This document shows, in pieces, positions 1 through 64,000 of a stretch of DNA of 64,000 nt (position 1 is its first letter; each line of letters begins with the position of its first letter). The notes below the pieces were generated by a model that did not search any database, was not told the origin of the DNA, and saw only the letters and a list, made by a program, of their open reading frames with translations. The position numbers were made by a program, and so were the translations under genes. Origin of the DNA: Azoarcus sp. CIB (GTDB lineage Bacteria > Pseudomonadota > Gammaproteobacteria > Burkholderiales > Rhodocyclaceae); contig NZ_CP011072.1 of the NCBI RefSeq assembly GCF_001190925.1, positions 4,960,001 to 5,024,000 on the forward strand, in the 5' to 3' direction.

Positions 1-578
1 CCGAAGGGGTTGCGCTCCGGGTCGACGTCCATGCGCACGACCTTCAGCGCATAGCGCACCAGCGCACGCTTGACCTGCTCGGAACCCAGGTACTCGTCGG
101 CACTTACGTCCAGCGTGACGATCCAGTCGTTCGCCGATGCGGCCCGGACGCGCGAAGTGGGATCGTCCCCGTAGCCCCGGCCGGGAATCTCGTAGATGCC
201 GCGCACGCGCTGACGCAGCTCGCCGTTGCCACGCCGGAATTCGTAGTCCTGCTGCAGGAAGGACCGGCAACTCGGCGTGAGGTAGGCGGACAGCGCCTTG
301 AGGTTGCGCGGGTAGTCCTCCTCGCCGTTGGTCGGCCAGCGTTGGGCCTGCTGCCAGATGTAGAAGGTAAAGGCGTAGACGCTCTCCGGAGGGACGTCCC
401 ACCACTTGCGGGTACTGCCCGAACGCAGGTCCGGGGGCACGTGGATGGTCAGGCTCTTCGGTGCGCTCCACCAGCCGAAACCGAGCAGCAAGGCCACAAC
501 GAAGAGCGCGGTGGCGCCGAAGCGCAAGGTCTTGACGTGCGCCTGCAGGTGCGTGACTTCGTTCTTGAACCGGCTCAT
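1..578 (-). CDS. ICE conjugation protein, PFL_4703/TIGR03746 family (3' end cut by window)
   Basis: The reading frame starts at ATG 578 (MSRFKNEVTHLQAH) and stays open to the window edge, giving at least 192 residues. A short cytoplasmic N-terminus is followed by one hydrophobic segment (about residues 21-38, rich in Ala/Val/Leu) and a WW motif, and then a soluble periplasmic part. This layout and the sequence match the PFL_4703 family of ICE type IV secretion (type G) accessory proteins, which are thought to be VirB8-like inner-membrane components of the mating channel. The start overlaps the stop of the upstream gene by 4 bases, indicating translational coupling. The C-terminus lies outside the window. 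Confidence 0.85.
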   Translation of the reverse strand, partial: MSRFKNEVTHLQAHVKTLRFGATALFVVALLLGFGWWSAPKSLTIHVPPDLRSGSTRKWWDVPPESVYAFTFYIWQQAQRWPTNGEEDYPRNLKALSAYLTPSCRSFLQQDYEFRRGNGELRQRVRGIYEIPGRGYGDDPTSRVRAASANDWIVTLDVSADEYLGSEQVKRALVRYALKVVRMDVDPERNPF

Positions 579-1012
579 GCCGCACCTCGATGGATGGACG
601 TGAAAGAGTGCTGACGCCGCGTGGTCCACCAGCCCGAGCGGGTGATCTGGGACTGCCCGCCCATATGGGCCGCCAGCGCGGGATAGCGCAGCGCGAGCCA
701 CCACTGGAGCTGACGGTACAGCCAGGTGTCGGGCCGGCCGCGCTTCTGCCGGCGCATGAAGCCGCCGCCCGCGAAGACGCCGATCCCGACGCCGACGACG
801 ATCAACGTGGGCAACATGGCGATGCTGCGGGTCAGCCAGGCCAGCGGCACCCCGACCAGGAAACCTGCCGCGGCCGACAAACCGGCGCAGACCCACAGCT
901 CGTCGGCGGTCAACCCGCGCACGACCACCGGATGGCGGTTCAGGCGATGCGGCAAGAAGGTCACGAGCCCATCGCGCGGTGTCTCCCGCGGACTCTCCGG
1001 GTAGCCGGCCAT
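575..1012 (-). CDS. ICE conjugation membrane protein, TIGR03750 family
   Basis: This 145-residue protein has two hydrophobic segments (about residues 41-60 and 64-84) close together in its first half, followed by a basic, Trp-rich tail (WLYRQLQWWLALRYP). That is the usual form of the TIGR03750 conjugal-transfer proteins found in ICEclc-like elements. It belongs to the type IV secretion locus and probably sits in the inner membrane. It overlaps the following gene by 4 bases and lies 12 bases from the preceding one, so all five genes here form one transcription unit read leftwards. Its exact function in the mating apparatus is unknown in the family. Confidence 0.85.
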   Translation of the reverse strand: MAGYPESPRETPRDGLVTFLPHRLNRHPVVVRGLTADELWVCAGLSAAAGFLVGVPLAWLTRSIAMLPTLIVVGVGIGVFAGGGFMRRQKRGRPDTWLYRQLQWWLALRYPALAAHMGGQSQITRSGWWTTRRQHSFTSIHRGAA

Positions 1013-1024
1013 CGGTGCCGGCCC

Positions 1025-1390
1025 TTACAGCACGCCGGTGGCCTTGGTCAGCAGCCAGATGCCGACGACCAGCAGGATGGCGCCCACCGCCACTGTGAGG
1101 CCGAACTGGCCCCAGGTGGCGCGGCCGGTGTGGATCTCCGAATAGCGTGTATAGGCGTGGTAGCAGACCCCGACGAACATCGAGGCGACCACGAGCAGCG
1201 CAATCAGCAGCACGATGTCGTAGCCGTAGTTCTGCAGCGTCTGCATGATGCCGCTGCCCGCGCCGCGCGATGGGTCCTCCATGGTCGGCAGGCCCGCCGC
1301 GACTGAAGCCAGCGGCGTGGCCGCGAAGACCGGCGGAACGAGCACGGCGGCAATGCGCCCGGTGCGATGAGAAGTCGAGGAAGGATTCAT
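1025..1390 (-). CDS. ICE conjugation membrane protein, TIGR03745 family
   Basis: This 121-residue protein starts with a signal-like stretch (residues 10-32, ending near VAAGLPT), followed by two transmembrane segments (about residues 54-76 and 92-114). The size and layout resemble a small pilin or VirB2-like subunit, and the sequence matches the TIGR03745 family of ICE membrane proteins. Family membership is recognised from sequence and synteny, whereas the pilin-like role is an inference. It lies between the TIGR03758 and TIGR03750 genes, the usual order in ICEclc-type elements. Confidence 0.85.
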   Translation of the reverse strand: MNPSSTSHRTGRIAAVLVPPVFAATPLASVAAGLPTMEDPSRGAGSGIMQTLQNYGYDIVLLIALLVVASMFVGVCYHAYTRYSEIHTGRATWGQFGLTVAVGAILLVVGIWLLTKATGVL

Positions 1391-1413
1391 AGCGATTCAA
1401 CCTTTCGTGGGGG

Positions 1414-1653
1414 TCAGGACAGGAGGAAGAAGCTCAGCACCAGGTACATTGCGACGAAGCGCACGACCACGCCGAGGAACTGGCGCTGGGTCAGTCGGTT
1501 CTCGGCCCAACCGACATAGGCGGTACGCATCGCCCACACGCCCCACAGCAAAAGGACGGCGAAGACGAAGCCGAGGACGACGGTGGAGACGGTCGCGGGC
1601 GTGAAACCGCCGTTGGCCTGGAAGGCGGCGACCTGATCGGCGGAGGGCGTCAT
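1414..1653 (-). CDS. ICE conjugation membrane protein, TIGR03758 family
   Basis: A 79-residue protein with two hydrophobic helices (about residues 20-43 and 60-78) separated by a WAENRLTQRQF loop. This is the TIGR03758 family, a small membrane component conserved in ICE type G secretion loci. The start codon overlaps the stop of the RAQPRD gene by 4 bases. Its role in the channel is not known. The call is strengthened by its position in an uninterrupted five-gene run of characteristic ICE families. Confidence 0.85.
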   Translation of the reverse strand: MTPSADQVAAFQANGGFTPATVSTVVLGFVFAVLLLWGVWAMRTAYVGWAENRLTQRQFLGVVVRFVAMYLVLSFFLLS

Positions 1654-2015
1654 GGCGCTTGCTCCGCATTCGCGGTTTCGCGGCGGTAGTCGCCGACCAG
1701 CGGGACCGGATCGCGCGGTTGAGCGCGCTGCGGCGTCAGGTAGTCGTTGATGCCGGCGCGGATGCGCTCGACGTCCTGGTGCAGGCGGGCGTAGTCGAAG
1801 TGATAACGGGCGCGCTCATCCCGAGCGAGGCTCGCGCCGTACTGGGCCGTCCGCTCGAGCATGTCGAGCTGGCGGACCAGGGCCGCCAGCTGTGCGCGCT
1901 CCGGGGCGGTATCGCCCGCTGCTGCGGGCGTCGCACTGCCCAGCGCAAGGGCCAGCGTCAGGGCCAGGGCCGGCGCGCGGCGGCAGTCGTTCGTCGGATT
2001 GCTAGGGAATGTCAT
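1650..2015 (-). CDS. RAQPRD-family ICE periplasmic protein
   Basis: The call rests on the signature RAQPRDPVPLVGDYR near the C-terminus, which names the family (TIGR01690). I place the start at ATG 2015 (MTFPSNPTNDCRRAPA), giving 121 residues with a Sec signal peptide of about 33 residues ending at TPAAAG. An upstream in-frame ATG at 2078 would add a non-hydrophobic extension before the signal peptide. The mature protein is helical and probably periplasmic. It is the first gene of the leftward conjugation run that survives here. An IS630 element begins 149 bases upstream and marks the break between conjugation core and cargo. Confidence 0.85.
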   Translation of the reverse strand: MTFPSNPTNDCRRAPALALTLALALGSATPAAAGDTAPERAQLAALVRQLDMLERTAQYGASLARDERARYHFDYARLHQDVERIRAGINDYLTPQRAQPRDPVPLVGDYRRETANAEQAP

Positions 2016-2163
2016 CACGCCGTTTCGCAGTCGTCTGGATGGCGGAATGCTGCGGCGGCCGACGGAGACCTGCTGCAAACAATCGGAACGGGCGCTATGC
2101 CGGATTTGCCCGGCTGCAAACCACCGGGGCGACGACGATGCGGAATCGCTCGGGCTATTACTA

Positions 2164-3276
2164 CTAAAAAGTGCGTTGGTTACCGTACATTCTATTCGGC
2201 CGCGTAGCGGGTGCTCGGATGCCTGAAGAATGCGCGAACGATATCGGGGGTTTTCTGCAGCGAGCGCATGAAGCGCAGCGCAAGTTTCTTCATCTGCTCG
2301 GGCCCCTTGATGATGCTGCGGCCGAGCTTGTGGCTTTTCAGATGCGCCCAGACGTGCTCGTCGGGATTCAGATCGGGCGCGTAGGCCGGCAACCGAAACA
2401 GGCGCAGCCGTCCGTCGAGTCCTTCGACGAACTTCCGGACTTTGGCGCTGCGATGCACCGGATGACCATCGACCACCAAGAAGATTGGCCGCGTTGTGCC
2501 CTGCATCAGTCGCTTCAGAAACTCGATGAAGACGTCCGCGGTGACGTTCCCCTCAGTACACATGAACCGCAACTGCCCCTTCGGGCTGATGGCGGAGATC
2601 AGATTGAGCTTGAAGCGGGCACCGGTCGTCTTCACCACCGGCGTGACCCCCACCGGCGCCCAGGTCGTGCCGGTGTGGTAGTCCGAGCGCACCGCGGCCT
2701 CGTCGCCGAAGAAGATCTCCGCCCCGGCCGACTTGGCTTCGGCGCGAATGCGCGGAAATTCGTGTTTGATCCAGTCGGTCACCAGCGCCGGATCGCGCTG
2801 ATAGGCGCGCATCAGCGGACGTTGCGGCGAAAGCCCCTGCTTGCGCAGCAGGCGCCCAACGCTGATCTCCGACATCGCCACCTTGAACTGGCTGCGGATC
2901 AACTCCCGAACCATCGCCCGTGTCCACAGCGCAAACTCGAACTTGAACTGCTGCGGGTTCGACAGCGTGATCGTCCGGTACAGCCAATCAAGCGCCTTGC
3001 CGTCGAGTTTGGGCTTCGCGCCCGGCACCGGCTTGGCACGCAGCGCATCAACCCCGCCCTCGCGGTACAGCGCCAGTCACTCGTAGATGCGCGGGCGCGA
3101 AAACCCGAGCGCCTTGACCACGACTTCGGGCGACTCGCCCGCTTCAACACGCTGCACCGCCCGAATCCGAATCTCTTCGAGCGTGGCATGCGACAGGGAG
3201 CGACCGTCTCTCTTTTCCATGCGCAATTATCGCACGCCGGCATTACTCAATGTACGCTAACCAACACACTTCTTAG
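2164..3276 (-). mobile_element. IS630-family insertion sequence with TA flanks
   Basis: The element is bounded by imperfect 28-bp inverted repeats at 2164-2191 and 3249-3276, which differ at only a few positions (left begins CTAAAAAGTGCG, right, read inward, CTAAGAAGTGTG). A TA dinucleotide lies immediately outside each end (2162-2163 and 3277-3278), as expected for IS630/Tc1-type insertion with TA duplication. The 1113-bp element contains a single transposase gene on the minus strand. It sits between the conjugation genes and the catabolic cargo. Confidence 0.85.
2192..3220 (-). pseudogene. IS630-family transposase with an in-frame stop
   Basis: Read through, the frame encodes about 342 residues: an N-terminal helix-turn-helix domain (from ATG 3220, MEKRDGRSLSHAT) and a DDE catalytic domain with FFGDEAAVRSDYHTG, the VVDGHPVHRS segment and PDLNPDEHVW, all typical of IS630. 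A TGA at 3077-3079 interrupts it after residue 47, where relatives usually have Trp (YEW to YE-stop). The frame is intact otherwise, so this is a recent nonsense change. A shorter product from ATG 3028 (278 residues) would keep the catalytic domain but lose the DNA-binding part. Confidence 0.85.
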
Positions 3277-3414
3277 TAAGAACTTATCCGCAAATACCTT
3301 GCGAAAATTTTGTCATTCACCGACCATGACGTCCTGATCGATGAGAGGTCGAAATTGGCGCGACGTTTGGCAAACTGTAAGCGTCCGGTCTGCTCGGGCG
3401 GGCGCTTACGGCAA

Positions 3415-3470
3415 GCTGGAAGGTATCGGACGAGTTCTGGGCTCGCGTGGAACCGTTGATTCCGACACGT
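3415..3470 (+). pseudogene. IS5-type transposase, N-terminal scrap
   Basis: A plus-strand reading frame gives KVSDEFWARVEPLIP, the standard opening of one IS5-type transposase group. The resemblance ends after about 20 codons, where the sequence runs into an IS1380-type fragment of opposite orientation. It is only a fossil and marks a recombination junction near 3475-3480. Confidence 0.55.
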
Positions 3471-3477
3471 GTACGCA

Positions 3478-3654
3478 CTGGCGTGGATCGTGCAGCGCTT
3501 TCGCCACCGCAGCCGACAGGCCGATGCGCTGGTCCACCTGTCGCAGCAGCATCAGGCCTCCGTCCGAACTGAGCGCTCCGCCCTCGAAGTTGGCTTCAAT
3601 CCGGCGCCGACCCAGGCGCCCAAAGCTCAGTTCATTCGCGGTACACTTCGGCAT
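3478..3654 (-). pseudogene. IS1380-family transposase, N-terminal fragment
   Basis: From ATG 3654 the minus strand reads MPKCTANELSFGRLGRRRIEANF followed by GGALSSDGGLMLLRQVDQRIGL and ALHDPRQ. These are the conserved first 55-60 residues of IS1380-family (DDE group 1) transposases. The remaining roughly 380 residues are missing, because the frame runs into the IS5-type scrap described at 3415-3470. The fragment cannot be functional. The roughly 175 bases to its right (3655-3830) hold no gene and are probably the old left end of this element. Confidence 0.7.
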
Positions 3655-3830
3655 CGGCGGAACTCCTCTACATACGGCTTCGACACCTGTATTAGAGCGC
3701 CTTCCGGCGGTTCCGCCGATACCTCCGATGAAATATCCGGGCTAGGGGGCCGGGAGAAGGTGTGTTCACCGGGTGCTTACGGTAATTTTGGATGCGCGTC
3801 GACAATAGCCCCGAAAGTGGCCCCGCGCGG

Positions 3831-5012
3831 TCAGCGAACGGGCTGACGCACCCACACAAGATAGCTACCGAAGCCAGCGAGCCCCCCCAAGGCCATCACC
3901 AGCGCCATCGGCACCACGGTATCGCCCAAGGAGTGGCCGACGAAGATGCCGGCCAGCGCCGCCAGCCCCATCTGCGAGAAGCCCATCAGCGAGGCCGCCG
4001 ATCCGGTCATGTACGGATAGTTCGCCAGCCCGATCGCCGCCGCGTTAGGCATCGTGAGACCGATCGCGGCGGCAGAGAACCACATCGGCACGATCACCGC
4101 CATCGGGCGATGCACGCCCGAGAGCGCCAGCGCCAGCATCGCGACCCCGGCCACCGCGCTCAGCGCCGAGCCCCAGCGCAACAAGCGCTCCGACCCCAGC
4201 CGCCGAGACAGCCGGCCCGAGGTCGTCGAGCCGCACATGTAACCCGACACCATCACGCCGAACGCGAGGCCCATCTCCTGCGGCGAAAAACCGAACATGT
4301 TGATGAACACAAAGGGGGACGCCGAGATGAAGGCGAACAGCCCCGAATAGGCAAGCCCGTTGCACAGCAGCACGCCGCGGTAACGCCCGTCGCGCAACAG
4401 GGTCAGGAAATTGTGCGCCATGCGGGCAGGGTTCGTCGCCGCAGGATCGCGGTGATTGTTCGTCTCGGGGAGCACGAACCACAGCCCCAGCGCAAGCAGC
4501 GCCGAATAGCCGGTGAGGAACACGAAGGTCGCGCGCCAGCCTGACCATACCGTCAACCAACCGCCGACTACGGGACCCAACAACGGCGCCAATGCCATCG
4601 CGGTACCGATGTAGGAAAGCATGCGGGCGGCGTCGTGCGGGCCGTACACGTCACGCACCACCACCCGTCCGAGCACCGGCCCCGCGCAGGCTCCGAGCGC
4701 CTGCAGGAAGCGCGCCGCGATCAGCGTTTCGATCGAATTCGCGAGCGTACATGCGACCGAGGCCAGCACGTAAAGACCGACGCCGAAGAGCAGCACCGGC
4801 CGACGCCCGAAGCGGTCCGACAGCGGGCCGTAGGCGAGCTGGCCGGCGGCAAACCCGAACAGGAACACCGACAGCGTGAGCTGAGTGTTCGCAACATCGG
4901 CACCCAGGGCCTCGCCGATCGCCGGCAGCGCCGGCAGGTAGAAGCCCATCGACAAGGGCCCGAGGGCGACCAGCGCGGTGATCAGGATGGCAAGCGGCAG
5001 GCTGGCGGTCAT
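3831..5012 (-). CDS. Bcr/CflA-family MFS efflux transporter
   Basis: This 393-residue membrane protein has 12 predicted hydrophobic helices. Recognisable features are the opening LGPLSMGFYLPALPAIGEAL and the MFS motif A in loop 2-3, GPLSDRFGRRPVLL. These are typical of the Bcr/CflA subfamily of proton-driven drug exporters (drug resistance transporter, DHA1). The gene appears complete. It stands alone between insertion-sequence remnants and on the same strand as the ICE core, so it is probably an independently acquired passenger. The substrate cannot be told from sequence, and a link to aromatic metabolism (for example solvent or intermediate export) is only a possibility. Confidence 0.85.
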   Translation of the reverse strand: MTASLPLAILITALVALGPLSMGFYLPALPAIGEALGADVANTQLTLSVFLFGFAAGQLAYGPLSDRFGRRPVLLFGVGLYVLASVACTLANSIETLIAARFLQALGACAGPVLGRVVVRDVYGPHDAARMLSYIGTAMALAPLLGPVVGGWLTVWSGWRATFVFLTGYSALLALGLWFVLPETNNHRDPAATNPARMAHNFLTLLRDGRYRGVLLCNGLAYSGLFAFISASPFVFINMFGFSPQEMGLAFGVMVSGYMCGSTTSGRLSRRLGSERLLRWGSALSAVAGVAMLALALSGVHRPMAVIVPMWFSAAAIGLTMPNAAAIGLANYPYMTGSAASLMGFSQMGLAALAGIFVGHSLGDTVVPMALVMALGGLAGFGSYLVWVRQPVR

Positions 5013-5107
5013 CGGTAGATAAACGAATATGGGGCGCCTCGAAAAACCTCGGCCCGCCCGCCCTTCGTAAAATTACATCGTCCTGAAACCTGCCGCAGCC
5101 CTGTCCG

Positions 5108-5908
5108 ATGAAATCGCGAAGCGCCATCAAGACTGACCTGTTCGCTGACGAACACCACCGCAAGAAGAACGACTCGCTGGGCGATCCGCTGGCCGAGATC
5201 AAGTCGTACATCGACTTCGCAGCGCTCGCGGCTGAGATTGATCGCGTCGCGCCGCGCCCGATCAGCGCGCAGGGCGGGCGTCCGCCGTACCCGATCGAGA
5301 CGATGGTGCGTATCCTCGTGTTGAAGCGCCTGTACAACCTGTCCGTTGAGCAGATGGAGTACCATTAGCTCGACCGCATGCCCGCCGACTGAAAGCCGGC
5401 GAATCGGCGCCAGAAGGACACCGCCGCCACGTGGACCAAGAAGCACGACAAGAGCCACTTCGGCTACAAGCTCTCGATCAACGTCGACAAGAAGTACAAG
5501 ATCATCCGCGAGATCGAGACCGCCAGCACGCACGACAGCCAGCACTTTGACAACGTCTTCGACACGAGCAACACGAGCCGCGCTGTCTATGCCGACCAGG
5601 GCTACCCGTCGGAGGGACGTGACCCCTGGCTGAAAGATAACGGCTTCCGAAACCAGATCCAGACGAAGGGCAAGCGCAACAAGACGTTGTCCGAATGCCA
5701 GCAGCGGCGCAACAAACGCATCGCCAAGACGCGTGCACGGGTCGAGCATGTGTTCGGAGCGCTCGAACAGATGAGCGGCAAACTGCTGCGCACCATCGGC
5801 CAGGCGCAAGCAAATTTTGCGATGACGATGATGGCGGCCTGCTACAACTTGAAGCGGCTGGTCTATTTCCTGGAGGCCGGAATCGAGGCTTTCAGACGCC
5901 CTAAATGA
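5108..5908 (+). pseudogene. IS5-family transposase with internal deletion
   Basis: The start (MKSRSAIKTDLF, with GGRPPYPIETMVRILVLKRLYNLSVEQMEY) and the end (KHDKSHFGYKLSINVDKKYKI, then VYADQGYPS, and ARVEHVFGALEQMSG) belong to one IS5-type transposase and are in the same frame. The middle, which should hold the first catalytic Asp, is missing, and two stops interrupt the joint (TAG 5366-5368, TGA 5390-5392). About 267 codons remain of a normal length near 330. It is dead. I could not find convincing terminal inverted repeats. The region 5909-6059 to its right holds no gene. Confidence 0.8.
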
Positions 5909-6059
5909 GCCGAATTGCCGATGCCCGATGCGATTCGAGGCAAAAGCAGGGCGACACCGCCGGTAAACGAGTTGATTTGCCAGAGAAATTTCACCGAATT
6001 CGGTCGCAATCATGGTTACACGGCGGGATTCATTGAAAACCTCGGGTTACTCGAGCCCC

Positions 6060-6851
6060 CTACTCAAAGCGCGGCGAGCGTTTTTCGAGGAATGCCGCGA
6101 CAGCCTCCTCATGCTCGGAAGTCTTGTGCGCTAGTGCTTGGTAGGTTGCTGAAAGCTCCAATAGGGACTCCAAGCGCACGTACTGCCCCTCCCGCAGAAG
6201 TCGTTTCGTCATACGTAGTGCAGGGCCAGGATTGCAAACAATACGCTGGGCCAACTTGTTAGCCACATCCAGCAACTCCTCACCAGGCACTACACGAGAC
6301 ACCAGACCGCACTCGAGAGCCTCTTGCGCGGAAATTGGATCGCCCGTAAAGGACATTTCCGCCGCCCGCGATTGACCTACTACACGCGGCAGTAACCAAG
6401 CCCCCCCATCGCCCGGAACAATCCCGAGCTTCACAAAGGACTCCGCGAAATATGCTGACGTAGCGGCGATCCGGATATCGCACATGCATGCTAGGTCGCA
6501 TCCTGCGCCGATCGCCCCTCCATTTACTGCCGCAATCACGGGCACCTCAAGATTGTAGAGTGCCAGCGGGAGCCGCTGAATTCCCCGCCGATATTCGTCG
6601 CTGATCGTGATCGGATCCACTTTCTCCTTCGAATAGCGCTGCATGTCCTTCAAATTTCCGCCCGCGCAAAACATCGTTCCCGCACCAGTAAGGATGACGG
6701 CACGAACCGTCGGATCACGGGCGATTCGGGAACATGCATCGACGAAGTCTTCGACGGCGGAATTGCCTGTCAGCACATTCCGGAGTTCGGGCTGATTCAT
6801 GGTCATCGTGATCACGGGCCCGTTCTTATCGACCAGCAGGAAACTACCCAT
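6060..6851 (-). CDS. Enoyl-CoA hydratase/isomerase
   Basis: This 263-residue crotonase-fold protein starts at ATG 6851 (MGSFLLVDKNGPVI); in-frame codons upstream run into the preceding gene. It shows the oxyanion-hole segments AGTMFCAGGNLKDM and AAVNGGAIGAGCDLACMCDIRIA, and the expected acidic region near LGIVPGDGGAWLLPRVVG. Length is normal for the family. It is the last gene of the leftward acyl-CoA group (CoA-transferase-like, two acyl-CoA dehydrogenases, this gene) and so probably hydrates an enoyl-CoA made by those dehydrogenases. It is likely part of the extended mbd operon for degradation of the methyl-branched ring-cleavage product. The substrate is unknown. Confidence 0.85.
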   Translation of the reverse strand: MGSFLLVDKNGPVITMTMNQPELRNVLTGNSAVEDFVDACSRIARDPTVRAVILTGAGTMFCAGGNLKDMQRYSKEKVDPITISDEYRRGIQRLPLALYNLEVPVIAAVNGGAIGAGCDLACMCDIRIAATSAYFAESFVKLGIVPGDGGAWLLPRVVGQSRAAEMSFTGDPISAQEALECGLVSRVVPGEELLDVANKLAQRIVCNPGPALRMTKRLLREGQYVRLESLLELSATYQALAHKTSEHEEAVAAFLEKRSPRFE

Positions 6852-6886
6852 TATTCGTCTCTCAATATCAAATTGGATTGGACAGA

Positions 6887-7897
6887 TCAACCGGCAAGGC
6901 TCCGACGTACGAAATCCAGAGTTCGTGACGCACCGGTGGCAAGGAGTTCGCGCCCGACGACCTTTGACCAATATACCTCCGTGCCATACGCGAGGCGCCA
7001 CTCGTGCATCCGGCGTGTGAAAAGTTGCAAATCATATTCCTCTGTAAACCCCATTGCGCCGTGGACGGAATGCGCAATTGACGACACTGTGCCGACCACC
7101 TCGCTGGTACGTTGCTTTGCCACAGCGGCAGCCATCAATTTTGGACTTATCCCGTCGGCACTGAAACCGATCTGGGCCGACATTCGGGCCGCAAAAACCT
7201 GCTCTGCCATGACACTGATCTGCTGCTGGATGATTTGAAGCTTTGCGATCGGCCTGCCGAATTGCACTCGATCATTGGCATACCCTATCGTCATTTGCAG
7301 AATCCGCGCCATGGATCCGGCGAGCATTGCAGAGATCAGACACGCTCCATATGCCCGCCAGTTGGATCCAGGAAGTTCGTTGCCAGAAATCGGCTGTTTC
7401 GCCCATCGCATTCGGGCATTGACGCTCCCGCACCCCCCGGCAATGTGCCTTTGGGCACCGGTCGCAGGCAATAGCTGCGCCCGATCGCCGAAATCCACCA
7501 AGACCCAGTCAGCCACTTCACCAAACGGCACGTAATTCGATATGATTGTTCCGTCCGGAGTCACCGCGACGTCTCCAGCAATCGTTATAGACCCCTCTGG
7601 AAGCTCGGCGTTGGTCTCGGACATGATTCCTCGGACCAATATGGTCTGTATTAACGGTAGCGGCAAGGCATGGCGACCAGCAACAAAGGCGATCGGATAG
7701 ACATCGGACAGACTCAATCCTGCCCCCCCCATCGCTTCAGCCACCAAGGCGTCGGTAAAGCCGGACTCCTGTAATGCCCCCCAAAGTGCGGCACGTTCCT
7801 TCGTGCCGCCCTCTCCCCTCTCGATACGGCGCACATGATTCGGCGTACAGCAATGAGCGAGCAGTTGCTCTATCGCGTCGGATATGATTTCTTGCAT
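6887..7897 (-). CDS. Acyl-CoA dehydrogenase, small subunit-like
   Basis: This 336-residue protein is of the acyl-CoA dehydrogenase fold but shorter than the usual 380-400 residues. Its C-terminal half has YANDRVQFGRPIAKLQIIQQQ and HSVHGAMGFTEEYDLQLFTRR, which contact FAD in relatives. The N-terminal half is diverged, and the YEGT-type catalytic segment near the C-terminus is absent. It lies 12 bases downstream of a full-length acyl-CoA dehydrogenase gene. Such pairs often form mixed tetramers with one active site per heterodimer. I infer that it is the non-catalytic or complementary subunit of the enzyme encoded by the pair. Confidence 0.8.
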   Translation of the reverse strand: MQEIISDAIEQLLAHCCTPNHVRRIERGEGGTKERAALWGALQESGFTDALVAEAMGGAGLSLSDVYPIAFVAGRHALPLPLIQTILVRGIMSETNAELPEGSITIAGDVAVTPDGTIISNYVPFGEVADWVLVDFGDRAQLLPATGAQRHIAGGCGSVNARMRWAKQPISGNELPGSNWRAYGACLISAMLAGSMARILQMTIGYANDRVQFGRPIAKLQIIQQQISVMAEQVFAARMSAQIGFSADGISPKLMAAAVAKQRTSEVVGTVSSIAHSVHGAMGFTEEYDLQLFTRRMHEWRLAYGTEVYWSKVVGRELLATGASRTLDFVRRSLAG

Positions 7898-7909
7898 GAC
7901 CGCTGTCCT

Positions 7910-9061
7910 CTACCGAAGTCCGAGCCCACGGGCGATCATTCCACGCAGGATTTCCCGCGTGCCGCCTCGCAGAGAGAATGAAGGAGAAATTTGTGTCACG
8001 TATGCCAGGGTTTTCAACAAGACGGATGGCACCGGACGATCCGGATCGCCCCCCAGGCTGTCAGCAATCAGCAGCGGCATCTGCTGCTCGAATTCCGTTC
8101 CCAAGTCCTTGACTAGCGCGGCCTCAATCACCGGACTCTCACCCCGCGCTAGTTTTTCCGTGACCGAAATGGCCATCGCACGCAGCACGCATAGTTGGCT
8201 CGCCATGCGCCCGAGTAACGCGACACGCCCATCATCGACACGCGTATCACGACAGAGGAAAGCAAGCCACTCGTCAAAGAGAACCAGCGTGGAATAAATG
8301 CGCTCGGGCCCACTGCGTTCGAACGCAAGTTCCGCCGTCACTTGCTCCCAACCGGACCCCTCTGCACCGATCAGCGCATCGTGACCTAGCATCACGTCGT
8401 CGAAAAAGACTTCACAGAAATGAGCATCCCCCGTGATATCGTGAATCGGCCGCACAGTCACGCCCTGCAAAGAGAGATCAACGATCATCTGGGACAAGCC
8501 CTTGTTCCGATCCGCCGGTTCCCCCGATGTGCGCACAAGTGCAATCATGTAGTGGGAACGGTAAGCGTTTGTCGTCCAGATCTTGCGTCCGTTCAGCTTC
8601 CAGCCGCTATCCGTCCTCACCGCCCGAGTTGTCACGCTGGCGAGATCCGAACCCGAGTTAGGCTCACTCATACCGATGCAAAAAAAAGCTTCCGCGCGGC
8701 AGATCCTAGGCAGATAGTATTTCTTCTGCGCTTCGGACCCATATTTATGGATCAAGGGGCCGCTCTGGCGGTCGGCAATCCAGTGAGCGGTGACGGGAGC
8801 CCCTGCAGAGAGCAGCTCCTCCACGACGACAAAGCGCGCGAACGAACTTCGTCCGCCGCCGCCGTATTCCTTCGGCAGAGTCAAACCGAGCCACCCTTTC
8901 GCGGCAAGCCGGCGACTAAAGTCGGCGTCGTAGCCCATCCAGGACCGGGCACGGACATCGGCGGGCACCCCTTCGAGGGCTTCGTCAAGAAATGCACGCA
9001 CCGAGACTCGCAGACCCTCGTCCTCGGCGGGGATGGATGTAAGCTCAAGCGACTCGATCAT
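7910..9061 (-). CDS. Acyl-CoA dehydrogenase, large subunit
   Basis: This 383-residue flavoprotein has the acyl-CoA dehydrogenase signatures CIGMSEPNSGSDLASVTTRA (FAD/substrate loop), the WKLNGRKIWTTNA segment, and FSLRGGTREILRGMIARGLG at the C-terminus. The C-terminal position that carries the catalytic Glu in medium-chain enzymes is GGT here, so the base would have to be elsewhere, for example the Glu in ELAFERSGPERI as in isovaleryl- or long-chain-type enzymes. The start overlaps the stop of the CoA-transferase-like gene by 4 bases. It probably acts with the short acyl-CoA dehydrogenase encoded just downstream on a dicarboxylic or branched acyl-CoA; the substrate is not known. Confidence 0.85.
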   Translation of the reverse strand: MIESLELTSIPAEDEGLRVSVRAFLDEALEGVPADVRARSWMGYDADFSRRLAAKGWLGLTLPKEYGGGGRSSFARFVVVEELLSAGAPVTAHWIADRQSGPLIHKYGSEAQKKYYLPRICRAEAFFCIGMSEPNSGSDLASVTTRAVRTDSGWKLNGRKIWTTNAYRSHYMIALVRTSGEPADRNKGLSQMIVDLSLQGVTVRPIHDITGDAHFCEVFFDDVMLGHDALIGAEGSGWEQVTAELAFERSGPERIYSTLVLFDEWLAFLCRDTRVDDGRVALLGRMASQLCVLRAMAISVTEKLARGESPVIEAALVKDLGTEFEQQMPLLIADSLGGDPDRPVPSVLLKTLAYVTQISPSFSLRGGTREILRGMIARGLGLR

Positions 9062-10371
9062 GAATTCTCCATCGTTCTATTGAATGTCTCGCCGCGCCGT
9101 AGCGCGGCTCGGAAATCCGGATGTGCCACGGCACTGAGCTCTAGTGCCCGCTGCGCAGGCGATTTATTTCGCAGTCGAGCAACCCCATACTCGGTCACCA
9201 CGTAATCAATGTCTTGCGCACCGATTGTCGTGGGGACTCCCCGACCGAACGTAGTGACAATGTTGCTGACCGCCCCCCCTTTGGTTGCTGCACGGAGTGC
9301 GATGATGCTCATACCGCCCTTCGCTGCTGATGCGCCCCTTGCAAAGTCGGGCAATCCTCCGGGCGTTGAGATCACGCGACCACCGATCTGCTCAGCGTTG
9401 GCACTGCCATTTATATCGACCTGCAAAACGCTGTTGATCGCAACGAGCCCATCAATGGCCGCGAGGACATCAAGTGCGTGTGTAAACGAGCAGGGATGAA
9501 ATTCGACCAACGGGTTATGGTCGAGAAAACCATAGAAGGATCGGGTACCTGCAGCCATCGTTGTGACCGTCTTACCCGGCAACACCTTCTTCGTCGCGTT
9601 AGTCACGACACCGCGCTCGATCAGCGGCCGAACGCCATCGGTGATGATGCCGCTATGGATCCCCAAATCGTATAGGTGGCTCAGTTCGGTGAACACCAGA
9701 TCCGGCAAGGCTCCGATGCCAGCCTGCAACACGGCTCCAGACGAGATGAGACCTGCTATATTTCCTGCGATTGTCCGGTCAACATCGTCAGTTTCGTCCG
9801 TGTCGGCAGCGCGCACGACCTGTGGGCCGCGATTTGCATTAACGACGAAATCGACCTCCTCGGGCAGCAACGCCGTGTCTCCGCAGGTAAATGGCATCTG
9901 CGGGTTCACTTCCGCAACGACGATTGGATCCTGAGCAAGGACCGCCCGCATATAGTCGACCGACACCCCGAGAGACATTCTCCCATTTTCGTCGGGCGTA
10001 GAGACCTGTAGTAGCAGGAGATCGGCCCTGATCTCACCGCTGATGAAAAGGGTCGGAATTTCGGACAGCGTGCAGCGCCGAAAAGAAGCGCGGCCTGAAT
10101 TGATCGGCTCACGCAATCCCTTTCCCGGAAACAGCGCCTGGATCGAAAGATGCTTGGCTGCCTCTATGCCAGCATAGGGCGCTTCGCCCATCGGCATGAG
10201 CCCATACACGGTCGCCCCACGGAACACCTCGGCTGCCTCACTCAGTTGCTGAGTCAAGCGCGGAGGCTCGGCACACGCGGAGTGGAGCACTATGCGTGGC
10301 GCATCTGGCAAAGCCGAACGTAGGTCTTGGAGGTGCGACAGTTGGAGTCTCTTGCCGCGCGGAGTAGTCAT
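9058..10371 (-). CDS. Acetyl-CoA hydrolase/CoA-transferase family protein lacking catalytic Glu
   Basis: This 437-residue protein aligns with the 4-hydroxybutyrate/acetate CoA-transferase family (AbfT/Cat-like), including DLVFTELSHLYDLGIHS, LIERGVVTNATKK, PGKTVTTMAAGT, and the C-terminal VTEYGVARLRNKSPAQRA. Members normally read GIHSE or GIHTE, where the Glu forms the acyl-CoA anhydride with substrate; here residue 241 is Gly (codon GGC, reverse complement of 9649-9651). The protein may therefore be a different type of thioesterase or an inactive remnant. It is coupled (4-base overlap) to the acyl-CoA dehydrogenase pair. Start ATG 10371 was chosen because it precedes the conserved domain and lacks an alternative. 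Confidence 0.8.
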   Translation of the reverse strand: MTTPRGKRLQLSHLQDLRSALPDAPRIVLHSACAEPPRLTQQLSEAAEVFRGATVYGLMPMGEAPYAGIEAAKHLSIQALFPGKGLREPINSGRASFRRCTLSEIPTLFISGEIRADLLLLQVSTPDENGRMSLGVSVDYMRAVLAQDPIVVAEVNPQMPFTCGDTALLPEEVDFVVNANRGPQVVRAADTDETDDVDRTIAGNIAGLISSGAVLQAGIGALPDLVFTELSHLYDLGIHSGIITDGVRPLIERGVVTNATKKVLPGKTVTTMAAGTRSFYGFLDHNPLVEFHPCSFTHALDVLAAIDGLVAINSVLQVDINGSANAEQIGGRVISTPGGLPDFARGASAAKGGMSIIALRAATKGGAVSNIVTTFGRGVPTTIGAQDIDYVVTEYGVARLRNKSPAQRALELSAVAHPDFRAALRRGETFNRTMENS

Positions 10372-10394
10372 TACTTCTTGTCTCCCTCTTACGT

Positions 10395-10820
10395 TCAGAA
10401 TCCTTTGCCAGACTTCTTACCCCAACCGCCCCGCGTACATCTCCTTGCCGATCGGTTGGGCTTGGCCGAAGTAAGACCGGTTTCGTTGCATTCATTCGCG
10501 CCAAGTAGGAAACATCAATTTCTTCTGAATCCCAATGGCATATTTGACACCCTAGTCCCCTGACCACGTCGAGATCGACATCGTCGGCCGATGCATGCGC
10601 CTCCTTCTCTCAGAGACTCGAGGCCTCGCGGATCAGATCACGAAATATGCGATTCACGATGAAACCGGATATTTCCTTGCTCAGGATCACCCGGTACTTT
10701 CCCGAGCGCAATGCAGAACTTCACTAAGCGTTTAACTGCATCAGAAATCGCCGAATGAAAGACAACTCCATCAATTCGATAACCGATGCCGGGGCTTGAG
10801 AAACGCAAATTAATTTATCC
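10395..10820 (-). pseudogene. Decayed 3-hydroxyacyl-CoA dehydrogenase gene (C-terminal part)
   Basis: This stretch, otherwise without a gene, resembles positions 19313-19760 of the intact 3-hydroxyacyl-CoA dehydrogenase gene in the same orientation. The matching peptide IDVSYLARM and segments equivalent to NRLLKEMYERGEWGKKSGKGF, IVNRIFRALTREA and the flanking FFNPALVMELVEV region can be traced in different frames with several stops and indels. No open frame remains. The gene would have preceded the CoA-transferase-like gene in its operon, so a second dehydrogenase was apparently lost. The remainder of 10372-10852 holds nothing further that I recognise. Confidence 0.7.
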
Positions 10821-10852
10821 CGGCAGACGGACCATTGTTGTTTCCTCGCTCT

Positions 10853-11989
10853 TTATCCCGTTAGGGCACGTGCAATGACCAATCGCTGCATGTCTCCAGT
10901 GCCCTCGTATATCTGACAAACTCGAACATCCCGGTAGATCCGCTCGAGTGGAAAATCAGCCAGGTAGCCGTATCCTCCCAAGGTCTGGATCGCATCCGAG
11001 CAGACCCGCTCAGCCGTTTCGCTCGCGAGCACCTTCGCCATCGATGCTTCTTTGACGCAGGGTAATCCGGCGTCACGCATGGCCGCGACGTGTAGCACCA
11101 ACTGCTCAGCCGCTTCGAGCCGCGTGGCCATATCGGCGAGGCGGAATGCAACTGCCTGATGCTCGATGAGGAGTTTGCCGAATTGCCGGCGTTCCTTGGC
11201 ATAACCCAAGGCGTGCTCAAACGCCGCACGCCCCATACCCACCGACTGGGCCGCGATGCCAAGACGCCCGCCGTCAAGGTGGGAGAACGCAACTCGCAGC
11301 CCTTCGCCTTCTCTGCCCAAGAGGCTATCGGCCGAAACCCACATGTCATCGAATGTGAGGGAGCATGTATCGGACGAGCGCTGGCCCATCTTTTCCTCAA
11401 CGCGGGTCACGGTCCACCCCGGGGTATTGGTGGGCACAACGAAGGCAGAAATTCCCTTCTTGCCGGCGGTTGGGTCGGTAACAGCGAAGACAATGCCCAC
11501 GCTCGCATTCCGCCCCGAGGTGATGAATTGCTTGGTACCCGAGATGACATACCCCGAACGGCCATCCTTGCGCGCTAGCGTCTTCATGGAGGCCGGGTCG
11601 GATCCTGCTTCTGGCTCCGTCAGGCAGAAACAGCCAATCATCTCCCCACGCGCCATAGGACGAAGGAAGCGGTTCTTCTGCTCGTCCGTACCATAGGTGA
11701 GCACCGGCAGGCAGCATACCGATGTGTGTTCGCCCATGATGGTCGAAATCGGACCGTCGCCGGCAGCAATTTCCATGATTGCCGCCACATAAGAGACATA
11801 ATCGGTTTCCGCACCGTCCCACTCCCGTGGCACCACCATGCCCATGAAGCCCAATGTTCCTAACTCGGCGAGTTCCTCAGCAGGAAAACGGCAATTACGG
11901 TCGCGCATAGCCGCAGTGGGCGCCAAGCGGTCGCGCGCTATTTTTCGAGCTGTTTCACGGATGAACGATTGCTCCTCGTTGAGAATCAT
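10853..11989 (-). CDS. Acyl-CoA dehydrogenase
   Basis: A 378-residue acyl-CoA dehydrogenase of normal length. It has GCFCLTEPEAGSDPASMKTLA, GYVISGTKQFITSG, the RRQFGKLLIEHQAVAFRLADMATRLEAA helix, and IQTLGGYGYLADFPLERIYRDVRVCQIYEGTGDMQR, in which the YEGT Glu is the expected catalytic base. The start at ATG 11989 has a strong Shine-Dalgarno (GGAGGTGTTGAAATG); an upstream in-frame ATG is less likely. It is similar to short-chain or glutaryl-type enzymes, and in this setting may oxidise the (methyl)pimelyl- or glutaryl-CoA-like products of ring cleavage. It is leftward, probably in the long mbd operon. Confidence 0.85.
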   Translation of the reverse strand: MILNEEQSFIRETARKIARDRLAPTAAMRDRNCRFPAEELAELGTLGFMGMVVPREWDGAETDYVSYVAAIMEIAAGDGPISTIMGEHTSVCCLPVLTYGTDEQKNRFLRPMARGEMIGCFCLTEPEAGSDPASMKTLARKDGRSGYVISGTKQFITSGRNASVGIVFAVTDPTAGKKGISAFVVPTNTPGWTVTRVEEKMGQRSSDTCSLTFDDMWVSADSLLGREGEGLRVAFSHLDGGRLGIAAQSVGMGRAAFEHALGYAKERRQFGKLLIEHQAVAFRLADMATRLEAAEQLVLHVAAMRDAGLPCVKEASMAKVLASETAERVCSDAIQTLGGYGYLADFPLERIYRDVRVCQIYEGTGDMQRLVIARALTG

Positions 11990-12147
11990 TTCAACACCTC
12001 CACCGTTGCGCCAGTCGGTTCGCCCCGGATACATAGCGAAGTCACCGCTCGCCAAAATTCATATTGTCCAAGGGCCACGGGGGTCTCGCAATCATCGGTC
12101 TCATATACTGTCAGGATCGCCCTCTACCTTCGTCTAGCTTGAACTCG

Positions 12148-13173
12148 TCAGACGATCGTCCATGTGTCGCCGCCGTGTAGCAGATCCGCGAGCCGCCCGC
12201 GCCCCTTCGCTTCGCGCGTAGCTTCATGCAGATGCGCGTTCAGCTCGTCGCAAGTCGGTTGACGCACTGCGCGGAACACGCCGAGCGGCACAGGCAGCTC
12301 CGGGGACTCGAACTGCGACAGGAAGAATGCGAGCCCGCTGTGCATCGCATGCTCGTCATGGACGACGAGCTCCGCCTCGCTCACCGCGCCGTCGCCGAGC
12401 TTGATAACCTCCGGAGCCATGCCGGCGAGCCTGATACCCTGATCGCGATTTTTCCCGAACACGAGCGGCTTACCGTGCTCGAGCATGAGCCGTGCGTCGT
12501 CGCGCGTGGCCTTCTCGGTCAGCGCATTGTGCGCGCCGTCGTTGAACACGATGCAGTTCTGCAGCACCTCGACGAACGCGGTGCCCTTGTGCACGGCGGC
12601 GCGCGCAAGCACCGACGCGAGATGCGGCTGATCGCTGTCGACGGTGCGTGCGACGAACGTCGCGCCCGCGCCGAGCGCGAGCGACACTGGGGAGAACGGC
12701 CGGTCGATGCTGCCGAGCGGCGTGCTCTTCGTCCTCTTGCCGAACTCGGACGTCGGCGAGTATTGTCCCTTTGTCAGCCCGTAAATGCGGTTATTGAGAA
12801 GAATCACCTTCAGGTCGACGTTGCGGCGCATCGCGTGAATGAAGTGATTCCCGCCGATCGCGAGCGCGTCCCCGTCACCGGTGACGACCCATACCGACAG
12901 CTCGGGCCGGGTGAGCTTCAGGCCGCTCGCGATCGCTGGTGCGCGGCCGTGGATGCTGTGTATCCCGTAGGTTTCCATGTAGTAGGGGAAGCGGCTCGAG
13001 CAACCGATACCGGAGATGAACGCGAAGTTCTCGCGCGGGATGCCGAGCGTCGGCAGCAGCTTCTGGACCTGCGCGAGGATCGAGTAGTCGCCACAGCCAG
13101 GGCACCAGCGCACGTCCTGGTTCGATTCGAAGTCTTTTTTCGTCAGTGCGACAGGTACGGACAGGTCATTCAT
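12148..13173 (-). CDS. korB: 2-oxoacid:ferredoxin oxidoreductase, beta subunit (KorB-like)
   Basis: This 341-residue subunit carries the thiamine diphosphate motif (GDGDALAIGGNHFIHAMRRN then LLNNRIYGLTKGQ) and cysteines in RWCPGCGDYS, GIGCSSRFP and VLQNCIVF positioned to hold one [4Fe-4S] cluster, as in KorB-type 2-oxoglutarate:ferredoxin oxidoreductases. The start at ATG 13173 (MNDLSVPVAL) follows a good ribosome binding site. It pairs with the alpha subunit 40 bases upstream. In Azoarcus/Aromatoleum, an enzyme of this type supplies reduced ferredoxin to benzoyl-CoA reductase, so here it probably regenerates ferredoxin for the MbdONQP reductase, using 2-oxoglutarate from the TCA cycle. Confidence 0.85.
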   Translation of the reverse strand: MNDLSVPVALTKKDFESNQDVRWCPGCGDYSILAQVQKLLPTLGIPRENFAFISGIGCSSRFPYYMETYGIHSIHGRAPAIASGLKLTRPELSVWVVTGDGDALAIGGNHFIHAMRRNVDLKVILLNNRIYGLTKGQYSPTSEFGKRTKSTPLGSIDRPFSPVSLALGAGATFVARTVDSDQPHLASVLARAAVHKGTAFVEVLQNCIVFNDGAHNALTEKATRDDARLMLEHGKPLVFGKNRDQGIRLAGMAPEVIKLGDGAVSEAELVVHDEHAMHSGLAFFLSQFESPELPVPLGVFRAVRQPTCDELNAHLHEATREAKGRGRLADLLHGGDTWTIV

Positions 13174-13213
13174 GATGTTTTCCTGTAAGGGGAGCATGGG
13201 GACGCGGCGCACC

Positions 13214-15121
13214 TCAGCTCAGTTCGAGGATGCGGTCGTGGACTTCGCTGACCTTGAAGGGCTTGCCCTGCACCTTGGTGAGCGGCACGACGTCGCGCAG
13301 GAACTGCTCCCGCAGCAGCTTCGAGAGTTGCCCCATATTTAGTTCCGGTACCAGGACTGTCTTGTAGCGCGCCAGCACCTCGCCCAAGTCCGGCGGCAGC
13401 GGGTGCAAATGGCGCAGATGCACGTGCGCGACCGAGCGCCCGTCGGCCTCGGCTATTTCGCGCGCCTGCGCGATCGTGCCGTAGGTGCTGCCCCAGCCAA
13501 CGACGAGGAGCTCGCCGCTCGCCGGCCCCTCGACGCGTGTCGGCGGGATATCCTGCGCAGTACGCGCGACTTTCGCTGCGCGCACCGCAACCATGCGTTG
13601 GTGATTCATCGGGTCGTGCGAGATGTTGCCCGACAGGAAGTCCTTTTCGAGGCCGCCGACGCGATGTTCCATCCCGCGCGTGCCCGGCAGCACCCAGGCA
13701 CGCGCCAGATTCTCGTCGCGCGCATACGGCTGGAAACCTTCCGCATCGGTGCGATAGCGCACTTCGAGTTTCGGCAGACGGGCCACATCGGGGATGCGCC
13801 ACGGCTCGGCCGCATTCGCAATGCCGCCATCGGTCAGCAGGATCACCGGCGTCATGTATTTGACGGCGATGCGGAAAGCCTCGAGCGCGCAGTCGAAGCA
13901 GTCGGAGGGCGAGCGCGCGGAGATGACCGGAATCGGGCACTCGCCGTTGCGCCCGTAGACCGCCTGCAGCAGGTCCGATTGTTCGATCTTCGTCGGCAAA
14001 CCGGTCGAGGGACCGCCGCGCTGCACGTTGACGATCACCAACGGTAGCTCGAGCATCACTGCGAGGCCCAACGCCTCGGTCTTCAGCGCCATGCCCGGAC
14101 CGGAGGTCGTCGTCAGGGCGAGCGCGCCACCATAGGCCGCACCGATCGTCGAGCAAATGCCGGCGATTTCGTCCTCGGCCTGGAATGTCGTGACGTCGAA
14201 ATGCTTCAGCGCCGACAGTTCGTGCAGGATGTCGGTCGCCGGCGTGATCGGGTACGAGCCGAGGAAGAGCCCCACGCCTGAGAGCTCAGATGCGGCGACG
14301 AAGCCGAGCGCCGCAGCGTGGTTGCCAGTGATGCTCCGATAGACGCCGGGCTCGGCGGCCGCTTCGCGCACATGGTAGCTCGCGGCGAAGATCTCGGCGG
14401 CGTCCGCATACGCGAAGCCGGCACGCAGCGCCTCAACGTTCGCGTCGGCAAATTGGGGGGTCTTCGCGAACTTTTGGTGGATATCGTCGATTTCGTCCTC
14501 GATCGACCGGCCATAAAGGCACAGCATCAGGCCGAGCGCGAAATAGTTCTTGCAGCGCGCGACCTCCTTCTTCGACAGCCCCGAGTCCCGCAGCGCCGCG
14601 GCGGTCAGTGCCGAGATATCGATGTGGAATATGCGGTAGCCGTCGAGGCTGCCGTCCTCGAGCGGATTAGAGGTATAGCCGGCCTTTACTAGGCTCGCGT
14701 CGGTGAAGGCGCCGACGTTAACGATGACGATGCCACCGTGCTTGACGTCGGAAATGTTCGTCCTCAGCGCCGCCGGATTCATTGCGACCAGCGCGTCGGG
14801 CGCGTCCCCCGATGTGAACACCTGGCCCGCACCATACTGAATCTGGTAGCCGGACACGCCGAACACCGTTCCGGTCGGAGCACGAATCTCCGACGGGTAA
14901 TCGGGATGCGTCGCGAAGCCGTGGCCGGCTTTCGCGACCGCTCGCGAAAACTCCGAGCCTGTCAGCTGCATGCCGTCACCGGAGTCGCCGACGAAGCGGA
15001 TCACGACGCTGTCGAGCGTCTCGACGACACGCTCGCGCAGTCGCTCCGTCCCTGACATGGCGTCGCCGCGCACCGCCTTATTTTCCCGCTCATTTACGAA
15101 TACATGCTCCAGCTCGGACAT
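13214..15121 (-). CDS. korA: 2-oxoacid:ferredoxin oxidoreductase, alpha subunit (KorA-like)
   Basis: This 635-residue protein is a fusion of the gamma domain (RFVGDSGDGMQLTGSEFSRAV, about residues 37-215) with the alpha domain (AEDEIAGICSTIGAAYGGALALTTTSGPGMALKTEALGLAVM and later VVNVQRGGPSTGLPTK), as in two-subunit KorAB enzymes. I chose ATG 15121 (MSELEHVFV) because a GAGGAGGA site precedes it. Together with KorB it would oxidise a 2-oxoacid with CoA to acyl-CoA, CO2 and reduced ferredoxin. The neighbouring ferredoxin gene, 202 bases upstream, is the likely acceptor and passes electrons to the aryl-CoA reductase. Confidence 0.87.
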   Translation of the reverse strand: MSELEHVFVNERENKAVRGDAMSGTERLRERVVETLDSVVIRFVGDSGDGMQLTGSEFSRAVAKAGHGFATHPDYPSEIRAPTGTVFGVSGYQIQYGAGQVFTSGDAPDALVAMNPAALRTNISDVKHGGIVIVNVGAFTDASLVKAGYTSNPLEDGSLDGYRIFHIDISALTAAALRDSGLSKKEVARCKNYFALGLMLCLYGRSIEDEIDDIHQKFAKTPQFADANVEALRAGFAYADAAEIFAASYHVREAAAEPGVYRSITGNHAAALGFVAASELSGVGLFLGSYPITPATDILHELSALKHFDVTTFQAEDEIAGICSTIGAAYGGALALTTTSGPGMALKTEALGLAVMLELPLVIVNVQRGGPSTGLPTKIEQSDLLQAVYGRNGECPIPVISARSPSDCFDCALEAFRIAVKYMTPVILLTDGGIANAAEPWRIPDVARLPKLEVRYRTDAEGFQPYARDENLARAWVLPGTRGMEHRVGGLEKDFLSGNISHDPMNHQRMVAVRAAKVARTAQDIPPTRVEGPASGELLVVGWGSTYGTIAQAREIAEADGRSVAHVHLRHLHPLPPDLGEVLARYKTVLVPELNMGQLSKLLREQFLRDVVPLTKVQGKPFKVSEVHDRILELS

Positions 15122-15323
15122 ACATTCCTCCTCGGTCGAAGCGACGACCTGTGTCACCGCGCACTCGCGGCGTCCCTTCCGCCATTTTGATTGCCTATCA
15201 GCTGCTTGAAGCGTACCTGCCTTGATCTTCGTTCAACCTACTGACTTAGCGAACCCCTCTCTTGCCTCGAGCACCAAAAACCGCCCGTGAAGTACGGAAC
15301 TTGGCGAATGTCGATCCCACTGC

Positions 15324-15966
<643 letters not shown>

Positions 15967-16196
15967 GCTCGTAATGCGGACGTAATTATATCAACCGCAC
16001 AATCAGCATCGATGCTGCGAAATACATTAAATTAACACCCTGTTAAAGCCGATTACATCAATGAATGAATGAGTAAGTCGACTCTTGTCGAACCGAAATA
16101 GATCCTCTGATTCGATGCAGTCACCTGACATATTTACGGGATAACATCACGCCCAATTTCCGTGCTGCGCGGGTCGTCATCTTCGCTCAACACGTG

Positions 16197-16967
16197 TTAG
16201 CGATTTTTCCAACGCGGAGGCCGCTTTTCCTGAAACGCGAGCAAACCTTCAAGCGCATCAACGCTATTGATGAGGTCTTGCCCACATATCTTTTCGAGTT
16301 CGTCGAGGCGTTCCATCACACGGCGTGTCATAGCCCCGCGCGCCGCCTTGACGGCGAAGCGAAGTGCGTTGGTGCTGAGCCCGGCCAGATGTTCATCAAA
16401 ATAGGCGACCGCGGCAGCCACTGGGTCTTCTGCCACGCAGTTGACGAGCCCGAGCCGCATCGCCTCTGGCGCTGAAACGCTGCGCCCGGAGAACAGCAAA
16501 TCGTCGGCAGCGCCCTGGCCGATGCGCTCGGGGAGAAGACAACTGGCGGCAGGTGCAAAGAAACCCAACTTGATTTCAGGCTGACCGAATATTGCATCCT
16601 CTGCCGCGAAGATCAGACTGCCCGCAAGGGCGACCTCCATTCCCCCACCCAGACACTGGCCGCGCACCGCGACCAGTATCGGGCGCGGGAAATCGAGCAT
16701 TCGCTTGATTAGGCCGTGAAGTACAGCGAGCATTCCTGTCATCTGATCGGGGAAATGCTCCTCGATGCTCGCGCCGAAGCTGAAGTGCGGCCCAGCATGC
16801 TCGAGCAGCACCGCCGACAGATTGCGGTCCTCGGCATGCGCGTCGAGCGCCTGACTGAGCGCTGCGATCATTTGAGCATCGACAATATTAGCTTTAGGAC
16901 GGTTGAGCCGAAGCCGCAGCAGCTTCGCGCCGCGGTCGAGCCGGACTTCAAGCGGTGTGTCGGTCAT
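16197..16967 (-). CDS. mbdW: (Methyl)cyclohexadienoyl-CoA hydratase
   Basis: This 256-residue crotonase-fold protein resembles the cyclohexa-1,5-diene-1-carbonyl-CoA hydratases of the benzoyl-CoA pathway (BzdW/Dch), with the marker LRLNRPKANIVDAQMIAAL, the oxyanion segment HFSFGASIEEHFP and RGQCLGGGMEVALAGSLIFA. It should add water to the dienoyl-CoA made by the reductase, giving a methyl-6-hydroxycyclohexenoyl-CoA. MbdW of Azoarcus sp. CIB was reported to do this on the methylated compound; assignment here rests on sequence type and gene order. It is 13 bases downstream of mbdY. Confidence 0.85.
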   Translation of the reverse strand: MTDTPLEVRLDRGAKLLRLRLNRPKANIVDAQMIAALSQALDAHAEDRNLSAVLLEHAGPHFSFGASIEEHFPDQMTGMLAVLHGLIKRMLDFPRPILVAVRGQCLGGGMEVALAGSLIFAAEDAIFGQPEIKLGFFAPAASCLLPERIGQGAADDLLFSGRSVSAPEAMRLGLVNCVAEDPVAAAVAYFDEHLAGLSTNALRFAVKAARGAMTRRVMERLDELEKICGQDLINSVDALEGLLAFQEKRPPRWKNR

Positions 16968-16980
16968 CTCTGGGGTCTCC

Positions 16981-18117
16981 TCAGTTTCTAGTGTGGGGCA
17001 TCAAGTTGTCGATCAGATCAGGCGTCCAGGGGGCGCCCTTGGCAAGGGCCTGCCGCAGAGCCACGAAATCGATTTCGCGCCCTGCTTCCTTGCTACCTTC
17101 GGCAAAAGCGCGAAAACCGGCGCAGGCTTCGGTCATCATGTTCAAAGCGAGCCAGGCGCGGTTGTCTTCCTTGTTGCGGTTCCAGGCCTCGATCTTGGGT
17201 TTGCGCAGGGCTTCGAGGCTCTTGGTCAGGCTATCCGGGAACATGGTCACGAACTTGGCGCACAGTTCTTCGACCTTGGCATCGAGCAGGCTCAGGTCAA
17301 CCTCGCCGAGAGCGAGAAGCGCCTTTCCCTGCAGGAGCGCCTCGCCAGTCTTCGGCTCGCCCAGTACCAATTCTCCGAACTCGTCGACGCAACGGTCGGT
17401 GACCACCAACGGATTGGGTACGAAATTGCCGTCCACCTTGAGGGCCGGCACCACGGCAGTGATCATGCCGAGGCGGCGCGCCTTGTGGGCCGAGAGGGAC
17501 TCGCATAGCGTGCCTACCGCGAGTGCGGCTTCCGCACCGATCATCACCGGCAGGAAGTCCGTCGCCCCGCCGATCATCGCTCCCCCGTGCTTCGGACCGG
17601 CGAGTCCGAACAAGGCCAAGTCCTGGGCGATGGTGAAGTCGCAGGCCAATCCCAGTTCCTGAGCGCCGCCGGTGCGCATGCCGTTCACCCGGCAAATCAC
17701 AGGTTTCTCGCACACCATGACCGCCGACACCGTATCATTGAACAGGCGCATGAATTGGCGGAATTCCTGCGGGTTGCGGGCGTAGTAGCGGGCAAAATCC
17801 GTCGCGTTGCCGCCGGTGCAGAACGCTTTGCTGCCCGCGCCTGTCAGGACGACGCTGACGACATCCCGAGCGTTGCTGGCTGTCTTCAACGCCCACTGGA
17901 TGCCCTTGAGCATGTCGACGCTGTAGGAGTTGAACTGCGCCTGATTGTCGATGGTGATCCAGGCGTGGTAGATACCCTGGGCCAGGTCGCCGCGCGGCGT
18001 TCTCGCCGGGCGTTTTTCATAGGCGACGCCCGGCACTACGACGTCGGGAGCCACCCCGTGATCGGTCAACTGCCTGGGTGCCCTGTGGCGCGCAATCTGG
18101 TCAGTAACGCTTCTCAT
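16981..18117 (-). CDS. mbdY: 6-oxocyclohex-1-ene-1-carbonyl-CoA hydrolase (ring-opening)
   Basis: This 378-residue crotonase-superfamily protein is longer than ordinary hydratases and matches the Oah/BamA/BzdY ring-cleaving hydrolases. Marker segments include YHAWITIDNQAQFNSYS, TGAGSKAFCTGGNATDFA, RVNGMRTGGAQELGLACDF and GPKHGGAMIGGATDFLPVMIG. The enzyme adds water to the conjugated oxoenoyl-CoA and hydrolyses the ring C-C bond to a 3-hydroxypimelyl-type CoA. Here the methylated analogue is expected. It lies 24 bases downstream of mbdX and immediately upstream of mbdW, the usual X-Y-W group of three alicyclic enzymes. Confidence 0.88.
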   Translation of the reverse strand: MRSVTDQIARHRAPRQLTDHGVAPDVVVPGVAYEKRPARTPRGDLAQGIYHAWITIDNQAQFNSYSVDMLKGIQWALKTASNARDVVSVVLTGAGSKAFCTGGNATDFARYYARNPQEFRQFMRLFNDTVSAVMVCEKPVICRVNGMRTGGAQELGLACDFTIAQDLALFGLAGPKHGGAMIGGATDFLPVMIGAEAALAVGTLCESLSAHKARRLGMITAVVPALKVDGNFVPNPLVVTDRCVDEFGELVLGEPKTGEALLQGKALLALGEVDLSLLDAKVEELCAKFVTMFPDSLTKSLEALRKPKIEAWNRNKEDNRAWLALNMMTEACAGFRAFAEGSKEAGREIDFVALRQALAKGAPWTPDLIDNLMPHTRN

Positions 18118-18141
18118 GGTCGATTCTCGAATAGCATTCGT

Positions 18142-19209
18142 CTAGGGAACCAGCACTGCGCGGCGCACCAAGCGGCGGTCGTGTGCCGCCTGGAAGACCT
18201 CGTTGATCAGGTCCAGGGGCAACTCCTCCACGAACGGCGCGATCTTCACCTTGTCCTCCAGCACAAGGTCGAGGGCAGGGGCGTAGTTCTTGAGCAGGCA
18301 TCCCCAGTTGCCGAGCGCGCGGGCATGCAGTGCCATGAAATTGGAAAGCCGCACTTCGACCTTGTCCAGGGTGAAGCCAACCACGCAGAGGGTGCCGCCG
18401 CGCACCAGCAGGCTGAAGGCGCTTTCCTGGCCGGCGCGCGTGCCCGAGCACTCGAAGATGGTCCATTCGATGGGGCGCAATCCGCGCTCCCGCGCAAACG
18501 CCGCGATGCGCTTCTTCTGTTCGCGGCTGTCGACTTCCCGGGCGTTCAGGGTTAGGGCGGCACCGTAATCGGCAATCATTTTCAGCTTGGCCGGATCGAC
18601 ATCGATCGCGACGACTGTCGCACCCATCGCGCGGGCAATCTGTACGCAATAACCCCCTACCCCACCGACGCCGTTGACGATAGCTATGTCGCCCGGCCCC
18701 AAGCCAGATTGCAGCACTGCCTGGTACGGCGTCGTCACAGCATCCGCGACCACGGCCACCGATGCCAGCGACAGCCCGACATCGCGCAGTCGCGACTCGT
18801 CGACCGGCACGAGACCTCGAGCTGGCACCCGGATATGCGTGGCGAAGCCTCCATCGATATCGTTGCCAGGCATCCTTTCGTTGCTACAGAGAGTGCCCTT
18901 GCCACGTTTGCAGGGATCGCACTCGCCGCATTGGAACATCGCCGGCACGATGACCGCGCGACGCATCCACTCGTCGGCGCCCTTACCGGCCGCCACCACA
19001 TGGCCGCTGATTTCATGGCCAAGCGTCAATGGCAGCGGATGATTTGTGCGTACCCCATCGTAGTAGAAACCGAGATCGGTGTGACAGACGCCGCAGCCCG
19101 CCACTTCGATAACGACCTCGCCCGGTCCAGGAGCGCCCGGGTCGAACAATTCCCGTTCCATAGGCTGGCCGACCGCCTTCATCACCCAGCGATATGCTTG
19201 AATCGCCAT
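18142..19209 (-). CDS. mbdX: 6-hydroxycyclohex-1-ene-1-carbonyl-CoA dehydrogenase
   Basis: This 355-residue zinc alcohol dehydrogenase has the catalytic-zinc region [15 protein letters not shown] with GHEISGHV, the four-cysteine structural zinc site [15 protein letters not shown], and the NAD-binding segment [20 protein letters not shown]. It fits the Had/BzdX dehydrogenases, which oxidise the 6-hydroxy compound from the hydratase step to the 6-oxo substrate of MbdY. ATG 19209 ([11 protein letters not shown]) is preferred over an upstream ATG at 19224. It is followed closely by mbdY, and 85 bases separate it from the hydroxyacyl-CoA dehydrogenase gene. Confidence 0.87.
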
Positions 19210-19294
19210 GAAAGACCTCCACAAATACTAGTTGGCTAGGATGTTGAATATCCCAAAAAAACACAGCCCGCTTCCCCTCACGGGCGCGCCGCGA

Positions 19295-20158
19295 TTACTT
19301 TGCTTTGTCGTCCCCGTAGATGTAGAAACCCTTCCCGGACTTCTTCCCCCACTCGCCACGCTCGTACATCTCCTTCAGAAGGCGGTTAGGTTTGGCCGAT
19401 TCGACGCTGGTCTCTTCGTATTCATCCATACGTGCCAGATACGACACGTCGATTCCGGTCGTATCGAGCAGGCGCAGGGGCCCCATCGGGTGCCCAAGCC
19501 CCTTGGTCACGGCAAGATCGATGTCCTCGGCCGAGGCGTAACCCTCCTCGTAGAGGCTGACCGCCTCACGCGTCAGCGCCCGGAAGATGCGGTTGACGAT
19601 GAACCCCGGGATTTCCTTGCGCAGCACCACCGGGGTCTTTCCGATGCTGCGGCAAAACGCTAGCACCTCTTCAATGATCTCTGCCGGCACAGCGGGATGC
19701 ACTACGACCTCCACTAGTTCCATCACGAGTGCCGGGTTGAAGAAATGTATGTTAAGCACTCGCTGCGGTCGCGCGGTGACTCCTGCCAAGCGTGAGCCCC
19801 GGATATTCGAGCTGTTGGTGCCGAAAATCGTCTGCGGCGGACAAAGTCGATCGAGTGTGCGGAACAGTTCAGCCTTCGGTTCGAATTTTTCGACGATGGC
19901 TTCGATTATCAGATCAGCATCGGCGGCAGCGGCCAAGTCCGGCGCCAAATCGAGATTGCCGAGCGCCGTAGCCCTCTGCTCGCTGCTGATGCGCCCCTTG
20001 GCGACGCGCTTGTCCAAATGCTCTCGAACGAAGTCCGCCGCCTGCTCCAGACTTTCCTTGCGGCTGTCGTTGAGTACCGTTTTCAGGCCGCTGAGTGCGC
20101 ACTGCAGCGCTATCTGCCGCCCCATGGCCCCTGCCCCGATGACCGCGATCTTTTCCAT
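19295..20158 (-). CDS. 3-hydroxyacyl-CoA dehydrogenase
   Basis: This 287-residue protein of the HAD/3-hydroxybutyryl-CoA dehydrogenase family starts with the NAD-binding motif KIAVIGAGAMGRQIALQCAL, and has GTNSSNIRG, the catalytic His in NIHFFNPALVMELVEV, the conserved GKTPVVLRKEIPGFIVNRI and the KSGKGFY end. It likely oxidises the 3-hydroxy(methyl)pimelyl-CoA formed on ring opening. It is 12 bases downstream of an enoyl-CoA hydratase, and together with the thiolase they form a beta-oxidation set. A decayed relative lies at 10395-10820. Confidence 0.87.
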   Translation of the reverse strand: MEKIAVIGAGAMGRQIALQCALSGLKTVLNDSRKESLEQAADFVREHLDKRVAKGRISSEQRATALGNLDLAPDLAAAADADLIIEAIVEKFEPKAELFRTLDRLCPPQTIFGTNSSNIRGSRLAGVTARPQRVLNIHFFNPALVMELVEVVVHPAVPAEIIEEVLAFCRSIGKTPVVLRKEIPGFIVNRIFRALTREAVSLYEEGYASAEDIDLAVTKGLGHPMGPLRLLDTTGIDVSYLARMDEYEETSVESAKPNRLLKEMYERGEWGKKSGKGFYIYGDDKAK

Positions 20159-20170
20159 GACCTTATTCTC

Positions 20171-20941
20171 TCAAGAGTGCGCCGGCTTGCGCCCGGCAAA
20201 TTGGGAGACGCCTTCCTTGCGTTCCTTCGCTGCGTAGCAACCATTGGATATGTCGATATCGAACGACTCGGAATGCTCCATATCGAGCGCATGATCCATG
20301 CAGCGCTTGGCACCCCGGACGGCCACTTGGACGTTGCCCCGGATGCATTGCGCCATTTCCAGCGCCTGCGGCATCAGTTCCTCGCCGGAGACGATACGGT
20401 TAATCACCCCCATTCGCTCCGCCGCGACCGCGTCGAAGGTGGATGCGGTCAGAATCAGTTCCTTAGCTCGCGCAGCGCCGATCAACTTCGGCAGCTTGCG
20501 GCACCCCCCCGCCGCTGGGATCAAACCCCATTTCACCTCAGGCAAACCGAAGGTCGAGCGCGGCGTGGCGAATATCAGGTCGCAGGCCAGTGCGATTTCG
20601 AAACCCCCGGCCAAGCAATGGCCATCGACCACGGCGATGGACGGTTTGCGCTTGGCCTCAAACTCGCTGTACATCGGGAACATCTCTTCGAGGCGCAAGA
20701 CGGCGGCTTCCTCGTCGCTCAGGGTCTGGCGCTCCTTGAGGTCGATGCCGACACAAAAAGCCTTGCCGCCCGAGCCAGCGACGATGATCACATCGACAGC
20801 CTCGTCGCTCTCCACGTCCCGAATCGCATCGCGCAGCTTGCGCACCATCGCGCGATTGATGGCGTTCATGGCCTCAGGGCGATTGAGCGTCACGATCGCG
20901 ATTCCGTCGCTTCGCTTTTTCAGCACGATTTCGTTTGCCAT
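20171..20941 (-). CDS. Enoyl-CoA hydratase/isomerase
   Basis: This 256-residue crotonase-family protein has AGSGGKAFCVGIDLKERQ and VVDGHCLAGGFEIALACDLIFA (oxyanion hole) and FGLPEVKWGLIPAAGG. It is of normal length and carries no truncation. Located between the thiolase (10 bases upstream) and the 3-hydroxyacyl-CoA dehydrogenase (12 bases downstream), it belongs to the lower, beta-oxidation part of the mbd pathway. The exact chain length or methyl position it handles cannot be deduced. Confidence 0.87.
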   Translation of the reverse strand: MANEIVLKKRSDGIAIVTLNRPEAMNAINRAMVRKLRDAIRDVESDEAVDVIIVAGSGGKAFCVGIDLKERQTLSDEEAAVLRLEEMFPMYSEFEAKRKPSIAVVDGHCLAGGFEIALACDLIFATPRSTFGLPEVKWGLIPAAGGCRKLPKLIGAARAKELILTASTFDAVAAERMGVINRIVSGEELMPQALEMAQCIRGNVQVAVRGAKRCMDHALDMEHSESFDIDISNGCYAAKERKEGVSQFAGRKPAHS

Positions 20942-20951
20942 GGCCGTCCCA

Positions 20952-22148
20952 TCAAGATTCGCGGCGGATCACGATGGCTGTGGTGACCCCGCCGCCACCG
21001 CAGATCGACGCTACGCCCAATTCGCCGTTCTCGCGCTGCAATATGTTGCCGAGCGTCATTAACAGCCGTGCACCGGACATACCTGTCGGGTGGCTGAGTG
21101 CAATCGCCCCCCCGTACACGTTAACCTTGGCTCGGTCCCAGCGGAGCACGCGCTCGTTCGCGAGCATCTGCGCAGCGAATGCCTCGTTGACCTCAATGAA
21201 GTCAATGTCGCTCAGCGTCATGCCTGCCTTCTTCAACACCATGGGAATCGCAAGACCGGGCCCATCGCCCATGTGAGCAGGCTCTACTGCAGTCTGCGCC
21301 GACGCCACCAGGGAAAACATGGGCGGGCGTCCCAGGAATTTGGCCATAGCGCGCGTGGTCAGCACGATTGCGCAAGCGCCATCGCCCATGCTGCAGGCGT
21401 TGCCTGCCGTCACGCTGCCATCTTTCTTGAAGACCGGTTTGAGCTTCGCCAAGCTCTCCAAGCTGGTGTCTGGCCGAATCGCCTCGTCAAGGAAAAGCGT
21501 CATTTCGTCCTGGCTTCGTGTCGCCGGCAACGTCACAGGAACGATCTCGCTCGCGGTGAGCCCGCCGCGCCGCGCCTTGGCCGCTCCATCGTGCGAGGCG
21601 AGCGCAAACTCGTCCATTTCCTCGCGGGTGATGCCGTACTTGGCCACAAGATTCTCCGCCGTCATGCCCATGCCAAAGCCGCACAAGGGATCGAGCGTAT
21701 CCGCCCAACCGTCAAGCAGGGTCTTGTCACCGAGCTTGAACCCTTCCCAGCGGACGTTCTTCAGCAAGTACGGCATGGTGCTCATCGATTCCATGCCCCC
21801 GGCGACAATGAATCGAGCATTACCGCTGCCAAGCTCCTGGGCGGCGAGCATCACGGATTTCATGCCTGAGGGGCAGGCCATATTGACTGTGAAGGAAGGC
21901 GCTTCAACCGGGATGCCGCCCTTCACCGCCGCGGTGCGCGCAGGATTGGGACCATTTCCGGCCTGCCGGCAGTTGGCAAAGATCAACTGGTCAATCTGAT
22001 CGGAGGGCAGTGCGGCACGCTCGAGAGCCGCCCGAATAGCGATCGCACCCAGTTCCCATACAGGAACTTCGCGCAAGCTGCCGCCAAAACTGCCAAGCGG
22101 CGTGCGAGCGGCGCTGATTGCAACAATATCGTTTTCGCTGGTCGTCAT
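20952..22148 (-). CDS. Acetyl-CoA acetyltransferase-type thiolase
   Basis: This 398-residue thiolase starts at ATG 22148 (MTTSENDIVAISAARTP). The nucleophilic Cys92 lies in VNMACPSGMKS, the catalytic His in IALSHPTGMSGARL, and the second Cys in VASICGGGGVTTAIVI. The family's VNE(A)FAAQ segment is also present. It should cleave a 3-oxoacyl-CoA, probably the methylated 3-oxopimelyl-CoA, to acetyl- or propionyl-CoA and a shorter acyl-CoA. It is 13 bases downstream of an amidohydrolase gene. Confidence 0.88.
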   Translation of the reverse strand: MTTSENDIVAISAARTPLGSFGGSLREVPVWELGAIAIRAALERAALPSDQIDQLIFANCRQAGNGPNPARTAAVKGGIPVEAPSFTVNMACPSGMKSVMLAAQELGSGNARFIVAGGMESMSTMPYLLKNVRWEGFKLGDKTLLDGWADTLDPLCGFGMGMTAENLVAKYGITREEMDEFALASHDGAAKARRGGLTASEIVPVTLPATRSQDEMTLFLDEAIRPDTSLESLAKLKPVFKKDGSVTAGNACSMGDGACAIVLTTRAMAKFLGRPPMFSLVASAQTAVEPAHMGDGPGLAIPMVLKKAGMTLSDIDFIEVNEAFAAQMLANERVLRWDRAKVNVYGGAIALSHPTGMSGARLLMTLGNILQRENGELGVASICGGGGVTTAIVIRRES

Positions 22149-22161
22149 TTCCGGTTTCCGG

Positions 22162-23004
22162 CTACAGCCCATACACGGCCGCAGCGTTCCCGTGCAGGAT
22201 CTTCTGCGCCACCTTTTCGCTCAGACCGAGGTCGTTCTTGATGCATGCAATGGACTCGCTATGCAGGACGGCCGGGTAATTCGTCCCGTAGATGACCTTG
22301 TTCTGGCCGCGGGTCTTCATGAAGTGGATCAGGGTGGGCTCGAGATATTTGGGATGGTGTGCATCGATGCCCAGATAGACGTTCTCGTGCTTCCAGGCGA
22401 GCGAGATCATCTCCTCCGTCCAAGGCCATCCCGTATGGGCGCCGATCAGCTTCAGCTCGGGAAAATCAAGCGCGACGATGTCCAGGTAGATCGGACGCCC
22501 CAATTCGTTCGGCATATGCTCGGCCGAATGACCCACCTGCATGGACACCGGAATACCCAGCTCGACGCATTTGGCGTACAAGGGGTAGTAGAGGCGATCG
22601 TTCAGAGGAATGCCAAAGCCGTAAGTATGGATGTAGACGCCCTTGAACCCGAACTCCTTCACGGCCCGCTCCACCCTGCGTACGCTTTCCAATTTCTGCA
22701 GGGGATTGAACCCGCACAGGCCTACCAGGCGATCCGGATATTGACTGACTACGGCATGCACTTCCTCCTCAGTGATGTCCCAGACCATGGTCTTTTTCTG
22801 ATAGGACATCATGCGGATCGCGGGTATGAACGCCTTGTCGAGACCTGCCTCATCCATCATGGCAATGAACTCGCCGACGGACTTGCCCTGGATGCGCTCT
22901 TCCATCCGCCACCACTTGATGAGTCGTAGCATTTCCGGCTGTCCATACCACCACTTATCAATGGCTTCCGACGTGAACAGATTGCAGTGAAAATCGATTG
23001 CCAT
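22162..23004 (-). CDS. Amidohydrolase_2-family metal-dependent hydrolase/decarboxylase
   Basis: This 280-residue protein starts MAIDFHCNLFTSEAIDKWW and matches the PF04909 amidohydrolases, with KLIGAHTGWPWTEEM and IYGTNYPAVLH in the expected metal-ligand positions. The usual HxH near the N-terminus reads HCN here, so one ligand differs. Relatives include decarboxylases and hydrolases of aromatic or alicyclic carboxylates. It sits in the mbd operon upstream of the thiolase. I cannot assign a step; hydrolysis of a side product or a lactone-like intermediate is speculative. A ribosome binding site (GAGGGAGAAAAC) supports ATG 23004. Confidence 0.75.
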   Translation of the reverse strand: MAIDFHCNLFTSEAIDKWWYGQPEMLRLIKWWRMEERIQGKSVGEFIAMMDEAGLDKAFIPAIRMMSYQKKTMVWDITEEEVHAVVSQYPDRLVGLCGFNPLQKLESVRRVERAVKEFGFKGVYIHTYGFGIPLNDRLYYPLYAKCVELGIPVSMQVGHSAEHMPNELGRPIYLDIVALDFPELKLIGAHTGWPWTEEMISLAWKHENVYLGIDAHHPKYLEPTLIHFMKTRGQNKVIYGTNYPAVLHSESIACIKNDLGLSEKVAQKILHGNAAAVYGL

Positions 23005-23127
23005 GTTTTCTCCCTCGGTAACCGGCAGCAATTTCGTTATCGACGGACACGCTCGTCCGTTCGGCAGGTCAACGTCATCCCCCGCATGCACGAGGCTAAA
23101 GTGCTCGCCGCCAATGCCTTCTTGCGT

Positions 23128-23155
23128 ATACTATACAGTCGGTTTGTCTTGTCAA
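23128..23155 (-). promoter_or_regulatory. Candidate internal promoter with degenerate MbdR-like operator
   Basis: On the minus strand a TTGACA (23155-23150) is followed after 16 bases by TAGTAT (23133-23128). ATAC at 23128-23131 is followed by 10 bases and GTTT (23142-23145), one base off the ATAC-N10-GTAT operator. This is in the 323-base gap between the amidohydrolase gene and the 106-residue gene. Nothing else is seen in the gap. It could drive the lower half of the operon separately. Confidence 0.4.
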
Positions 23156-23327
23156 CGTACAGTCCCATTTTTATTACAACACCTAACGATGCGCTCAACC
23201 ACGTGCGCCCCCTCCCGTCGGAACTGCTCGCCGTAGCAGGTTCCAGCTCCGCTACGGCGGCGGACCAAGGTCGGATTCTCCACTTCAGCGGGCAATGAAA
23301 CAAACCCAAGAACAACGAAACTGCGCG

Positions 23328-26451
<3,124 letters not shown>

Positions 26452-26468
26452 CTACTCCATTTCTCTGG

Positions 26469-27821
<1,353 letters not shown>

Positions 27822-27932
27822 TCACTTGTTTAATGGAAACGCGCTTCGCCCGCTTTCCGCGTTCACTTCCGCTTTGATACCGTCAGAGCATCGAGAGGCG
27901 CAGGCTCCCGCGGCTCTTCCACTCCGCACAAC

Positions 27933-27950
27933 ATACCAGCTGCCCAGTAT
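27933..27950. promoter_or_regulatory. MbdR operator at the mbdO promoter (ATAC-N10-GTAT)
   Basis: A perfect match to the published MbdR operator consensus ATAC-N10-GTAT (ATAC 27933-27936, GTAT 27947-27950). It overlaps the -10 hexamer and presumed start of the mbdO promoter, so bound repressor would block initiation. Confidence 0.85.
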
Positions 27951-27977
27951 CTAACAGCAAAATCTTGTTGCTGTCAA
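27949..27977 (-). promoter_or_regulatory. Promoter of the mbdO operon (PO)
   Basis: On the minus strand TTGACA (27977-27972) and TTAGAT (27954-27949) are separated by 17 bases, a sigma-70-type promoter reading toward mbdO. I did not see a convincing FNR-type site (TTGAT-N4-ATCAA) close by, although anaerobic control of such operons is usual in this group. Confidence 0.75.
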
Positions 27978-28177
27978 CCGCATTTAGTGCGCCTGTAGGG
28001 AGCACATAAACTGTCCGAACTTGTAGCACGTGTCTGATCACAACGTAGAGAGTCACGGAAGGATGAGGTCGTGGAGCACTTACCGTAATACCATCTCCTC
28101 GCCATGCGCCGTCCATGCTCTCAAAGGTCCTTTTCCCATTTTCCTCCCTCCGATTTCGAGGTCTTCCGTATCAGTCG

Positions 28178-28207
28178 TTGACACATACCAGCCAGCCGGT
28201 ATATGGT
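28178..28207 (+). promoter_or_regulatory. Promoter and MbdR operator of mbdB1 (PB1)
   Basis: TTGACA (28178-28183) and TATGGT (28202-28207) are 18 bases apart. A perfect ATAC-N10-GTAT operator (28185-28202) fills the spacer, so repressor and RNA polymerase compete directly. The rest of the 543-base divergent intergenic region (27807-28349) contains no gene. Confidence 0.8.
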
Positions 28208-28349
28208 AGCCGCATGTGGGGACCGGGGCTGTCAGACCTTTTGTTGGCGAGCTCGCGGAAACGCCGTTTTCCGCAATGACTGAATTTCCCCCGACATAGT
28301 GCCGCGCGCAGGGGCGCCGGTGCCCGTCTTCATCGTCCAGGAGGGAGAG

Positions 28350-29543
28350 ATGACTGCACAGAAAAAAACGAGCCGTCGGGATTTTCTCAAGGCAACCGGA
28401 ATTATCACCGCCGGCACGCTGCTGCCCGCCCACTTTGCCATTGGCAATACCGCCAAGATCAAGGTTGGTCTGATGCTCCCTTACACCGGCACGTTCGCGC
28501 CACCGGGCAATAGCATCACCAACGCTTTTAAGTTGTACATCGCCGAACAGGGCGGCAGGCTGGCCGGCCGCGAGGTTGAGTACGTTGTAGTCGACGACGA
28601 GTCCGATCCCGCTAAGGCCCCCGAGAATACTCACCGGCTCATCGTGCGTGACAAGGTCGATTTCTTGGTCGGAACCGTGCATTCGGGCGTCGCCATGGGC
28701 ATGGTGAAGGTGGCGCGCGAAGCAGGCACGATCACCATTATTCCGAACGCCGGTACCGACGCAGCCACTGGCCCCATGTGCGCGCCCAACATTTTCCGTG
28801 CCTCGTTCTCCACATATCAGACGGCCTTCCCCATGGGCAAGGTCATGGTCGAACGGGGACACAAGCGCGTGGCCATCATCACATGGAAGTACGCCTTCGG
28901 CGAGGAATCCGCACGCGCTTTCAAAGAAGGCTATGAAGCCGCGGGGGGCAAGATCGTCAAGGAAATGTTCCTGCCTTTCCCCAACGTCGAGTTCCAGGCG
29001 TATCTCACTGAAATCGCGGCCCTCAAACCCGACGCGGTGTTCGTATTTTTCGCTGGTGCGGGCGCAGTAAAGTTCGTCAAGGACTACGCCGCGGCGGGAC
29101 TCAAGAACACCATTCCCCTCTACGGTTCAGGATTCCTTACCGACGGAACACTCGCCGCCCAAGGCGACTCAGCCGAGGGAGTCCATACCACGTTGCACTA
29201 CGCCGACGACTTGGGGACTCCACGCGACAATGCTTTCCGCGTGGCCTACAGGAAGGCCTACGGATACGATCCCGACGTGTACGCGGTGCAGGGTTACGAC
29301 ACCGCGCAACTGCTGGCGGCTGGCCTCGACCCAGTCAAGGGCGACGCGGGCGCAAGAGCGGAGATCATCGCGGCCATGGAAAAGGCCACGATCGACAGCC
29401 CACGCGGCAAGTTTACGATGTCCAGAGCGCATAACCCGATCCAGGACATCTATCTGCGCAAGGTCGAGGGGGGGCAGAACCGGGTGGTGGGGATAGCGGC
29501 CAAGGCTCTCGCCGACCCGGTACGCGGTTGCAAGATGGCATGA
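28350..29543 (+). CDS. mbdB1: ABC transporter substrate-binding protein, branched-chain type
   Basis: This 397-residue periplasmic protein of the LivJ/K-like family (Peripla_BP_6) starts at ATG 28350 behind AGGAGGGAGAG. The N-terminus has a twin-arginine signal (TSRRDFLKATGIITAGTLLP) ending near PAHFAIG, implying export in folded form by Tat. The mature part starts IKVGLMLPYTGTFAPPG and follows the family through RPDAVFVFFAGAGA-like and YDPDVYAVQGYDTAQLL segments. As the first gene of the mbdB1-B5 operon it most likely binds 3-methylbenzoate or related aromatic acids for uptake. The ligand is inferred from linkage. Confidence 0.87.
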   Translation: MTAQKKTSRRDFLKATGIITAGTLLPAHFAIGNTAKIKVGLMLPYTGTFAPPGNSITNAFKLYIAEQGGRLAGREVEYVVVDDESDPAKAPENTHRLIVRDKVDFLVGTVHSGVAMGMVKVAREAGTITIIPNAGTDAATGPMCAPNIFRASFSTYQTAFPMGKVMVERGHKRVAIITWKYAFGEESARAFKEGYEAAGGKIVKEMFLPFPNVEFQAYLTEIAALKPDAVFVFFAGAGAVKFVKDYAAAGLKNTIPLYGSGFLTDGTLAAQGDSAEGVHTTLHYADDLGTPRDNAFRVAYRKAYGYDPDVYAVQGYDTAQLLAAGLDPVKGDAGARAEIIAAMEKATIDSPRGKFTMSRAHNPIQDIYLRKVEGGQNRVVGIAAKALADPVRGCKMA

Positions 29544-29578
29544 CGCCATCACCCCGGATTCCGATCCGGGCACGTGAC

Positions 29579-29605
29579 GCCCCCGGCGGCGCGGTCGCCG
29601 GGGGC
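29579..29605 (+). other. Strong stem-loop between mbdB1 and mbdB2
   Basis: GCCCCCGGCG (29579-29588) pairs perfectly with CGCCGGGGGC (29596-29605) around a 7-base loop. No U-run follows, so it is more likely an mRNA processing or stabilising element than a terminator. It could keep the binding-protein message more abundant than the membrane subunits. Confidence 0.65.
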
Positions 29606-29647
29606 GCTGACCACGAGGCTCCGTGCCTCATCAAAGGATGCGCGGAA

Positions 29648-30520
29648 ATGGATGTCTACACGTTTCTGATCCAGGTACTGAATGGGCTGCAGTATGGGCT
29701 ACTGCTGTTTCTGGTGGCCAGCGGGCTGACCATGATCTTCGGCATCATGGGTATCATCAACCTCGCCCATGGCAGCTTTTACATGATCGGCGCCTACCTT
29801 GCATGGGCGTTCGCTGCCGCGACAGGCAGCCTGTTCAGTGCCATTCTCTTGGGGCTTGTGGTAAGTACCCTGATAGGGGTGATCCTCGAGTGGACCGTTT
29901 TCCGGCGGCTCTACCACCGTGACCACCTCTACCAGGTGTTACTCACCTTCGGACTCATCATGATCTTCGAAGAGTTGCGCAGCATGACCTTCGGTGATGA
30001 TGTGCACAGCGTGGCAATCCCCGCCGTGTTCAGTGCGGCGATCCCACTCACGGACACCCTAAGCTATCCGGTCTATCGGCTGGTGATTTCGGCAACCTGC
30101 CTAGTAGTCGCCATGCTGATCTACTGGCTCATCCAACACACCAGACTAGGCATGATGATCCGCGCCGGTGCATCCAACCGGGAAATGGTCCAAGTGCTGG
30201 GAATCGACATCAAACTCGTTTACACGCTTGTGTTCGCTCTGGGGCTCGCCCTAGCGGCCTTCGCCGGCATGATCGCCGCACCTATCTCTACCGTTTACCC
30301 GAACATGGGGGGGCAGATCCTGATCATCTCCTTCGTTGTGGTAGTCGTCGGCGGCATCGGCTCGGTCAAGGGGACACTACTTGCGGCACTGATGATTGGC
30401 ATGGCCGACACGTTTGGCAAGATCGTATTACCCCAGATCGCCAGCATGTCCGCATACCTGCTAATGGCCGCCGTTCTTCTGTGGCGCCCCCGAGGCTTGT
30501 TTGCTGTGGGCGGGCGCTGA
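29648..30520 (+). CDS. mbdB2: ABC transporter permease, LivH type
   Basis: This 290-residue inner-membrane protein has about eight hydrophobic helices and the LivH-type opening LQYGLLLFLVASGLTMIFGIMGIINLAHGSFYMIGAYLAW, with the coupling-helix region AGASNREMVQVLGIDI. ATG 29648 (MDVYTFLIQ) is chosen because it directly begins the first hydrophobic segment. It partners with MbdB3 to form the membrane channel. It is followed by mbdB3 after one base. Confidence 0.87.
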   Translation: MDVYTFLIQVLNGLQYGLLLFLVASGLTMIFGIMGIINLAHGSFYMIGAYLAWAFAAATGSLFSAILLGLVVSTLIGVILEWTVFRRLYHRDHLYQVLLTFGLIMIFEELRSMTFGDDVHSVAIPAVFSAAIPLTDTLSYPVYRLVISATCLVVAMLIYWLIQHTRLGMMIRAGASNREMVQVLGIDIKLVYTLVFALGLALAAFAGMIAAPISTVYPNMGGQILIISFVVVVVGGIGSVKGTLLAALMIGMADTFGKIVLPQIASMSAYLLMAAVLLWRPRGLFAVGGR

Positions 30521-30521
30521 C

Positions 30522-31511
30522 ATGACTCAACAGTTGCGACGCTTCTTTCTGTTTTCCGCTGTGGCGGGGCTCGCAATCTATCCTCTCTACGGGGGCGAGT
30601 TCTATATCCAGCTTCTGACCAAGATCATGGTCATGGCTGTCTTCGCCATGAGCCTCGACCTGTTGGTGGGCTACGCCGGCTTGGTCAGCCTCGGTCACGC
30701 CGCATTCTTCGGTGTCGCCGGCTACGTTGCAGCCTTGCTTATGCCCCAATACGAGGCGGGCAATGTGTGGCTGACGCTGCCCGCCGCCCTGTGTGCCGCC
30801 ACATTACTCGCGCTTGTCGTTGGCGCTCTGGCGCTGAGAACGTCGGGCGTGTACTTCATCATGGTGACGCTGGCGTTAGCCCAGATGCTCTATTACTTTG
30901 TCCACGACGCAGAGTTCGCCGGCGGATCGGATGGCATGCTCATCATGTTGAAGCCCGAAGCGGTGATATTCGGATGGAAGCCCTTCGACCTCAACAGTCC
31001 GGCCCACTTCTACTACGTGGTTCTGGCAGTGATGCTTGGAGTCTACTTTCTGTTGCGGGCTGTGCTGCGATCGAGCTTTGGCCACGCCTTGGCAGGCATC
31101 AAGTCCAACGAGCACCGCATGCGTTCGCTGGGTTTTCCGGTCTATCGTTACAAGCTCGCCGCCTTTACCCTCGCCGGCACCGTGGCCGGCTTGGCCGGCT
31201 ATCTGGGCGCGCTGCAGTTCGGCTTCGTCAACCCGGAGTTGCTGGGCTGGCACCAGTCGGGCAACGTCCTGATGATGGTGATCCTGGGCGGCATGGGTAG
31301 CCTCACGGGGCCTGTCACGGGAGCGTTCACCCTAGTGCTGCTTCAAGAGTTCTTAACCGGCCTCACCAAGCATTGGCAAGTCCTGATGGGCAGCTTCATC
31401 GTGCTGGTTGCGTTGATGCTTCCCCATGGCCTGAGTGGCTTTTCCCTTACACGATACCGATTGAGGGCGCACACCGATACTCGAACCACACCGGAAAAGG
31501 ACCATGTCTGA
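30522..31511 (+). CDS. mbdB3: ABC transporter permease, LivM type
   Basis: This 329-residue membrane protein of the LivM family has MAVFAMSLDLLVGYAGLVSLGHAAFFGVAGYVAAL and the coupling segment GIKSNEHRMRSLGFPVYRYKL. The start at ATG 30522 lies one base after the mbdB2 stop; an in-frame ATG at 30501 would overlap it. It should heterodimerise with MbdB2. The C-terminal tail beyond the last helix is polar (RLRAHTDTRTTPEKDHV). Its end overlaps mbdB4 by 8 bases. Confidence 0.87.
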   Translation: MTQQLRRFFLFSAVAGLAIYPLYGGEFYIQLLTKIMVMAVFAMSLDLLVGYAGLVSLGHAAFFGVAGYVAALLMPQYEAGNVWLTLPAALCAATLLALVVGALALRTSGVYFIMVTLALAQMLYYFVHDAEFAGGSDGMLIMLKPEAVIFGWKPFDLNSPAHFYYVVLAVMLGVYFLLRAVLRSSFGHALAGIKSNEHRMRSLGFPVYRYKLAAFTLAGTVAGLAGYLGALQFGFVNPELLGWHQSGNVLMMVILGGMGSLTGPVTGAFTLVLLQEFLTGLTKHWQVLMGSFIVLVALMLPHGLSGFSLTRYRLRAHTDTRTTPEKDHV

Positions 31512-32280
31512 ACCCATTCTTCGCACCACCGAGTTGACCAAGCACTTTGGTGGGCTTGCCGCAGTCAACCAAGTGTCCCTCGACTTTTACGCGGGGCAAG
31601 TGCACGCGCTGCTCGGCCCCAATGGGGCGGGCAAGTCCACCTTCATCAACCTTCTCTCGGGCGATCTAAAGCCAAGCGGTGGAGAAGTGAGCCTGGCCGG
31701 GTGCGCGATCGAGGGACTGTCTCCGGAGAAAATTTCGCGCATGGGCGTGGGGCGAACCTACCAGAAGACGAATATCTTTCCCGCATTTACGGTATTCGAG
31801 AACGCGCGCCTTGCTGCCCAGTCGCGCCGCCCGCATGCGTTTCACCTGTTCCGCCACGCACTCGCTTGTGGCGACACCTTGGAACTGGCCGAGAAGGTGC
31901 TTGCCATGGGGGAGCTGACACACCGCAGGAATGACATGGCAGCCATACTGTCCCATGGCGAGCAGCGCCAACTCGAAATCGCCATGGCGCTCGCCACTGA
32001 ACCCCAGGTGCTATTGCTTGATGAACCCTTGGCCGGAATGGGGGCCACGGAGTCGGCGGCCATGGTGCGGTTGCTCAAGAAACTCGCAGAGGATCACGCG
32101 ATTTTACTGGTCGAACACGACATGGATGCCGTGTTTGCGGTCGCCGATGTCGTGACTGTCATGGTCAACGGCACAGTGCTGGAGTCGGGCAGCCCCGGGG
32201 CAATCCGTGCGAGTGCCGCCGTTCAGGAAGCCTATCTCGGTGCAGAGGAGGATGAGAGCCATGAACCACTCGTTGCTTGA
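31504..32280 (+). CDS. mbdB4: ABC transporter ATPase, LivG type
   Basis: This 258-residue nucleotide-binding protein has Walker A GPNGAGKST, a LivG-specific insert with GVGRTYQKTNIFPAFTVFENARLAAQS, a signature region reading ILSHGEQRQLEIAMAL (LSHGE in place of LSGGE), Walker B VLLLDEPLAGMG, and the switch His in LLVEHDMDAVF. It energises import through MbdB2/B3 with MbdB5. It overlaps both neighbours (8 bases with mbdB3, 20 with mbdB5), consistent with a single translationally coupled operon. Confidence 0.88.
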   Translation: MSEPILRTTELTKHFGGLAAVNQVSLDFYAGQVHALLGPNGAGKSTFINLLSGDLKPSGGEVSLAGCAIEGLSPEKISRMGVGRTYQKTNIFPAFTVFENARLAAQSRRPHAFHLFRHALACGDTLELAEKVLAMGELTHRRNDMAAILSHGEQRQLEIAMALATEPQVLLLDEPLAGMGATESAAMVRLLKKLAEDHAILLVEHDMDAVFAVADVVTVMVNGTVLESGSPGAIRASAAVQEAYLGAEEDESHEPLVA

Positions 32281-32974
32281 AGCTCGCGGGATCCATACTT
32301 ATTATGGCGCTAGTCACATCCTCCGTGGCATTGACTTTACGGTGCGCCGCGGCGAGACGGTCGGTCTAATGGGCCGAAACGGCATGGGTAAAACAACGCT
32401 GTTGAAGACGCTGATGGGGGTCGTGCCCTCGCACAAGGGCGAGATCCGGATCAACGGTCACGTCACTACCCGCTCCCAGCCGTGTCGAATTGCTCGCCAC
32501 GGCGTCGCATACGTGCCGGAGGGGCGGGGAATTTTCCCTAACCTCTCGGTGCGCGAGAATCTCGTCATGGCAGCCCGGCCCGGCGTGGGCGGTCGGCGGG
32601 ACTGGACCTTCGAGCGTGCACTGAAAACTTTCCCGCGTCTTGGTGAACGGCTAGGCCATGGCGGCGGACAGCTTTCGGGCGGCGAGCAGCAGATGCTGAC
32701 CATCGGCCGCGCATTGATGACCAATCCGGACCTGCTCATTCTCGACGAGGCTACCGAAGGGTTAGCGCCAATCATCTGCCGCGAGATCTGGACTGTAATT
32801 GGTGCCATCAGGGACACCGGTATCGCCACGATCATCGTCGACAAGAACTTTCGCGCCATCTCGTCGATCACCGATCGCAATGTAATTCTGGTGAAAGGCA
32901 ACGTGGTGTTCGAGGGCGACCGCGAGGCGCTACGGTCGCAACCGGAAGTGTTGAAAAATTTTCTCGGCGTTTGA
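32261..32974 (+). CDS. mbdB5: ABC transporter ATPase, LivF type
   Basis: This 237-residue ATPase has Walker A GRNGMGKTT, the LivF-typical GVAYVPEGRGIFPNLSVRENL, signature LSGGEQQMLTIGRALMTNP, and Walker B LLILDEATEGLAP. Where many LivF proteins have VEQN, this one has IIVDKNFRAI, so the usual switch His/Gln area is VDKN. The start at ATG 32261 is nine bases from GGAGG; an ATG at 32252 lies too close to that site. Last gene of the transporter set before the mbdA promoter region. Confidence 0.86.
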   Translation: MNHSLLEARGIHTYYGASHILRGIDFTVRRGETVGLMGRNGMGKTTLLKTLMGVVPSHKGEIRINGHVTTRSQPCRIARHGVAYVPEGRGIFPNLSVRENLVMAARPGVGGRRDWTFERALKTFPRLGERLGHGGGQLSGGEQQMLTIGRALMTNPDLLILDEATEGLAPIICREIWTVIGAIRDTGIATIIVDKNFRAISSITDRNVILVKGNVVFEGDREALRSQPEVLKNFLGV

Positions 32975-33036
32975 GGCCCCGCCCAAGTTTTCATTATCTC
33001 TAGTACCGGCAAAGAAGGGCCAAACAGATCTATTGC

Positions 33037-33054
33037 ATACTATCCGGTTAGTAC
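33037..33054. promoter_or_regulatory. Near-consensus MbdR operator upstream of mbdA (PA region)
   Basis: ATAC (33037-33040) and GTAC (33051-33054) are separated by 10 bases, one mismatch from the operator consensus ATAC-N10-GTAT. It lies 169 bases before mbdA, where an additional MbdR-dependent promoter, PA, is known for the CIB cluster. A TACTAT within it could be the -10 box, but I see no clear -35. Confidence 0.6.
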
Positions 33055-33089
33055 GTCTTTTGACCAATTGATCTACACGAGGGGAAACC

Positions 33090-33194
33090 ATGTTCGAGAA
33101 TTTCAACCATAGTGCTCTGCGTCTTGGAGCGCCAGGCGCTTTAGCGCAGCGTTTGCTGCCGAAGCATCAGGGTCACTATGTTGATGCGCATTGA
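33090..33194 (+). CDS. 34-codon ORF in the mbdA leader
   Basis: A small ORF (MFENFNHSALRLGAPG, ending KHQGHYVDAH) is preceded by GAGGGG five bases from its ATG and ends at TGA 33192-33194, within the ribosome binding site of mbdA and 11 bases before the mbdA start. The arrangement is what translational coupling or a leader peptide would look like. It may also be the remains of a truncated gene. I do not recognise the peptide. Confidence 0.45.
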   Translation: MFENFNHSALRLGAPGALAQRLLPKHQGHYVDAH

Positions 33195-33205
33195 GGAAAC
33201 CGACC

Positions 33206-34786
33206 ATGCGACAAGTGCGTATTAACCAAGGCAACAATGGTCCGGAGCTGCAATTCCCACACACCTTCAATGTGGCAAGTGCCTTGATCGATCGCCATCT
33301 GGACGAGGGACGGGGAAAAAAGACTGCGATCCTTACCGTCGATGAAACTGTCAATTACGAAACTCTCGTCACGAACGTCAACCGGTACGGCAACGCCTTG
33401 AAAAAAATCGGTTTGCTCGCGGGAGACCGGGTGCTGATGGTCATCAAGGATGCGCCGGAATTCTACTACGTGTTCTGGGGATGCATCAAAACGGGGATCA
33501 TCCCGGTGCCCCTTAACACCATGCTGACATCGGAAGACTACAAGTTCATCATTGCCGATTCGGGCGCGAATGTGCTGGTGTATTCCGAAGAGTTCAAAGA
33601 CCAGATCACCGCTGCGATCATGGCCGAAACTCCGCTGCAGCATGTATTACCGGCGCGTCACGTTGCCGGAAGTCTGGCCGAACTGGCGCGCGATGAGTCA
33701 CCAACGCTGGCCGCAAGTCCGGCTGCTGCGGATGACGATTGTTTTTGGCTGTATTCCTCCGGAACCACTGGCCGGCCGAAGGGAGTGGTCCACGCCCACC
33801 GCGATATTGTCGCCACCAGTCAGCTCTATAACGTCGGAATTCTCGGTGGAAACGTGAGCGATATCTATTACTCGATCCCCAGGCTTTTCTTCGCCTACGG
33901 ACTGGGGTGCGGCATGACGTTCCCGCTTTGGGTCGGCGGCACAGCAGTGCTTGACGCCCGTCGTCCCCTGCCGCCGATTACCGCCGAGCTTTTCGCCCGA
34001 TTCAAGCCGACCATTTTCGCCGCGGTGCCGACCTACTTCTCTGCATTGCTGGCTTCATCCCTGTTGAAGTCGGAACACGTGGTGACGCTGCGTCGCTGCG
34101 TTTCCGGCGGTGAAGCGTTGCCTGAAGAATTGCAGCGACGCTGGAGGCAAATCGCACCCGCACCCATCACCGATGGCATCGGCTCGACAGAAGCCCTCCA
34201 TATCTATATATCAAACACAATCGACGACATTCGTCCCAATTCCAGCGGTCGTGCAGTTCCCGGCTACCAACTGCGAATTATTGACGAAAACGGAGATGCA
34301 ATTCTCGACGACAGCCCCGGTCGCCTGTTGGTCAAGGGGCCATCGGTGACCCGGCGCTACTGGAACAATCCGGCGAAAACTGCATCCTCGATTGTCGATG
34401 GCTGGCTCGATACCGGCGATACCTATTACCGCGATAGCGATGGCTATTATTACTACTGCGGACGTAATGATGACATGCTCAAAGTCGGGGGAATCTGGGT
34501 ATCTCCATTCGAGATCGAAGCGGCCCTGATTTCCCATCCGGACGTACTCGAGGCGGCGGTAACCGGTCGGGCGGACGATGCGGGTCTCATCAAGCCCGAG
34601 GCATGGATCGTACTCAAGATTGCGGCATACGCCGGAGAACTGCTTGCCGAGGATATCCGAACTCTCTGCAAGACCGCCCTCGCGCCATACAAGTATCCCC
34701 GATGGATCCATTTTGTTGATGAGTTGCCGAAGACCGCGACTGGCAAGATCCAGCGCTTTAAGCTCAGAAATGCGGCTCATGACTGA
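33206..34786 (+). CDS. mbdA: 3-methylbenzoate-CoA ligase
   Basis: This 526-residue AMP-forming acyl-CoA synthetase is of the benzoate-CoA ligase type. The AMP-binding motif is YSSGTTGRPKGVVHAH, followed by DGIGSTEALHIYISN, the GWLDTGDTYYRDSDGYYYYCGRNDDMLKVGGIWVSPFEIE hinge region (shown in parts), and the catalytic Lys in LPKTATGKIQRFKLR. It activates the aromatic acid to the CoA thioester with ATP. ATG 33206 is preceded by GAGGA at 8 bases; an upstream ATG at 33191 has no such site. MbdA of strain CIB accepts all three methylbenzoates, and its thioester product is also the MbdR inducer. Confidence 0.88.
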   Translation: MRQVRINQGNNGPELQFPHTFNVASALIDRHLDEGRGKKTAILTVDETVNYETLVTNVNRYGNALKKIGLLAGDRVLMVIKDAPEFYYVFWGCIKTGIIPVPLNTMLTSEDYKFIIADSGANVLVYSEEFKDQITAAIMAETPLQHVLPARHVAGSLAELARDESPTLAASPAAADDDCFWLYSSGTTGRPKGVVHAHRDIVATSQLYNVGILGGNVSDIYYSIPRLFFAYGLGCGMTFPLWVGGTAVLDARRPLPPITAELFARFKPTIFAAVPTYFSALLASSLLKSEHVVTLRRCVSGGEALPEELQRRWRQIAPAPITDGIGSTEALHIYISNTIDDIRPNSSGRAVPGYQLRIIDENGDAILDDSPGRLLVKGPSVTRRYWNNPAKTASSIVDGWLDTGDTYYRDSDGYYYYCGRNDDMLKVGGIWVSPFEIEAALISHPDVLEAAVTGRADDAGLIKPEAWIVLKIAAYAGELLAEDIRTLCKTALAPYKYPRWIHFVDELPKTATGKIQRFKLRNAAHD

Positions 34787-34867
34787 TCCCGCAGGCAACT
34801 CAACAGCAAGCGCTCCACGAACCCCATCCTTACGTAGCCACGGGTGAGCCCATTCCATTACACACAT

Positions 34868-34960
34868 CTCAAAGCTCACCGAGCTCACGGGAGTGACGCA
34901 GGCCCGCGGCGAAGTCGGTGACGCGCTGTAATCCGAGCCAGAGGGACATGCGTCCAACCG
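34868..34960 (-). pseudogene. Probable IS4-type transposase, C-terminal scrap
   Basis: The minus strand reads RMSLWLGLQRVTDFAAGLR then HSRELGEL and stop, which resembles the extreme C-terminus of IS4-type transposases (W-x-GLQ-x-x-x-x-F-x-x-G). It lies just downstream of mbdR, in the same orientation as the N-terminal scrap found on the other side of mbdR. The rest of 34787-34994 holds nothing I recognise. Confidence 0.5.
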
Positions 34961-34994
34961 AAATCCCGCTCTCGGCGGGCAAACGCCTCACATT

Positions 34995-35639
34995 TCAGAA
35001 TGTCGGATTTTTGCAGGAGCCTCTATCCACAATCAAGCCATTGAGAAGTACCGATCTCAATGCTTTGGTAAGGGTCTTTCCCGTTAGTTCGTTCGGCCTC
35101 CGATACCATTCAATGAGTACTCCGTCATGGGCCGCCATCACGATTGATGCCAGTTCATCACTACCGGAATCGGACCGAAATACACCTTCGGTTTGGCCTT
35201 GTGCGATCAACTGTTCGACGTGCCCATACATCCGACGGTAAATGGCCTTAGCCCTTTTCTCAATATCATCTCCGGTACCGGAAAAATCGATGGACACAAG
35301 AATAAGCAATAGGACATGCTGCGGCTTAGTCACCCCTAGGAGTGCTTGCATGTTGATGAATTTCACCAGCTTCGCGTCGGCGAGCGGACCCGCGTTCGCC
35401 ATGTACTCATCGATCGGATCAACAATGTACTTTTCTGCTTCCTCAAGGAGCATCAGCATGATTGCGTCTTTGGTCTTGAAATAGAAATAGATCGCACCCT
35501 TGGTCAATCCTGCTCTTGCCGCGATCATGTCGATCGTTGTCGCACGGTAACCATTTTTGACGAAAAGATCGAGCGCACAGCCCAGTATATTCTCGGTACT
35601 GGCCTTCCTCTGCTCTTCCTTCTTGTTCAGCTTTCTCAT
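34995..35639 (-). CDS. mbdR: TetR-family repressor of the mbd operons
   Basis: This 214-residue regulator has an N-terminal helix-turn-helix, TTIDMIAARAGLTKGAIYFYFKTKDAIMLMLL (about residues 36-67, given in part), and a helical ligand-binding domain. I start it at ATG 35639 (MRKLNKKEEQRKAS); the frame is open further upstream, but there it encodes a transposase scrap. MbdR of strain CIB binds ATAC-N10-GTAT and is released by 3-methylbenzoyl-CoA. Its orientation is opposite to the transporter/ligase operon and convergent with mbdA. I found no exact operator before its own start. Confidence 0.85.
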   Translation of the reverse strand: MRKLNKKEEQRKASTENILGCALDLFVKNGYRATTIDMIAARAGLTKGAIYFYFKTKDAIMLMLLEEAEKYIVDPIDEYMANAGPLADAKLVKFINMQALLGVTKPQHVLLLILVSIDFSGTGDDIEKRAKAIYRRMYGHVEQLIAQGQTEGVFRSDSGSDELASIVMAAHDGVLIEWYRRPNELTGKTLTKALRSVLLNGLIVDRGSCKNPTF

Positions 35640-35714
35640 GATGTCTGGAGATGTTCCAATGGATTTGCCTCTCGGCACTTCAGAGAAGGTTGGCAATTTT
35701 AAGTGAGAACGCCG

Positions 35715-35907
35715 CATTCTGAACGTTCGCCAGCCAGTCGACCTCGGGTTGTCCAGAAAGCGGTACGCGGCCACCGTCTCCGCGGATTGGCCAACAACCA
35801 TTCCATCAGCACCTTCGCCCGCTTGTCCAGTTTCTCGTCACCCAGCGCCATCCCCGAAAATTCCTCCGCCACCCAGGCCTTCGTCGCCAATCGGTCACCC
35901 AAACTGT
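35715..35907 (-). pseudogene. IS4-family transposase, N-terminal scrap with frameshift
   Basis: The minus strand encodes WVAEEFSGMALGDEKLDKRAKVLMEWLLANP, split here into WVAEEFSGMALGDEKL and RAKVLMEWLLANP, the N-terminal DNA-binding domain of IS4/Tn5-type transposases. After a frameshift it continues as VVGQSAETVAAYRFLDNP, the next conserved block. It then ends just upstream of mbdR. The interval 35908-36072 is AT-rich (stretches such as TATAATAATATAAATTA at 36005-36022) and holds no gene; it could contain the mbdR promoter. Confidence 0.75.
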
Positions 35908-36072
35908 AAGAGTAGACGCATTTTACGCTGAGTTTACAATCGCTTGGTGTAAGTGATTGAAGGTCAATGGATATTTCGGTCGGCGCGTTGGTGGTGAAGA
36001 GTTGTGTATAATAATATAAATTACAAGAGTATTTCGTGATGTACGGAATTGATGGATACCTGACTTCGAGCA

Positions 36073-36729
36073 TCACCGCGCGGGCCGGGATGCCCACTTA
36101 CACTCGAGGCAGTGGCTTTTCGTGAGCATCGACAGTTGAATCAGCTCGCCCAACGAGCGGACGCCCAGCTTGCTCATCAGCCGCCCCCTATGCGCCTCCA
36201 CGGTTTTGGGGCTGATCCCGAGAAGTCGGGCGATTTCCTTGCTGCTATTTCCATCGACGACGAGATCGAAGATTTCCTTTTCCCTCAGTGAGAGGCTTTC
36301 CAGGCAATCACGATATTTGTCGCGCTCACTTTGCTTGCCGATCGCCTCCTTACTCTGAGTCAGCGCAGCATTGACCGCATCAAGCAGATCCTGATTGCGA
36401 TAGGGCTTCTGCAAGAAATCTATTGCGCCCTTCTTGATCGCCTGCGCGCCCATCTGCGCATCCCCGTATGCCGAGAGAAAAATGATCGGCAAATTGAAGC
36501 CGCGCTGGCACAAGATCTCTTGAAGCTGCAGCCCGCTAAGCGCCTGCATTCTCACGTCAAGGATCAGGCAACCGTAGGAACCTGAAATATCCGCGTCGAG
36601 AAACGCTTGCGGCGAGTCGTACATCTTCACGTCTAGCGCGATCGAACCAAGCAACCAGCTCAACGAATGGCGGACCGACTCTTCATCATCGACGACGAAC
36701 ACGGTCGGCGAAAGGTTTTCGACCTGCAT
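36073..36729 (-). CDS. tdiR: Response regulator TdiR, NarL/FixJ type
   Basis: This 218-residue protein has a receiver domain (about residues 8-125: acidic pair D14/D15, phospho-acceptor D58 in LILDVRMQ, and QKP loop) and a LuxR-type helix-turn-helix (about 147-205: LSLREKEIFDLVVDGNSSKEIARLL, then GISPKTVEAHRGRLMSKLG). It is encoded 69 bases downstream of its sensor TdiS. Phosphorylated TdiR is expected to activate the toluene operons; the repeated element found before bssD and bbsA is its likely target. Confidence 0.88.
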   Translation of the reverse strand: MQVENLSPTVFVVDDEESVRHSLSWLLGSIALDVKMYDSPQAFLDADISGSYGCLILDVRMQALSGLQLQEILCQRGFNLPIIFLSAYGDAQMGAQAIKKGAIDFLQKPYRNQDLLDAVNAALTQSKEAIGKQSERDKYRDCLESLSLREKEIFDLVVDGNSSKEIARLLGISPKTVEAHRGRLMSKLGVRSLGELIQLSMLTKSHCLECKWASRPAR

Positions 36730-36798
36730 TGTCTCCTCCTTTGTTCATGGCCTTCGCCGCCCGAGACTCTTCGGTCTTCATGTCGGCGCGGACCTCTC

Positions 36799-38436
36799 CT
36801 ACATCGGCAAGGTGAATTGAAACCGTGATCCCCCCCTGCCGATCCTCGAAAACGAAAGCTGCCCGCCGTGCGACTCGACGATCGAGCGGCAGATCGTCAA
36901 GCCAATGCCCATCCCATCGGGCTTCGTGGAAAAGTATGGTTCAAACACACGCTTCGCGGACCGCTTCTCCAGGCCCGTGCCGTGGTCCTGGACGAAAACC
37001 TTCATCGCCCCACCCTCGCCGACTATCTCGCTTCCGATGACGAGCTTGCGCGCCTCGGATGGCAGGCCCGTCATCGCCTCCATGCCGTTCTTCATCAGGT
37101 TGAACAAGACTTGCTGGATCTCTACCTTGCACAGCGGCACCAGCGGTGGATCCTCCAGTAATCGGAGGTCGACACTGACATCATGACGACGGACCTCGAA
37201 ATTGAGGAACGAGAGCGCATCCTTGATCACCTCGTTGATGTTCTCGGGCTCCTTGTCCGGTTTATGCTTGCAGACGAACTCCTTGACGTGGCGCAGTATC
37301 TCGCCCGCTTGCTCGAGATACTTCAGCGCGAACCCCATGGACTCCGAAATCTCCCCCACGCCTTCGACCCGCTCGAGACGGAGCATGCAGCCGTTCAGGT
37401 AATTGACCGCCGACACCAGCGGCTGCCCCATCTGGTGCGCGAGGGCGGCCGCCATTTCGGCCATCGAGTTGATCCGGCCGAGCCGCGTGAGCTCCGCGTG
37501 GCGCAGCCGTTCGAGCTCTTCGATGCGCTTGCGGTAGGTAATGTCGGTGAAGGCGGCGACGACGAACTGCCGGTCCTTGCGCTCGATCAGCGACGAGCTG
37601 ACGCTCAGCCAGCGCAGCTTGCGCGCCTTCTCGTCGCGCATCCCGATTTCGATGTTGTTGATCGAATCCTTCTGAAAATCGCGGATCTGCCACGGCAGGC
37701 GGTGCCGCGGGATCTCCGTTCCGTCGTGCAGGAAGAAGCGCAGCGGCAGTTTCCGCCAGCTCTCGGGCGAGGCGCGCCGCAAGCCGGCCATCTCCGCGAA
37801 TTGGCAATTGGCCTCGAGGATGTCGCCCTGCGGATCGGTGATCGAAATCCCGATCGGCAGCATGTGGAAGAGCTTCTGGTATTTCTCGCGATTTTCGTTC
37901 GCGGCCTCCTCGGCGCGCTGGCGCGTCGCGACTTCCTCCTCCAGGCTCGCAACGTGCCGGCTAAGCTCCACCGTCCGCTGCTGCACGACGATTTCGAGCT
38001 TCTCGACGTCGGCCTTCAATTCATCCTCGATCCGCTTGTGCTCGGAGATGTCCTGCACCACCCAGATACTTCCGAGTTGCAGGTTGCGCGGGTCGAGCAG
38101 CGTGCCAGTGACGATGCACCAGATCAAGGTGCCATCCTTCCGAACGAACGGACGCTCGTCCTTGAAAGTGTGCTCGCGCTCGAAAAAATGGCCGTACTTC
38201 CGGCCGATTGTCGAAAACGATTCGTCGCTCGGGTAGTGCACCCGGACCGATTGGTTGTCGAGTTCTCCGGGCTCGTATCCGAACAATTCCTCGTATCGTC
38301 GGTTACAGCGCTTGATCGTGCGGTTTCGGAGATGGCAGATGGCCACGGGCGTGTTGCGGAAGATCGCCTCGTAGCCGACCGAGACGTCCTCGCCCTGCTC
38401 ATCGTCGAATTCCACCGCGACCACGTCATTCTTCAT
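36799..38436 (-). CDS. tdiS: Sensor histidine kinase TdiS with two PAS domains
   Basis: This 545-residue kinase has no transmembrane segment. It has two PAS domains (about residues 20-140 and 185-305), a connecting coiled coil (about 135-185), a phospho-acceptor His334 in ALAHQMGQPL, and an ATPase domain with N box QQVLFNLMKNGMEAM and G box KPDGMGIGLTICRSIVESHGG. This is the toluene sensor TdiS/TutC type. It probably senses toluene or a hydrocarbon directly through a PAS domain in the cytoplasm, together with redox state. It is divergent from bssD across a 305-base regulatory region. Confidence 0.87.
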   Translation of the reverse strand: MKNDVVAVEFDDEQGEDVSVGYEAIFRNTPVAICHLRNRTIKRCNRRYEELFGYEPGELDNQSVRVHYPSDESFSTIGRKYGHFFEREHTFKDERPFVRKDGTLIWCIVTGTLLDPRNLQLGSIWVVQDISEHKRIEDELKADVEKLEIVVQQRTVELSRHVASLEEEVATRQRAEEAANENREKYQKLFHMLPIGISITDPQGDILEANCQFAEMAGLRRASPESWRKLPLRFFLHDGTEIPRHRLPWQIRDFQKDSINNIEIGMRDEKARKLRWLSVSSSLIERKDRQFVVAAFTDITYRKRIEELERLRHAELTRLGRINSMAEMAAALAHQMGQPLVSAVNYLNGCMLRLERVEGVGEISESMGFALKYLEQAGEILRHVKEFVCKHKPDKEPENINEVIKDALSFLNFEVRRHDVSVDLRLLEDPPLVPLCKVEIQQVLFNLMKNGMEAMTGLPSEARKLVIGSEIVGEGGAMKVFVQDHGTGLEKRSAKRVFEPYFSTKPDGMGIGLTICRSIVESHGGQLSFSRIGRGGSRFQFTLPM

Positions 38437-38589
38437 GGAGCACTACCTCCTCGCAACCGGCAACCCGGGAACCGGTCTATCTAACCGCGCGCTGGCCCCA
38501 TTGGCCGCCGATCCGACCCCGTCAACCCTGAGCACTTCCGATTGTGCGCCCGTGACGCAGCGGCCGCACTAGGGACAACCCCTCTTTGC

Positions 38590-38609
38590 TTAAGTGTTCG
38601 CACCAATTG
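38590..38609 (+). promoter_or_regulatory. Likely TdiR binding element of the bss operon
   Basis: TTAAGTGTTCGCACCAATTG is 18 of 20 identical to an element before bbsA (63251-63270, minus strand). It runs into a possible -35 (TTGGTC, 38607-38612) that is 18 bases from TTAAAT (38631-38636). A partial inverted copy (GGTGCTTAA, 38626-38634) follows. The 38437-38741 interval otherwise holds no gene. Confidence 0.7.
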
Positions 38610-38741
38610 GTCACGTTCGGCGAATGGTGCTTAAATTCAATTCACGGGGCCAGACTCGCGCTGCCGAACCTGACTCCTCCGGTGCATGATACTCGTCTGC
38701 TTCCAAAATTGTTTGGTTTGCAATGAACCGCAGAGGCTGTC

Positions 38742-39740
38742 GTGAGAATTCCTCTTGTTACCGAAATACAGAGGTTCAGCCTGCAGGACGGGCCCGGGAT
38801 CAGGACGACCATCTTCCTGAAGGGCTGCCCGCTACGTTGCCCGTGGTGCCACAACCCCGAAACCCAGGACGTGAGACAGGAGTTCTACTATTACCCGGCG
38901 CGCTGCGTCGGCTGCGGCCGCTGCATGGCCGTCTGCCCCGCGGGAACATCCCGCCTGGTGCACAACTCGGACGGCCGCACGATCGTCGAACTCGACCGCA
39001 CGGACTGTCAGCGTTGCATGCGTTGCGTCGCCGCCTGCCTGACGGACGCGCGCACCACGGTCGGGCAACGCATGAGCGTCGAGGAAATCCTGCGCGAAGC
39101 GCTGTCCGACTCCCCCTTTTACCGCAACAGCGGCGGCGGAGTCACCATCAGCGGTGGCGACCCTCTCTTCCATCCTTCGTTCACATTGGAGCTGGCGCGC
39201 AGAATCAAGGAGCGCAACGTCCACGTCGCCATCGAGACTTCCTGCTTTCCCAAGCGTTGGGAGGTTATTCAGCCGCTGCTGGAATTTGTCGATCTGTTCA
39301 TCGTCGACCTAAAATCGCTGAATCCAAAGAAACATGAAGAAGTCGTTGGTTGGCCACTTCAGCCGATACTCGACAACATCGAGCATCTCATGCGATCCAA
39401 GGCCAACATCCGCATCCATATTCCCGTGATCCCTGGATTCAATGATTCCCCCCAGGATTTCGACGACTATATTAGTTATTTGAGTCGCCATACCATGCAG
39501 CTGGAGGGTGTCGATATTCTAAATTACCACGTCTATGGAGAAGGAAAATATCGCTCCCTGGGCAGGGAAAAAGAATATCAATATTTAGGTGTGGAAGAGA
39601 ACCCGCCCGAGAAGGTAGTACCTCTTGTCAAAGGTTTGAAGCTTGCAGGCATCAAGAACGTAACGATTGGCGGTTTGGTTGGCATCACGGCGGACAAAGA
39701 CGAGACTGATCGCGATGCCGCCACAAGGTGTATTACATAA
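38742..39740 (+). CDS. bssD: Benzylsuccinate synthase activating enzyme (radical SAM)
   Basis: This 332-residue radical SAM glycyl-radical activase starts at GTG 38742 (VRIPLVTEIQRFSLQDGPG). The SAM-cluster cysteines are C29, C33 and C36 in GCPLRCPWCHNPE. A ferredoxin-like insert carries two further four-cysteine motifs, C55/C58/C61/C65 and C89/C92/C95/C99, as in other benzylsuccinate- and choline-lyase-type activases. GGGVTISGGDPLFHP binds SAM. It generates the glycyl radical on BssA under anoxic conditions. It is the first gene of the bss operon. Confidence 0.92.
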   Translation: MRIPLVTEIQRFSLQDGPGIRTTIFLKGCPLRCPWCHNPETQDVRQEFYYYPARCVGCGRCMAVCPAGTSRLVHNSDGRTIVELDRTDCQRCMRCVAACLTDARTTVGQRMSVEEILREALSDSPFYRNSGGGVTISGGDPLFHPSFTLELARRIKERNVHVAIETSCFPKRWEVIQPLLEFVDLFIVDLKSLNPKKHEEVVGWPLQPILDNIEHLMRSKANIRIHIPVIPGFNDSPQDFDDYISYLSRHTMQLEGVDILNYHVYGEGKYRSLGREKEYQYLGVEENPPEKVVPLVKGLKLAGIKNVTIGGLVGITADKDETDRDAATRCIT

Positions 39741-39758
39741 ACAATAGGAGACTCATCT

Positions 39759-39941
39759 ATGGAAACCACCACATGTAAGCAGTGCGCAAACTTCTTTCCT
39801 CTTCCCAAGGATGCCGATGATTACGAAGCCGGCAAGGCAGATTGCGTGCGCGAAAAGGAAGATGACAAAGGCAAATACTGGCTCTCCAAACCTATATTCG
39901 AGAACAGCACGCGATGTGAAGCCTTTCACGCGAAACGATAA
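39759..39941 (+). CDS. bssC: Benzylsuccinate synthase gamma subunit
   Basis: This 60-residue subunit has four cysteines (C6, C9, C29, C53) that bind a [4Fe-4S] cluster, as in characterised BssC. It is part of the (alpha-beta-gamma)2 benzylsuccinate synthase; it packs on the alpha subunit and is important for complex stability rather than for catalysis. It follows bssD by 18 bases and precedes bssA by 23. Confidence 0.93.
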   Translation: METTTCKQCANFFPLPKDADDYEAGKADCVREKEDDKGKYWLSKPIFENSTRCEAFHAKR

Positions 39942-39964
39942 AACCAAAGTTCGAGGAGACTGCC

Positions 39965-42559
39965 ATGAATGACATCGCAAGCGCCAAGGTACTGGAATAC
40001 AAGGGAAAAACGCTCAATTTCACACCTGAAGATCCGGCCGAAGCAAAGATTCCATCCGACGAGTTGCACGAGCATCTGCAAAAGCCGTCGACCGCAAGAA
40101 CCAAACGGCTGAAGGAGCGTTGCCGCTGGAAACACGCATCCGCAGGCGAGTTCATCGAAAAGAGCGTCACGGCCGGCATCGAGCGCATGCGCTATCTGAC
40201 CGAAGCACACAAGGCTAGCGAGGGTCAGCCGGAAGTCATCCGCCGCGCGCTCGGCTTGGCGAATGTTCTGAACAAGTCAACCCTGGTGCTTCAAGAGGAC
40301 GAATTCATCGTCGGCTACCACGCCGAAGATCCGAACATGTTCCCGCTGTATCCCGAATTGTCCCACATGGCGGTTCAGGACTACCTGAGGAGCGACTACT
40401 CGCCTCAACCGGCCGACGAGGCTGCCGCGATCAATGATTACTGGAAGCCGCACAGCCTGCAAAGCAAGTGCCAGCCCTACTTCGACCCGGCCGACCTCGG
40501 CCGTATGTACCAGGTCAGCAGCATGGAGGCCCCCCCCTTCGCGTCCGGTTACAACAGTATCGTACCGCCCTACGAAACCGTCCTTGAGGACGGCCTGCTG
40601 GCGCGCATCAAGCTCGCCGAGAAACATATCGCCGAAGCCCAGGCCGACATGTCCACCTTCCCGTGGAACGGCACCAAGGGCCTAGACAACATCGCCAAGA
40701 TCGACCACTGGAAGGCGATGGTCATCGCCTGCAAGGCGGTCATCAGCTGGGCGCGCCGTCAAGGCCGTCTGTGCCGGATCGTCGCCGAGAATTTTGAAAC
40801 CGATCCGAAGCGTCAGGCCGAGCTGCTCGAAGTTGCTGACATCTGCCATCGCGTTCCCGCCGAGCCCTGCAAGGGCCTCAAAGACGCGATGCAGGCGAAG
40901 TTCTTCACCTTCCTGATCTGCCACGCCATCGAGCGCTACGCGAGCGGCTACGCGCAGAAGGAAGACACCCTGCTGTGGCCGTACTACAAGGCCTCCGTCA
41001 TCGACAAAAAGTTCCAGCCGATGGACCACATGGGCGCGGTGGAACTCGTCGAGATGGAACGTTTGAAGATTTCCGAGCACGGTGCCGGCAAGTCGCGCGC
41101 CTATCGCGAAATCTTCCCGGGCTCGAACGACCTGTTCATCCTCACCGTCGGCGGCACGAACGCCAAGGGCGAGGACGCATGCAACGACATGACCGACGCC
41201 ATCCTGGAAGCGGCCAAGCGGATCCGCACTGCTGAGCCCTCCATCGTCTTCCGCTACAGCAAAAAGAGTCGCGAAAAGACGCTGCGATGGGTTTTCGAGT
41301 GCATCCGCGACGGTCTAGGCTATCCGTCGATCAAGCACGACGAGATCGGCACGGCGCAGATGAAGGAATATGCCAAATTCAGCCTCAACGGCAACGGCGC
41401 CACCGACGAGGAAGCCCACAACTGGGTCAACGTGCTGTGCATGTCGCCCGGCCTTCACGGTCGCCGCAAGACACAAAAGACCCGATCGGAAGGCGGCAGT
41501 TCGGTCTTCCCGGCCAAGGTGCTGGAAATCACGCTCAACGACGGCTACGATTGGTCGTACGCGGACATGCAGTTAGGCCCGAAGACGGGTGAACTCTCCT
41601 CGTTGAAGACCTTCGAGGACATCTGGGAGGCCTTCCGCAAGCAGTATCAATACGCGATCAACCTTGGCATCAGCACCAAGGACGTGTCGCGCTACTTCGA
41701 GCAGCGCTACCTGCAGTTACCTTTCGTGTCGGCAATCGACGACGGCTGCATGGAATTCGGCATGGACGCTTGCGCCCTGTCCGAACAACCCAACGCCTGG
41801 CACAACGAGGTCACGACGGTCGTCGCGGCGAACTCCCTCGTGGCGATCAAGAAGCTGGTGTTCGAGGAGAAGAAGTACACCCTGGAACAACTCAGCCAGG
41901 CACTGAAGGCGAACTGGGAAGGCTTCGAGGAAATGCGCGTCGACTTCAAGCGCGCGCCAAAGTGGGGCAACGACGACGAATACGCCGACAGCATCGTCTC
42001 CCGATTCTACGAGGAAGTCATCGGCGGCGAATTGCGCAAGATCACCAACTACTCTGGTGGCCCGGTCCTGCCGACCGGTCAGGCTGTCGGCCTGTACATG
42101 GAAGTGGGTTCGCGCATGGGCCCGACGCCCGACGGCCGCTTCGGCGGCGAAGCGGCTGACGACGGTGGCATTTCTCCCTACATGGGCACCGACAAGAAAG
42201 GCCCGACAGCGGTGTTGCGCTCGGTGTCCAAGGTGCAGAAGAACCAGAAGGCCAATCTGCTGAACCAGCGCTTGTCGGTACCCATCATGCGCTCCAAGCA
42301 CGGTTTCGAGATCTGGAACGCGTACATGAAGACCTGGCACGAACTGAACATCGATCATGTTCAGTTCAACGTCGTCAGCACCGACGAAATGCGCGCGGCG
42401 CAGCGCGAACCAGAGAAGCACAATGATCTCATCGTTCGCGTGTCCGGCTACAGCGCCCGGTTCGTCGACCTTCCAACCTATGGGCAGAACACCATCATTG
42501 CCCGTCAGGAACAGGACTTCAGCGCGTCCGATCTCGAATTCCTAAACGTCGAAATCTGA
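39965..42559 (+). CDS. bssA: Benzylsuccinate synthase alpha subunit (glycyl radical enzyme)
   Basis: This 864-residue glycyl radical enzyme adds the methyl group of toluene to fumarate, forming (R)-benzylsuccinate; m-xylene is also a substrate in many strains. The glycyl radical site is G828 in VRVSGYSARFVDL, and the thiyl-forming Cys is C492 in VNVLCMSPGLHG, one residue offset from the Thauera numbering (C493/G829). The length and both motifs are normal. A ribosome binding site (GAGGAG) precedes ATG 39965. It forms the catalytic core with BssB and BssC after activation by BssD. Confidence 0.95.
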   Translation: MNDIASAKVLEYKGKTLNFTPEDPAEAKIPSDELHEHLQKPSTARTKRLKERCRWKHASAGEFIEKSVTAGIERMRYLTEAHKASEGQPEVIRRALGLANVLNKSTLVLQEDEFIVGYHAEDPNMFPLYPELSHMAVQDYLRSDYSPQPADEAAAINDYWKPHSLQSKCQPYFDPADLGRMYQVSSMEAPPFASGYNSIVPPYETVLEDGLLARIKLAEKHIAEAQADMSTFPWNGTKGLDNIAKIDHWKAMVIACKAVISWARRQGRLCRIVAENFETDPKRQAELLEVADICHRVPAEPCKGLKDAMQAKFFTFLICHAIERYASGYAQKEDTLLWPYYKASVIDKKFQPMDHMGAVELVEMERLKISEHGAGKSRAYREIFPGSNDLFILTVGGTNAKGEDACNDMTDAILEAAKRIRTAEPSIVFRYSKKSREKTLRWVFECIRDGLGYPSIKHDEIGTAQMKEYAKFSLNGNGATDEEAHNWVNVLCMSPGLHGRRKTQKTRSEGGSSVFPAKVLEITLNDGYDWSYADMQLGPKTGELSSLKTFEDIWEAFRKQYQYAINLGISTKDVSRYFEQRYLQLPFVSAIDDGCMEFGMDACALSEQPNAWHNEVTTVVAANSLVAIKKLVFEEKKYTLEQLSQALKANWEGFEEMRVDFKRAPKWGNDDEYADSIVSRFYEEVIGGELRKITNYSGGPVLPTGQAVGLYMEVGSRMGPTPDGRFGGEAADDGGISPYMGTDKKGPTAVLRSVSKVQKNQKANLLNQRLSVPIMRSKHGFEIWNAYMKTWHELNIDHVQFNVVSTDEMRAAQREPEKHNDLIVRVSGYSARFVDLPTYGQNTIIARQEQDFSASDLEFLNVEI

Positions 42560-42574
42560 AAAAAGCAGCCAAAC

Positions 42575-42600
42575 GGAGGGGCAGCGTTCTGCGCCCCTCC
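42575..42600 (+). other. Stem-loop between bssA and bssB
   Basis: GGAGGGGC (42575-42582) pairs with GCCCCTCC (42593-42600) around a 10-base loop. There is no following T-run, so it is probably an mRNA stability or processing element that protects the upstream bssDCA message. Confidence 0.65.
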
Positions 42601-42635
42601 ACCCATAGTCAAACCAAATATATTGGAGCCATAAC

Positions 42636-42866
42636 ATGGAAGCGGAAAAGAGCTTGCAAAACCAGCCGTATACCGAAGTCGGCACAGCGAAGCCCTGCCG
42701 GATCTGCAAGTGGCAAACCCCTGACCCCACCGATCCGCACCGTGGGCAGTGCACCGCCAACCGCCACGCCATGGGCGGAGTCTGGAAACGCTGGCTTAGG
42801 GACGTCGAGAACACGACCTGCTCCAGGCATGAGGAAGGCAAACTGAGCTTCCGCGACCACGTCTGA
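42636..42866 (+). CDS. bssB: Benzylsuccinate synthase beta subunit
   Basis: This 76-residue subunit has four cysteines (C21, C24, C39, C62), the ligands of its [4Fe-4S] cluster. In characterised enzymes BssB covers the access path to the BssA active site and regulates its opening. It is 76 bases downstream of bssA, past a stem-loop, and precedes bssE by 47 bases. Confidence 0.93.
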   Translation: MEAEKSLQNQPYTEVGTAKPCRICKWQTPDPTDPHRGQCTANRHAMGGVWKRWLRDVENTTCSRHEEGKLSFRDHV

Positions 42867-42913
42867 ACACCGGACAGAAGTGGCTTACCTCCCGACCGCG
42901 TTGACGATAGATC

Positions 42914-43774
42914 ATGAAAACCTCTCCTAGCACAAATGGCTTGTTCATCCCGGAAGTGGACCCCTACTACTATGTAAGTACGGAAAACCAGAGCTTTCTC
43001 GATAAATTCGCCAAGATATCCAAAAAGCACCCCGTCAACGTCTTGGTGGTCGGCAAACAGGGCTGCGGCAAGTCCTCTCTGGTGCGGCAATACGCCGCCG
43101 TCAACAGGCTGCCGCTGGCGACCTTTCAGATCGGCATCCTGTCCGAGCCGGGACAATTGTTTGGTGAATACGCGCTGGAGAACGGGGAAACGCGCTACAA
43201 GCAGTTCCTCTTCCCTCAGGCCATCCAGACGCCCAACTGCGTCATCCATCTTGAGGAGATCAATCGCCCCGAACACCCGAAGGCGTTGAACATGCTGTTC
43301 TCCATCCTCTCCGATGATCGACAGGTATGGATGGACGAACTGGGCCTGCTGCAAGTGGCGCCCGGGGTCGTTTTCTTCGCGACGCTGAACGAGGGCGCCG
43401 AATTCGTCGGCACGGAGCTACTCGACCCGGCCCTGCGCGACCGCTTCTATGTCACGACCATGGATTTTCTGCCGAACGAAGTCGAAATGGAGGTGCTGGA
43501 AAAGAAGACCGGCGTAACAAACGAGCAGGCCAGGGAAATCATCACGGTGGCGAACAGCATTCGCGCCAATGCCGACCTCGGCGTCGACGTTTCCACACGC
43601 AAGATTCTGATGCTCGGCGAGATGATCGCCGCCGGAGGTACGCTGCGCGAGGCCATCGTGACGAGTCTCCAAACCGACAAGAAGACGCTCGAGTCGGTTT
43701 TGCTGTCGCTGCACGTCAATCTGGGGAAGGTGGAAAAGAGCAAGACCGAATACGTTCAGTACATTGCCGCCTAA
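42914..43774 (+). CDS. bssE: MoxR-type AAA+ ATPase BssE
   Basis: This 286-residue AAA+ ATPase has Walker A GKQGCGKS (47-54), Walker B CVIHLEEINRPE (109-120), sensor 1 GVVFFATLNEGAEFVG and an arginine finger region LLDPALRDRFYV. It belongs to the MoxR group, which usually acts with a von Willebrand A partner, here BssF. It is required for toluene growth in other strains; assembly, activation or repair of the glycyl radical enzyme is the likely role. ATG 42914 is chosen as the only start before the conserved domain. Confidence 0.9.
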   Translation: MKTSPSTNGLFIPEVDPYYYVSTENQSFLDKFAKISKKHPVNVLVVGKQGCGKSSLVRQYAAVNRLPLATFQIGILSEPGQLFGEYALENGETRYKQFLFPQAIQTPNCVIHLEEINRPEHPKALNMLFSILSDDRQVWMDELGLLQVAPGVVFFATLNEGAEFVGTELLDPALRDRFYVTTMDFLPNEVEMEVLEKKTGVTNEQAREIITVANSIRANADLGVDVSTRKILMLGEMIAAGGTLREAIVTSLQTDKKTLESVLLSLHVNLGKVEKSKTEYVQYIAA

Positions 43775-43782
43775 GGTTTTCC

Positions 43783-45525
43783 ATGGCCAAGAACAAGGAC
43801 ACCACACTTCGGCTGATGAACAGCGCGGGAGACGTCAAGCGCTTCGTCATCCCAGGTGAGGAAGGCTATTCGGACTTCTGGCGTCGCGACAAATCCCCGA
43901 TCGAGTCCGTCGAGTTGGTGAAGCTATTGGTCGCGATTCGCAAACTGTCGACCTTCATCGGACGCAACGTCGGCGAAATCGTCTGGTCGGGAATGGAACT
44001 CGACAATGCGCTCGCCCTCGATCCAACCCCGATCATGGGCACGTATCCGGTTCCGGCGGGAAAAACCGATCTGATGGTCGGCATCATGGTGCAAGAGGCG
44101 TACAAGCGTGTCGAGTGGTCAGAGCGTCTGCGCGAGATGCTCAGGCTGCGCGTCCAGCCCCCGACGCAGTACGAATACAAGTTCGACATGTTCTTCACCC
44201 TTTGCGAGTCCGTCTACGTCGACGGCCTGGCCAACAAGAGCGTGCTCGGTTACTACGCCGAGGTGGCGCGTGACTGGCGTATCGTCAAGACGCTGAAGAG
44301 CCTGATCAAGCCGCCCACCCTCTCCGAGATGTTGCACCTGTGGTGGCGCTTGGCGGCCCATCGCGACCCGGAACTCTACAAGCAGGGTCACAGCGATCTC
44401 ACCCTGGGTGGCCTGGTGATGCGGGGTAGCCTGGACCAGTATTACAGCAAGCCGATGCAGACCATGAACAGCATCGTGCCCGCCCTGCGCCACGACTGCC
44501 CGGCGCTCTCGAGCGTCAGCGATCGGCGCGATTTCCGCCTTGATCTCTATGAAAAACTCTGGTGCGAAGTGCTCAAAAACATCCGCTTCTGGCCCGGGGA
44601 TCGCAGCGATCGTTTCATGATCCCCGACATGGGCGATGATGAACTGGCCCAGGAAGAGGCGGAGCAAGCAGCAGTCAAGGCCACCATCGTCAATTACGCC
44701 AACCTGATCGAGGCGGCGCTGCCGCAGAAGAACCGCGATTTCACCGATCAGATCAAAGGGAACGTGGCAAATTTCGAGAACGTCGCCCGAGTTGAGGGCA
44801 ACGACATCGTCATGATGGCGCGCAACCGCGTCGATCGCCACCTTTTGCACAAGCTTGAGCAAGTGGTGCGGAACGCCACCGATCGCCGCAGCGTCTTCAA
44901 CCGCGGCCTCAGTTCGGGGAAGATTCATAGTCGGCGGCTTTACCGCGCCCACACCACCGGCGCAGTGTTCCAACAAAAGAATCATGAGTTCGACATGCGC
45001 AAGAATGTCGTACTGCTGGTGGACGCGACGGGGTCGATGGCCGACCCGACGCAATGGGACCAGGCGGAAATGATCTACCAGACGCTGTTCACCGCGATTC
45101 TGGAATACACTAGCAACGCGCGACTATTCGCCTACAACGATGTCAAGAACGCGTGCCGCATCACCGAGATCTATCGTGGTGGCCGCATGCTGACGGTGCT
45201 GCCGCACGGAAGGACTGCTTCCGGCGAAGCCATCATCGCCACGGCATTGAATACCCGCACGCCGGGGAAAAAAACGCTGCTGATCCACATCACCGACGGC
45301 GCCTCGAATTGGGGGTGTGGCGTGGCGGATGCCATCAAGTATTGCAAGGGCAACGGTATCAGCCTGCTCACGCTCGGCATCAGTTGCAGTCTGTCCGCAA
45401 AGCAATCGCTACGGGACGAATACGGCACTCTCGTGAAGTTCGTCGACAAGACCGAACAATTGCCGAAGTTGTTTGGCGAGTTGATCATCAGTGAAATGCG
45501 TGAATCGAGGACGCCACAGAAGTGA
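43783..45525 (+). CDS. bssF: VWA-domain protein BssF
   Basis: This 580-residue protein starts MAKNKDTTLRLMNSAG. The C-terminal part is a von Willebrand A domain with the metal-ion-dependent adhesion motif DATGSM (DxTxS in place of the usual DxSxS) at about residues 411-416 and the downstream THITDGASNWGCG region. The N-terminal 400 residues are helical and family-specific. MoxR ATPase and VWA pairs act as chaperones that insert cofactors or open complexes, so BssE/BssF probably remodel benzylsuccinate synthase. The stop overlaps the GTG start of bssG. Confidence 0.87.
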   Translation: MAKNKDTTLRLMNSAGDVKRFVIPGEEGYSDFWRRDKSPIESVELVKLLVAIRKLSTFIGRNVGEIVWSGMELDNALALDPTPIMGTYPVPAGKTDLMVGIMVQEAYKRVEWSERLREMLRLRVQPPTQYEYKFDMFFTLCESVYVDGLANKSVLGYYAEVARDWRIVKTLKSLIKPPTLSEMLHLWWRLAAHRDPELYKQGHSDLTLGGLVMRGSLDQYYSKPMQTMNSIVPALRHDCPALSSVSDRRDFRLDLYEKLWCEVLKNIRFWPGDRSDRFMIPDMGDDELAQEEAEQAAVKATIVNYANLIEAALPQKNRDFTDQIKGNVANFENVARVEGNDIVMMARNRVDRHLLHKLEQVVRNATDRRSVFNRGLSSGKIHSRRLYRAHTTGAVFQQKNHEFDMRKNVVLLVDATGSMADPTQWDQAEMIYQTLFTAILEYTSNARLFAYNDVKNACRITEIYRGGRMLTVLPHGRTASGEAIIATALNTRTPGKKTLLIHITDGASNWGCGVADAIKYCKGNGISLLTLGISCSLSAKQSLRDEYGTLVKFVDKTEQLPKLFGELIISEMRESRTPQK

Positions 45526-46094
45526 ACTCGTCCTTGCTCGACCACGTGCTGGAAGCCGAATGGCAGATGTTCGTCCGCGTCAGGAGCGCGCGGCACGCCC
45601 CCTGTCAGAGCGCTCCAGACAACTTCAAGACGATCCGCTCCAGTCTGTTCGAGACGTGGACGCAACCGATGCTCGCCTCCTATCTTGCCGATCTGGAACA
45701 GGCCGAGGCGGTCGGCCGCAACCTGCTTGCGGAAAAATACGCGCGCATGGACAACCTGATTCCACCACTGTCAAACAGCCCGTTGATCGACATCATCGTC
45801 ACGATGGAAAGCAATTGGCAGGAAGAGTTGGGACGTCGCTATCCCGCCCTTTATCGGCGATGTTGCCGCAGCATGGATGAAACCGGCGACGGCCGGAACT
45901 TCGGAATCTATCTGGGCTGCGAACTGGAAACCTACGGCGATCATACATTGCAGCTGTATTTCGAGAATATCGAGGCAGCCGTCGCCGCCAATCGCAATCT
46001 CGCGCTCGAGGCCCTGCGTCGACTGGTATGCAAGAACGGCTATCGCGACCTGGATCACGCCGAGAGCGTATTGAAATACGGAGAGACGGCATGA
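45522..46094 (+). CDS. bssG: DUF4125-type protein BssG
   Basis: This 190-residue soluble protein starts at GTG 45522 and overlaps the bssF stop by 4 bases. It contains EWQMFVRVRSARHAPCQ and TIRSSLFETW, typical of the DUF4125 family, and two adjacent cysteines in RRCCRSM. Its function is unknown. Fixed position after bssEF in toluene operons suggests a part in enzyme maturation. The end overlaps the bssH start (ATGA). Confidence 0.8.
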   Translation: MNSSLLDHVLEAEWQMFVRVRSARHAPCQSAPDNFKTIRSSLFETWTQPMLASYLADLEQAEAVGRNLLAEKYARMDNLIPPLSNSPLIDIIVTMESNWQEELGRRYPALYRRCCRSMDETGDGRNFGIYLGCELETYGDHTLQLYFENIEAAVAANRNLALEALRRLVCKNGYRDLDHAESVLKYGETA

Positions 46095-46372
46095 ACATCG
46101 ACGTCAGGCTGAATCTGCTCGGCGTATTGGGCATCAAACAAAGCGAGCTTGCCATCGATACACCGGCGAATGCCACGGTCGCCACGTTGATCAGCTTGAT
46201 CGACCAGCACAATCCCGGCTTCGCCGCGGCACTGACGAACGACAGCGGAGGCATCTCGCCCCAGTTCGTATTCTTCATCAATGGCCGAAACGCCGTACAT
46301 CTGGATGGCATGAACACCAGACTCGACGCAGGCGATGTCGTCAACGTGATTCCGGCCATTGCCGGAGGCTGA
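46091..46372 (+). CDS. bssH: Ubiquitin-like (MoaD/ThiS-type) small protein BssH
   Basis: This 93-residue protein has the length and pattern of MoaD/ThiS beta-grasp sulfur carriers: an N-terminal strand (MNIDVRLNLLGVLG), helix ATVATLISLIDQ, the FFINGRNAVHLDG hairpin, and the end DAGDVVNVIPAIAGG with a C-terminal Gly-Gly. In MoaD/ThiS the terminal Gly is adenylated and thiocarboxylated. No E1-like partner is encoded nearby. A sulfur-carrier or modifier role in making or repairing Fe-S clusters of the synthase is inferred. Confidence 0.75.
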   Translation: MNIDVRLNLLGVLGIKQSELAIDTPANATVATLISLIDQHNPGFAAALTNDSGGISPQFVFFINGRNAVHLDGMNTRLDAGDVVNVIPAIAGG

Positions 46373-46385
46373 AAGGGGGCGTCAC

Positions 46386-46910
46386 ATGATCGTCGACCGG
46401 CCGGAATCGCATTTCATCTTCGTCGTTCCTCTGGATCACGTCGAGTACCGTTACAACTACATCAACCTGCGCGGCGAACCGCTGACCAACAAGCAATATC
46501 TGGAACATTGGGGAAAATGGCTTGTGTTCGGCCTGCGCGAGGAAGTCGAGGAACTGGCAAGGAAGCTGGACCCTTATGTCGAGGAAAAGAAGATTCCCGC
46601 GGTCAAATACGACCGCAAGCTGATCACTGAATTCCAGCTCAACCGCTGCGTCATGTGTGTCTATTGCCACGATGAAACCAAGGACGAGGTTTGGGAAATC
46701 CTGGCCGCGTTGGGCGTCATGGACAAGGCATGGATGTACGAACGGGAGACGCTGGAGAAATGGCTGCCCGGCGGCGTCAATCTGGAAAAATGGATCCAGG
46801 GACGCGGGCTGGATCATGAACAAGCTGAACGCGTACGCGCCGATGCACGTGCGAAGTTCAAGAAAATGTTCGCCGACGAGAATGAAATTTTCACCGGCGT
46901 CTATCAGTAG
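46386..46910 (+). CDS. Uncharacterised protein of the bss operon
   Basis: A 174-residue soluble, charged protein (start MIVDRPESHFIFVVPLDHVEYRY) lying 13 bases after bssH, in the position called bssI in other strains. It has a CVMCVYC motif (cysteines at about 93, 96 and 99 region) that could bind metal, and a helical C-terminal half with GVNLEKWIQGRGLDHEQAERV. I do not recognise a domain. Co-transcription with the synthase and its helper genes suggests an accessory role. Confidence 0.75.
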   Translation: MIVDRPESHFIFVVPLDHVEYRYNYINLRGEPLTNKQYLEHWGKWLVFGLREEVEELARKLDPYVEEKKIPAVKYDRKLITEFQLNRCVMCVYCHDETKDEVWEILAALGVMDKAWMYERETLEKWLPGGVNLEKWIQGRGLDHEQAERVRADARAKFKKMFADENEIFTGVYQ

Positions 46911-46918
46911 TCGGAACC

Positions 46919-47518
46919 GTGTTCGGCCAAGCCATGCCCCTTCCCGCCCCCGGCCGCGAAACCGAGTGGATCGCCGCACGCGCCGAAGCCTCGCGCTACG
47001 TGCTGTCCGAACACGTGATCCGCTCGCTGATGGCCGGATCCGTCAACGGGGCGCAGATCGAAGCGGCGCTACGCACCGGCCGCATCATCGAGGAGCACAG
47101 GCACGTTGAGCGAGTCCCGGCCTACCTGCTGTGCGCCGTCCACGACGGCAAAGCGGTGCACGTGATCGCTGCACCACAGGCCGATGGCGGGCTTGTCGTC
47201 ACGCACGCCTACGTCCCGGCGCCGCCCTTGTGGCGCACCGCCTTGCATCGCTCCGAGGGGATAGCTGCAATGTCCGATCCGATCACGACCTGCTACTTCT
47301 GCGGCGGAGCCATCAAGCAGGTGACTGTCGGCAATTTCGACTACCGCCTGGAAGGACGCCTGTACGTCATCAAGAAGGTGCCCGCCGGACTGTGCCAGCA
47401 GTGCGGTGAAAAATACGTCGACGCCAAGGTCGGCCGACGGCTCGACGCACTGATCGCGCAGCAGGCCTTCACCGGCAGCGAGACCGTCGGCGTGATCGAC
47501 TTCGCGGCTGCGCTGTGA
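46919..47518 (+). CDS. DUF4258 / YgiT zinc-finger fusion protein
   Basis: The 199-residue frame from GTG 46919 joins two domains normally encoded by separate genes. Residues 10-110 look like DUF4258 (SEHVIRSLMAG then YLLCAVHDGKAVHVIAA), a RelE-fold toxin-like domain. Residues 118-199 are a YgiT/MqsA-type zinc finger with CYFCGG and CQQCGE. An internal ATG (47270, MSDPITTCYF) has GAGGGG nine bases upstream, so the zinc-finger part could also be made alone. It sits in the bss operon where bssJ is placed in relatives; a toxin-antitoxin function is not implied by the context. Confidence 0.75.
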   Translation: MFGQAMPLPAPGRETEWIAARAEASRYVLSEHVIRSLMAGSVNGAQIEAALRTGRIIEEHRHVERVPAYLLCAVHDGKAVHVIAAPQADGGLVVTHAYVPAPPLWRTALHRSEGIAAMSDPITTCYFCGGAIKQVTVGNFDYRLEGRLYVIKKVPAGLCQQCGEKYVDAKVGRRLDALIAQQAFTGSETVGVIDFAAAL

Positions 47519-48438
47519 ACGGCCTGACCCTCGCCGAGCGGTATTTCGAGCGTTACGGCGGCGACCTGCTCGATGGTGAATTCGCCGCCTGGCGCGAGCG
47601 CATCGCGGTCGGACTCGCTGGCGATGGCTCCGACTGCCTCGGGTTCGACGATGAGCAGTCGCGCGACCACGACTGGGGTCCGGGCTTCTGCCTGTGGCTC
47701 ACCGACGCAGACCACGCCGCGATCGGCGCCGCGCTGCAGCGGGCCTACGAGCGGCTGCCGAAGTCGTTCGCCGGCTTCGGGCGCGCGGTGACCGAATGGG
47801 GCAGCGGACGGGTCGGGGTGCTCGAGACCGGCGCTTGGTACAAGCAATACGTCCGCCACCCCGACGGCCCGCAGACGCTTTTCGACTGGCTGCGCATTCC
47901 GGAAAAGGATCTGGCAGCCTGCACCGCCGGCCGCGTCTTCCACGACCCGCTCGACGACTTCTCGCGGCGCCGCCGCCGACTACTCTCGTTCTATCCCGAC
48001 GATGTCAGGCTCGCCAAGATCGGTGCCCGCTGCATGTCGATCGGCCAGTCGGGGCAGTACAACTTCGCCCGCGTGCTCGCACGTGGCGAGGTGTTCGCGG
48101 CGCGATACGCGGAGACGAAGTTCTGCAACGATCTGATGTCCCTCGTCTACCTGCTGAACCGCCGCTATGCACCGTATTACAAGTGGCTGCATCGCGGCCT
48201 GCTCGCTCTGCCGCGGCTGGGCCGCGTCGTCCATGCGCAGGTCAAGGCCCTGGTGTCTGCGGGCGATGCCGACGAGAAGCGGGCGCACATCGACGCGCTG
48301 TGCGCGGCAGCGATCGCCGAACTGCAGGCCGAAGGGCTGACCAGCTCAGACAGCCGCTTTCTCGTCGATCACGGTCCGCTGATCCACGAGCGCATCCACG
48401 ACCCCGCTTTGCGGCGCCTGAGCGTGCTGGTCGGCTGA
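47515..48438 (+). CDS. DUF4037 nucleotidyltransferase-like protein
   Basis: A 307-residue protein starting at GTG 47515, overlapping the stop of the previous gene. The N-terminal segment VGLAGDGSDCLGFDDEQSRDHDWGPGF resembles a nucleotidyltransferase active site (G-S-x-D-x-x-x-x-D-x-D), as found in DUF4037 proteins, followed by a helical C-terminal domain. It occupies the position of bssK in other operons. Its activity and target are unknown. Confidence 0.75.
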   Translation: MNGLTLAERYFERYGGDLLDGEFAAWRERIAVGLAGDGSDCLGFDDEQSRDHDWGPGFCLWLTDADHAAIGAALQRAYERLPKSFAGFGRAVTEWGSGRVGVLETGAWYKQYVRHPDGPQTLFDWLRIPEKDLAACTAGRVFHDPLDDFSRRRRRLLSFYPDDVRLAKIGARCMSIGQSGQYNFARVLARGEVFAARYAETKFCNDLMSLVYLLNRRYAPYYKWLHRGLLALPRLGRVVHAQVKALVSAGDADEKRAHIDALCAAAIAELQAEGLTSSDSRFLVDHGPLIHERIHDPALRRLSVLVG

Positions 48439-48461
48439 GCGAGCGCCAACGGAGACCCTTC

Positions 48462-49406
48462 ATGACGAAACGCGTACTGGTGATCGGCGGCAGTTATTTT
48501 TCCGGCCGGGTATTCGTCGAGGAAGCGCTGAAGATGCCCGGCGCCGAGCTGCACGTCTTCAACCGCGGCCATTTCCCGCTGCGCATGGAAGGCGTCACCG
48601 AGCATGTCGGCAACCGCGAGCACCCCGAGGAGGTCCGGGATGCGATCCCCGGTGGCGAATGGGACGCGGTTGTCGATTTCTGCGCCTACACGCCCGCTCA
48701 CGTTGAAACGCTGCTCGGGAATCTGCGCGGTCGGGTTCGCCAGTTTCTGCTGATCAGCACGACGACCGTCTACCGGAACCCAAGCGGCGGGCCGCTCGAC
48801 GAGAACGCCCCCCTGCTCGACGGTCCGCAGCCGGAACTGGGCGAATACGCCGGTTACGGCTATGAGAAATGCCTCGCCGAAGACGCGGCCCGGCGCGAAT
48901 GCGAGCGACTGGGGATCGGCCTTACTGTGCTGAGGCCGGCGATCATCTATGGCTATTACAACTACGCACCGCGCGAGACGTATTTTTTTGACCGCCTGCG
49001 TAACCGCGAACCCATCGTGATACCCGACCCCACGCGGTCGTCGTTCAATTTCATCTGGGTCGTGGATATGGCGCGCCTCCTGTGGCGCTGCATCGGAGAG
49101 CCCGGCGTGGTCGGGGAGACCTTCAATCTCGCCTCGGGCGAGGCGGTGACCTACTCGCGCATCGTCGAGGCGCTCGGCGGGATCGTCGGCAAGCCGGTCG
49201 AAACCTTGCCGCTGCCGGTCGGGGAAATCACGCGCCGCAACATTCCGCTGCCCTTCCCGCTCGACGGGCCGCTTCTTTACAGCGGCGCGAAGATCGACCG
49301 TCTTTTCGGGTTCGAGCACACGCCCTTCCACGTCGGCCTGCGTGAGGCGCTGAAGTACTACCTGATGACGAAACGACGCGAGGCCGCAGTTGGCGTGGCG
49401 CCATGA
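48462..49406 (+). CDS. NAD-dependent epimerase/dehydratase-like extended SDR
   Basis: This 314-residue extended SDR has a nucleotide-binding motif VLVIGGSYFSGRVFVEEAL and the catalytic YGYEK (Y-x-x-x-K) following a TTTVYRN segment. It resembles NAD-dependent nucleotide-sugar epimerases or chloroplast RNA-binding-type SDRs. ATG 48462 directly precedes the Rossmann motif. It lies 23 bases after the DUF4037 gene and overlaps the following amidohydrolase gene by 4 bases. Its role in toluene metabolism is not evident; it corresponds in position to bssL. Confidence 0.8.
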   Translation: MTKRVLVIGGSYFSGRVFVEEALKMPGAELHVFNRGHFPLRMEGVTEHVGNREHPEEVRDAIPGGEWDAVVDFCAYTPAHVETLLGNLRGRVRQFLLISTTTVYRNPSGGPLDENAPLLDGPQPELGEYAGYGYEKCLAEDAARRECERLGIGLTVLRPAIIYGYYNYAPRETYFFDRLRNREPIVIPDPTRSSFNFIWVVDMARLLWRCIGEPGVVGETFNLASGEAVTYSRIVEALGGIVGKPVETLPLPVGEITRRNIPLPFPLDGPLLYSGAKIDRLFGFEHTPFHVGLREALKYYLMTKRREAAVGVAP

Positions 49407-50959
49407 ATGCCGACCTGATCCTTTGCAATCTCGTTGCCTTCACGCCCGGAGCGCCGACTCACGGTGCGGACCTCGTCGCCATCCGCAATGGTCGTATCCT
49501 GCACGTGGGAAACCGCTCGGCGCGCGCGTCCCTCACAGGCCCGCACACGCAGGTCGTGGACTGCCAGGGGGCAACCCTGATTCCGGGTTTCAACGACGCG
49601 CACTGCCACCCGGTCGCCTTTGCGATGACAACCCGCCATGTCGATTGCGGGCCGCCGCGCGTCGCGAGTATCGCCGATCTCGTCGACGCCCTGCGCGCCC
49701 GTGCGGTCGAGACGCGCCCCGGCAACTGGCTGCGCGCGGCGAACTGCGACCCCGCGACTCTTGCCGAGCGACGGCTGCCGAACCGCTGGGAGCTTGACCT
49801 CGCGTCGCCCGCCCATCCGGTGATCGTCGTCGAGCGCAGCGGGCAACATTGCGTGCTCAACAGCCGCGCGCTCGCGCTATGCGGCATCGATGAGTCCGCG
49901 CGCTCGTCCGACGCCGGCGCAATTCACCGCGACTCCGCGAGCGGCCACGTCAACGGCATCGTATCCGGCAACCACGCCCAGGTCGCCGCCGCGCTGCCGC
50001 CGCTCGCGCCCGACGAGGTCGAGGCTGGATTGCGCGCTGCCGACCGCGTCTTCCTCGAATCGGGGATCACCTCCCTGCAGGACACGAGCTGGTCGAACAC
50101 GCCTGCACATTGGCACGCGATGGCCGACTACAAGCGGCGCGGCCTTGTCACACCGCGCGTATCCTTGTGCGTCGGCGCCGACAGCATCGAAGCGTTCGCC
50201 GAGCTGGGGTTGCGCACCGGAAGCCCCCATCGCGACTGCGCGCCGGAAGCGCTGCGCATCGGCGCGGCGAAGATCGCGCTCGACGAGAGCACGGGCGATC
50301 CGGATCCGCCGCAGGCGCTGCTCGACGCCACCGCGCTCGCGGCGCACTGTGCCGGGTTCCAGCTCGCATTCCACGTGCCGGACCTCGTGCTGCTCGACCG
50401 CTCGCTCAACACGCTCGCATGGTTGGACGAGGCCGGCCTCACACCGTCGCTGCGGCCGCGCTTCGAGCACTGCCCGGCCTGCCCGCGCGAATGGCTGGAC
50501 CGCGTCGCCGCGAGCGGCGCGATCGTCGTCGCCCAGCCCGCGCTGCTGCCGCTGGCCGCGCCGGCGCTGCATGCCTCTCCGCCCGACCCGGCGCAGCCCC
50601 CGCTCTTCCCGTTCCGCTCCTTCCTGCGCCACGGCATCCCGCTCGCGTTCGGCTCCGATGCGCCGCTCGCGTCCTGTGCGCCGCTCGAAGGCCTGAAAGC
50701 CGCCGTCACACGGCGCGACGATGCAGGCCGCGCGGTTGCCGCCGAAGAAGCGATTGCGCTCGCCGAGGCGCTGCGTCTCTACACCCGGGGCGGCGCGTGC
50801 GCGAGCGGCGATGAGGACGCGACCGGGACGATCGCAGCCGGCCGGCGCGCCGACCTCGTGCTGATCGAAGGCGCAGGCGATTGGGCTGGAGCCGCCGACC
50901 TGGCGCGGGCTCGCGTCGCGATGACCCTGATCGGCGGACGGGTGGTGTGGGCGCGCTAG
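49403..50959 (+). CDS. YtcJ-type amidohydrolase
   Basis: A 518-residue amidohydrolase of the Amidohydro_3 (YtcJ) type. Metal-binding HxH is in GFNDAHCHP, followed by LQDTSWSN, the Lys-region AKIALDES and a conserved FGSDAPLASCAPLEGLKAAV near the end. The substrate is unknown; members hydrolyse amides or related C-N bonds. It is the last gene of the bss-linked run and ends 68 bases before a convergent gene. The connection to toluene degradation is by operon position only. Confidence 0.85.
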   Translation: MNADLILCNLVAFTPGAPTHGADLVAIRNGRILHVGNRSARASLTGPHTQVVDCQGATLIPGFNDAHCHPVAFAMTTRHVDCGPPRVASIADLVDALRARAVETRPGNWLRAANCDPATLAERRLPNRWELDLASPAHPVIVVERSGQHCVLNSRALALCGIDESARSSDAGAIHRDSASGHVNGIVSGNHAQVAAALPPLAPDEVEAGLRAADRVFLESGITSLQDTSWSNTPAHWHAMADYKRRGLVTPRVSLCVGADSIEAFAELGLRTGSPHRDCAPEALRIGAAKIALDESTGDPDPPQALLDATALAAHCAGFQLAFHVPDLVLLDRSLNTLAWLDEAGLTPSLRPRFEHCPACPREWLDRVAASGAIVVAQPALLPLAAPALHASPPDPAQPPLFPFRSFLRHGIPLAFGSDAPLASCAPLEGLKAAVTRRDDAGRAVAAEEAIALAEALRLYTRGGACASGDEDATGTIAAGRRADLVLIEGAGDWAGAADLARARVAMTLIGGRVVWAR

Positions 50960-51027
50960 CGCCGCAAGCGCATCCGCTGCGCACGGGGCCATACGGGAAC
51001 CGCGCCGGGCAGCGGCCGCTTACGGCG

Positions 51028-54000
51028 CTACTGCCCGTTCGCCCTGAGCGGCCACGGCGCCGCCTTGACCCATCCGTCAAAGTCGCCCACCGGCATCGGC
51101 GGGCCGACGTAATAGCCTTGCGCCTCGTCGCATCCGAGGGCGATCAGGCGTTCGAAGATTTCCCGGTTCTCGACGCCTTCGGCAATCACCCGGATACCCA
51201 GGCTGTGGCCGAGCTCTATCGTGGAATGCACGATCACTCCGGCATCGCGGTCTTGCAGCATCGGAAGCACGAACGACTTGTCGATCTTGATCGCATCGAT
51301 GGGCAGTTTCTGCACATACGCGAGCGACGACCAGCCGGTGCCGAAATCGTCGATGACGATGCGAAAGCCCCGGTCGCTCAGGCGACCGAGCGTCGTTTGG
51401 GCAGCATGCGGATCCACCATGATCGAGCTCTCCGTGATCTCGAGTTCGATCCAGCGCGCCTCCGCGCCCCAGGTGATCAGCGCGTTCTGCAGGTATTCGT
51501 TCAGGCGCGGATCGGCCAGATTGCGCGCCGACAGGTTGATCGCGATCGGCACGCGCAAACGCTTCTGCTGCCAGCGGTGGCAGGCCGCCAGAGCGGCGTC
51601 TGCGACCCAGCGCGTGAGCGGCGCGATGAGTCCCGTGCTCTCGATGAGCGGGACGAAACCATCGGGAGAAATGAGGCCGTAGAACGGATGCTGCCAGCGC
51701 GTCAGGGCTTCGAGCGCGACGATTTCGCGGGTATTGAGATCGAGCTTGGGCTGGCAGTAGAGCACCAGTTCGCGCCTTGCGATCCCCGCGCGCAATTCCC
51801 CCATCAGCTGCAAGCGGCGCGGATTGTACGGATCCTGCTCGGCGCTGTAGAGCGAGTGGGACTTTCCGTCCTGCTGCGCGCGGTAGAGCGCGACTTCCGC
51901 GTGGCGCATCAGGACTCCCGCTTCGTCGCCATGACCGGGAAAGATCGCGAGGCCGACGTTGGCGCCGATCTCAATGCCGAAATCGGCAAGCTCGAACGCT
52001 TCCTCGAAGCGGGCGACGAGGCGCTCGGCCAGTTCCGAGGCGGCCTGGGCGCCGAGACCGGGACAGAGCACGGCGAATTCGCGGTCGCCGCAATAGGCGA
52101 GCGCGTCGTCCGGGTGCAGTACGGACCGGATCCGCGGGCCGATATCCTGTAGCAGGCGGTCGCCGTGCGTCTGGCCCAGCGTGTAGGTGATCTCCTTGAA
52201 ACGCTCCAGCGAAACGATCAGCAAGGCGAATGGCCGGCCGGCGGCACGCGCGGCGGCGACCGCCTGCTGCAGCATCTCCGTGAGCTGCGCGCGATTGGGC
52301 AGATCGGTGGTGGCGTCGAAGAACGCGAGGTGCCGGACCCTTTCCTCGGCGACCTTGCGAGCCTTGAGGCTGCGCTGCAGCGACCGCTTGTTCGAAATGA
52401 GCTGCCGGGCCAAGGCGACGAGGTCCACGTTCTGGGTCGCGAGCTCTTGCTGCAAGGCGTCGCGCGCCTGCTTCATCGTCACCAGGTTCCGCACGCGGGC
52501 GCGCAGCTCGTGCGGCGAGAACGGCTTGGTGACATAGTCCTGCACCGATTCGGCCAGCAGTTTCAAGCGCAGCTCGGCATCGGCGCTCGCCGAAAGCATC
52601 AGCACCGGCAGCTGGGCGAGCGCCGGGCGGGCGCGCAGTTCGCGCACCAGTTGATCGCCGTCGAGCGTCGGCATCACCAGATCCGTGACGACGAGGTCCG
52701 GCGGCTCGGCGAGCGCCAGCGCGAGGGCCGCCGCCCCATCGGCAGCCGGCGCGACGCGATAGTCGGCGCCGAGCACCTCGACGATGTATTGCCGCATGTC
52801 GGCATTGTCCTCGGCGACGATGACGAGCGGCAGGTCGTCCGCCGCGGGCCGATCGCGCTCAACCGCCTTCACCGCGTCGAAGGGCTTCACGGCCCCGATG
52901 ACCGCATCGATGTCCCGCAACTCGTCCGCCGCAGGTCCGGCTTCGCGCCCGGGCGCGACCGCCGATCGCCGCGGCAGTTGCACCTCGAACAGCGCACCGC
53001 CTTCGGGCGCGTCCGATACCGCCACCGTTCCCCCGTGCAGTTCGGCGAATTCCTTCACGATCGCGAGGCCCAGTCCGGTTCCCCCGAATCCGCGCATTTC
53101 GCCGCCCCGCCCCTGTGCGAATCGATCGAAGATGACCGGGCGCATGTCCGGCGCCACGCCCGGCCCGCTATCGCTCACGCGGAGCAGCACGCGGTCTGCC
53201 CCCAGGGCTTCGAGCGCACATCGGACTCGCCCGCCGATCGGCGTGAATTTGAAGGCGTTGGACAACAGGTTCAGCACGATGCGGGTCATCTTTTCGGAAT
53301 CCGCTGCGGCGACAAGCGTAGCGGGCGTCGCCACTTCGTAAGCGACGGAACGCTGCGGCGCGAGTGCTTCGAAATGGGCCGCAACCGTGCGGACCAGATG
53401 TGCAAGATCGACCTGCAGACAGTTCGCCCGCAGCTGGCCGGCGTCGAGCTTTGCGAGGTCGAGCAACTCATTGACCTGCTTGAGCAGCATCGCCGCGTTG
53501 CGATGGATGACTCCGACGTCGCGGCGCTGCAAGTCGGTGAGATTGTCCCCGTGCGCCAACATCGACTCGGCAGGCCCCATGATCAGCGCCAGCGGCGTGC
53601 GCAACTCGTGGCTCAGGTTGGCGAAGAAACCGTTCTTCAGCGCGTCGAGCTGACGCACTTTGTCAATGAGCTGCTGCAATTCCGCGTTCTTGTGCGCGAG
53701 CTCGATCTCTGCGTGCTTCTTCTCGGTGATGTTGCGGCCTTCCGGCAGCAGAAAGACGACCCGCCCCTGCTCGTCCCGCACCGGCTGCAGCGAGAAGTCG
53801 ATGACGACCCGCTCCTTGCCCGCGGCGGCCCCGTACACTTCGAGATCGCATCGGACGAATTCGCCTGTCCGCGCCCGTCGCACGAGATCATGCGCGACCT
53901 CGCGCAACTCTTCCGACACGGCCCACCAGCGCGCTTCCCAGAAAGGCTTGCCCCGTATGTCATCGAGCTGCACGCCGGCCCCGTCGAGCGCCCGCCGGGA

Positions 54001-54177
54001 GATATCGACGATCCGGCCTTCCGGGTCGAGCAGCCCCACGAACTCGAACATGCCGTCGAGGATGATGCGTGCCAGTTTCTGCCGAAATGTCGCATCGTCG
54101 TCGGACTCGTTGAGGACCGAATCGCGAACGCGAACCGTTGACGCCTCGGAGAATAACTGACGATCGAACGTCGACAT
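51028..54177 (-). CDS. Hybrid sensor kinase with receiver, degenerate GGDEF and EAL domains
   Basis: This 1049-residue cytoplasmic protein carries, in order: PAS (about 40-155), histidine kinase with His190 in ANLSHELRTPLALIMG, ATPase with GGTGLGLAIVKEFAELHGG (about 365), receiver (450-570, phospho-acceptor D499 in VVTDLVMP), GGDEF-type domain (about 640-800) whose motif is degraded to GDREF, and an intact-looking EAL phosphodiesterase (about 815-1045: ALEALTRW, DDFGTGWSS, IKIDKSF). It probably degrades cyclic di-GMP under the control of its own kinase. It faces the end of the bss run and is transcribed alone. Confidence 0.87.
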   Translation of the reverse strand: MSTFDRQLFSEASTVRVRDSVLNESDDDATFRQKLARIILDGMFEFVGLLDPEGRIVDISRRALDGAGVQLDDIRGKPFWEARWWAVSEELREVAHDLVRRARTGEFVRCDLEVYGAAAGKERVVIDFSLQPVRDEQGRVVFLLPEGRNITEKKHAEIELAHKNAELQQLIDKVRQLDALKNGFFANLSHELRTPLALIMGPAESMLAHGDNLTDLQRRDVGVIHRNAAMLLKQVNELLDLAKLDAGQLRANCLQVDLAHLVRTVAAHFEALAPQRSVAYEVATPATLVAAADSEKMTRIVLNLLSNAFKFTPIGGRVRCALEALGADRVLLRVSDSGPGVAPDMRPVIFDRFAQGRGGEMRGFGGTGLGLAIVKEFAELHGGTVAVSDAPEGGALFEVQLPRRSAVAPGREAGPAADELRDIDAVIGAVKPFDAVKAVERDRPAADDLPLVIVAEDNADMRQYIVEVLGADYRVAPAADGAAALALALAEPPDLVVTDLVMPTLDGDQLVRELRARPALAQLPVLMLSASADAELRLKLLAESVQDYVTKPFSPHELRARVRNLVTMKQARDALQQELATQNVDLVALARQLISNKRSLQRSLKARKVAEERVRHLAFFDATTDLPNRAQLTEMLQQAVAAARAAGRPFALLIVSLERFKEITYTLGQTHGDRLLQDIGPRIRSVLHPDDALAYCGDREFAVLCPGLGAQAASELAERLVARFEEAFELADFGIEIGANVGLAIFPGHGDEAGVLMRHAEVALYRAQQDGKSHSLYSAEQDPYNPRRLQLMGELRAGIARRELVLYCQPKLDLNTREIVALEALTRWQHPFYGLISPDGFVPLIESTGLIAPLTRWVADAALAACHRWQQKRLRVPIAINLSARNLADPRLNEYLQNALITWGAEARWIELEITESSIMVDPHAAQTTLGRLSDRGFRIVIDDFGTGWSSLAYVQKLPIDAIKIDKSFVLPMLQDRDAGVIVHSTIELGHSLGIRVIAEGVENREIFERLIALGCDEAQGYYVGPPMPVGDFDGWVKAAPWPLRANGQ

Positions 54178-54408
54178 GCGTTACCTTCTACGGCCGAACC
54201 CTGCCGCCGGCTGCCCGGGGTCACGTTACGAGGGGATCCGATACGCAGTTGCACTTCCCGGGCCACAATGTGCTGCGAGGCGCCGTTCCGAGGTAATGAA
54301 CGAGGGCTGGTGGTCGGACGACCCATATCGTTTGTTCGACAATTGCTCGGCCGATTGATTCCGCGGTTCCGCATACTGCGCCTCGCGCGGCCAAGGGCAC
54401 TCCCTGGC

Positions 54409-55038
54409 TCAGCCGGCGCTGCGCCGCGGATTAAGACTGTAGCGTGCGGTCAGGGACGCCTGGCCGAGGACATGCCCTTCGATCGTCCGCAGCACGTCCG
54501 GCCCGGTGAACCGCCCCTCCAGCGGACAACGATCGAAATCGACCGCGTAGAGCGTGAAGACGTAGCGGTGCACGCGCTCGTCGTTCCACGGCGGGCACGG
54601 ACCGTCGTAGCCGAAGTACAGCCCCGCCATGTGCTCGTCGCCGGCAAAGCCGCGCGTGAAGTCGTTGAGCCCGTGCCGTGCGCCGTGCCGCGCCGCGGGC
54701 CCCGGCTTTCCACGCGGCATGACGCCGTCGGAGAATTTCCCCTCGGCGACGCCGCGGTACGCGGCAGGCAGATCGACGAGCACCCAGTGGAAGAAGTCGA
54801 CGCGCGGCATCGACTCGGGAATCACGATATCGTCGCGGTTGATCTGCTCGAAACGGCTCGGCACATCCGGATCGTGGCACAGCAGCACGAAGGAACGCGT
54901 GCCGGCCGGCGGCTCGTTCCACGTGAAGGCCGGGCTGCGGTTGGCGCCGAAGCGGAAACGGCGTTCGGCGTCCACCACCGCGAAGGCGTTGCGGTCCGGC
55001 AGGCGCCGGTTGTCGCCGAAACTGCTGGTCAGACGCAT
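54409..55038 (-). CDS. PEBP/YbhB-YbcL family protein
   Basis: A 209-residue protein of the phosphatidylethanolamine-binding (Raf kinase inhibitor-like) family, with FVLLCHDPDVPS, the FFHWVLVDLPA block and FGYDGPCPPWNDE. The start at ATG 55038 follows CAGGAGA. It lies 62 bases downstream of bbsH in the same direction, and so may be cotranscribed with the bbs operon. No pathway role is known. The 231 bases between it and the hybrid kinase gene (54178-54408) hold nothing I recognise. Confidence 0.85.
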   Translation of the reverse strand: MRLTSSFGDNRRLPDRNAFAVVDAERRFRFGANRSPAFTWNEPPAGTRSFVLLCHDPDVPSRFEQINRDDIVIPESMPRVDFFHWVLVDLPAAYRGVAEGKFSDGVMPRGKPGPAARHGARHGLNDFTRGFAGDEHMAGLYFGYDGPCPPWNDERVHRYVFTLYAVDFDRCPLEGRFTGPDVLRTIEGHVLGQASLTARYSLNPRRSAG

Positions 55039-55100
55039 GGTGTGTCTCCTGCACGCGAAGCGGCCCTCGCCCGGCCGCTCCGCCATTCAGGTGATGCCTG

Positions 55101-55871
55101 TCAGGCGCCGCGGAATTCGGGCGCGCGCCGTTCGCCGAAGGCCTTGAAACCTTCCTTGCGGTCCTCGGTATCGCGCAGCACGCCCCACAGCAGGTGCGAG
55201 TACAGGATCCCATGCTCGAGCGGCATATCCAGGCCCAGCACCGCGGCTTGCTTGGTCGCCTGCACGCTCAGCGGCGCCGCGCTGGCGATCTTCTCCGCGT
55301 ACGTTCGCGCCAGGTCCGCGAGCGCCGACGGCTCGACCACGTCGCTGACAAGCCCGTAGCGCAGCGCCTCCTCCGCAGAGATCATCTCGCCCGTCAGCAG
55401 CATCTTCATCGCCACCGCCTGCGGGATCGCGCGCGGCAGCGCCTGCGTGCCGTTGAGGCCGGCGAGGCTCGCGACCTTCACTTCGGTCAGCCCGAACTTG
55501 GCATTCGACGAGGCGATCCGCATGTCGCACGCAAGCGCCATCTCGAGCCCGCCACCCACCGCGTAGCCGTTGATCGCGGCGATGATCGGCTTCCACATCT
55601 TCATGTGCGGCAGGATCGGCTGGCCCTCGCGCAGATAGGTCGCTGCCATGCACTCGGTGGGCGGCGGTGCCTTCTTCATGTCCGTGCCTGTGCAGAACGC
55701 CTTTTCGCCAGCACCGGACAACACGGCCACGCGGATGTCGGGGTCGGTACGCACGCGCGCCCAGATTTCGGCGAGATCGCAGGTCGATTCCGGGTCGAGC
55801 GAGTTCATCGCTTCCGGACGGTTCAGGGTGACGTAGGCGACGTGATTCTTTACTTCCAGCGTTACCGGCAT
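55101..55871 (-). CDS. bbsH: (E)-2-benzylidenesuccinyl-CoA (phenylitaconyl-CoA) hydratase
   Basis: This 256-residue crotonase has AGEKAFCTGTDMKKA and AINGYAVGGGLEMALACDMRIA for the oxyanion hole and FGLTEVKVASLAGLNGTQ. As BbsH it hydrates phenylitaconyl-CoA to 2-(alpha-hydroxybenzyl)succinyl-CoA in the toluene beta-oxidation pathway. Last bbs gene in order, 35 bases downstream of bbsG. Assignment rests on gene order and family. Confidence 0.87.
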   Translation of the reverse strand: MPVTLEVKNHVAYVTLNRPEAMNSLDPESTCDLAEIWARVRTDPDIRVAVLSGAGEKAFCTGTDMKKAPPPTECMAATYLREGQPILPHMKMWKPIIAAINGYAVGGGLEMALACDMRIASSNAKFGLTEVKVASLAGLNGTQALPRAIPQAVAMKMLLTGEMISAEEALRYGLVSDVVEPSALADLARTYAEKIASAAPLSVQATKQAAVLGLDMPLEHGILYSHLLWGVLRDTEDRKEGFKAFGERRAPEFRGA

Positions 55872-55906
55872 TGCTGTTCTCCTCTCTTCCTTTACTCCGG
55901 CCCGCC

Positions 55907-57127
55907 TCAGGCGGCCATGAACGGACTGTAGGTGCGGCCGTCCGCGAGCAACTTCTTAGCGATCGACATGCGATGAATTTCAGATGCGCCCTCGACGATC
56001 CGCCAGATCCGCACCATCCGCGAGACGTATTCGATGCCCAGCTCGCGCGACAATCCGAGGCCACCGTGCAACTGGATCGCGCGGTCGGCGACACGCGTGA
56101 GCATTTCGGTCGCGGCGATCTTCAGGGACGACGCCTCGATGCGCAGATCCTTGTGGCCCTGATCCGACTTCCAGGCGGTGTAGTAGAGCTGCAGCCGGAC
56201 CTGCTCGAGTTCGACGGTCGAATCGGCGATCCAGTTTTGCACCGTCTGACGCTCGGCGAGCGGCTCGCCGAAGGTCTTCCGCAGGTTCGCCTGCTCGATC
56301 ATCATCTGGATCAGCCGCTCGGCCATGCCGGTGCAGTGCGCCGCGAGTTCGATCCGCCGCACGCCGAAGCGGTTCTGCAGCGGAATGAAGGCATCGCCGA
56401 CCTCGCCCAACACTGCGTCGTCGCCGACCCGCACGTTATCGAGATAGACGGTCCAGGTCGGCATCGCGCCGATCACCGGAATCTCGGCGCCGATGCGCAG
56501 TCCCGGCGTATCCTTGTCGAGGATGAAGGCAGTCAAGCGCCGCTTGGTCGCCGCCTCCCTGTCAGTCACCGCGATGCAGATGAAGAACAGATCGTCCTTG
56601 TCGCACTTGCTGATGAAGATCTTCGACCCGTTGATGACCCACTGCCCGTCAACGCGCACCGCCGTGGTTGTGAGGCCGCTGATGTCGGAGCCCGCGCCCG
56701 GTTCGGTCGCCATCATTGCGGATTCGATCTCCCCGCGGCAGTAGCGTCGCAGGTATTTCTCACGCTGCGCCGGCGTGCCGCACTCGTCGAGGTAATAGAG
56801 GTTAGGGGCATCGGGCGGCAGCGTGAAGCCGTGATGCGAGAAACCGATCAACGACTTCGACATTTCCTCGACAACGAGGGTCTTGGCGAACATGCCGAGC
56901 CCCTGTCCACCAAGTTTCTCGTCGACCTCGATGCCCCAGAAGCCCATCTCCCTGGTCATGTTCATCAGCCGAGCATGATCGGCGGCCGGCAGCAGCGTGT
57001 ACCCGTCGGTCCACATCCGCATCTCCCGCTCCAGCAAGACCTTTTCCAGCGGCATCAGCTCGTTGGCGGTGAACCGCCGGGCCACCTCCTTGAGCATCAT
57101 CTGTTCTTCGGATAAGGAAAAATCCAT
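55907..57127 (-). CDS. bbsG: (R)-benzylsuccinyl-CoA dehydrogenase
   Basis: This 406-residue acyl-CoA dehydrogenase has [31 protein letters not shown], and [35 protein letters not shown], in which the Glu of VEGAS is at the catalytic-base position. BbsG oxidises (R)-benzylsuccinyl-CoA to (E)-phenylitaconyl-CoA and passes electrons to an electron-transfer flavoprotein. ATG 57127 has no strong competitor. It lies 52 bases after a small zinc-motif protein gene. Confidence 0.9.
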
Positions 57128-57179
57128 TTTTTCGTCTCTTGTCCTGTAGTTATCGGGGCCGATCCGTCGAACTGCTTCT

Positions 57180-57464
57180 TCATTCGGCGTCGGAGCGCAT
57201 CAAAGACTCGAACATGTCCGCGATCGACGTGCTGCCGTTGTTGCGGCATTTCTCGGCAGCGGCCTTGACGCCGTCCTCGAAAACAGCCATCAGCGCCTCG
57301 CGGATCATCGCCGAGTCGTGACAGCCGCCGACCATGAGGCAGGCCGCATAGGGGTGGTATTCGCCCATGGCCACCGTCATGCCGCACTCGGGGCACTCGT
57401 GATGCGAGATACCGGCTGGCGCGGAATTGCCGACGCTGGCTTGTCGCAGTTGTTGCTTGTACAT
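57180..57464 (-). CDS. Small conserved protein of the bbs operon, possible zinc ribbon
   Basis: A 94-residue protein with HHECPECGMTVAMGEYHPYAACLMVGGC, so C-x2-C plus two later cysteines could bind zinc, and a helical C-terminal half (ALMAVFEDGVKAAAEKCRN). It lies between bbsF and bbsG and is in the operon direction. No function is known to me; it may be an accessory factor of the CoA-transferase or dehydrogenase. Confidence 0.75.
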   Translation of the reverse strand: MYKQQLRQASVGNSAPAGISHHECPECGMTVAMGEYHPYAACLMVGGCHDSAMIREALMAVFEDGVKAAAEKCRNNGSTSIADMFESLMRSDAE

Positions 57465-57543
57465 GATTCGTCCTCCTCCTGGCTCGATCCGCGTCCGTCA
57501 CGCGACTGCCTCGACGGTCGCCCGCATCACTGGTCGTCAACAG

Positions 57544-59989
<2,446 letters not shown>

Positions 59990-60031
59990 CTCACATTTCT
60001 CCTGCCCGTCGAGGGTCGCGCGCACCCGCCG

Positions 60032-60778
60032 TCAGCCTGCGAACAGGCTTCGTCCGCCGCACACGTAGAGCACCTGGCCGGTGACGAAACCCGTCTCGTC
60101 GTCGGCGAGGAAGAGCAGCGTGTTGGCGATGTCGTCGGGATCGCCCAGCTTTCCGGTCGGCTGCCGCGACAACAGGAACTGCCGATCCTTCTCCGGCAGT
60201 TCCTCCCACATCGGCGTGTGGATCAGCCCCGGAGCAACGCAATTGACGGTGATCCCGGCGCGGCCGAGCTCGATCGCAAGCGTACGCGTCATGCCGACGA
60301 CGCCGGCCTTCGCCGACGAATACGGAGTCTGCCCCGCGCCGCCGAGCCATGCGCGGGAGGCGATGTTGACGATGCGCCCGTGCTTGTTCTCGACCATGTG
60401 GCCGTGCACCGCCTGCGAGCACAGGAAGGTGCCCTTCAGATTGACATTGAGCGTGACATCCCAGTCCGCCTCGCTAAGCTTGCGCAGCGCGCCGGCCCGC
60501 TCCATGCCCGCGTTATTCACGAGGATGTCGATGCGGCCGAAGGCATTCACCGTCTGCTGCACCATCGCGTCGACCGCCGCCTTGTCGCTAATGTCGGCGA
60601 CGGCGCCGAGCGCGCGATGTCCCTTTCGGCTGAACTCATCGACCGTCGCGTGCACCTTCTCCGCGTTGATGTCGTTGATAACGACGGCCGCACCCTGCTC
60701 GGCGAAGCGCAATGCCGTCTGCCTACCCATGCCGCTCGCCGACCCTGTGATCAGCGCGACCCTGTTGCGAATTCCCAT
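60032..60778 (-). CDS. bbsD: 2-(alpha-hydroxybenzyl)succinyl-CoA dehydrogenase, catalytic subunit BbsD
   Basis: This 248-residue SDR has an intact NAD motif TGSASGMGRQTA, the NNAG segment, and the catalytic YSSAK (Y-x-x-x-K) after a conserved Ser in NIASRAWLG. It oxidises the hydroxybenzylsuccinyl-CoA to benzoylsuccinyl-CoA. ATG 60778 (MGIRNRVAL) is 14 bases downstream of the bbsC stop. It forms a heterotetramer with BbsC. Confidence 0.9.
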   Translation of the reverse strand: MGIRNRVALITGSASGMGRQTALRFAEQGAAVVINDINAEKVHATVDEFSRKGHRALGAVADISDKAAVDAMVQQTVNAFGRIDILVNNAGMERAGALRKLSEADWDVTLNVNLKGTFLCSQAVHGHMVENKHGRIVNIASRAWLGGAGQTPYSSAKAGVVGMTRTLAIELGRAGITVNCVAPGLIHTPMWEELPEKDRQFLLSRQPTGKLGDPDDIANTLLFLADDETGFVTGQVLYVCGGRSLFAG

Positions 60779-60792
60779 TGCCGCCCCCGTGA

Positions 60793-61545
60793 TCAAATCG
60801 ACATCGAAAAGTACGCGCTCTTTCCGCCACAGACGAAAAGCGTCTGCCCGGTCACGTACTTCGAACTATCGCTCGCAAGAAAGCCGACTGCGTTGGCAAC
60901 GTCAGAGGGCCTGCCCAAGCGCTTCACGGGAATGCCGGCGGCGAGCTTTTCCCGCTCCGCCACAGGCGTCGCGTCGGTGTCGAGATCGCCCATGACGACC
61001 GTGCTCACCGTAACGCCGTCTCGCGCCGATTCGAGCGCGAGCGCCCGTGTGAGCCCGAACAGACCCGCACGCGCAGCGGCGACGTTGGCGCTCGCCGCGA
61101 GGCCGAGATAACGAATATCGCTGATATTGACCACGCGCCCGAAGCCACACTTGCGCATCAGCGGAACGACTTCGCGCAGGTAGTGGAACGGGCCCGCGAT
61201 GCCGGCGCCGAGCGCCGCGCCGACGTCCGCATCGGAAATGTCCTGCAGCGCCTTGGCGGTCAGTACGCTTTCGTTCTGCACCAAGATGTCGATCCGCCCG
61301 TAGCGCGCCATCACCTGCGCGACCGCATCGCGGATCGAACCGGGCTCGACTGCGCCCGTCACCACCGCGATCACCGCCACCCCCTTCTCGGCCAGCCGCG
61401 ATGCGAGAGCGTCGAGCCGGCCGGCGTCCGCGCCCACGAGCGCGAGTTGCACACCCGGCGCGGCGAGCCGCAGCGCAACCGCCTCGCCCACCGCATCGTC
61501 GGCATTGACGATCAGAGCCACCCTTTCTTTGCCTTTCGATTCCAT
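60793..61545 (-). CDS. bbsC: Non-catalytic SDR subunit BbsC
   Basis: A 250-residue SDR-fold protein whose catalytic and cofactor motifs are degraded: TGxxxGxG reads VNADDAVGEAVA, NNAG reads VQNES, and the YxxxK position reads NVAAAR. It is therefore a pseudoenzyme. In related strains BbsCD has been shown to be a heterotetramer with inactive BbsC subunits. ATG 61545 (MESKGKERVAL) is used. It precedes bbsD by 14 bases. Confidence 0.9.
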   Translation of the reverse strand: MESKGKERVALIVNADDAVGEAVALRLAAPGVQLALVGADAGRLDALASRLAEKGVAVIAVVTGAVEPGSIRDAVAQVMARYGRIDILVQNESVLTAKALQDISDADVGAALGAGIAGPFHYLREVVPLMRKCGFGRVVNISDIRYLGLAASANVAAARAGLFGLTRALALESARDGVTVSTVVMGDLDTDATPVAEREKLAAGIPVKRLGRPSDVANAVGFLASDSSKYVTGQTLFVCGGKSAYFSMSI

Positions 61546-61558
61546 CGCCGTCTCCCAG

Positions 61559-62728
61559 TTACCAGCCGCGCACCAGCATGTGCATCGTGCAAGCCGCGTG
61601 TTCCGTGCCAGACAGCCCGCCACCCGTAACGTGCGTCATCGCCACACGCGGCACCGGATCGACCTGATAGCCGGGACACTGGTTGCGCATCTGCTTGACG
61701 CTCGCGGCGATCTGGGCGGCCCCCGAAGCGCCGATCGGGTGACCATACGAGAGCATGCCGCCACGCGGACTGACGACACACTTGCCCCCGTGCGTCGTGT
61801 TGCCGTCGCGCAGGAACTTCAGCCCTTCGCCCTTCGGACACAGGCCGAGGCATTCGTAGTACAGCAGCTCGGCAATCGTGAAAGCGTCGTGCAGTTCGAC
61901 GATATTCACATCCTCAGGACCGATGCCCGACTCTTCATAGAGCTGCGCTGCGGTTTCCTCGGTGATGTCGTCGCCCGTTATGTCGCGCGGCCGGTTGTGG
62001 TAAGGCCCCGACCGCACGACCGAGCCCGCCACCAGAATCGGCTTGTCGATGCCCAACTTCTTCACCATCTCTTCCGAGCACACGACGACCGCCCCGGCGC
62101 CATCGGCGATGCCACAGCATTGCTGCAGCGTCAGCGGAGACGCGACGACGCGCGAATTGACGACCTCCTCGACCGAAATCTCACCCTTGAACCACGCATA
62201 CGGATTGTTGGTCGCGTGGCGGCGGTTCTTCACGGTGATCATCGCCAGATCCTCGGCCGTGGCCCCGGTCTCGTACATGTAACGCTGCGCGCGCATCGCG
62301 TACTTGCCGGTCATGACCGCGCCGTGCACCGTTTCGATATCCGACATGGCCGTTGCAAAGGCAGTGCCTTGCGCCATGTGCAGCGTGTGATTCTCGCAGC
62401 CGATGCCGATCGCGACGTCGGCAAGCCCCATCGCCACGTCCCGCACCGCCAGATGCACTGCCATACCCCCTGCGGAGCATGCGCTTTCGACTGTCATGAT
62501 TGGAAGATGTCCGCACATGCCCAGATCCTTGAGCACGGTTTGACCGATCACCATTCCGTTGGTGCCATTGCCGACGTAGGCGCTCTGCACCATCGTCGGA
62601 CGGTCGATATTCGACGCCTTCAGCGCCTCGAATGCCGCGGCACGGCCCAGCACATCGAAATCGACCTCGTGCCGCCCGAATTTCGTTTCGCCGACCCCGG
62701 CGATATAGACCTTGCGCTGCAGTTTCAT
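61559..62728 (-). CDS. bbsB: Benzoylsuccinyl-CoA thiolase, thiolase subunit BbsB
   Basis: A 389-residue thiolase of the SCP-x-like type, with nucleophilic Cys84 in [24 protein letters not shown] holding the His, and [16 protein letters not shown] at the end. It cleaves benzoylsuccinyl-CoA with CoA to benzoyl-CoA and succinyl-CoA, ending the toluene-specific path. It works together with the Zn-finger subunit BbsA encoded 20 bases upstream. Confidence 0.9.
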
Positions 62729-62748
62729 TTTCTTTCACCCACCGAGAT

Positions 62749-63183
62749 TTATGCCTTGCGGAACTTGTAGCTGATCAGCGGAACGCCGTCGCGGTTGTCG
62801 CGAACGGGCCCCACGGTCAGTTCGACCTCCTCGTCGCAGCGGAAGCTGCCGGGCTCGCCTTCCAGCTGCGCGAAAATCCGCAGGTTCTCGGGCAGATCGA
62901 TGTAGCCGAACGAATATGGCGTTTTCATTCCCGCCTGACCAATGAAATTGTCGCTGAAGCTGTAGAGCTTCCCGCGTCGGCTTAGCGGCACGACATCGAA
63001 CTCCTCGCCCCAGCAACTCGGGCACGGACTCAGCTTGGGGAAATCCAGCTGGCCGCACCCCTTGCAGCGATACCCCTTGAGATACGGCGCGCCGCCGTCC
63101 GCGGGCACCTCGAGCAGGTCCGGATGAAAGAATGTGATATCCGGCTTCTTCTCCGGTTTCTTGTTCGGCTTTTGATCTGACAT
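62749..63183 (-). CDS. bbsA: Benzoylsuccinyl-CoA thiolase, Zn-finger/OB-fold subunit BbsA
   Basis: This 144-residue protein has the DUF35 arrangement: a Zn ribbon (YRCKGCGQLDFPKLSPCPSCWG, four cysteines) followed by an OB-fold (KLYSFSDNFIG... then GYIDLPENLRIFAQLEG). In the related thiolase it is an integral part of the active complex and helps bind the acyl-CoA. It is the first gene of the bbs operon, 68 bases downstream of the shared 20-bp element. Confidence 0.9.
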   Translation of the reverse strand: MSDQKPNKKPEKKPDITFFHPDLLEVPADGGAPYLKGYRCKGCGQLDFPKLSPCPSCWGEEFDVVPLSRRGKLYSFSDNFIGQAGMKTPYSFGYIDLPENLRIFAQLEGEPGSFRCDEEVELTVGPVRDNRDGVPLISYKFRKA

Positions 63184-63224
63184 GACGCCTCCGCAGCATT
63201 TGTTTCATTTTCAACGTAGATCCA

Positions 63225-63270
63225 ATTAAACGCGCCTGGTTGCGGCGCAACAATTGGTGCGGACACCTAA
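63225..63270 (-). promoter_or_regulatory. bbs operon promoter with likely TdiR element
   Basis: Read on the minus strand, TTAGGTGTCCGCACCAATTG (63270-63251) matches the bss element at 18 of 20 bases. It runs into TTGTTG (-35, 63253-63248), 17 bases from TTTAAT (-10, 63230-63225). The same geometry occurs before bssD. Confidence 0.75.
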
Positions 63271-63378
63271 CTGTTAAGGGTAACCCCCACCCGCACGCGC
63301 CAAGGCGGAAATTCACGTCGAGCGGCGGTGTCGACAATCTGGCCGCACAGGCGCGGATACCCTGCCAATTTCGGCTGT

Positions 63379-63403
63379 AAAAAAAACGCGCCGAAAGGCG
63401 CGC
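63379..63403 (-). terminator. Rho-independent terminator of the DUF1329 gene
   Basis: On the minus strand a GC stem (CGCGCC, GAAA-type loop, GGCGCG; 63402-63387) is followed by a run of Ts (63386-63379). It would end transcription of the gene at the window edge and insulate the bbs promoter. Confidence 0.8.
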
Positions 63404-63447
63404 AAAGTTCCCACGGGAGGAGAGGAACCCCGAGAAAAATCTTCTAC

Positions 63448-64000
63448 TCAGTTTCCGCCACGCATGTTCTGGACGTTAAACAGGCTGACCGGGACCATCT
63501 GAGCGTCCAGTTGCGCCTTGAGCTGTCCGGTCGTGCAGTGCTTCGCCTGGATATCGATCATGGTGAACGCATCGAACGGAGTTATGCCGCTGCCCTTGTT
63601 CTTGGCCAGGTGGAAGTCGGGATGCGTCCATCCGACAACATACGTCTTCCACAAATCACCCTTGCGGTCATGCACAAGCGACATGCTAATTACCGAGGTT
63701 TGCGCGTCCATGTAATGCACCCGTCTGCTCACCGGATGATTGGTGTCGATCGGAGACGATTCGAGGATGTGCACCTTGCGCAACTGCCACGTGACGCTGG
63801 GGAAGCACCCGCCCTTTCCGCCGAAGGCGACGTACTTGTAGCCGTCCGGCTCTTTGTATTCATCGGACAGCTTCATGTCGTTATGGTTGTAAAAAGGCAT
63901 CAGTATGTTCGCCGTGCCCTGGTACTTCCAGTTCATGTCCGAAATACGGCCGTTATAGCCCTCGAAGTCCTCGATCATGATGTCTGAGCCGAGAAAGGCG
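63448..64000 (-). CDS. DUF1329 protein (5' end outside window)
   Basis: The open frame covers the last 183 residues, up to the window edge. Segments KYQGTANILMPFYN, WQLRKVHILESSP, HPVSRRVHYMDAQT and WKTYVVGWTHPDF are typical of DUF1329 (outer-membrane lipoprotein-sorting LolA-like fold) proteins, periplasmic partners of RND-type transporters and often found beside genes for hydrophobic-compound use. Function is unknown. The gene probably continues right of the window and starts a different operon. Confidence 0.75.
   Translation of the reverse strand, partial: AFLGSDIMIEDFEGYNGRISDMNWKYQGTANILMPFYNHNDMKLSDEYKEPDGYKYVAFGGKGGCFPSVTWQLRKVHILESSPIDTNHPVSRRVHYMDAQTSVISMSLVHDRKGDLWKTYVVGWTHPDFHLAKNKGSGITPFDAFTMIDIQAKHCTTGQLKAQLDAQMVPVSLFNVQNMRGGN

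What the first reader, a model, noticed from the sequence alone, without database searches (positions are those of the whole stretch)
38590..63270. Shared 20-bp element at bssD and bbsA promoters, probably the TdiR operator
TTAAGTGTTCGCACCAATTG (38590-38609, plus) and TTAGGTGTCCGCACCAATTG (63270-63251, minus) differ at 2 of 20 bases, lie in the same orientation to transcription, and both run into a TTGnTn -35 box 17-18 bases from a TTAAAT/TTTAAT -10. Two operons 25 kb apart that serve one pathway and share a two-component system would be expected to share such a site. The bss copy also has a partial inverted repeat.
Basis: partly seen in the sequence, partly recalled or inferred. Interest (0 to 1): 0.75.

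Follow-up and report, generated by a model that had tools for sequence, protein, structure and literature searches.

The report
TdiR box for anaerobic toluene genes
The shared DNA element in front of two anaerobic toluene-degradation operons is real and is the already proposed landing site of the regulator TdiR; its reach seems wider than described, because the same element also sits before a neighbouring exporter-like operon and has a second, conserved half upstream.

Summary
Observation confirmed. Both 20-mers are at the stated coordinates; the element occurs three times in the 5.26-Mb genome and in none of the controls. The operator reading is supported but in print: PMC5874301 gives the palindrome GGTGTTCGCACC at PbssD and PbbsA as the proposed TdiR site (crediting Kube 2004) and reports TdiR-dependent lacZ activity; its PbbsA primer matches this window exactly.

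What I add, by inference: (1) The third copy, 6.4 kb past the window, precedes a four-gene YCF48-RND-DUF1302-DUF1329 cassette resembling the AmeABCD exporter. Exact, weaker or variant copies precede such cassettes in 14 of 15 bss-bearing genomes examined, in two gene orders; in the 15th a contig ends there. Close RND paralogues away from bss lack the site. The TdiR regulon probably includes this exporter. (2) The element is longer: a G+C palindrome lies 21.5 bp upstream, about two helical turns, invariant at two positions in 34 of 34 aligned sites; 0 of 2000 shuffles matched it. I read it as a second TdiR dimer site. (3) Core centre near -43.5 fits class II activation.

No binding was tested here. 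The handed-in finding is already known; the extension is modestly interesting.

The parts
38590..38609 (+). core element of the bssD promoter; palindrome RGTG-N4-CACC at 38593-38604
38572..38582 (+). upstream palindrome GGGACAACCCC of the bssD promoter, centre 21.5 bp from the core centre; proposed second TdiR dimer site
   Evidence: alignment of 34 sites and shuffle test
38607..38636 (+). predicted bssD promoter: TTGGTC, 17 bp, CTTAAA (or 18 bp, TTAAAT)
   Evidence: start sites mapped in relatives per PMC5874301, positions not seen
38742..39740 (+). bssD (332 aa, GTG start), first gene of the bss operon
36799..38436 (-). tdiS (545 aa; PAS domains, HATPase_c), divergent from bssD, start 153 bp from the core element
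36073..36729 (-). tdiR (218 aa; Response_reg plus GerE/LuxR-type HTH); nearest solved sequence relative is response regulator 1yio
63251..63270 (-). core element of the bbsA promoter; palindrome GGTG-TCCG-CACC at 63267-63256
63278..63288 (-). upstream palindrome GGGGGTTACCC of the bbsA promoter; proposed second TdiR dimer site
63225..63253 (-). predicted bbsA promoter: TTGTTG, 17 bp, TTTAAT
62749..63183 (-). bbsA (144 aa), first gene of the bbs operon
63448..64000 (-). last gene (DUF1329, 439 aa, runs past the window end) of the third, exporter-like operon, whose own element lies outside the window at G000:C1:5030450-5030431

Best explanation
The element is the operator of the response regulator TdiR at sigma-70-type, activator-dependent promoters. 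When the kinase TdiS senses benzylsuccinate, phosphorylated TdiR binds as a dimer to the core palindrome RGTG-N4-CACC centred near -43.5, touching the -35 region, and probably as a second dimer to the upstream G+C palindrome near -65, about two helical turns away on the same face; this recruits RNA polymerase to a promoter with a TTG-type -35. The regulon in this genome has three target operons: bss, bbs, and a third with a YCF48-RND-DUF1302-DUF1329 cassette, probably moving toluene or a hydrophobic pathway product across the envelope. Reported by others: TdiR dependence of PbbsA and, partly, PbssD in strain CIB, and benzylsuccinate as likely inducer. Shown here: sequence, conservation, spacing, co-occurrence. 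Inferred: direct binding, the second dimer, control of the third operon, its exporter role, and the -43.5/-65 numbering, which assumes +1 at 7 nt after the -10.
For: Three copies only in 5.26 Mb, before bss, bbs and the third operon. In 395 family genomes I count 31 exact copies, all in 10 of the 14 BssA-bearing genomes and all before these three operon types; 7 of 7 same-genus genomes without BssA have none within 2 mismatches of the 20-mer. The 40 nt upstream (G+C box included) are only 23-57% identical between 13 chosen sites, so this is not simple duplication of promoters. Upstream palindrome: G-16 and C-8 in 34 of 34 rows; best 14-column information 11.24 against a shuffle maximum of 5.48, 0 of 2000 (10 sites chosen for dissimilarity). 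Literature. The published 356-bp PbbsA fragment, the bbsA-orfB intergenic region, ends at a primer found at 63179-63202, so it should cover the element. Regulator and site vary together: in G423 and G513, whose TdiR is 62% and 57% identical and reads HRASFLRKLG where the other TdiR rows read HRGR or HRSR, the sites are the most diverged.
Against: No footprint or shift on these bases was seen in print or done here. PbssD keeps some toluene response without TdiR, so another factor may use part of this region. PtdiS responds to TdiR but I found no element facing tdiS; in four genomes (G656, G682, G627 second cluster, G607) the tdiS copy followed by tdiR has no recognisable site within 500 bp upstream. 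The upstream box differs from the core (GGG against GGTG, odd rather than even spacing) and its best symmetry centre shifts by half a base between promoters, with as few as 2 of 7 arm pairs at the common centre. In G513 I found no bbs site and only a weak bss candidate.
Confidence: 0.85

Rival explanations
1. The core is the TdiR site, but the upstream G+C palindrome binds a different protein, for instance the unknown factor behind TdiR-independent PbssD activity or a redox or catabolite regulator.
For: Its sequence differs from the core and its symmetry centre shifts; PMC5874301 reports TdiR-independent activation of PbssD, and catabolite and oxygen control.
Against: It occurs at all three promoter types, including bbs, reported as strictly TdiR-dependent, at a fixed distance, and is kept in the Thauera-like genomes and Herminiimonas. 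A global regulator's site would be expected elsewhere too; I did not scan for the upstream box alone.
Confidence: 0.35
2. The third operon carries the site because of cluster shuffling and is not functionally regulated by TdiR.
For: It is adjacent to bbs in most Aromatoleum genomes seen and the region is rearranged; the site is decayed in G693, and in G627's second cluster the RND frame is split by a stop.
Against: Two cassettes of different gene order whose RND proteins share only 28% identity both carry it; in the Thauera-like genomes it lies beside tdiS, away from bbs; 8 of 10 aligned third sites keep a TACATT hexamer at 17 bp and 9 of 10 keep TTGTTG.
Confidence: 0.15
3. The shared 20-mer is only a strong common core promoter or a recently copied sequence and binds no specific regulator.
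For: It abuts the -35 hexamer.
Against: The palindrome lies upstream of -35 and is kept nearly to the base while promoter spacers and flanks are not; absent from same-genus genomes without bss.
Confidence: 0.03

Closest known systems
Proposed TdiR operator GGTGTTCGCACC / ARGTGTYCGCACC of bss and bbs promoters (Kube 2004 as cited; PMC5874301; PMC7285207)
   Same: Same sequence, same two promoters, same place upstream of -35; very probably the same strain as in PMC5874301 (exact primer match).
   Different: The passages and sections read mention neither the third operon's site nor the upstream palindrome; Supplementary Figure S1 was not available to me.
TodT/StyR/TmoT box ATAAACN4GTTTAT (as quoted in PMC5874301)
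   Same: Response regulators of the same NarL/FixJ type; inverted arms with a 4-base spacer.
   Different: Arm sequence is unrelated (GGTG/CACC).
AmeABCD monoterpene exporter of Castellaniella defragrans (PMC6394551, passages), for the third operon
   Same: Same four components: DUF1302, DUF1329, YCF48-like (COG4447), RND transporter; sits beside a hydrocarbon pathway.
   Different: Gene order in the window's genome is YCF48-RND-DUF1302-DUF1329; substrate unknown. A like cassette is predicted in AphR/AphS/AphT phenol regulons (PMC6449761, passages).

Membership tests
TdiR operator | palindrome matching ARGTGTYCGCACC upstream of -35 at bssD and bbsA | tested here: met
   consensus quoted
TdiR operator | tdiSR present in the genome | tested here: met
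   TdiR and TdiS domains; TdiR relatives of at least 57% identity in 15 of 15 bss genomes searched (155 of 218 aa at a contig end in G534), at most 45% in the 7 without, one of which has none at E 1e-45
TdiR operator | promoter activity depends on TdiR | not testable with these tools
   reported for strain CIB in PMC5874301 (passages)
TdiR operator | TdiR protein binds these bases | not testable with these tools
   only a gel shift of a bssD probe with extract, for another strain, is cited
TodT/StyR box | ATAAACN4GTTTAT | tested here: not met
   element read; arms are GGTG/CACC
class II activator-dependent sigma-70 promoter | operator centred about -41 to -44 and abutting the -35 (definition recalled) | tested here: inconclusive
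   centre -43.5 if +1 is 7 nt after the -10; start site not mapped here
AmeABCD-like cassette (third operon) | DUF1302, DUF1329, YCF48-like and RND/MMPL genes together | tested here: met
   Pfam for G000 and G446 and G683; tblastn for G656, G682, G627 (both clusters), G693, Herminiimonas and G513. In G534, G607, G716 and G727 the locus held ends inside DUF1302. In G449 the long frame at the RND position matched only Usp, so an intact RND frame is not shown there
AmeABCD-like cassette (third operon) | exports a hydrophobic substrate | not testable with these tools
   deletion effect known to me only for C. defragrans

The most novel reading that the evidence does not exclude
TdiR controls a three-operon regulon through a bipartite operator, two dimer boxes about two helical turns apart, and the third operon is a dedicated envelope exporter that has been recruited at least twice (two gene orders, RND proteins 28% identical) into the benzylsuccinate-sensing circuit. 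At the tdiS-bssD divergent promoter the same two boxes may serve both directions with swapped roles: if CACAAT is the tdiS -10, the G+C box sits near -43 and the core near -64.5 for tdiS.
Probability: 0.4. Interest if true: 0.5.

Novelty: already known. Interest (0 to 1): 0.37.

Why it matters
Anaerobic toluene degraders help clean contaminated aquifers, and how they couple toluene breakdown to surviving toluene is open. A TdiR-controlled exporter would tie the two together and would give four genes listed as of unknown function a testable role. A more precise, bipartite operator would also give a better search model for benzylsuccinate-sensing promoters and for toluene biosensors.

Tried and rejected
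Looked for more regulon members in this genome with a looser pattern: six further hits at 1-2 mismatches against 3 for the reversed control; treated as chance and not followed up. Looked for a separate site for PtdiS: none recognisable upstream of the tdiR-linked tdiS in four genomes. Considered the extra palindrome ACCAATTGGT in most bss copies: absent from the 51758, Herminiimonas and Thauera-like bss copies, so taken as incidental. A mirror-image PtdiS model fits the window's genome, but its CACAAT block is not at the matching place in the Thauera-like sequence (worked out by hand), and its -35 would be poor, so it is kept only as speculation. The first TdiR alignment had minus-strand genes misread; it was redone, whose printout lacks its head.

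Dropped rows: G399/G727 and the first G627 cluster (near-identical to G000 at these sites) and bbs of 51758 (one base of sequence upstream in its contig) were left out of the alignment. The shuffle test used 10 of 33 sites, chosen for dissimilarity. G513's second BssA copy (contig C2) was not examined. The BssA search over the order saw 399 genomes and found only the window's own.

Limits: organism names of G genomes are not given by the tools. G399-G406 are named through their L loci, and I equate them with G727, G607, G534, G716, G656, G423, G693 by equal contigs and places. 'EbN1' for G446 rests on recalled replicon size and 'Thauera' for G449/G683 on recall and gene order.

Full report
Observation. 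The two 20-mers are exactly where stated and differ at two bases. Allowing three mismatches, the genome of 5,257,030 bp holds three copies and the reversed control none. The third, identical to the bbs copy, is at G000:C1:5030450-5030431, about 6.4 kb past the window end.

Known part. The operator idea is in print. Passages of PMC5874301 (sections 14 and 18 read in full) name the palindrome GGTGTTCGCACC as the proposed TdiR site upstream of the -35 of PbssD and PbbsA, crediting Kube et al. 2004 (not read). In that work PbbsA::lacZ showed no activity in a tdiR mutant, PbssD was reduced but still toluene-responsive, and PtdiS lost its more than twofold induction. The PbbsA primer printed there matches the window at 63179-63202, so the tested 356-bp intergenic fragment should cover the bbs element, and the window is very probably from that strain or one almost identical. 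PMC7285207 (passages) reports ARGTGTYCGCACC upstream of bssD and bbsA in Magnetospirillum 15-1.

Distribution. BssA was found in 14 of 395 family genomes. The 20-mer at up to two mismatches was found in 13 of 395, 36 places in all: 12 are BssA genomes, and one (G550, two mismatches) is not. The BssA genomes missed are G423 and G513. I count 31 exact copies, in 10 genomes, and each lies before bssD (10), bbsA (11) or the third operon (10). Of the other five places, three are bssD sites at 1-2 mismatches (G534, G449, G683) and two (G550 and one in G627) are not at these operons. Seven same-genus genomes without BssA have no match to the 20-mer within two mismatches; with the shorter 17-mer five of the seven have two-mismatch hits, and the reversed control has hits in four of the seven. 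The reversed control gave 9 hits by my count.

Third operon. In G000 it is YCF48-like (326 aa), MMPL/RND (808), DUF1302 (681), DUF1329 (439), the orfE-B set that PMC5874301 lists as of unknown function. Eight further Aromatoleum genomes have the same order as far as the loci reach: exact sites in seven, and in the eighth, G693, a decayed site (17-column score 9.0 against 7.7 for the best false hit in the window) at the right place. In G627's second cluster the RND frame is split by a stop. In G446 an exact site precedes DUF1302-DUF1329-YCF48-RND, whose RND is only 28% identical. In G449 and G683 weaker sites (20-column scores 17.6 and 12.2; best false score in the window 5.0) precede the same DUF1302-first order, divergent from tdiS; an intact RND frame was confirmed in G683 only. 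In Herminiimonas an exact copy of the 17-mer precedes the G000 order. In G513 a variant site (20.7) precedes the G000 order. In G423 a variant (14.0) points into a contig end. So 14 of 15 bss genomes show cassette plus site of varying quality. RND paralogues 60-72% identical lie elsewhere in 7 of the 10 bss-bearing genomes of the genus and in 3 of the 7 without bss, and no exact site lies outside the three operon types. PMC6394551 (passages) describes the like cassette AmeABCD as a monoterpene exporter; PMC6449761 (passages) predicts such a cassette in phenol regulons. The listings of searches held no paper that I recognised as linking it to TdiR; most were not opened, and most subscription papers are not held.

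Second box. Anchoring 33 sites plus one from G449 at the core shows conserved columns -17 to -4: mostly GGG, then five variable columns, CYC or CCC, then often TA. G at -16 and C at -8 are in 34 of 34; the full GGG at -17 to -15 is not in all rows. With 10 mutually dissimilar sites the best 14-column window scored 11.24; 2000 shuffles reached at most 5.48. Its centre is 21.5 bp from the core centre, about two helical turns. I infer a second TdiR dimer site; a different protein is not excluded.

Promoter. TTG follows the core in 34 of 34 rows; with a 17-bp spacer the next hexamer is A+T-rich and ends in T in 31 of 34. If +1 lies 7 nt after the -10, the core centre is at -43.5 and the upstream box at -65: a class II position with a helper site. 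Start sites mapped in relatives are cited in PMC5874301 but their positions were not seen.

Regulator. TdiR has a receiver and a LuxR-type HTH; by sequence its nearest solved relative is response regulator 1yio (recalled as StyR). Relatives of at least 57% identity are in 15 of 15 bss genomes searched, and none above 45% in the 7 without. The HTH end differs most in G423 and G513, the two genomes with the most diverged sites.

Verdict. Real, functional-looking and already proposed; the extension to a third operon (my confidence about 0.8) and a bipartite operator (about 0.55) is new as far as my searches show.

Noticed in passing
G656 (L207, L208), G682 (L209, L210), G627 second cluster (L211, L104), G607 (L212, L213): Two near-identical copies of tdiS (95.8-99.2% over about 1.65-1.70 kb) flank the bss-bbs-exporter cluster in the same direction; only one of each pair is followed by an intact tdiR. 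Recombination between them could excise the cluster as a circle whose junction has the bssD-tdiS-tdiR order seen in the window.
   Followed up: partly
G627:C1, about 1.61-1.65 Mb and 4.71-4.74 Mb: One genome carries two toluene clusters with six exact elements; one cluster is nearly identical to the window's at the genes compared.
   Followed up: partly
L171 and L172: In the two Thauera-like genomes an ETF (electron transfer flavoprotein) gene follows the exporter-like cassette (Pfam in L171; a like frame in L172).
   Followed up: no
window 38538-38549: A block CCGATTGTGCGC upstream of the bssD element is exact in 7 of 9 Aromatoleum tdiS-bssD gaps checked, one base off in LuFRes1 and partial in G446; possibly part of the tdiS promoter.
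   Followed up: partly
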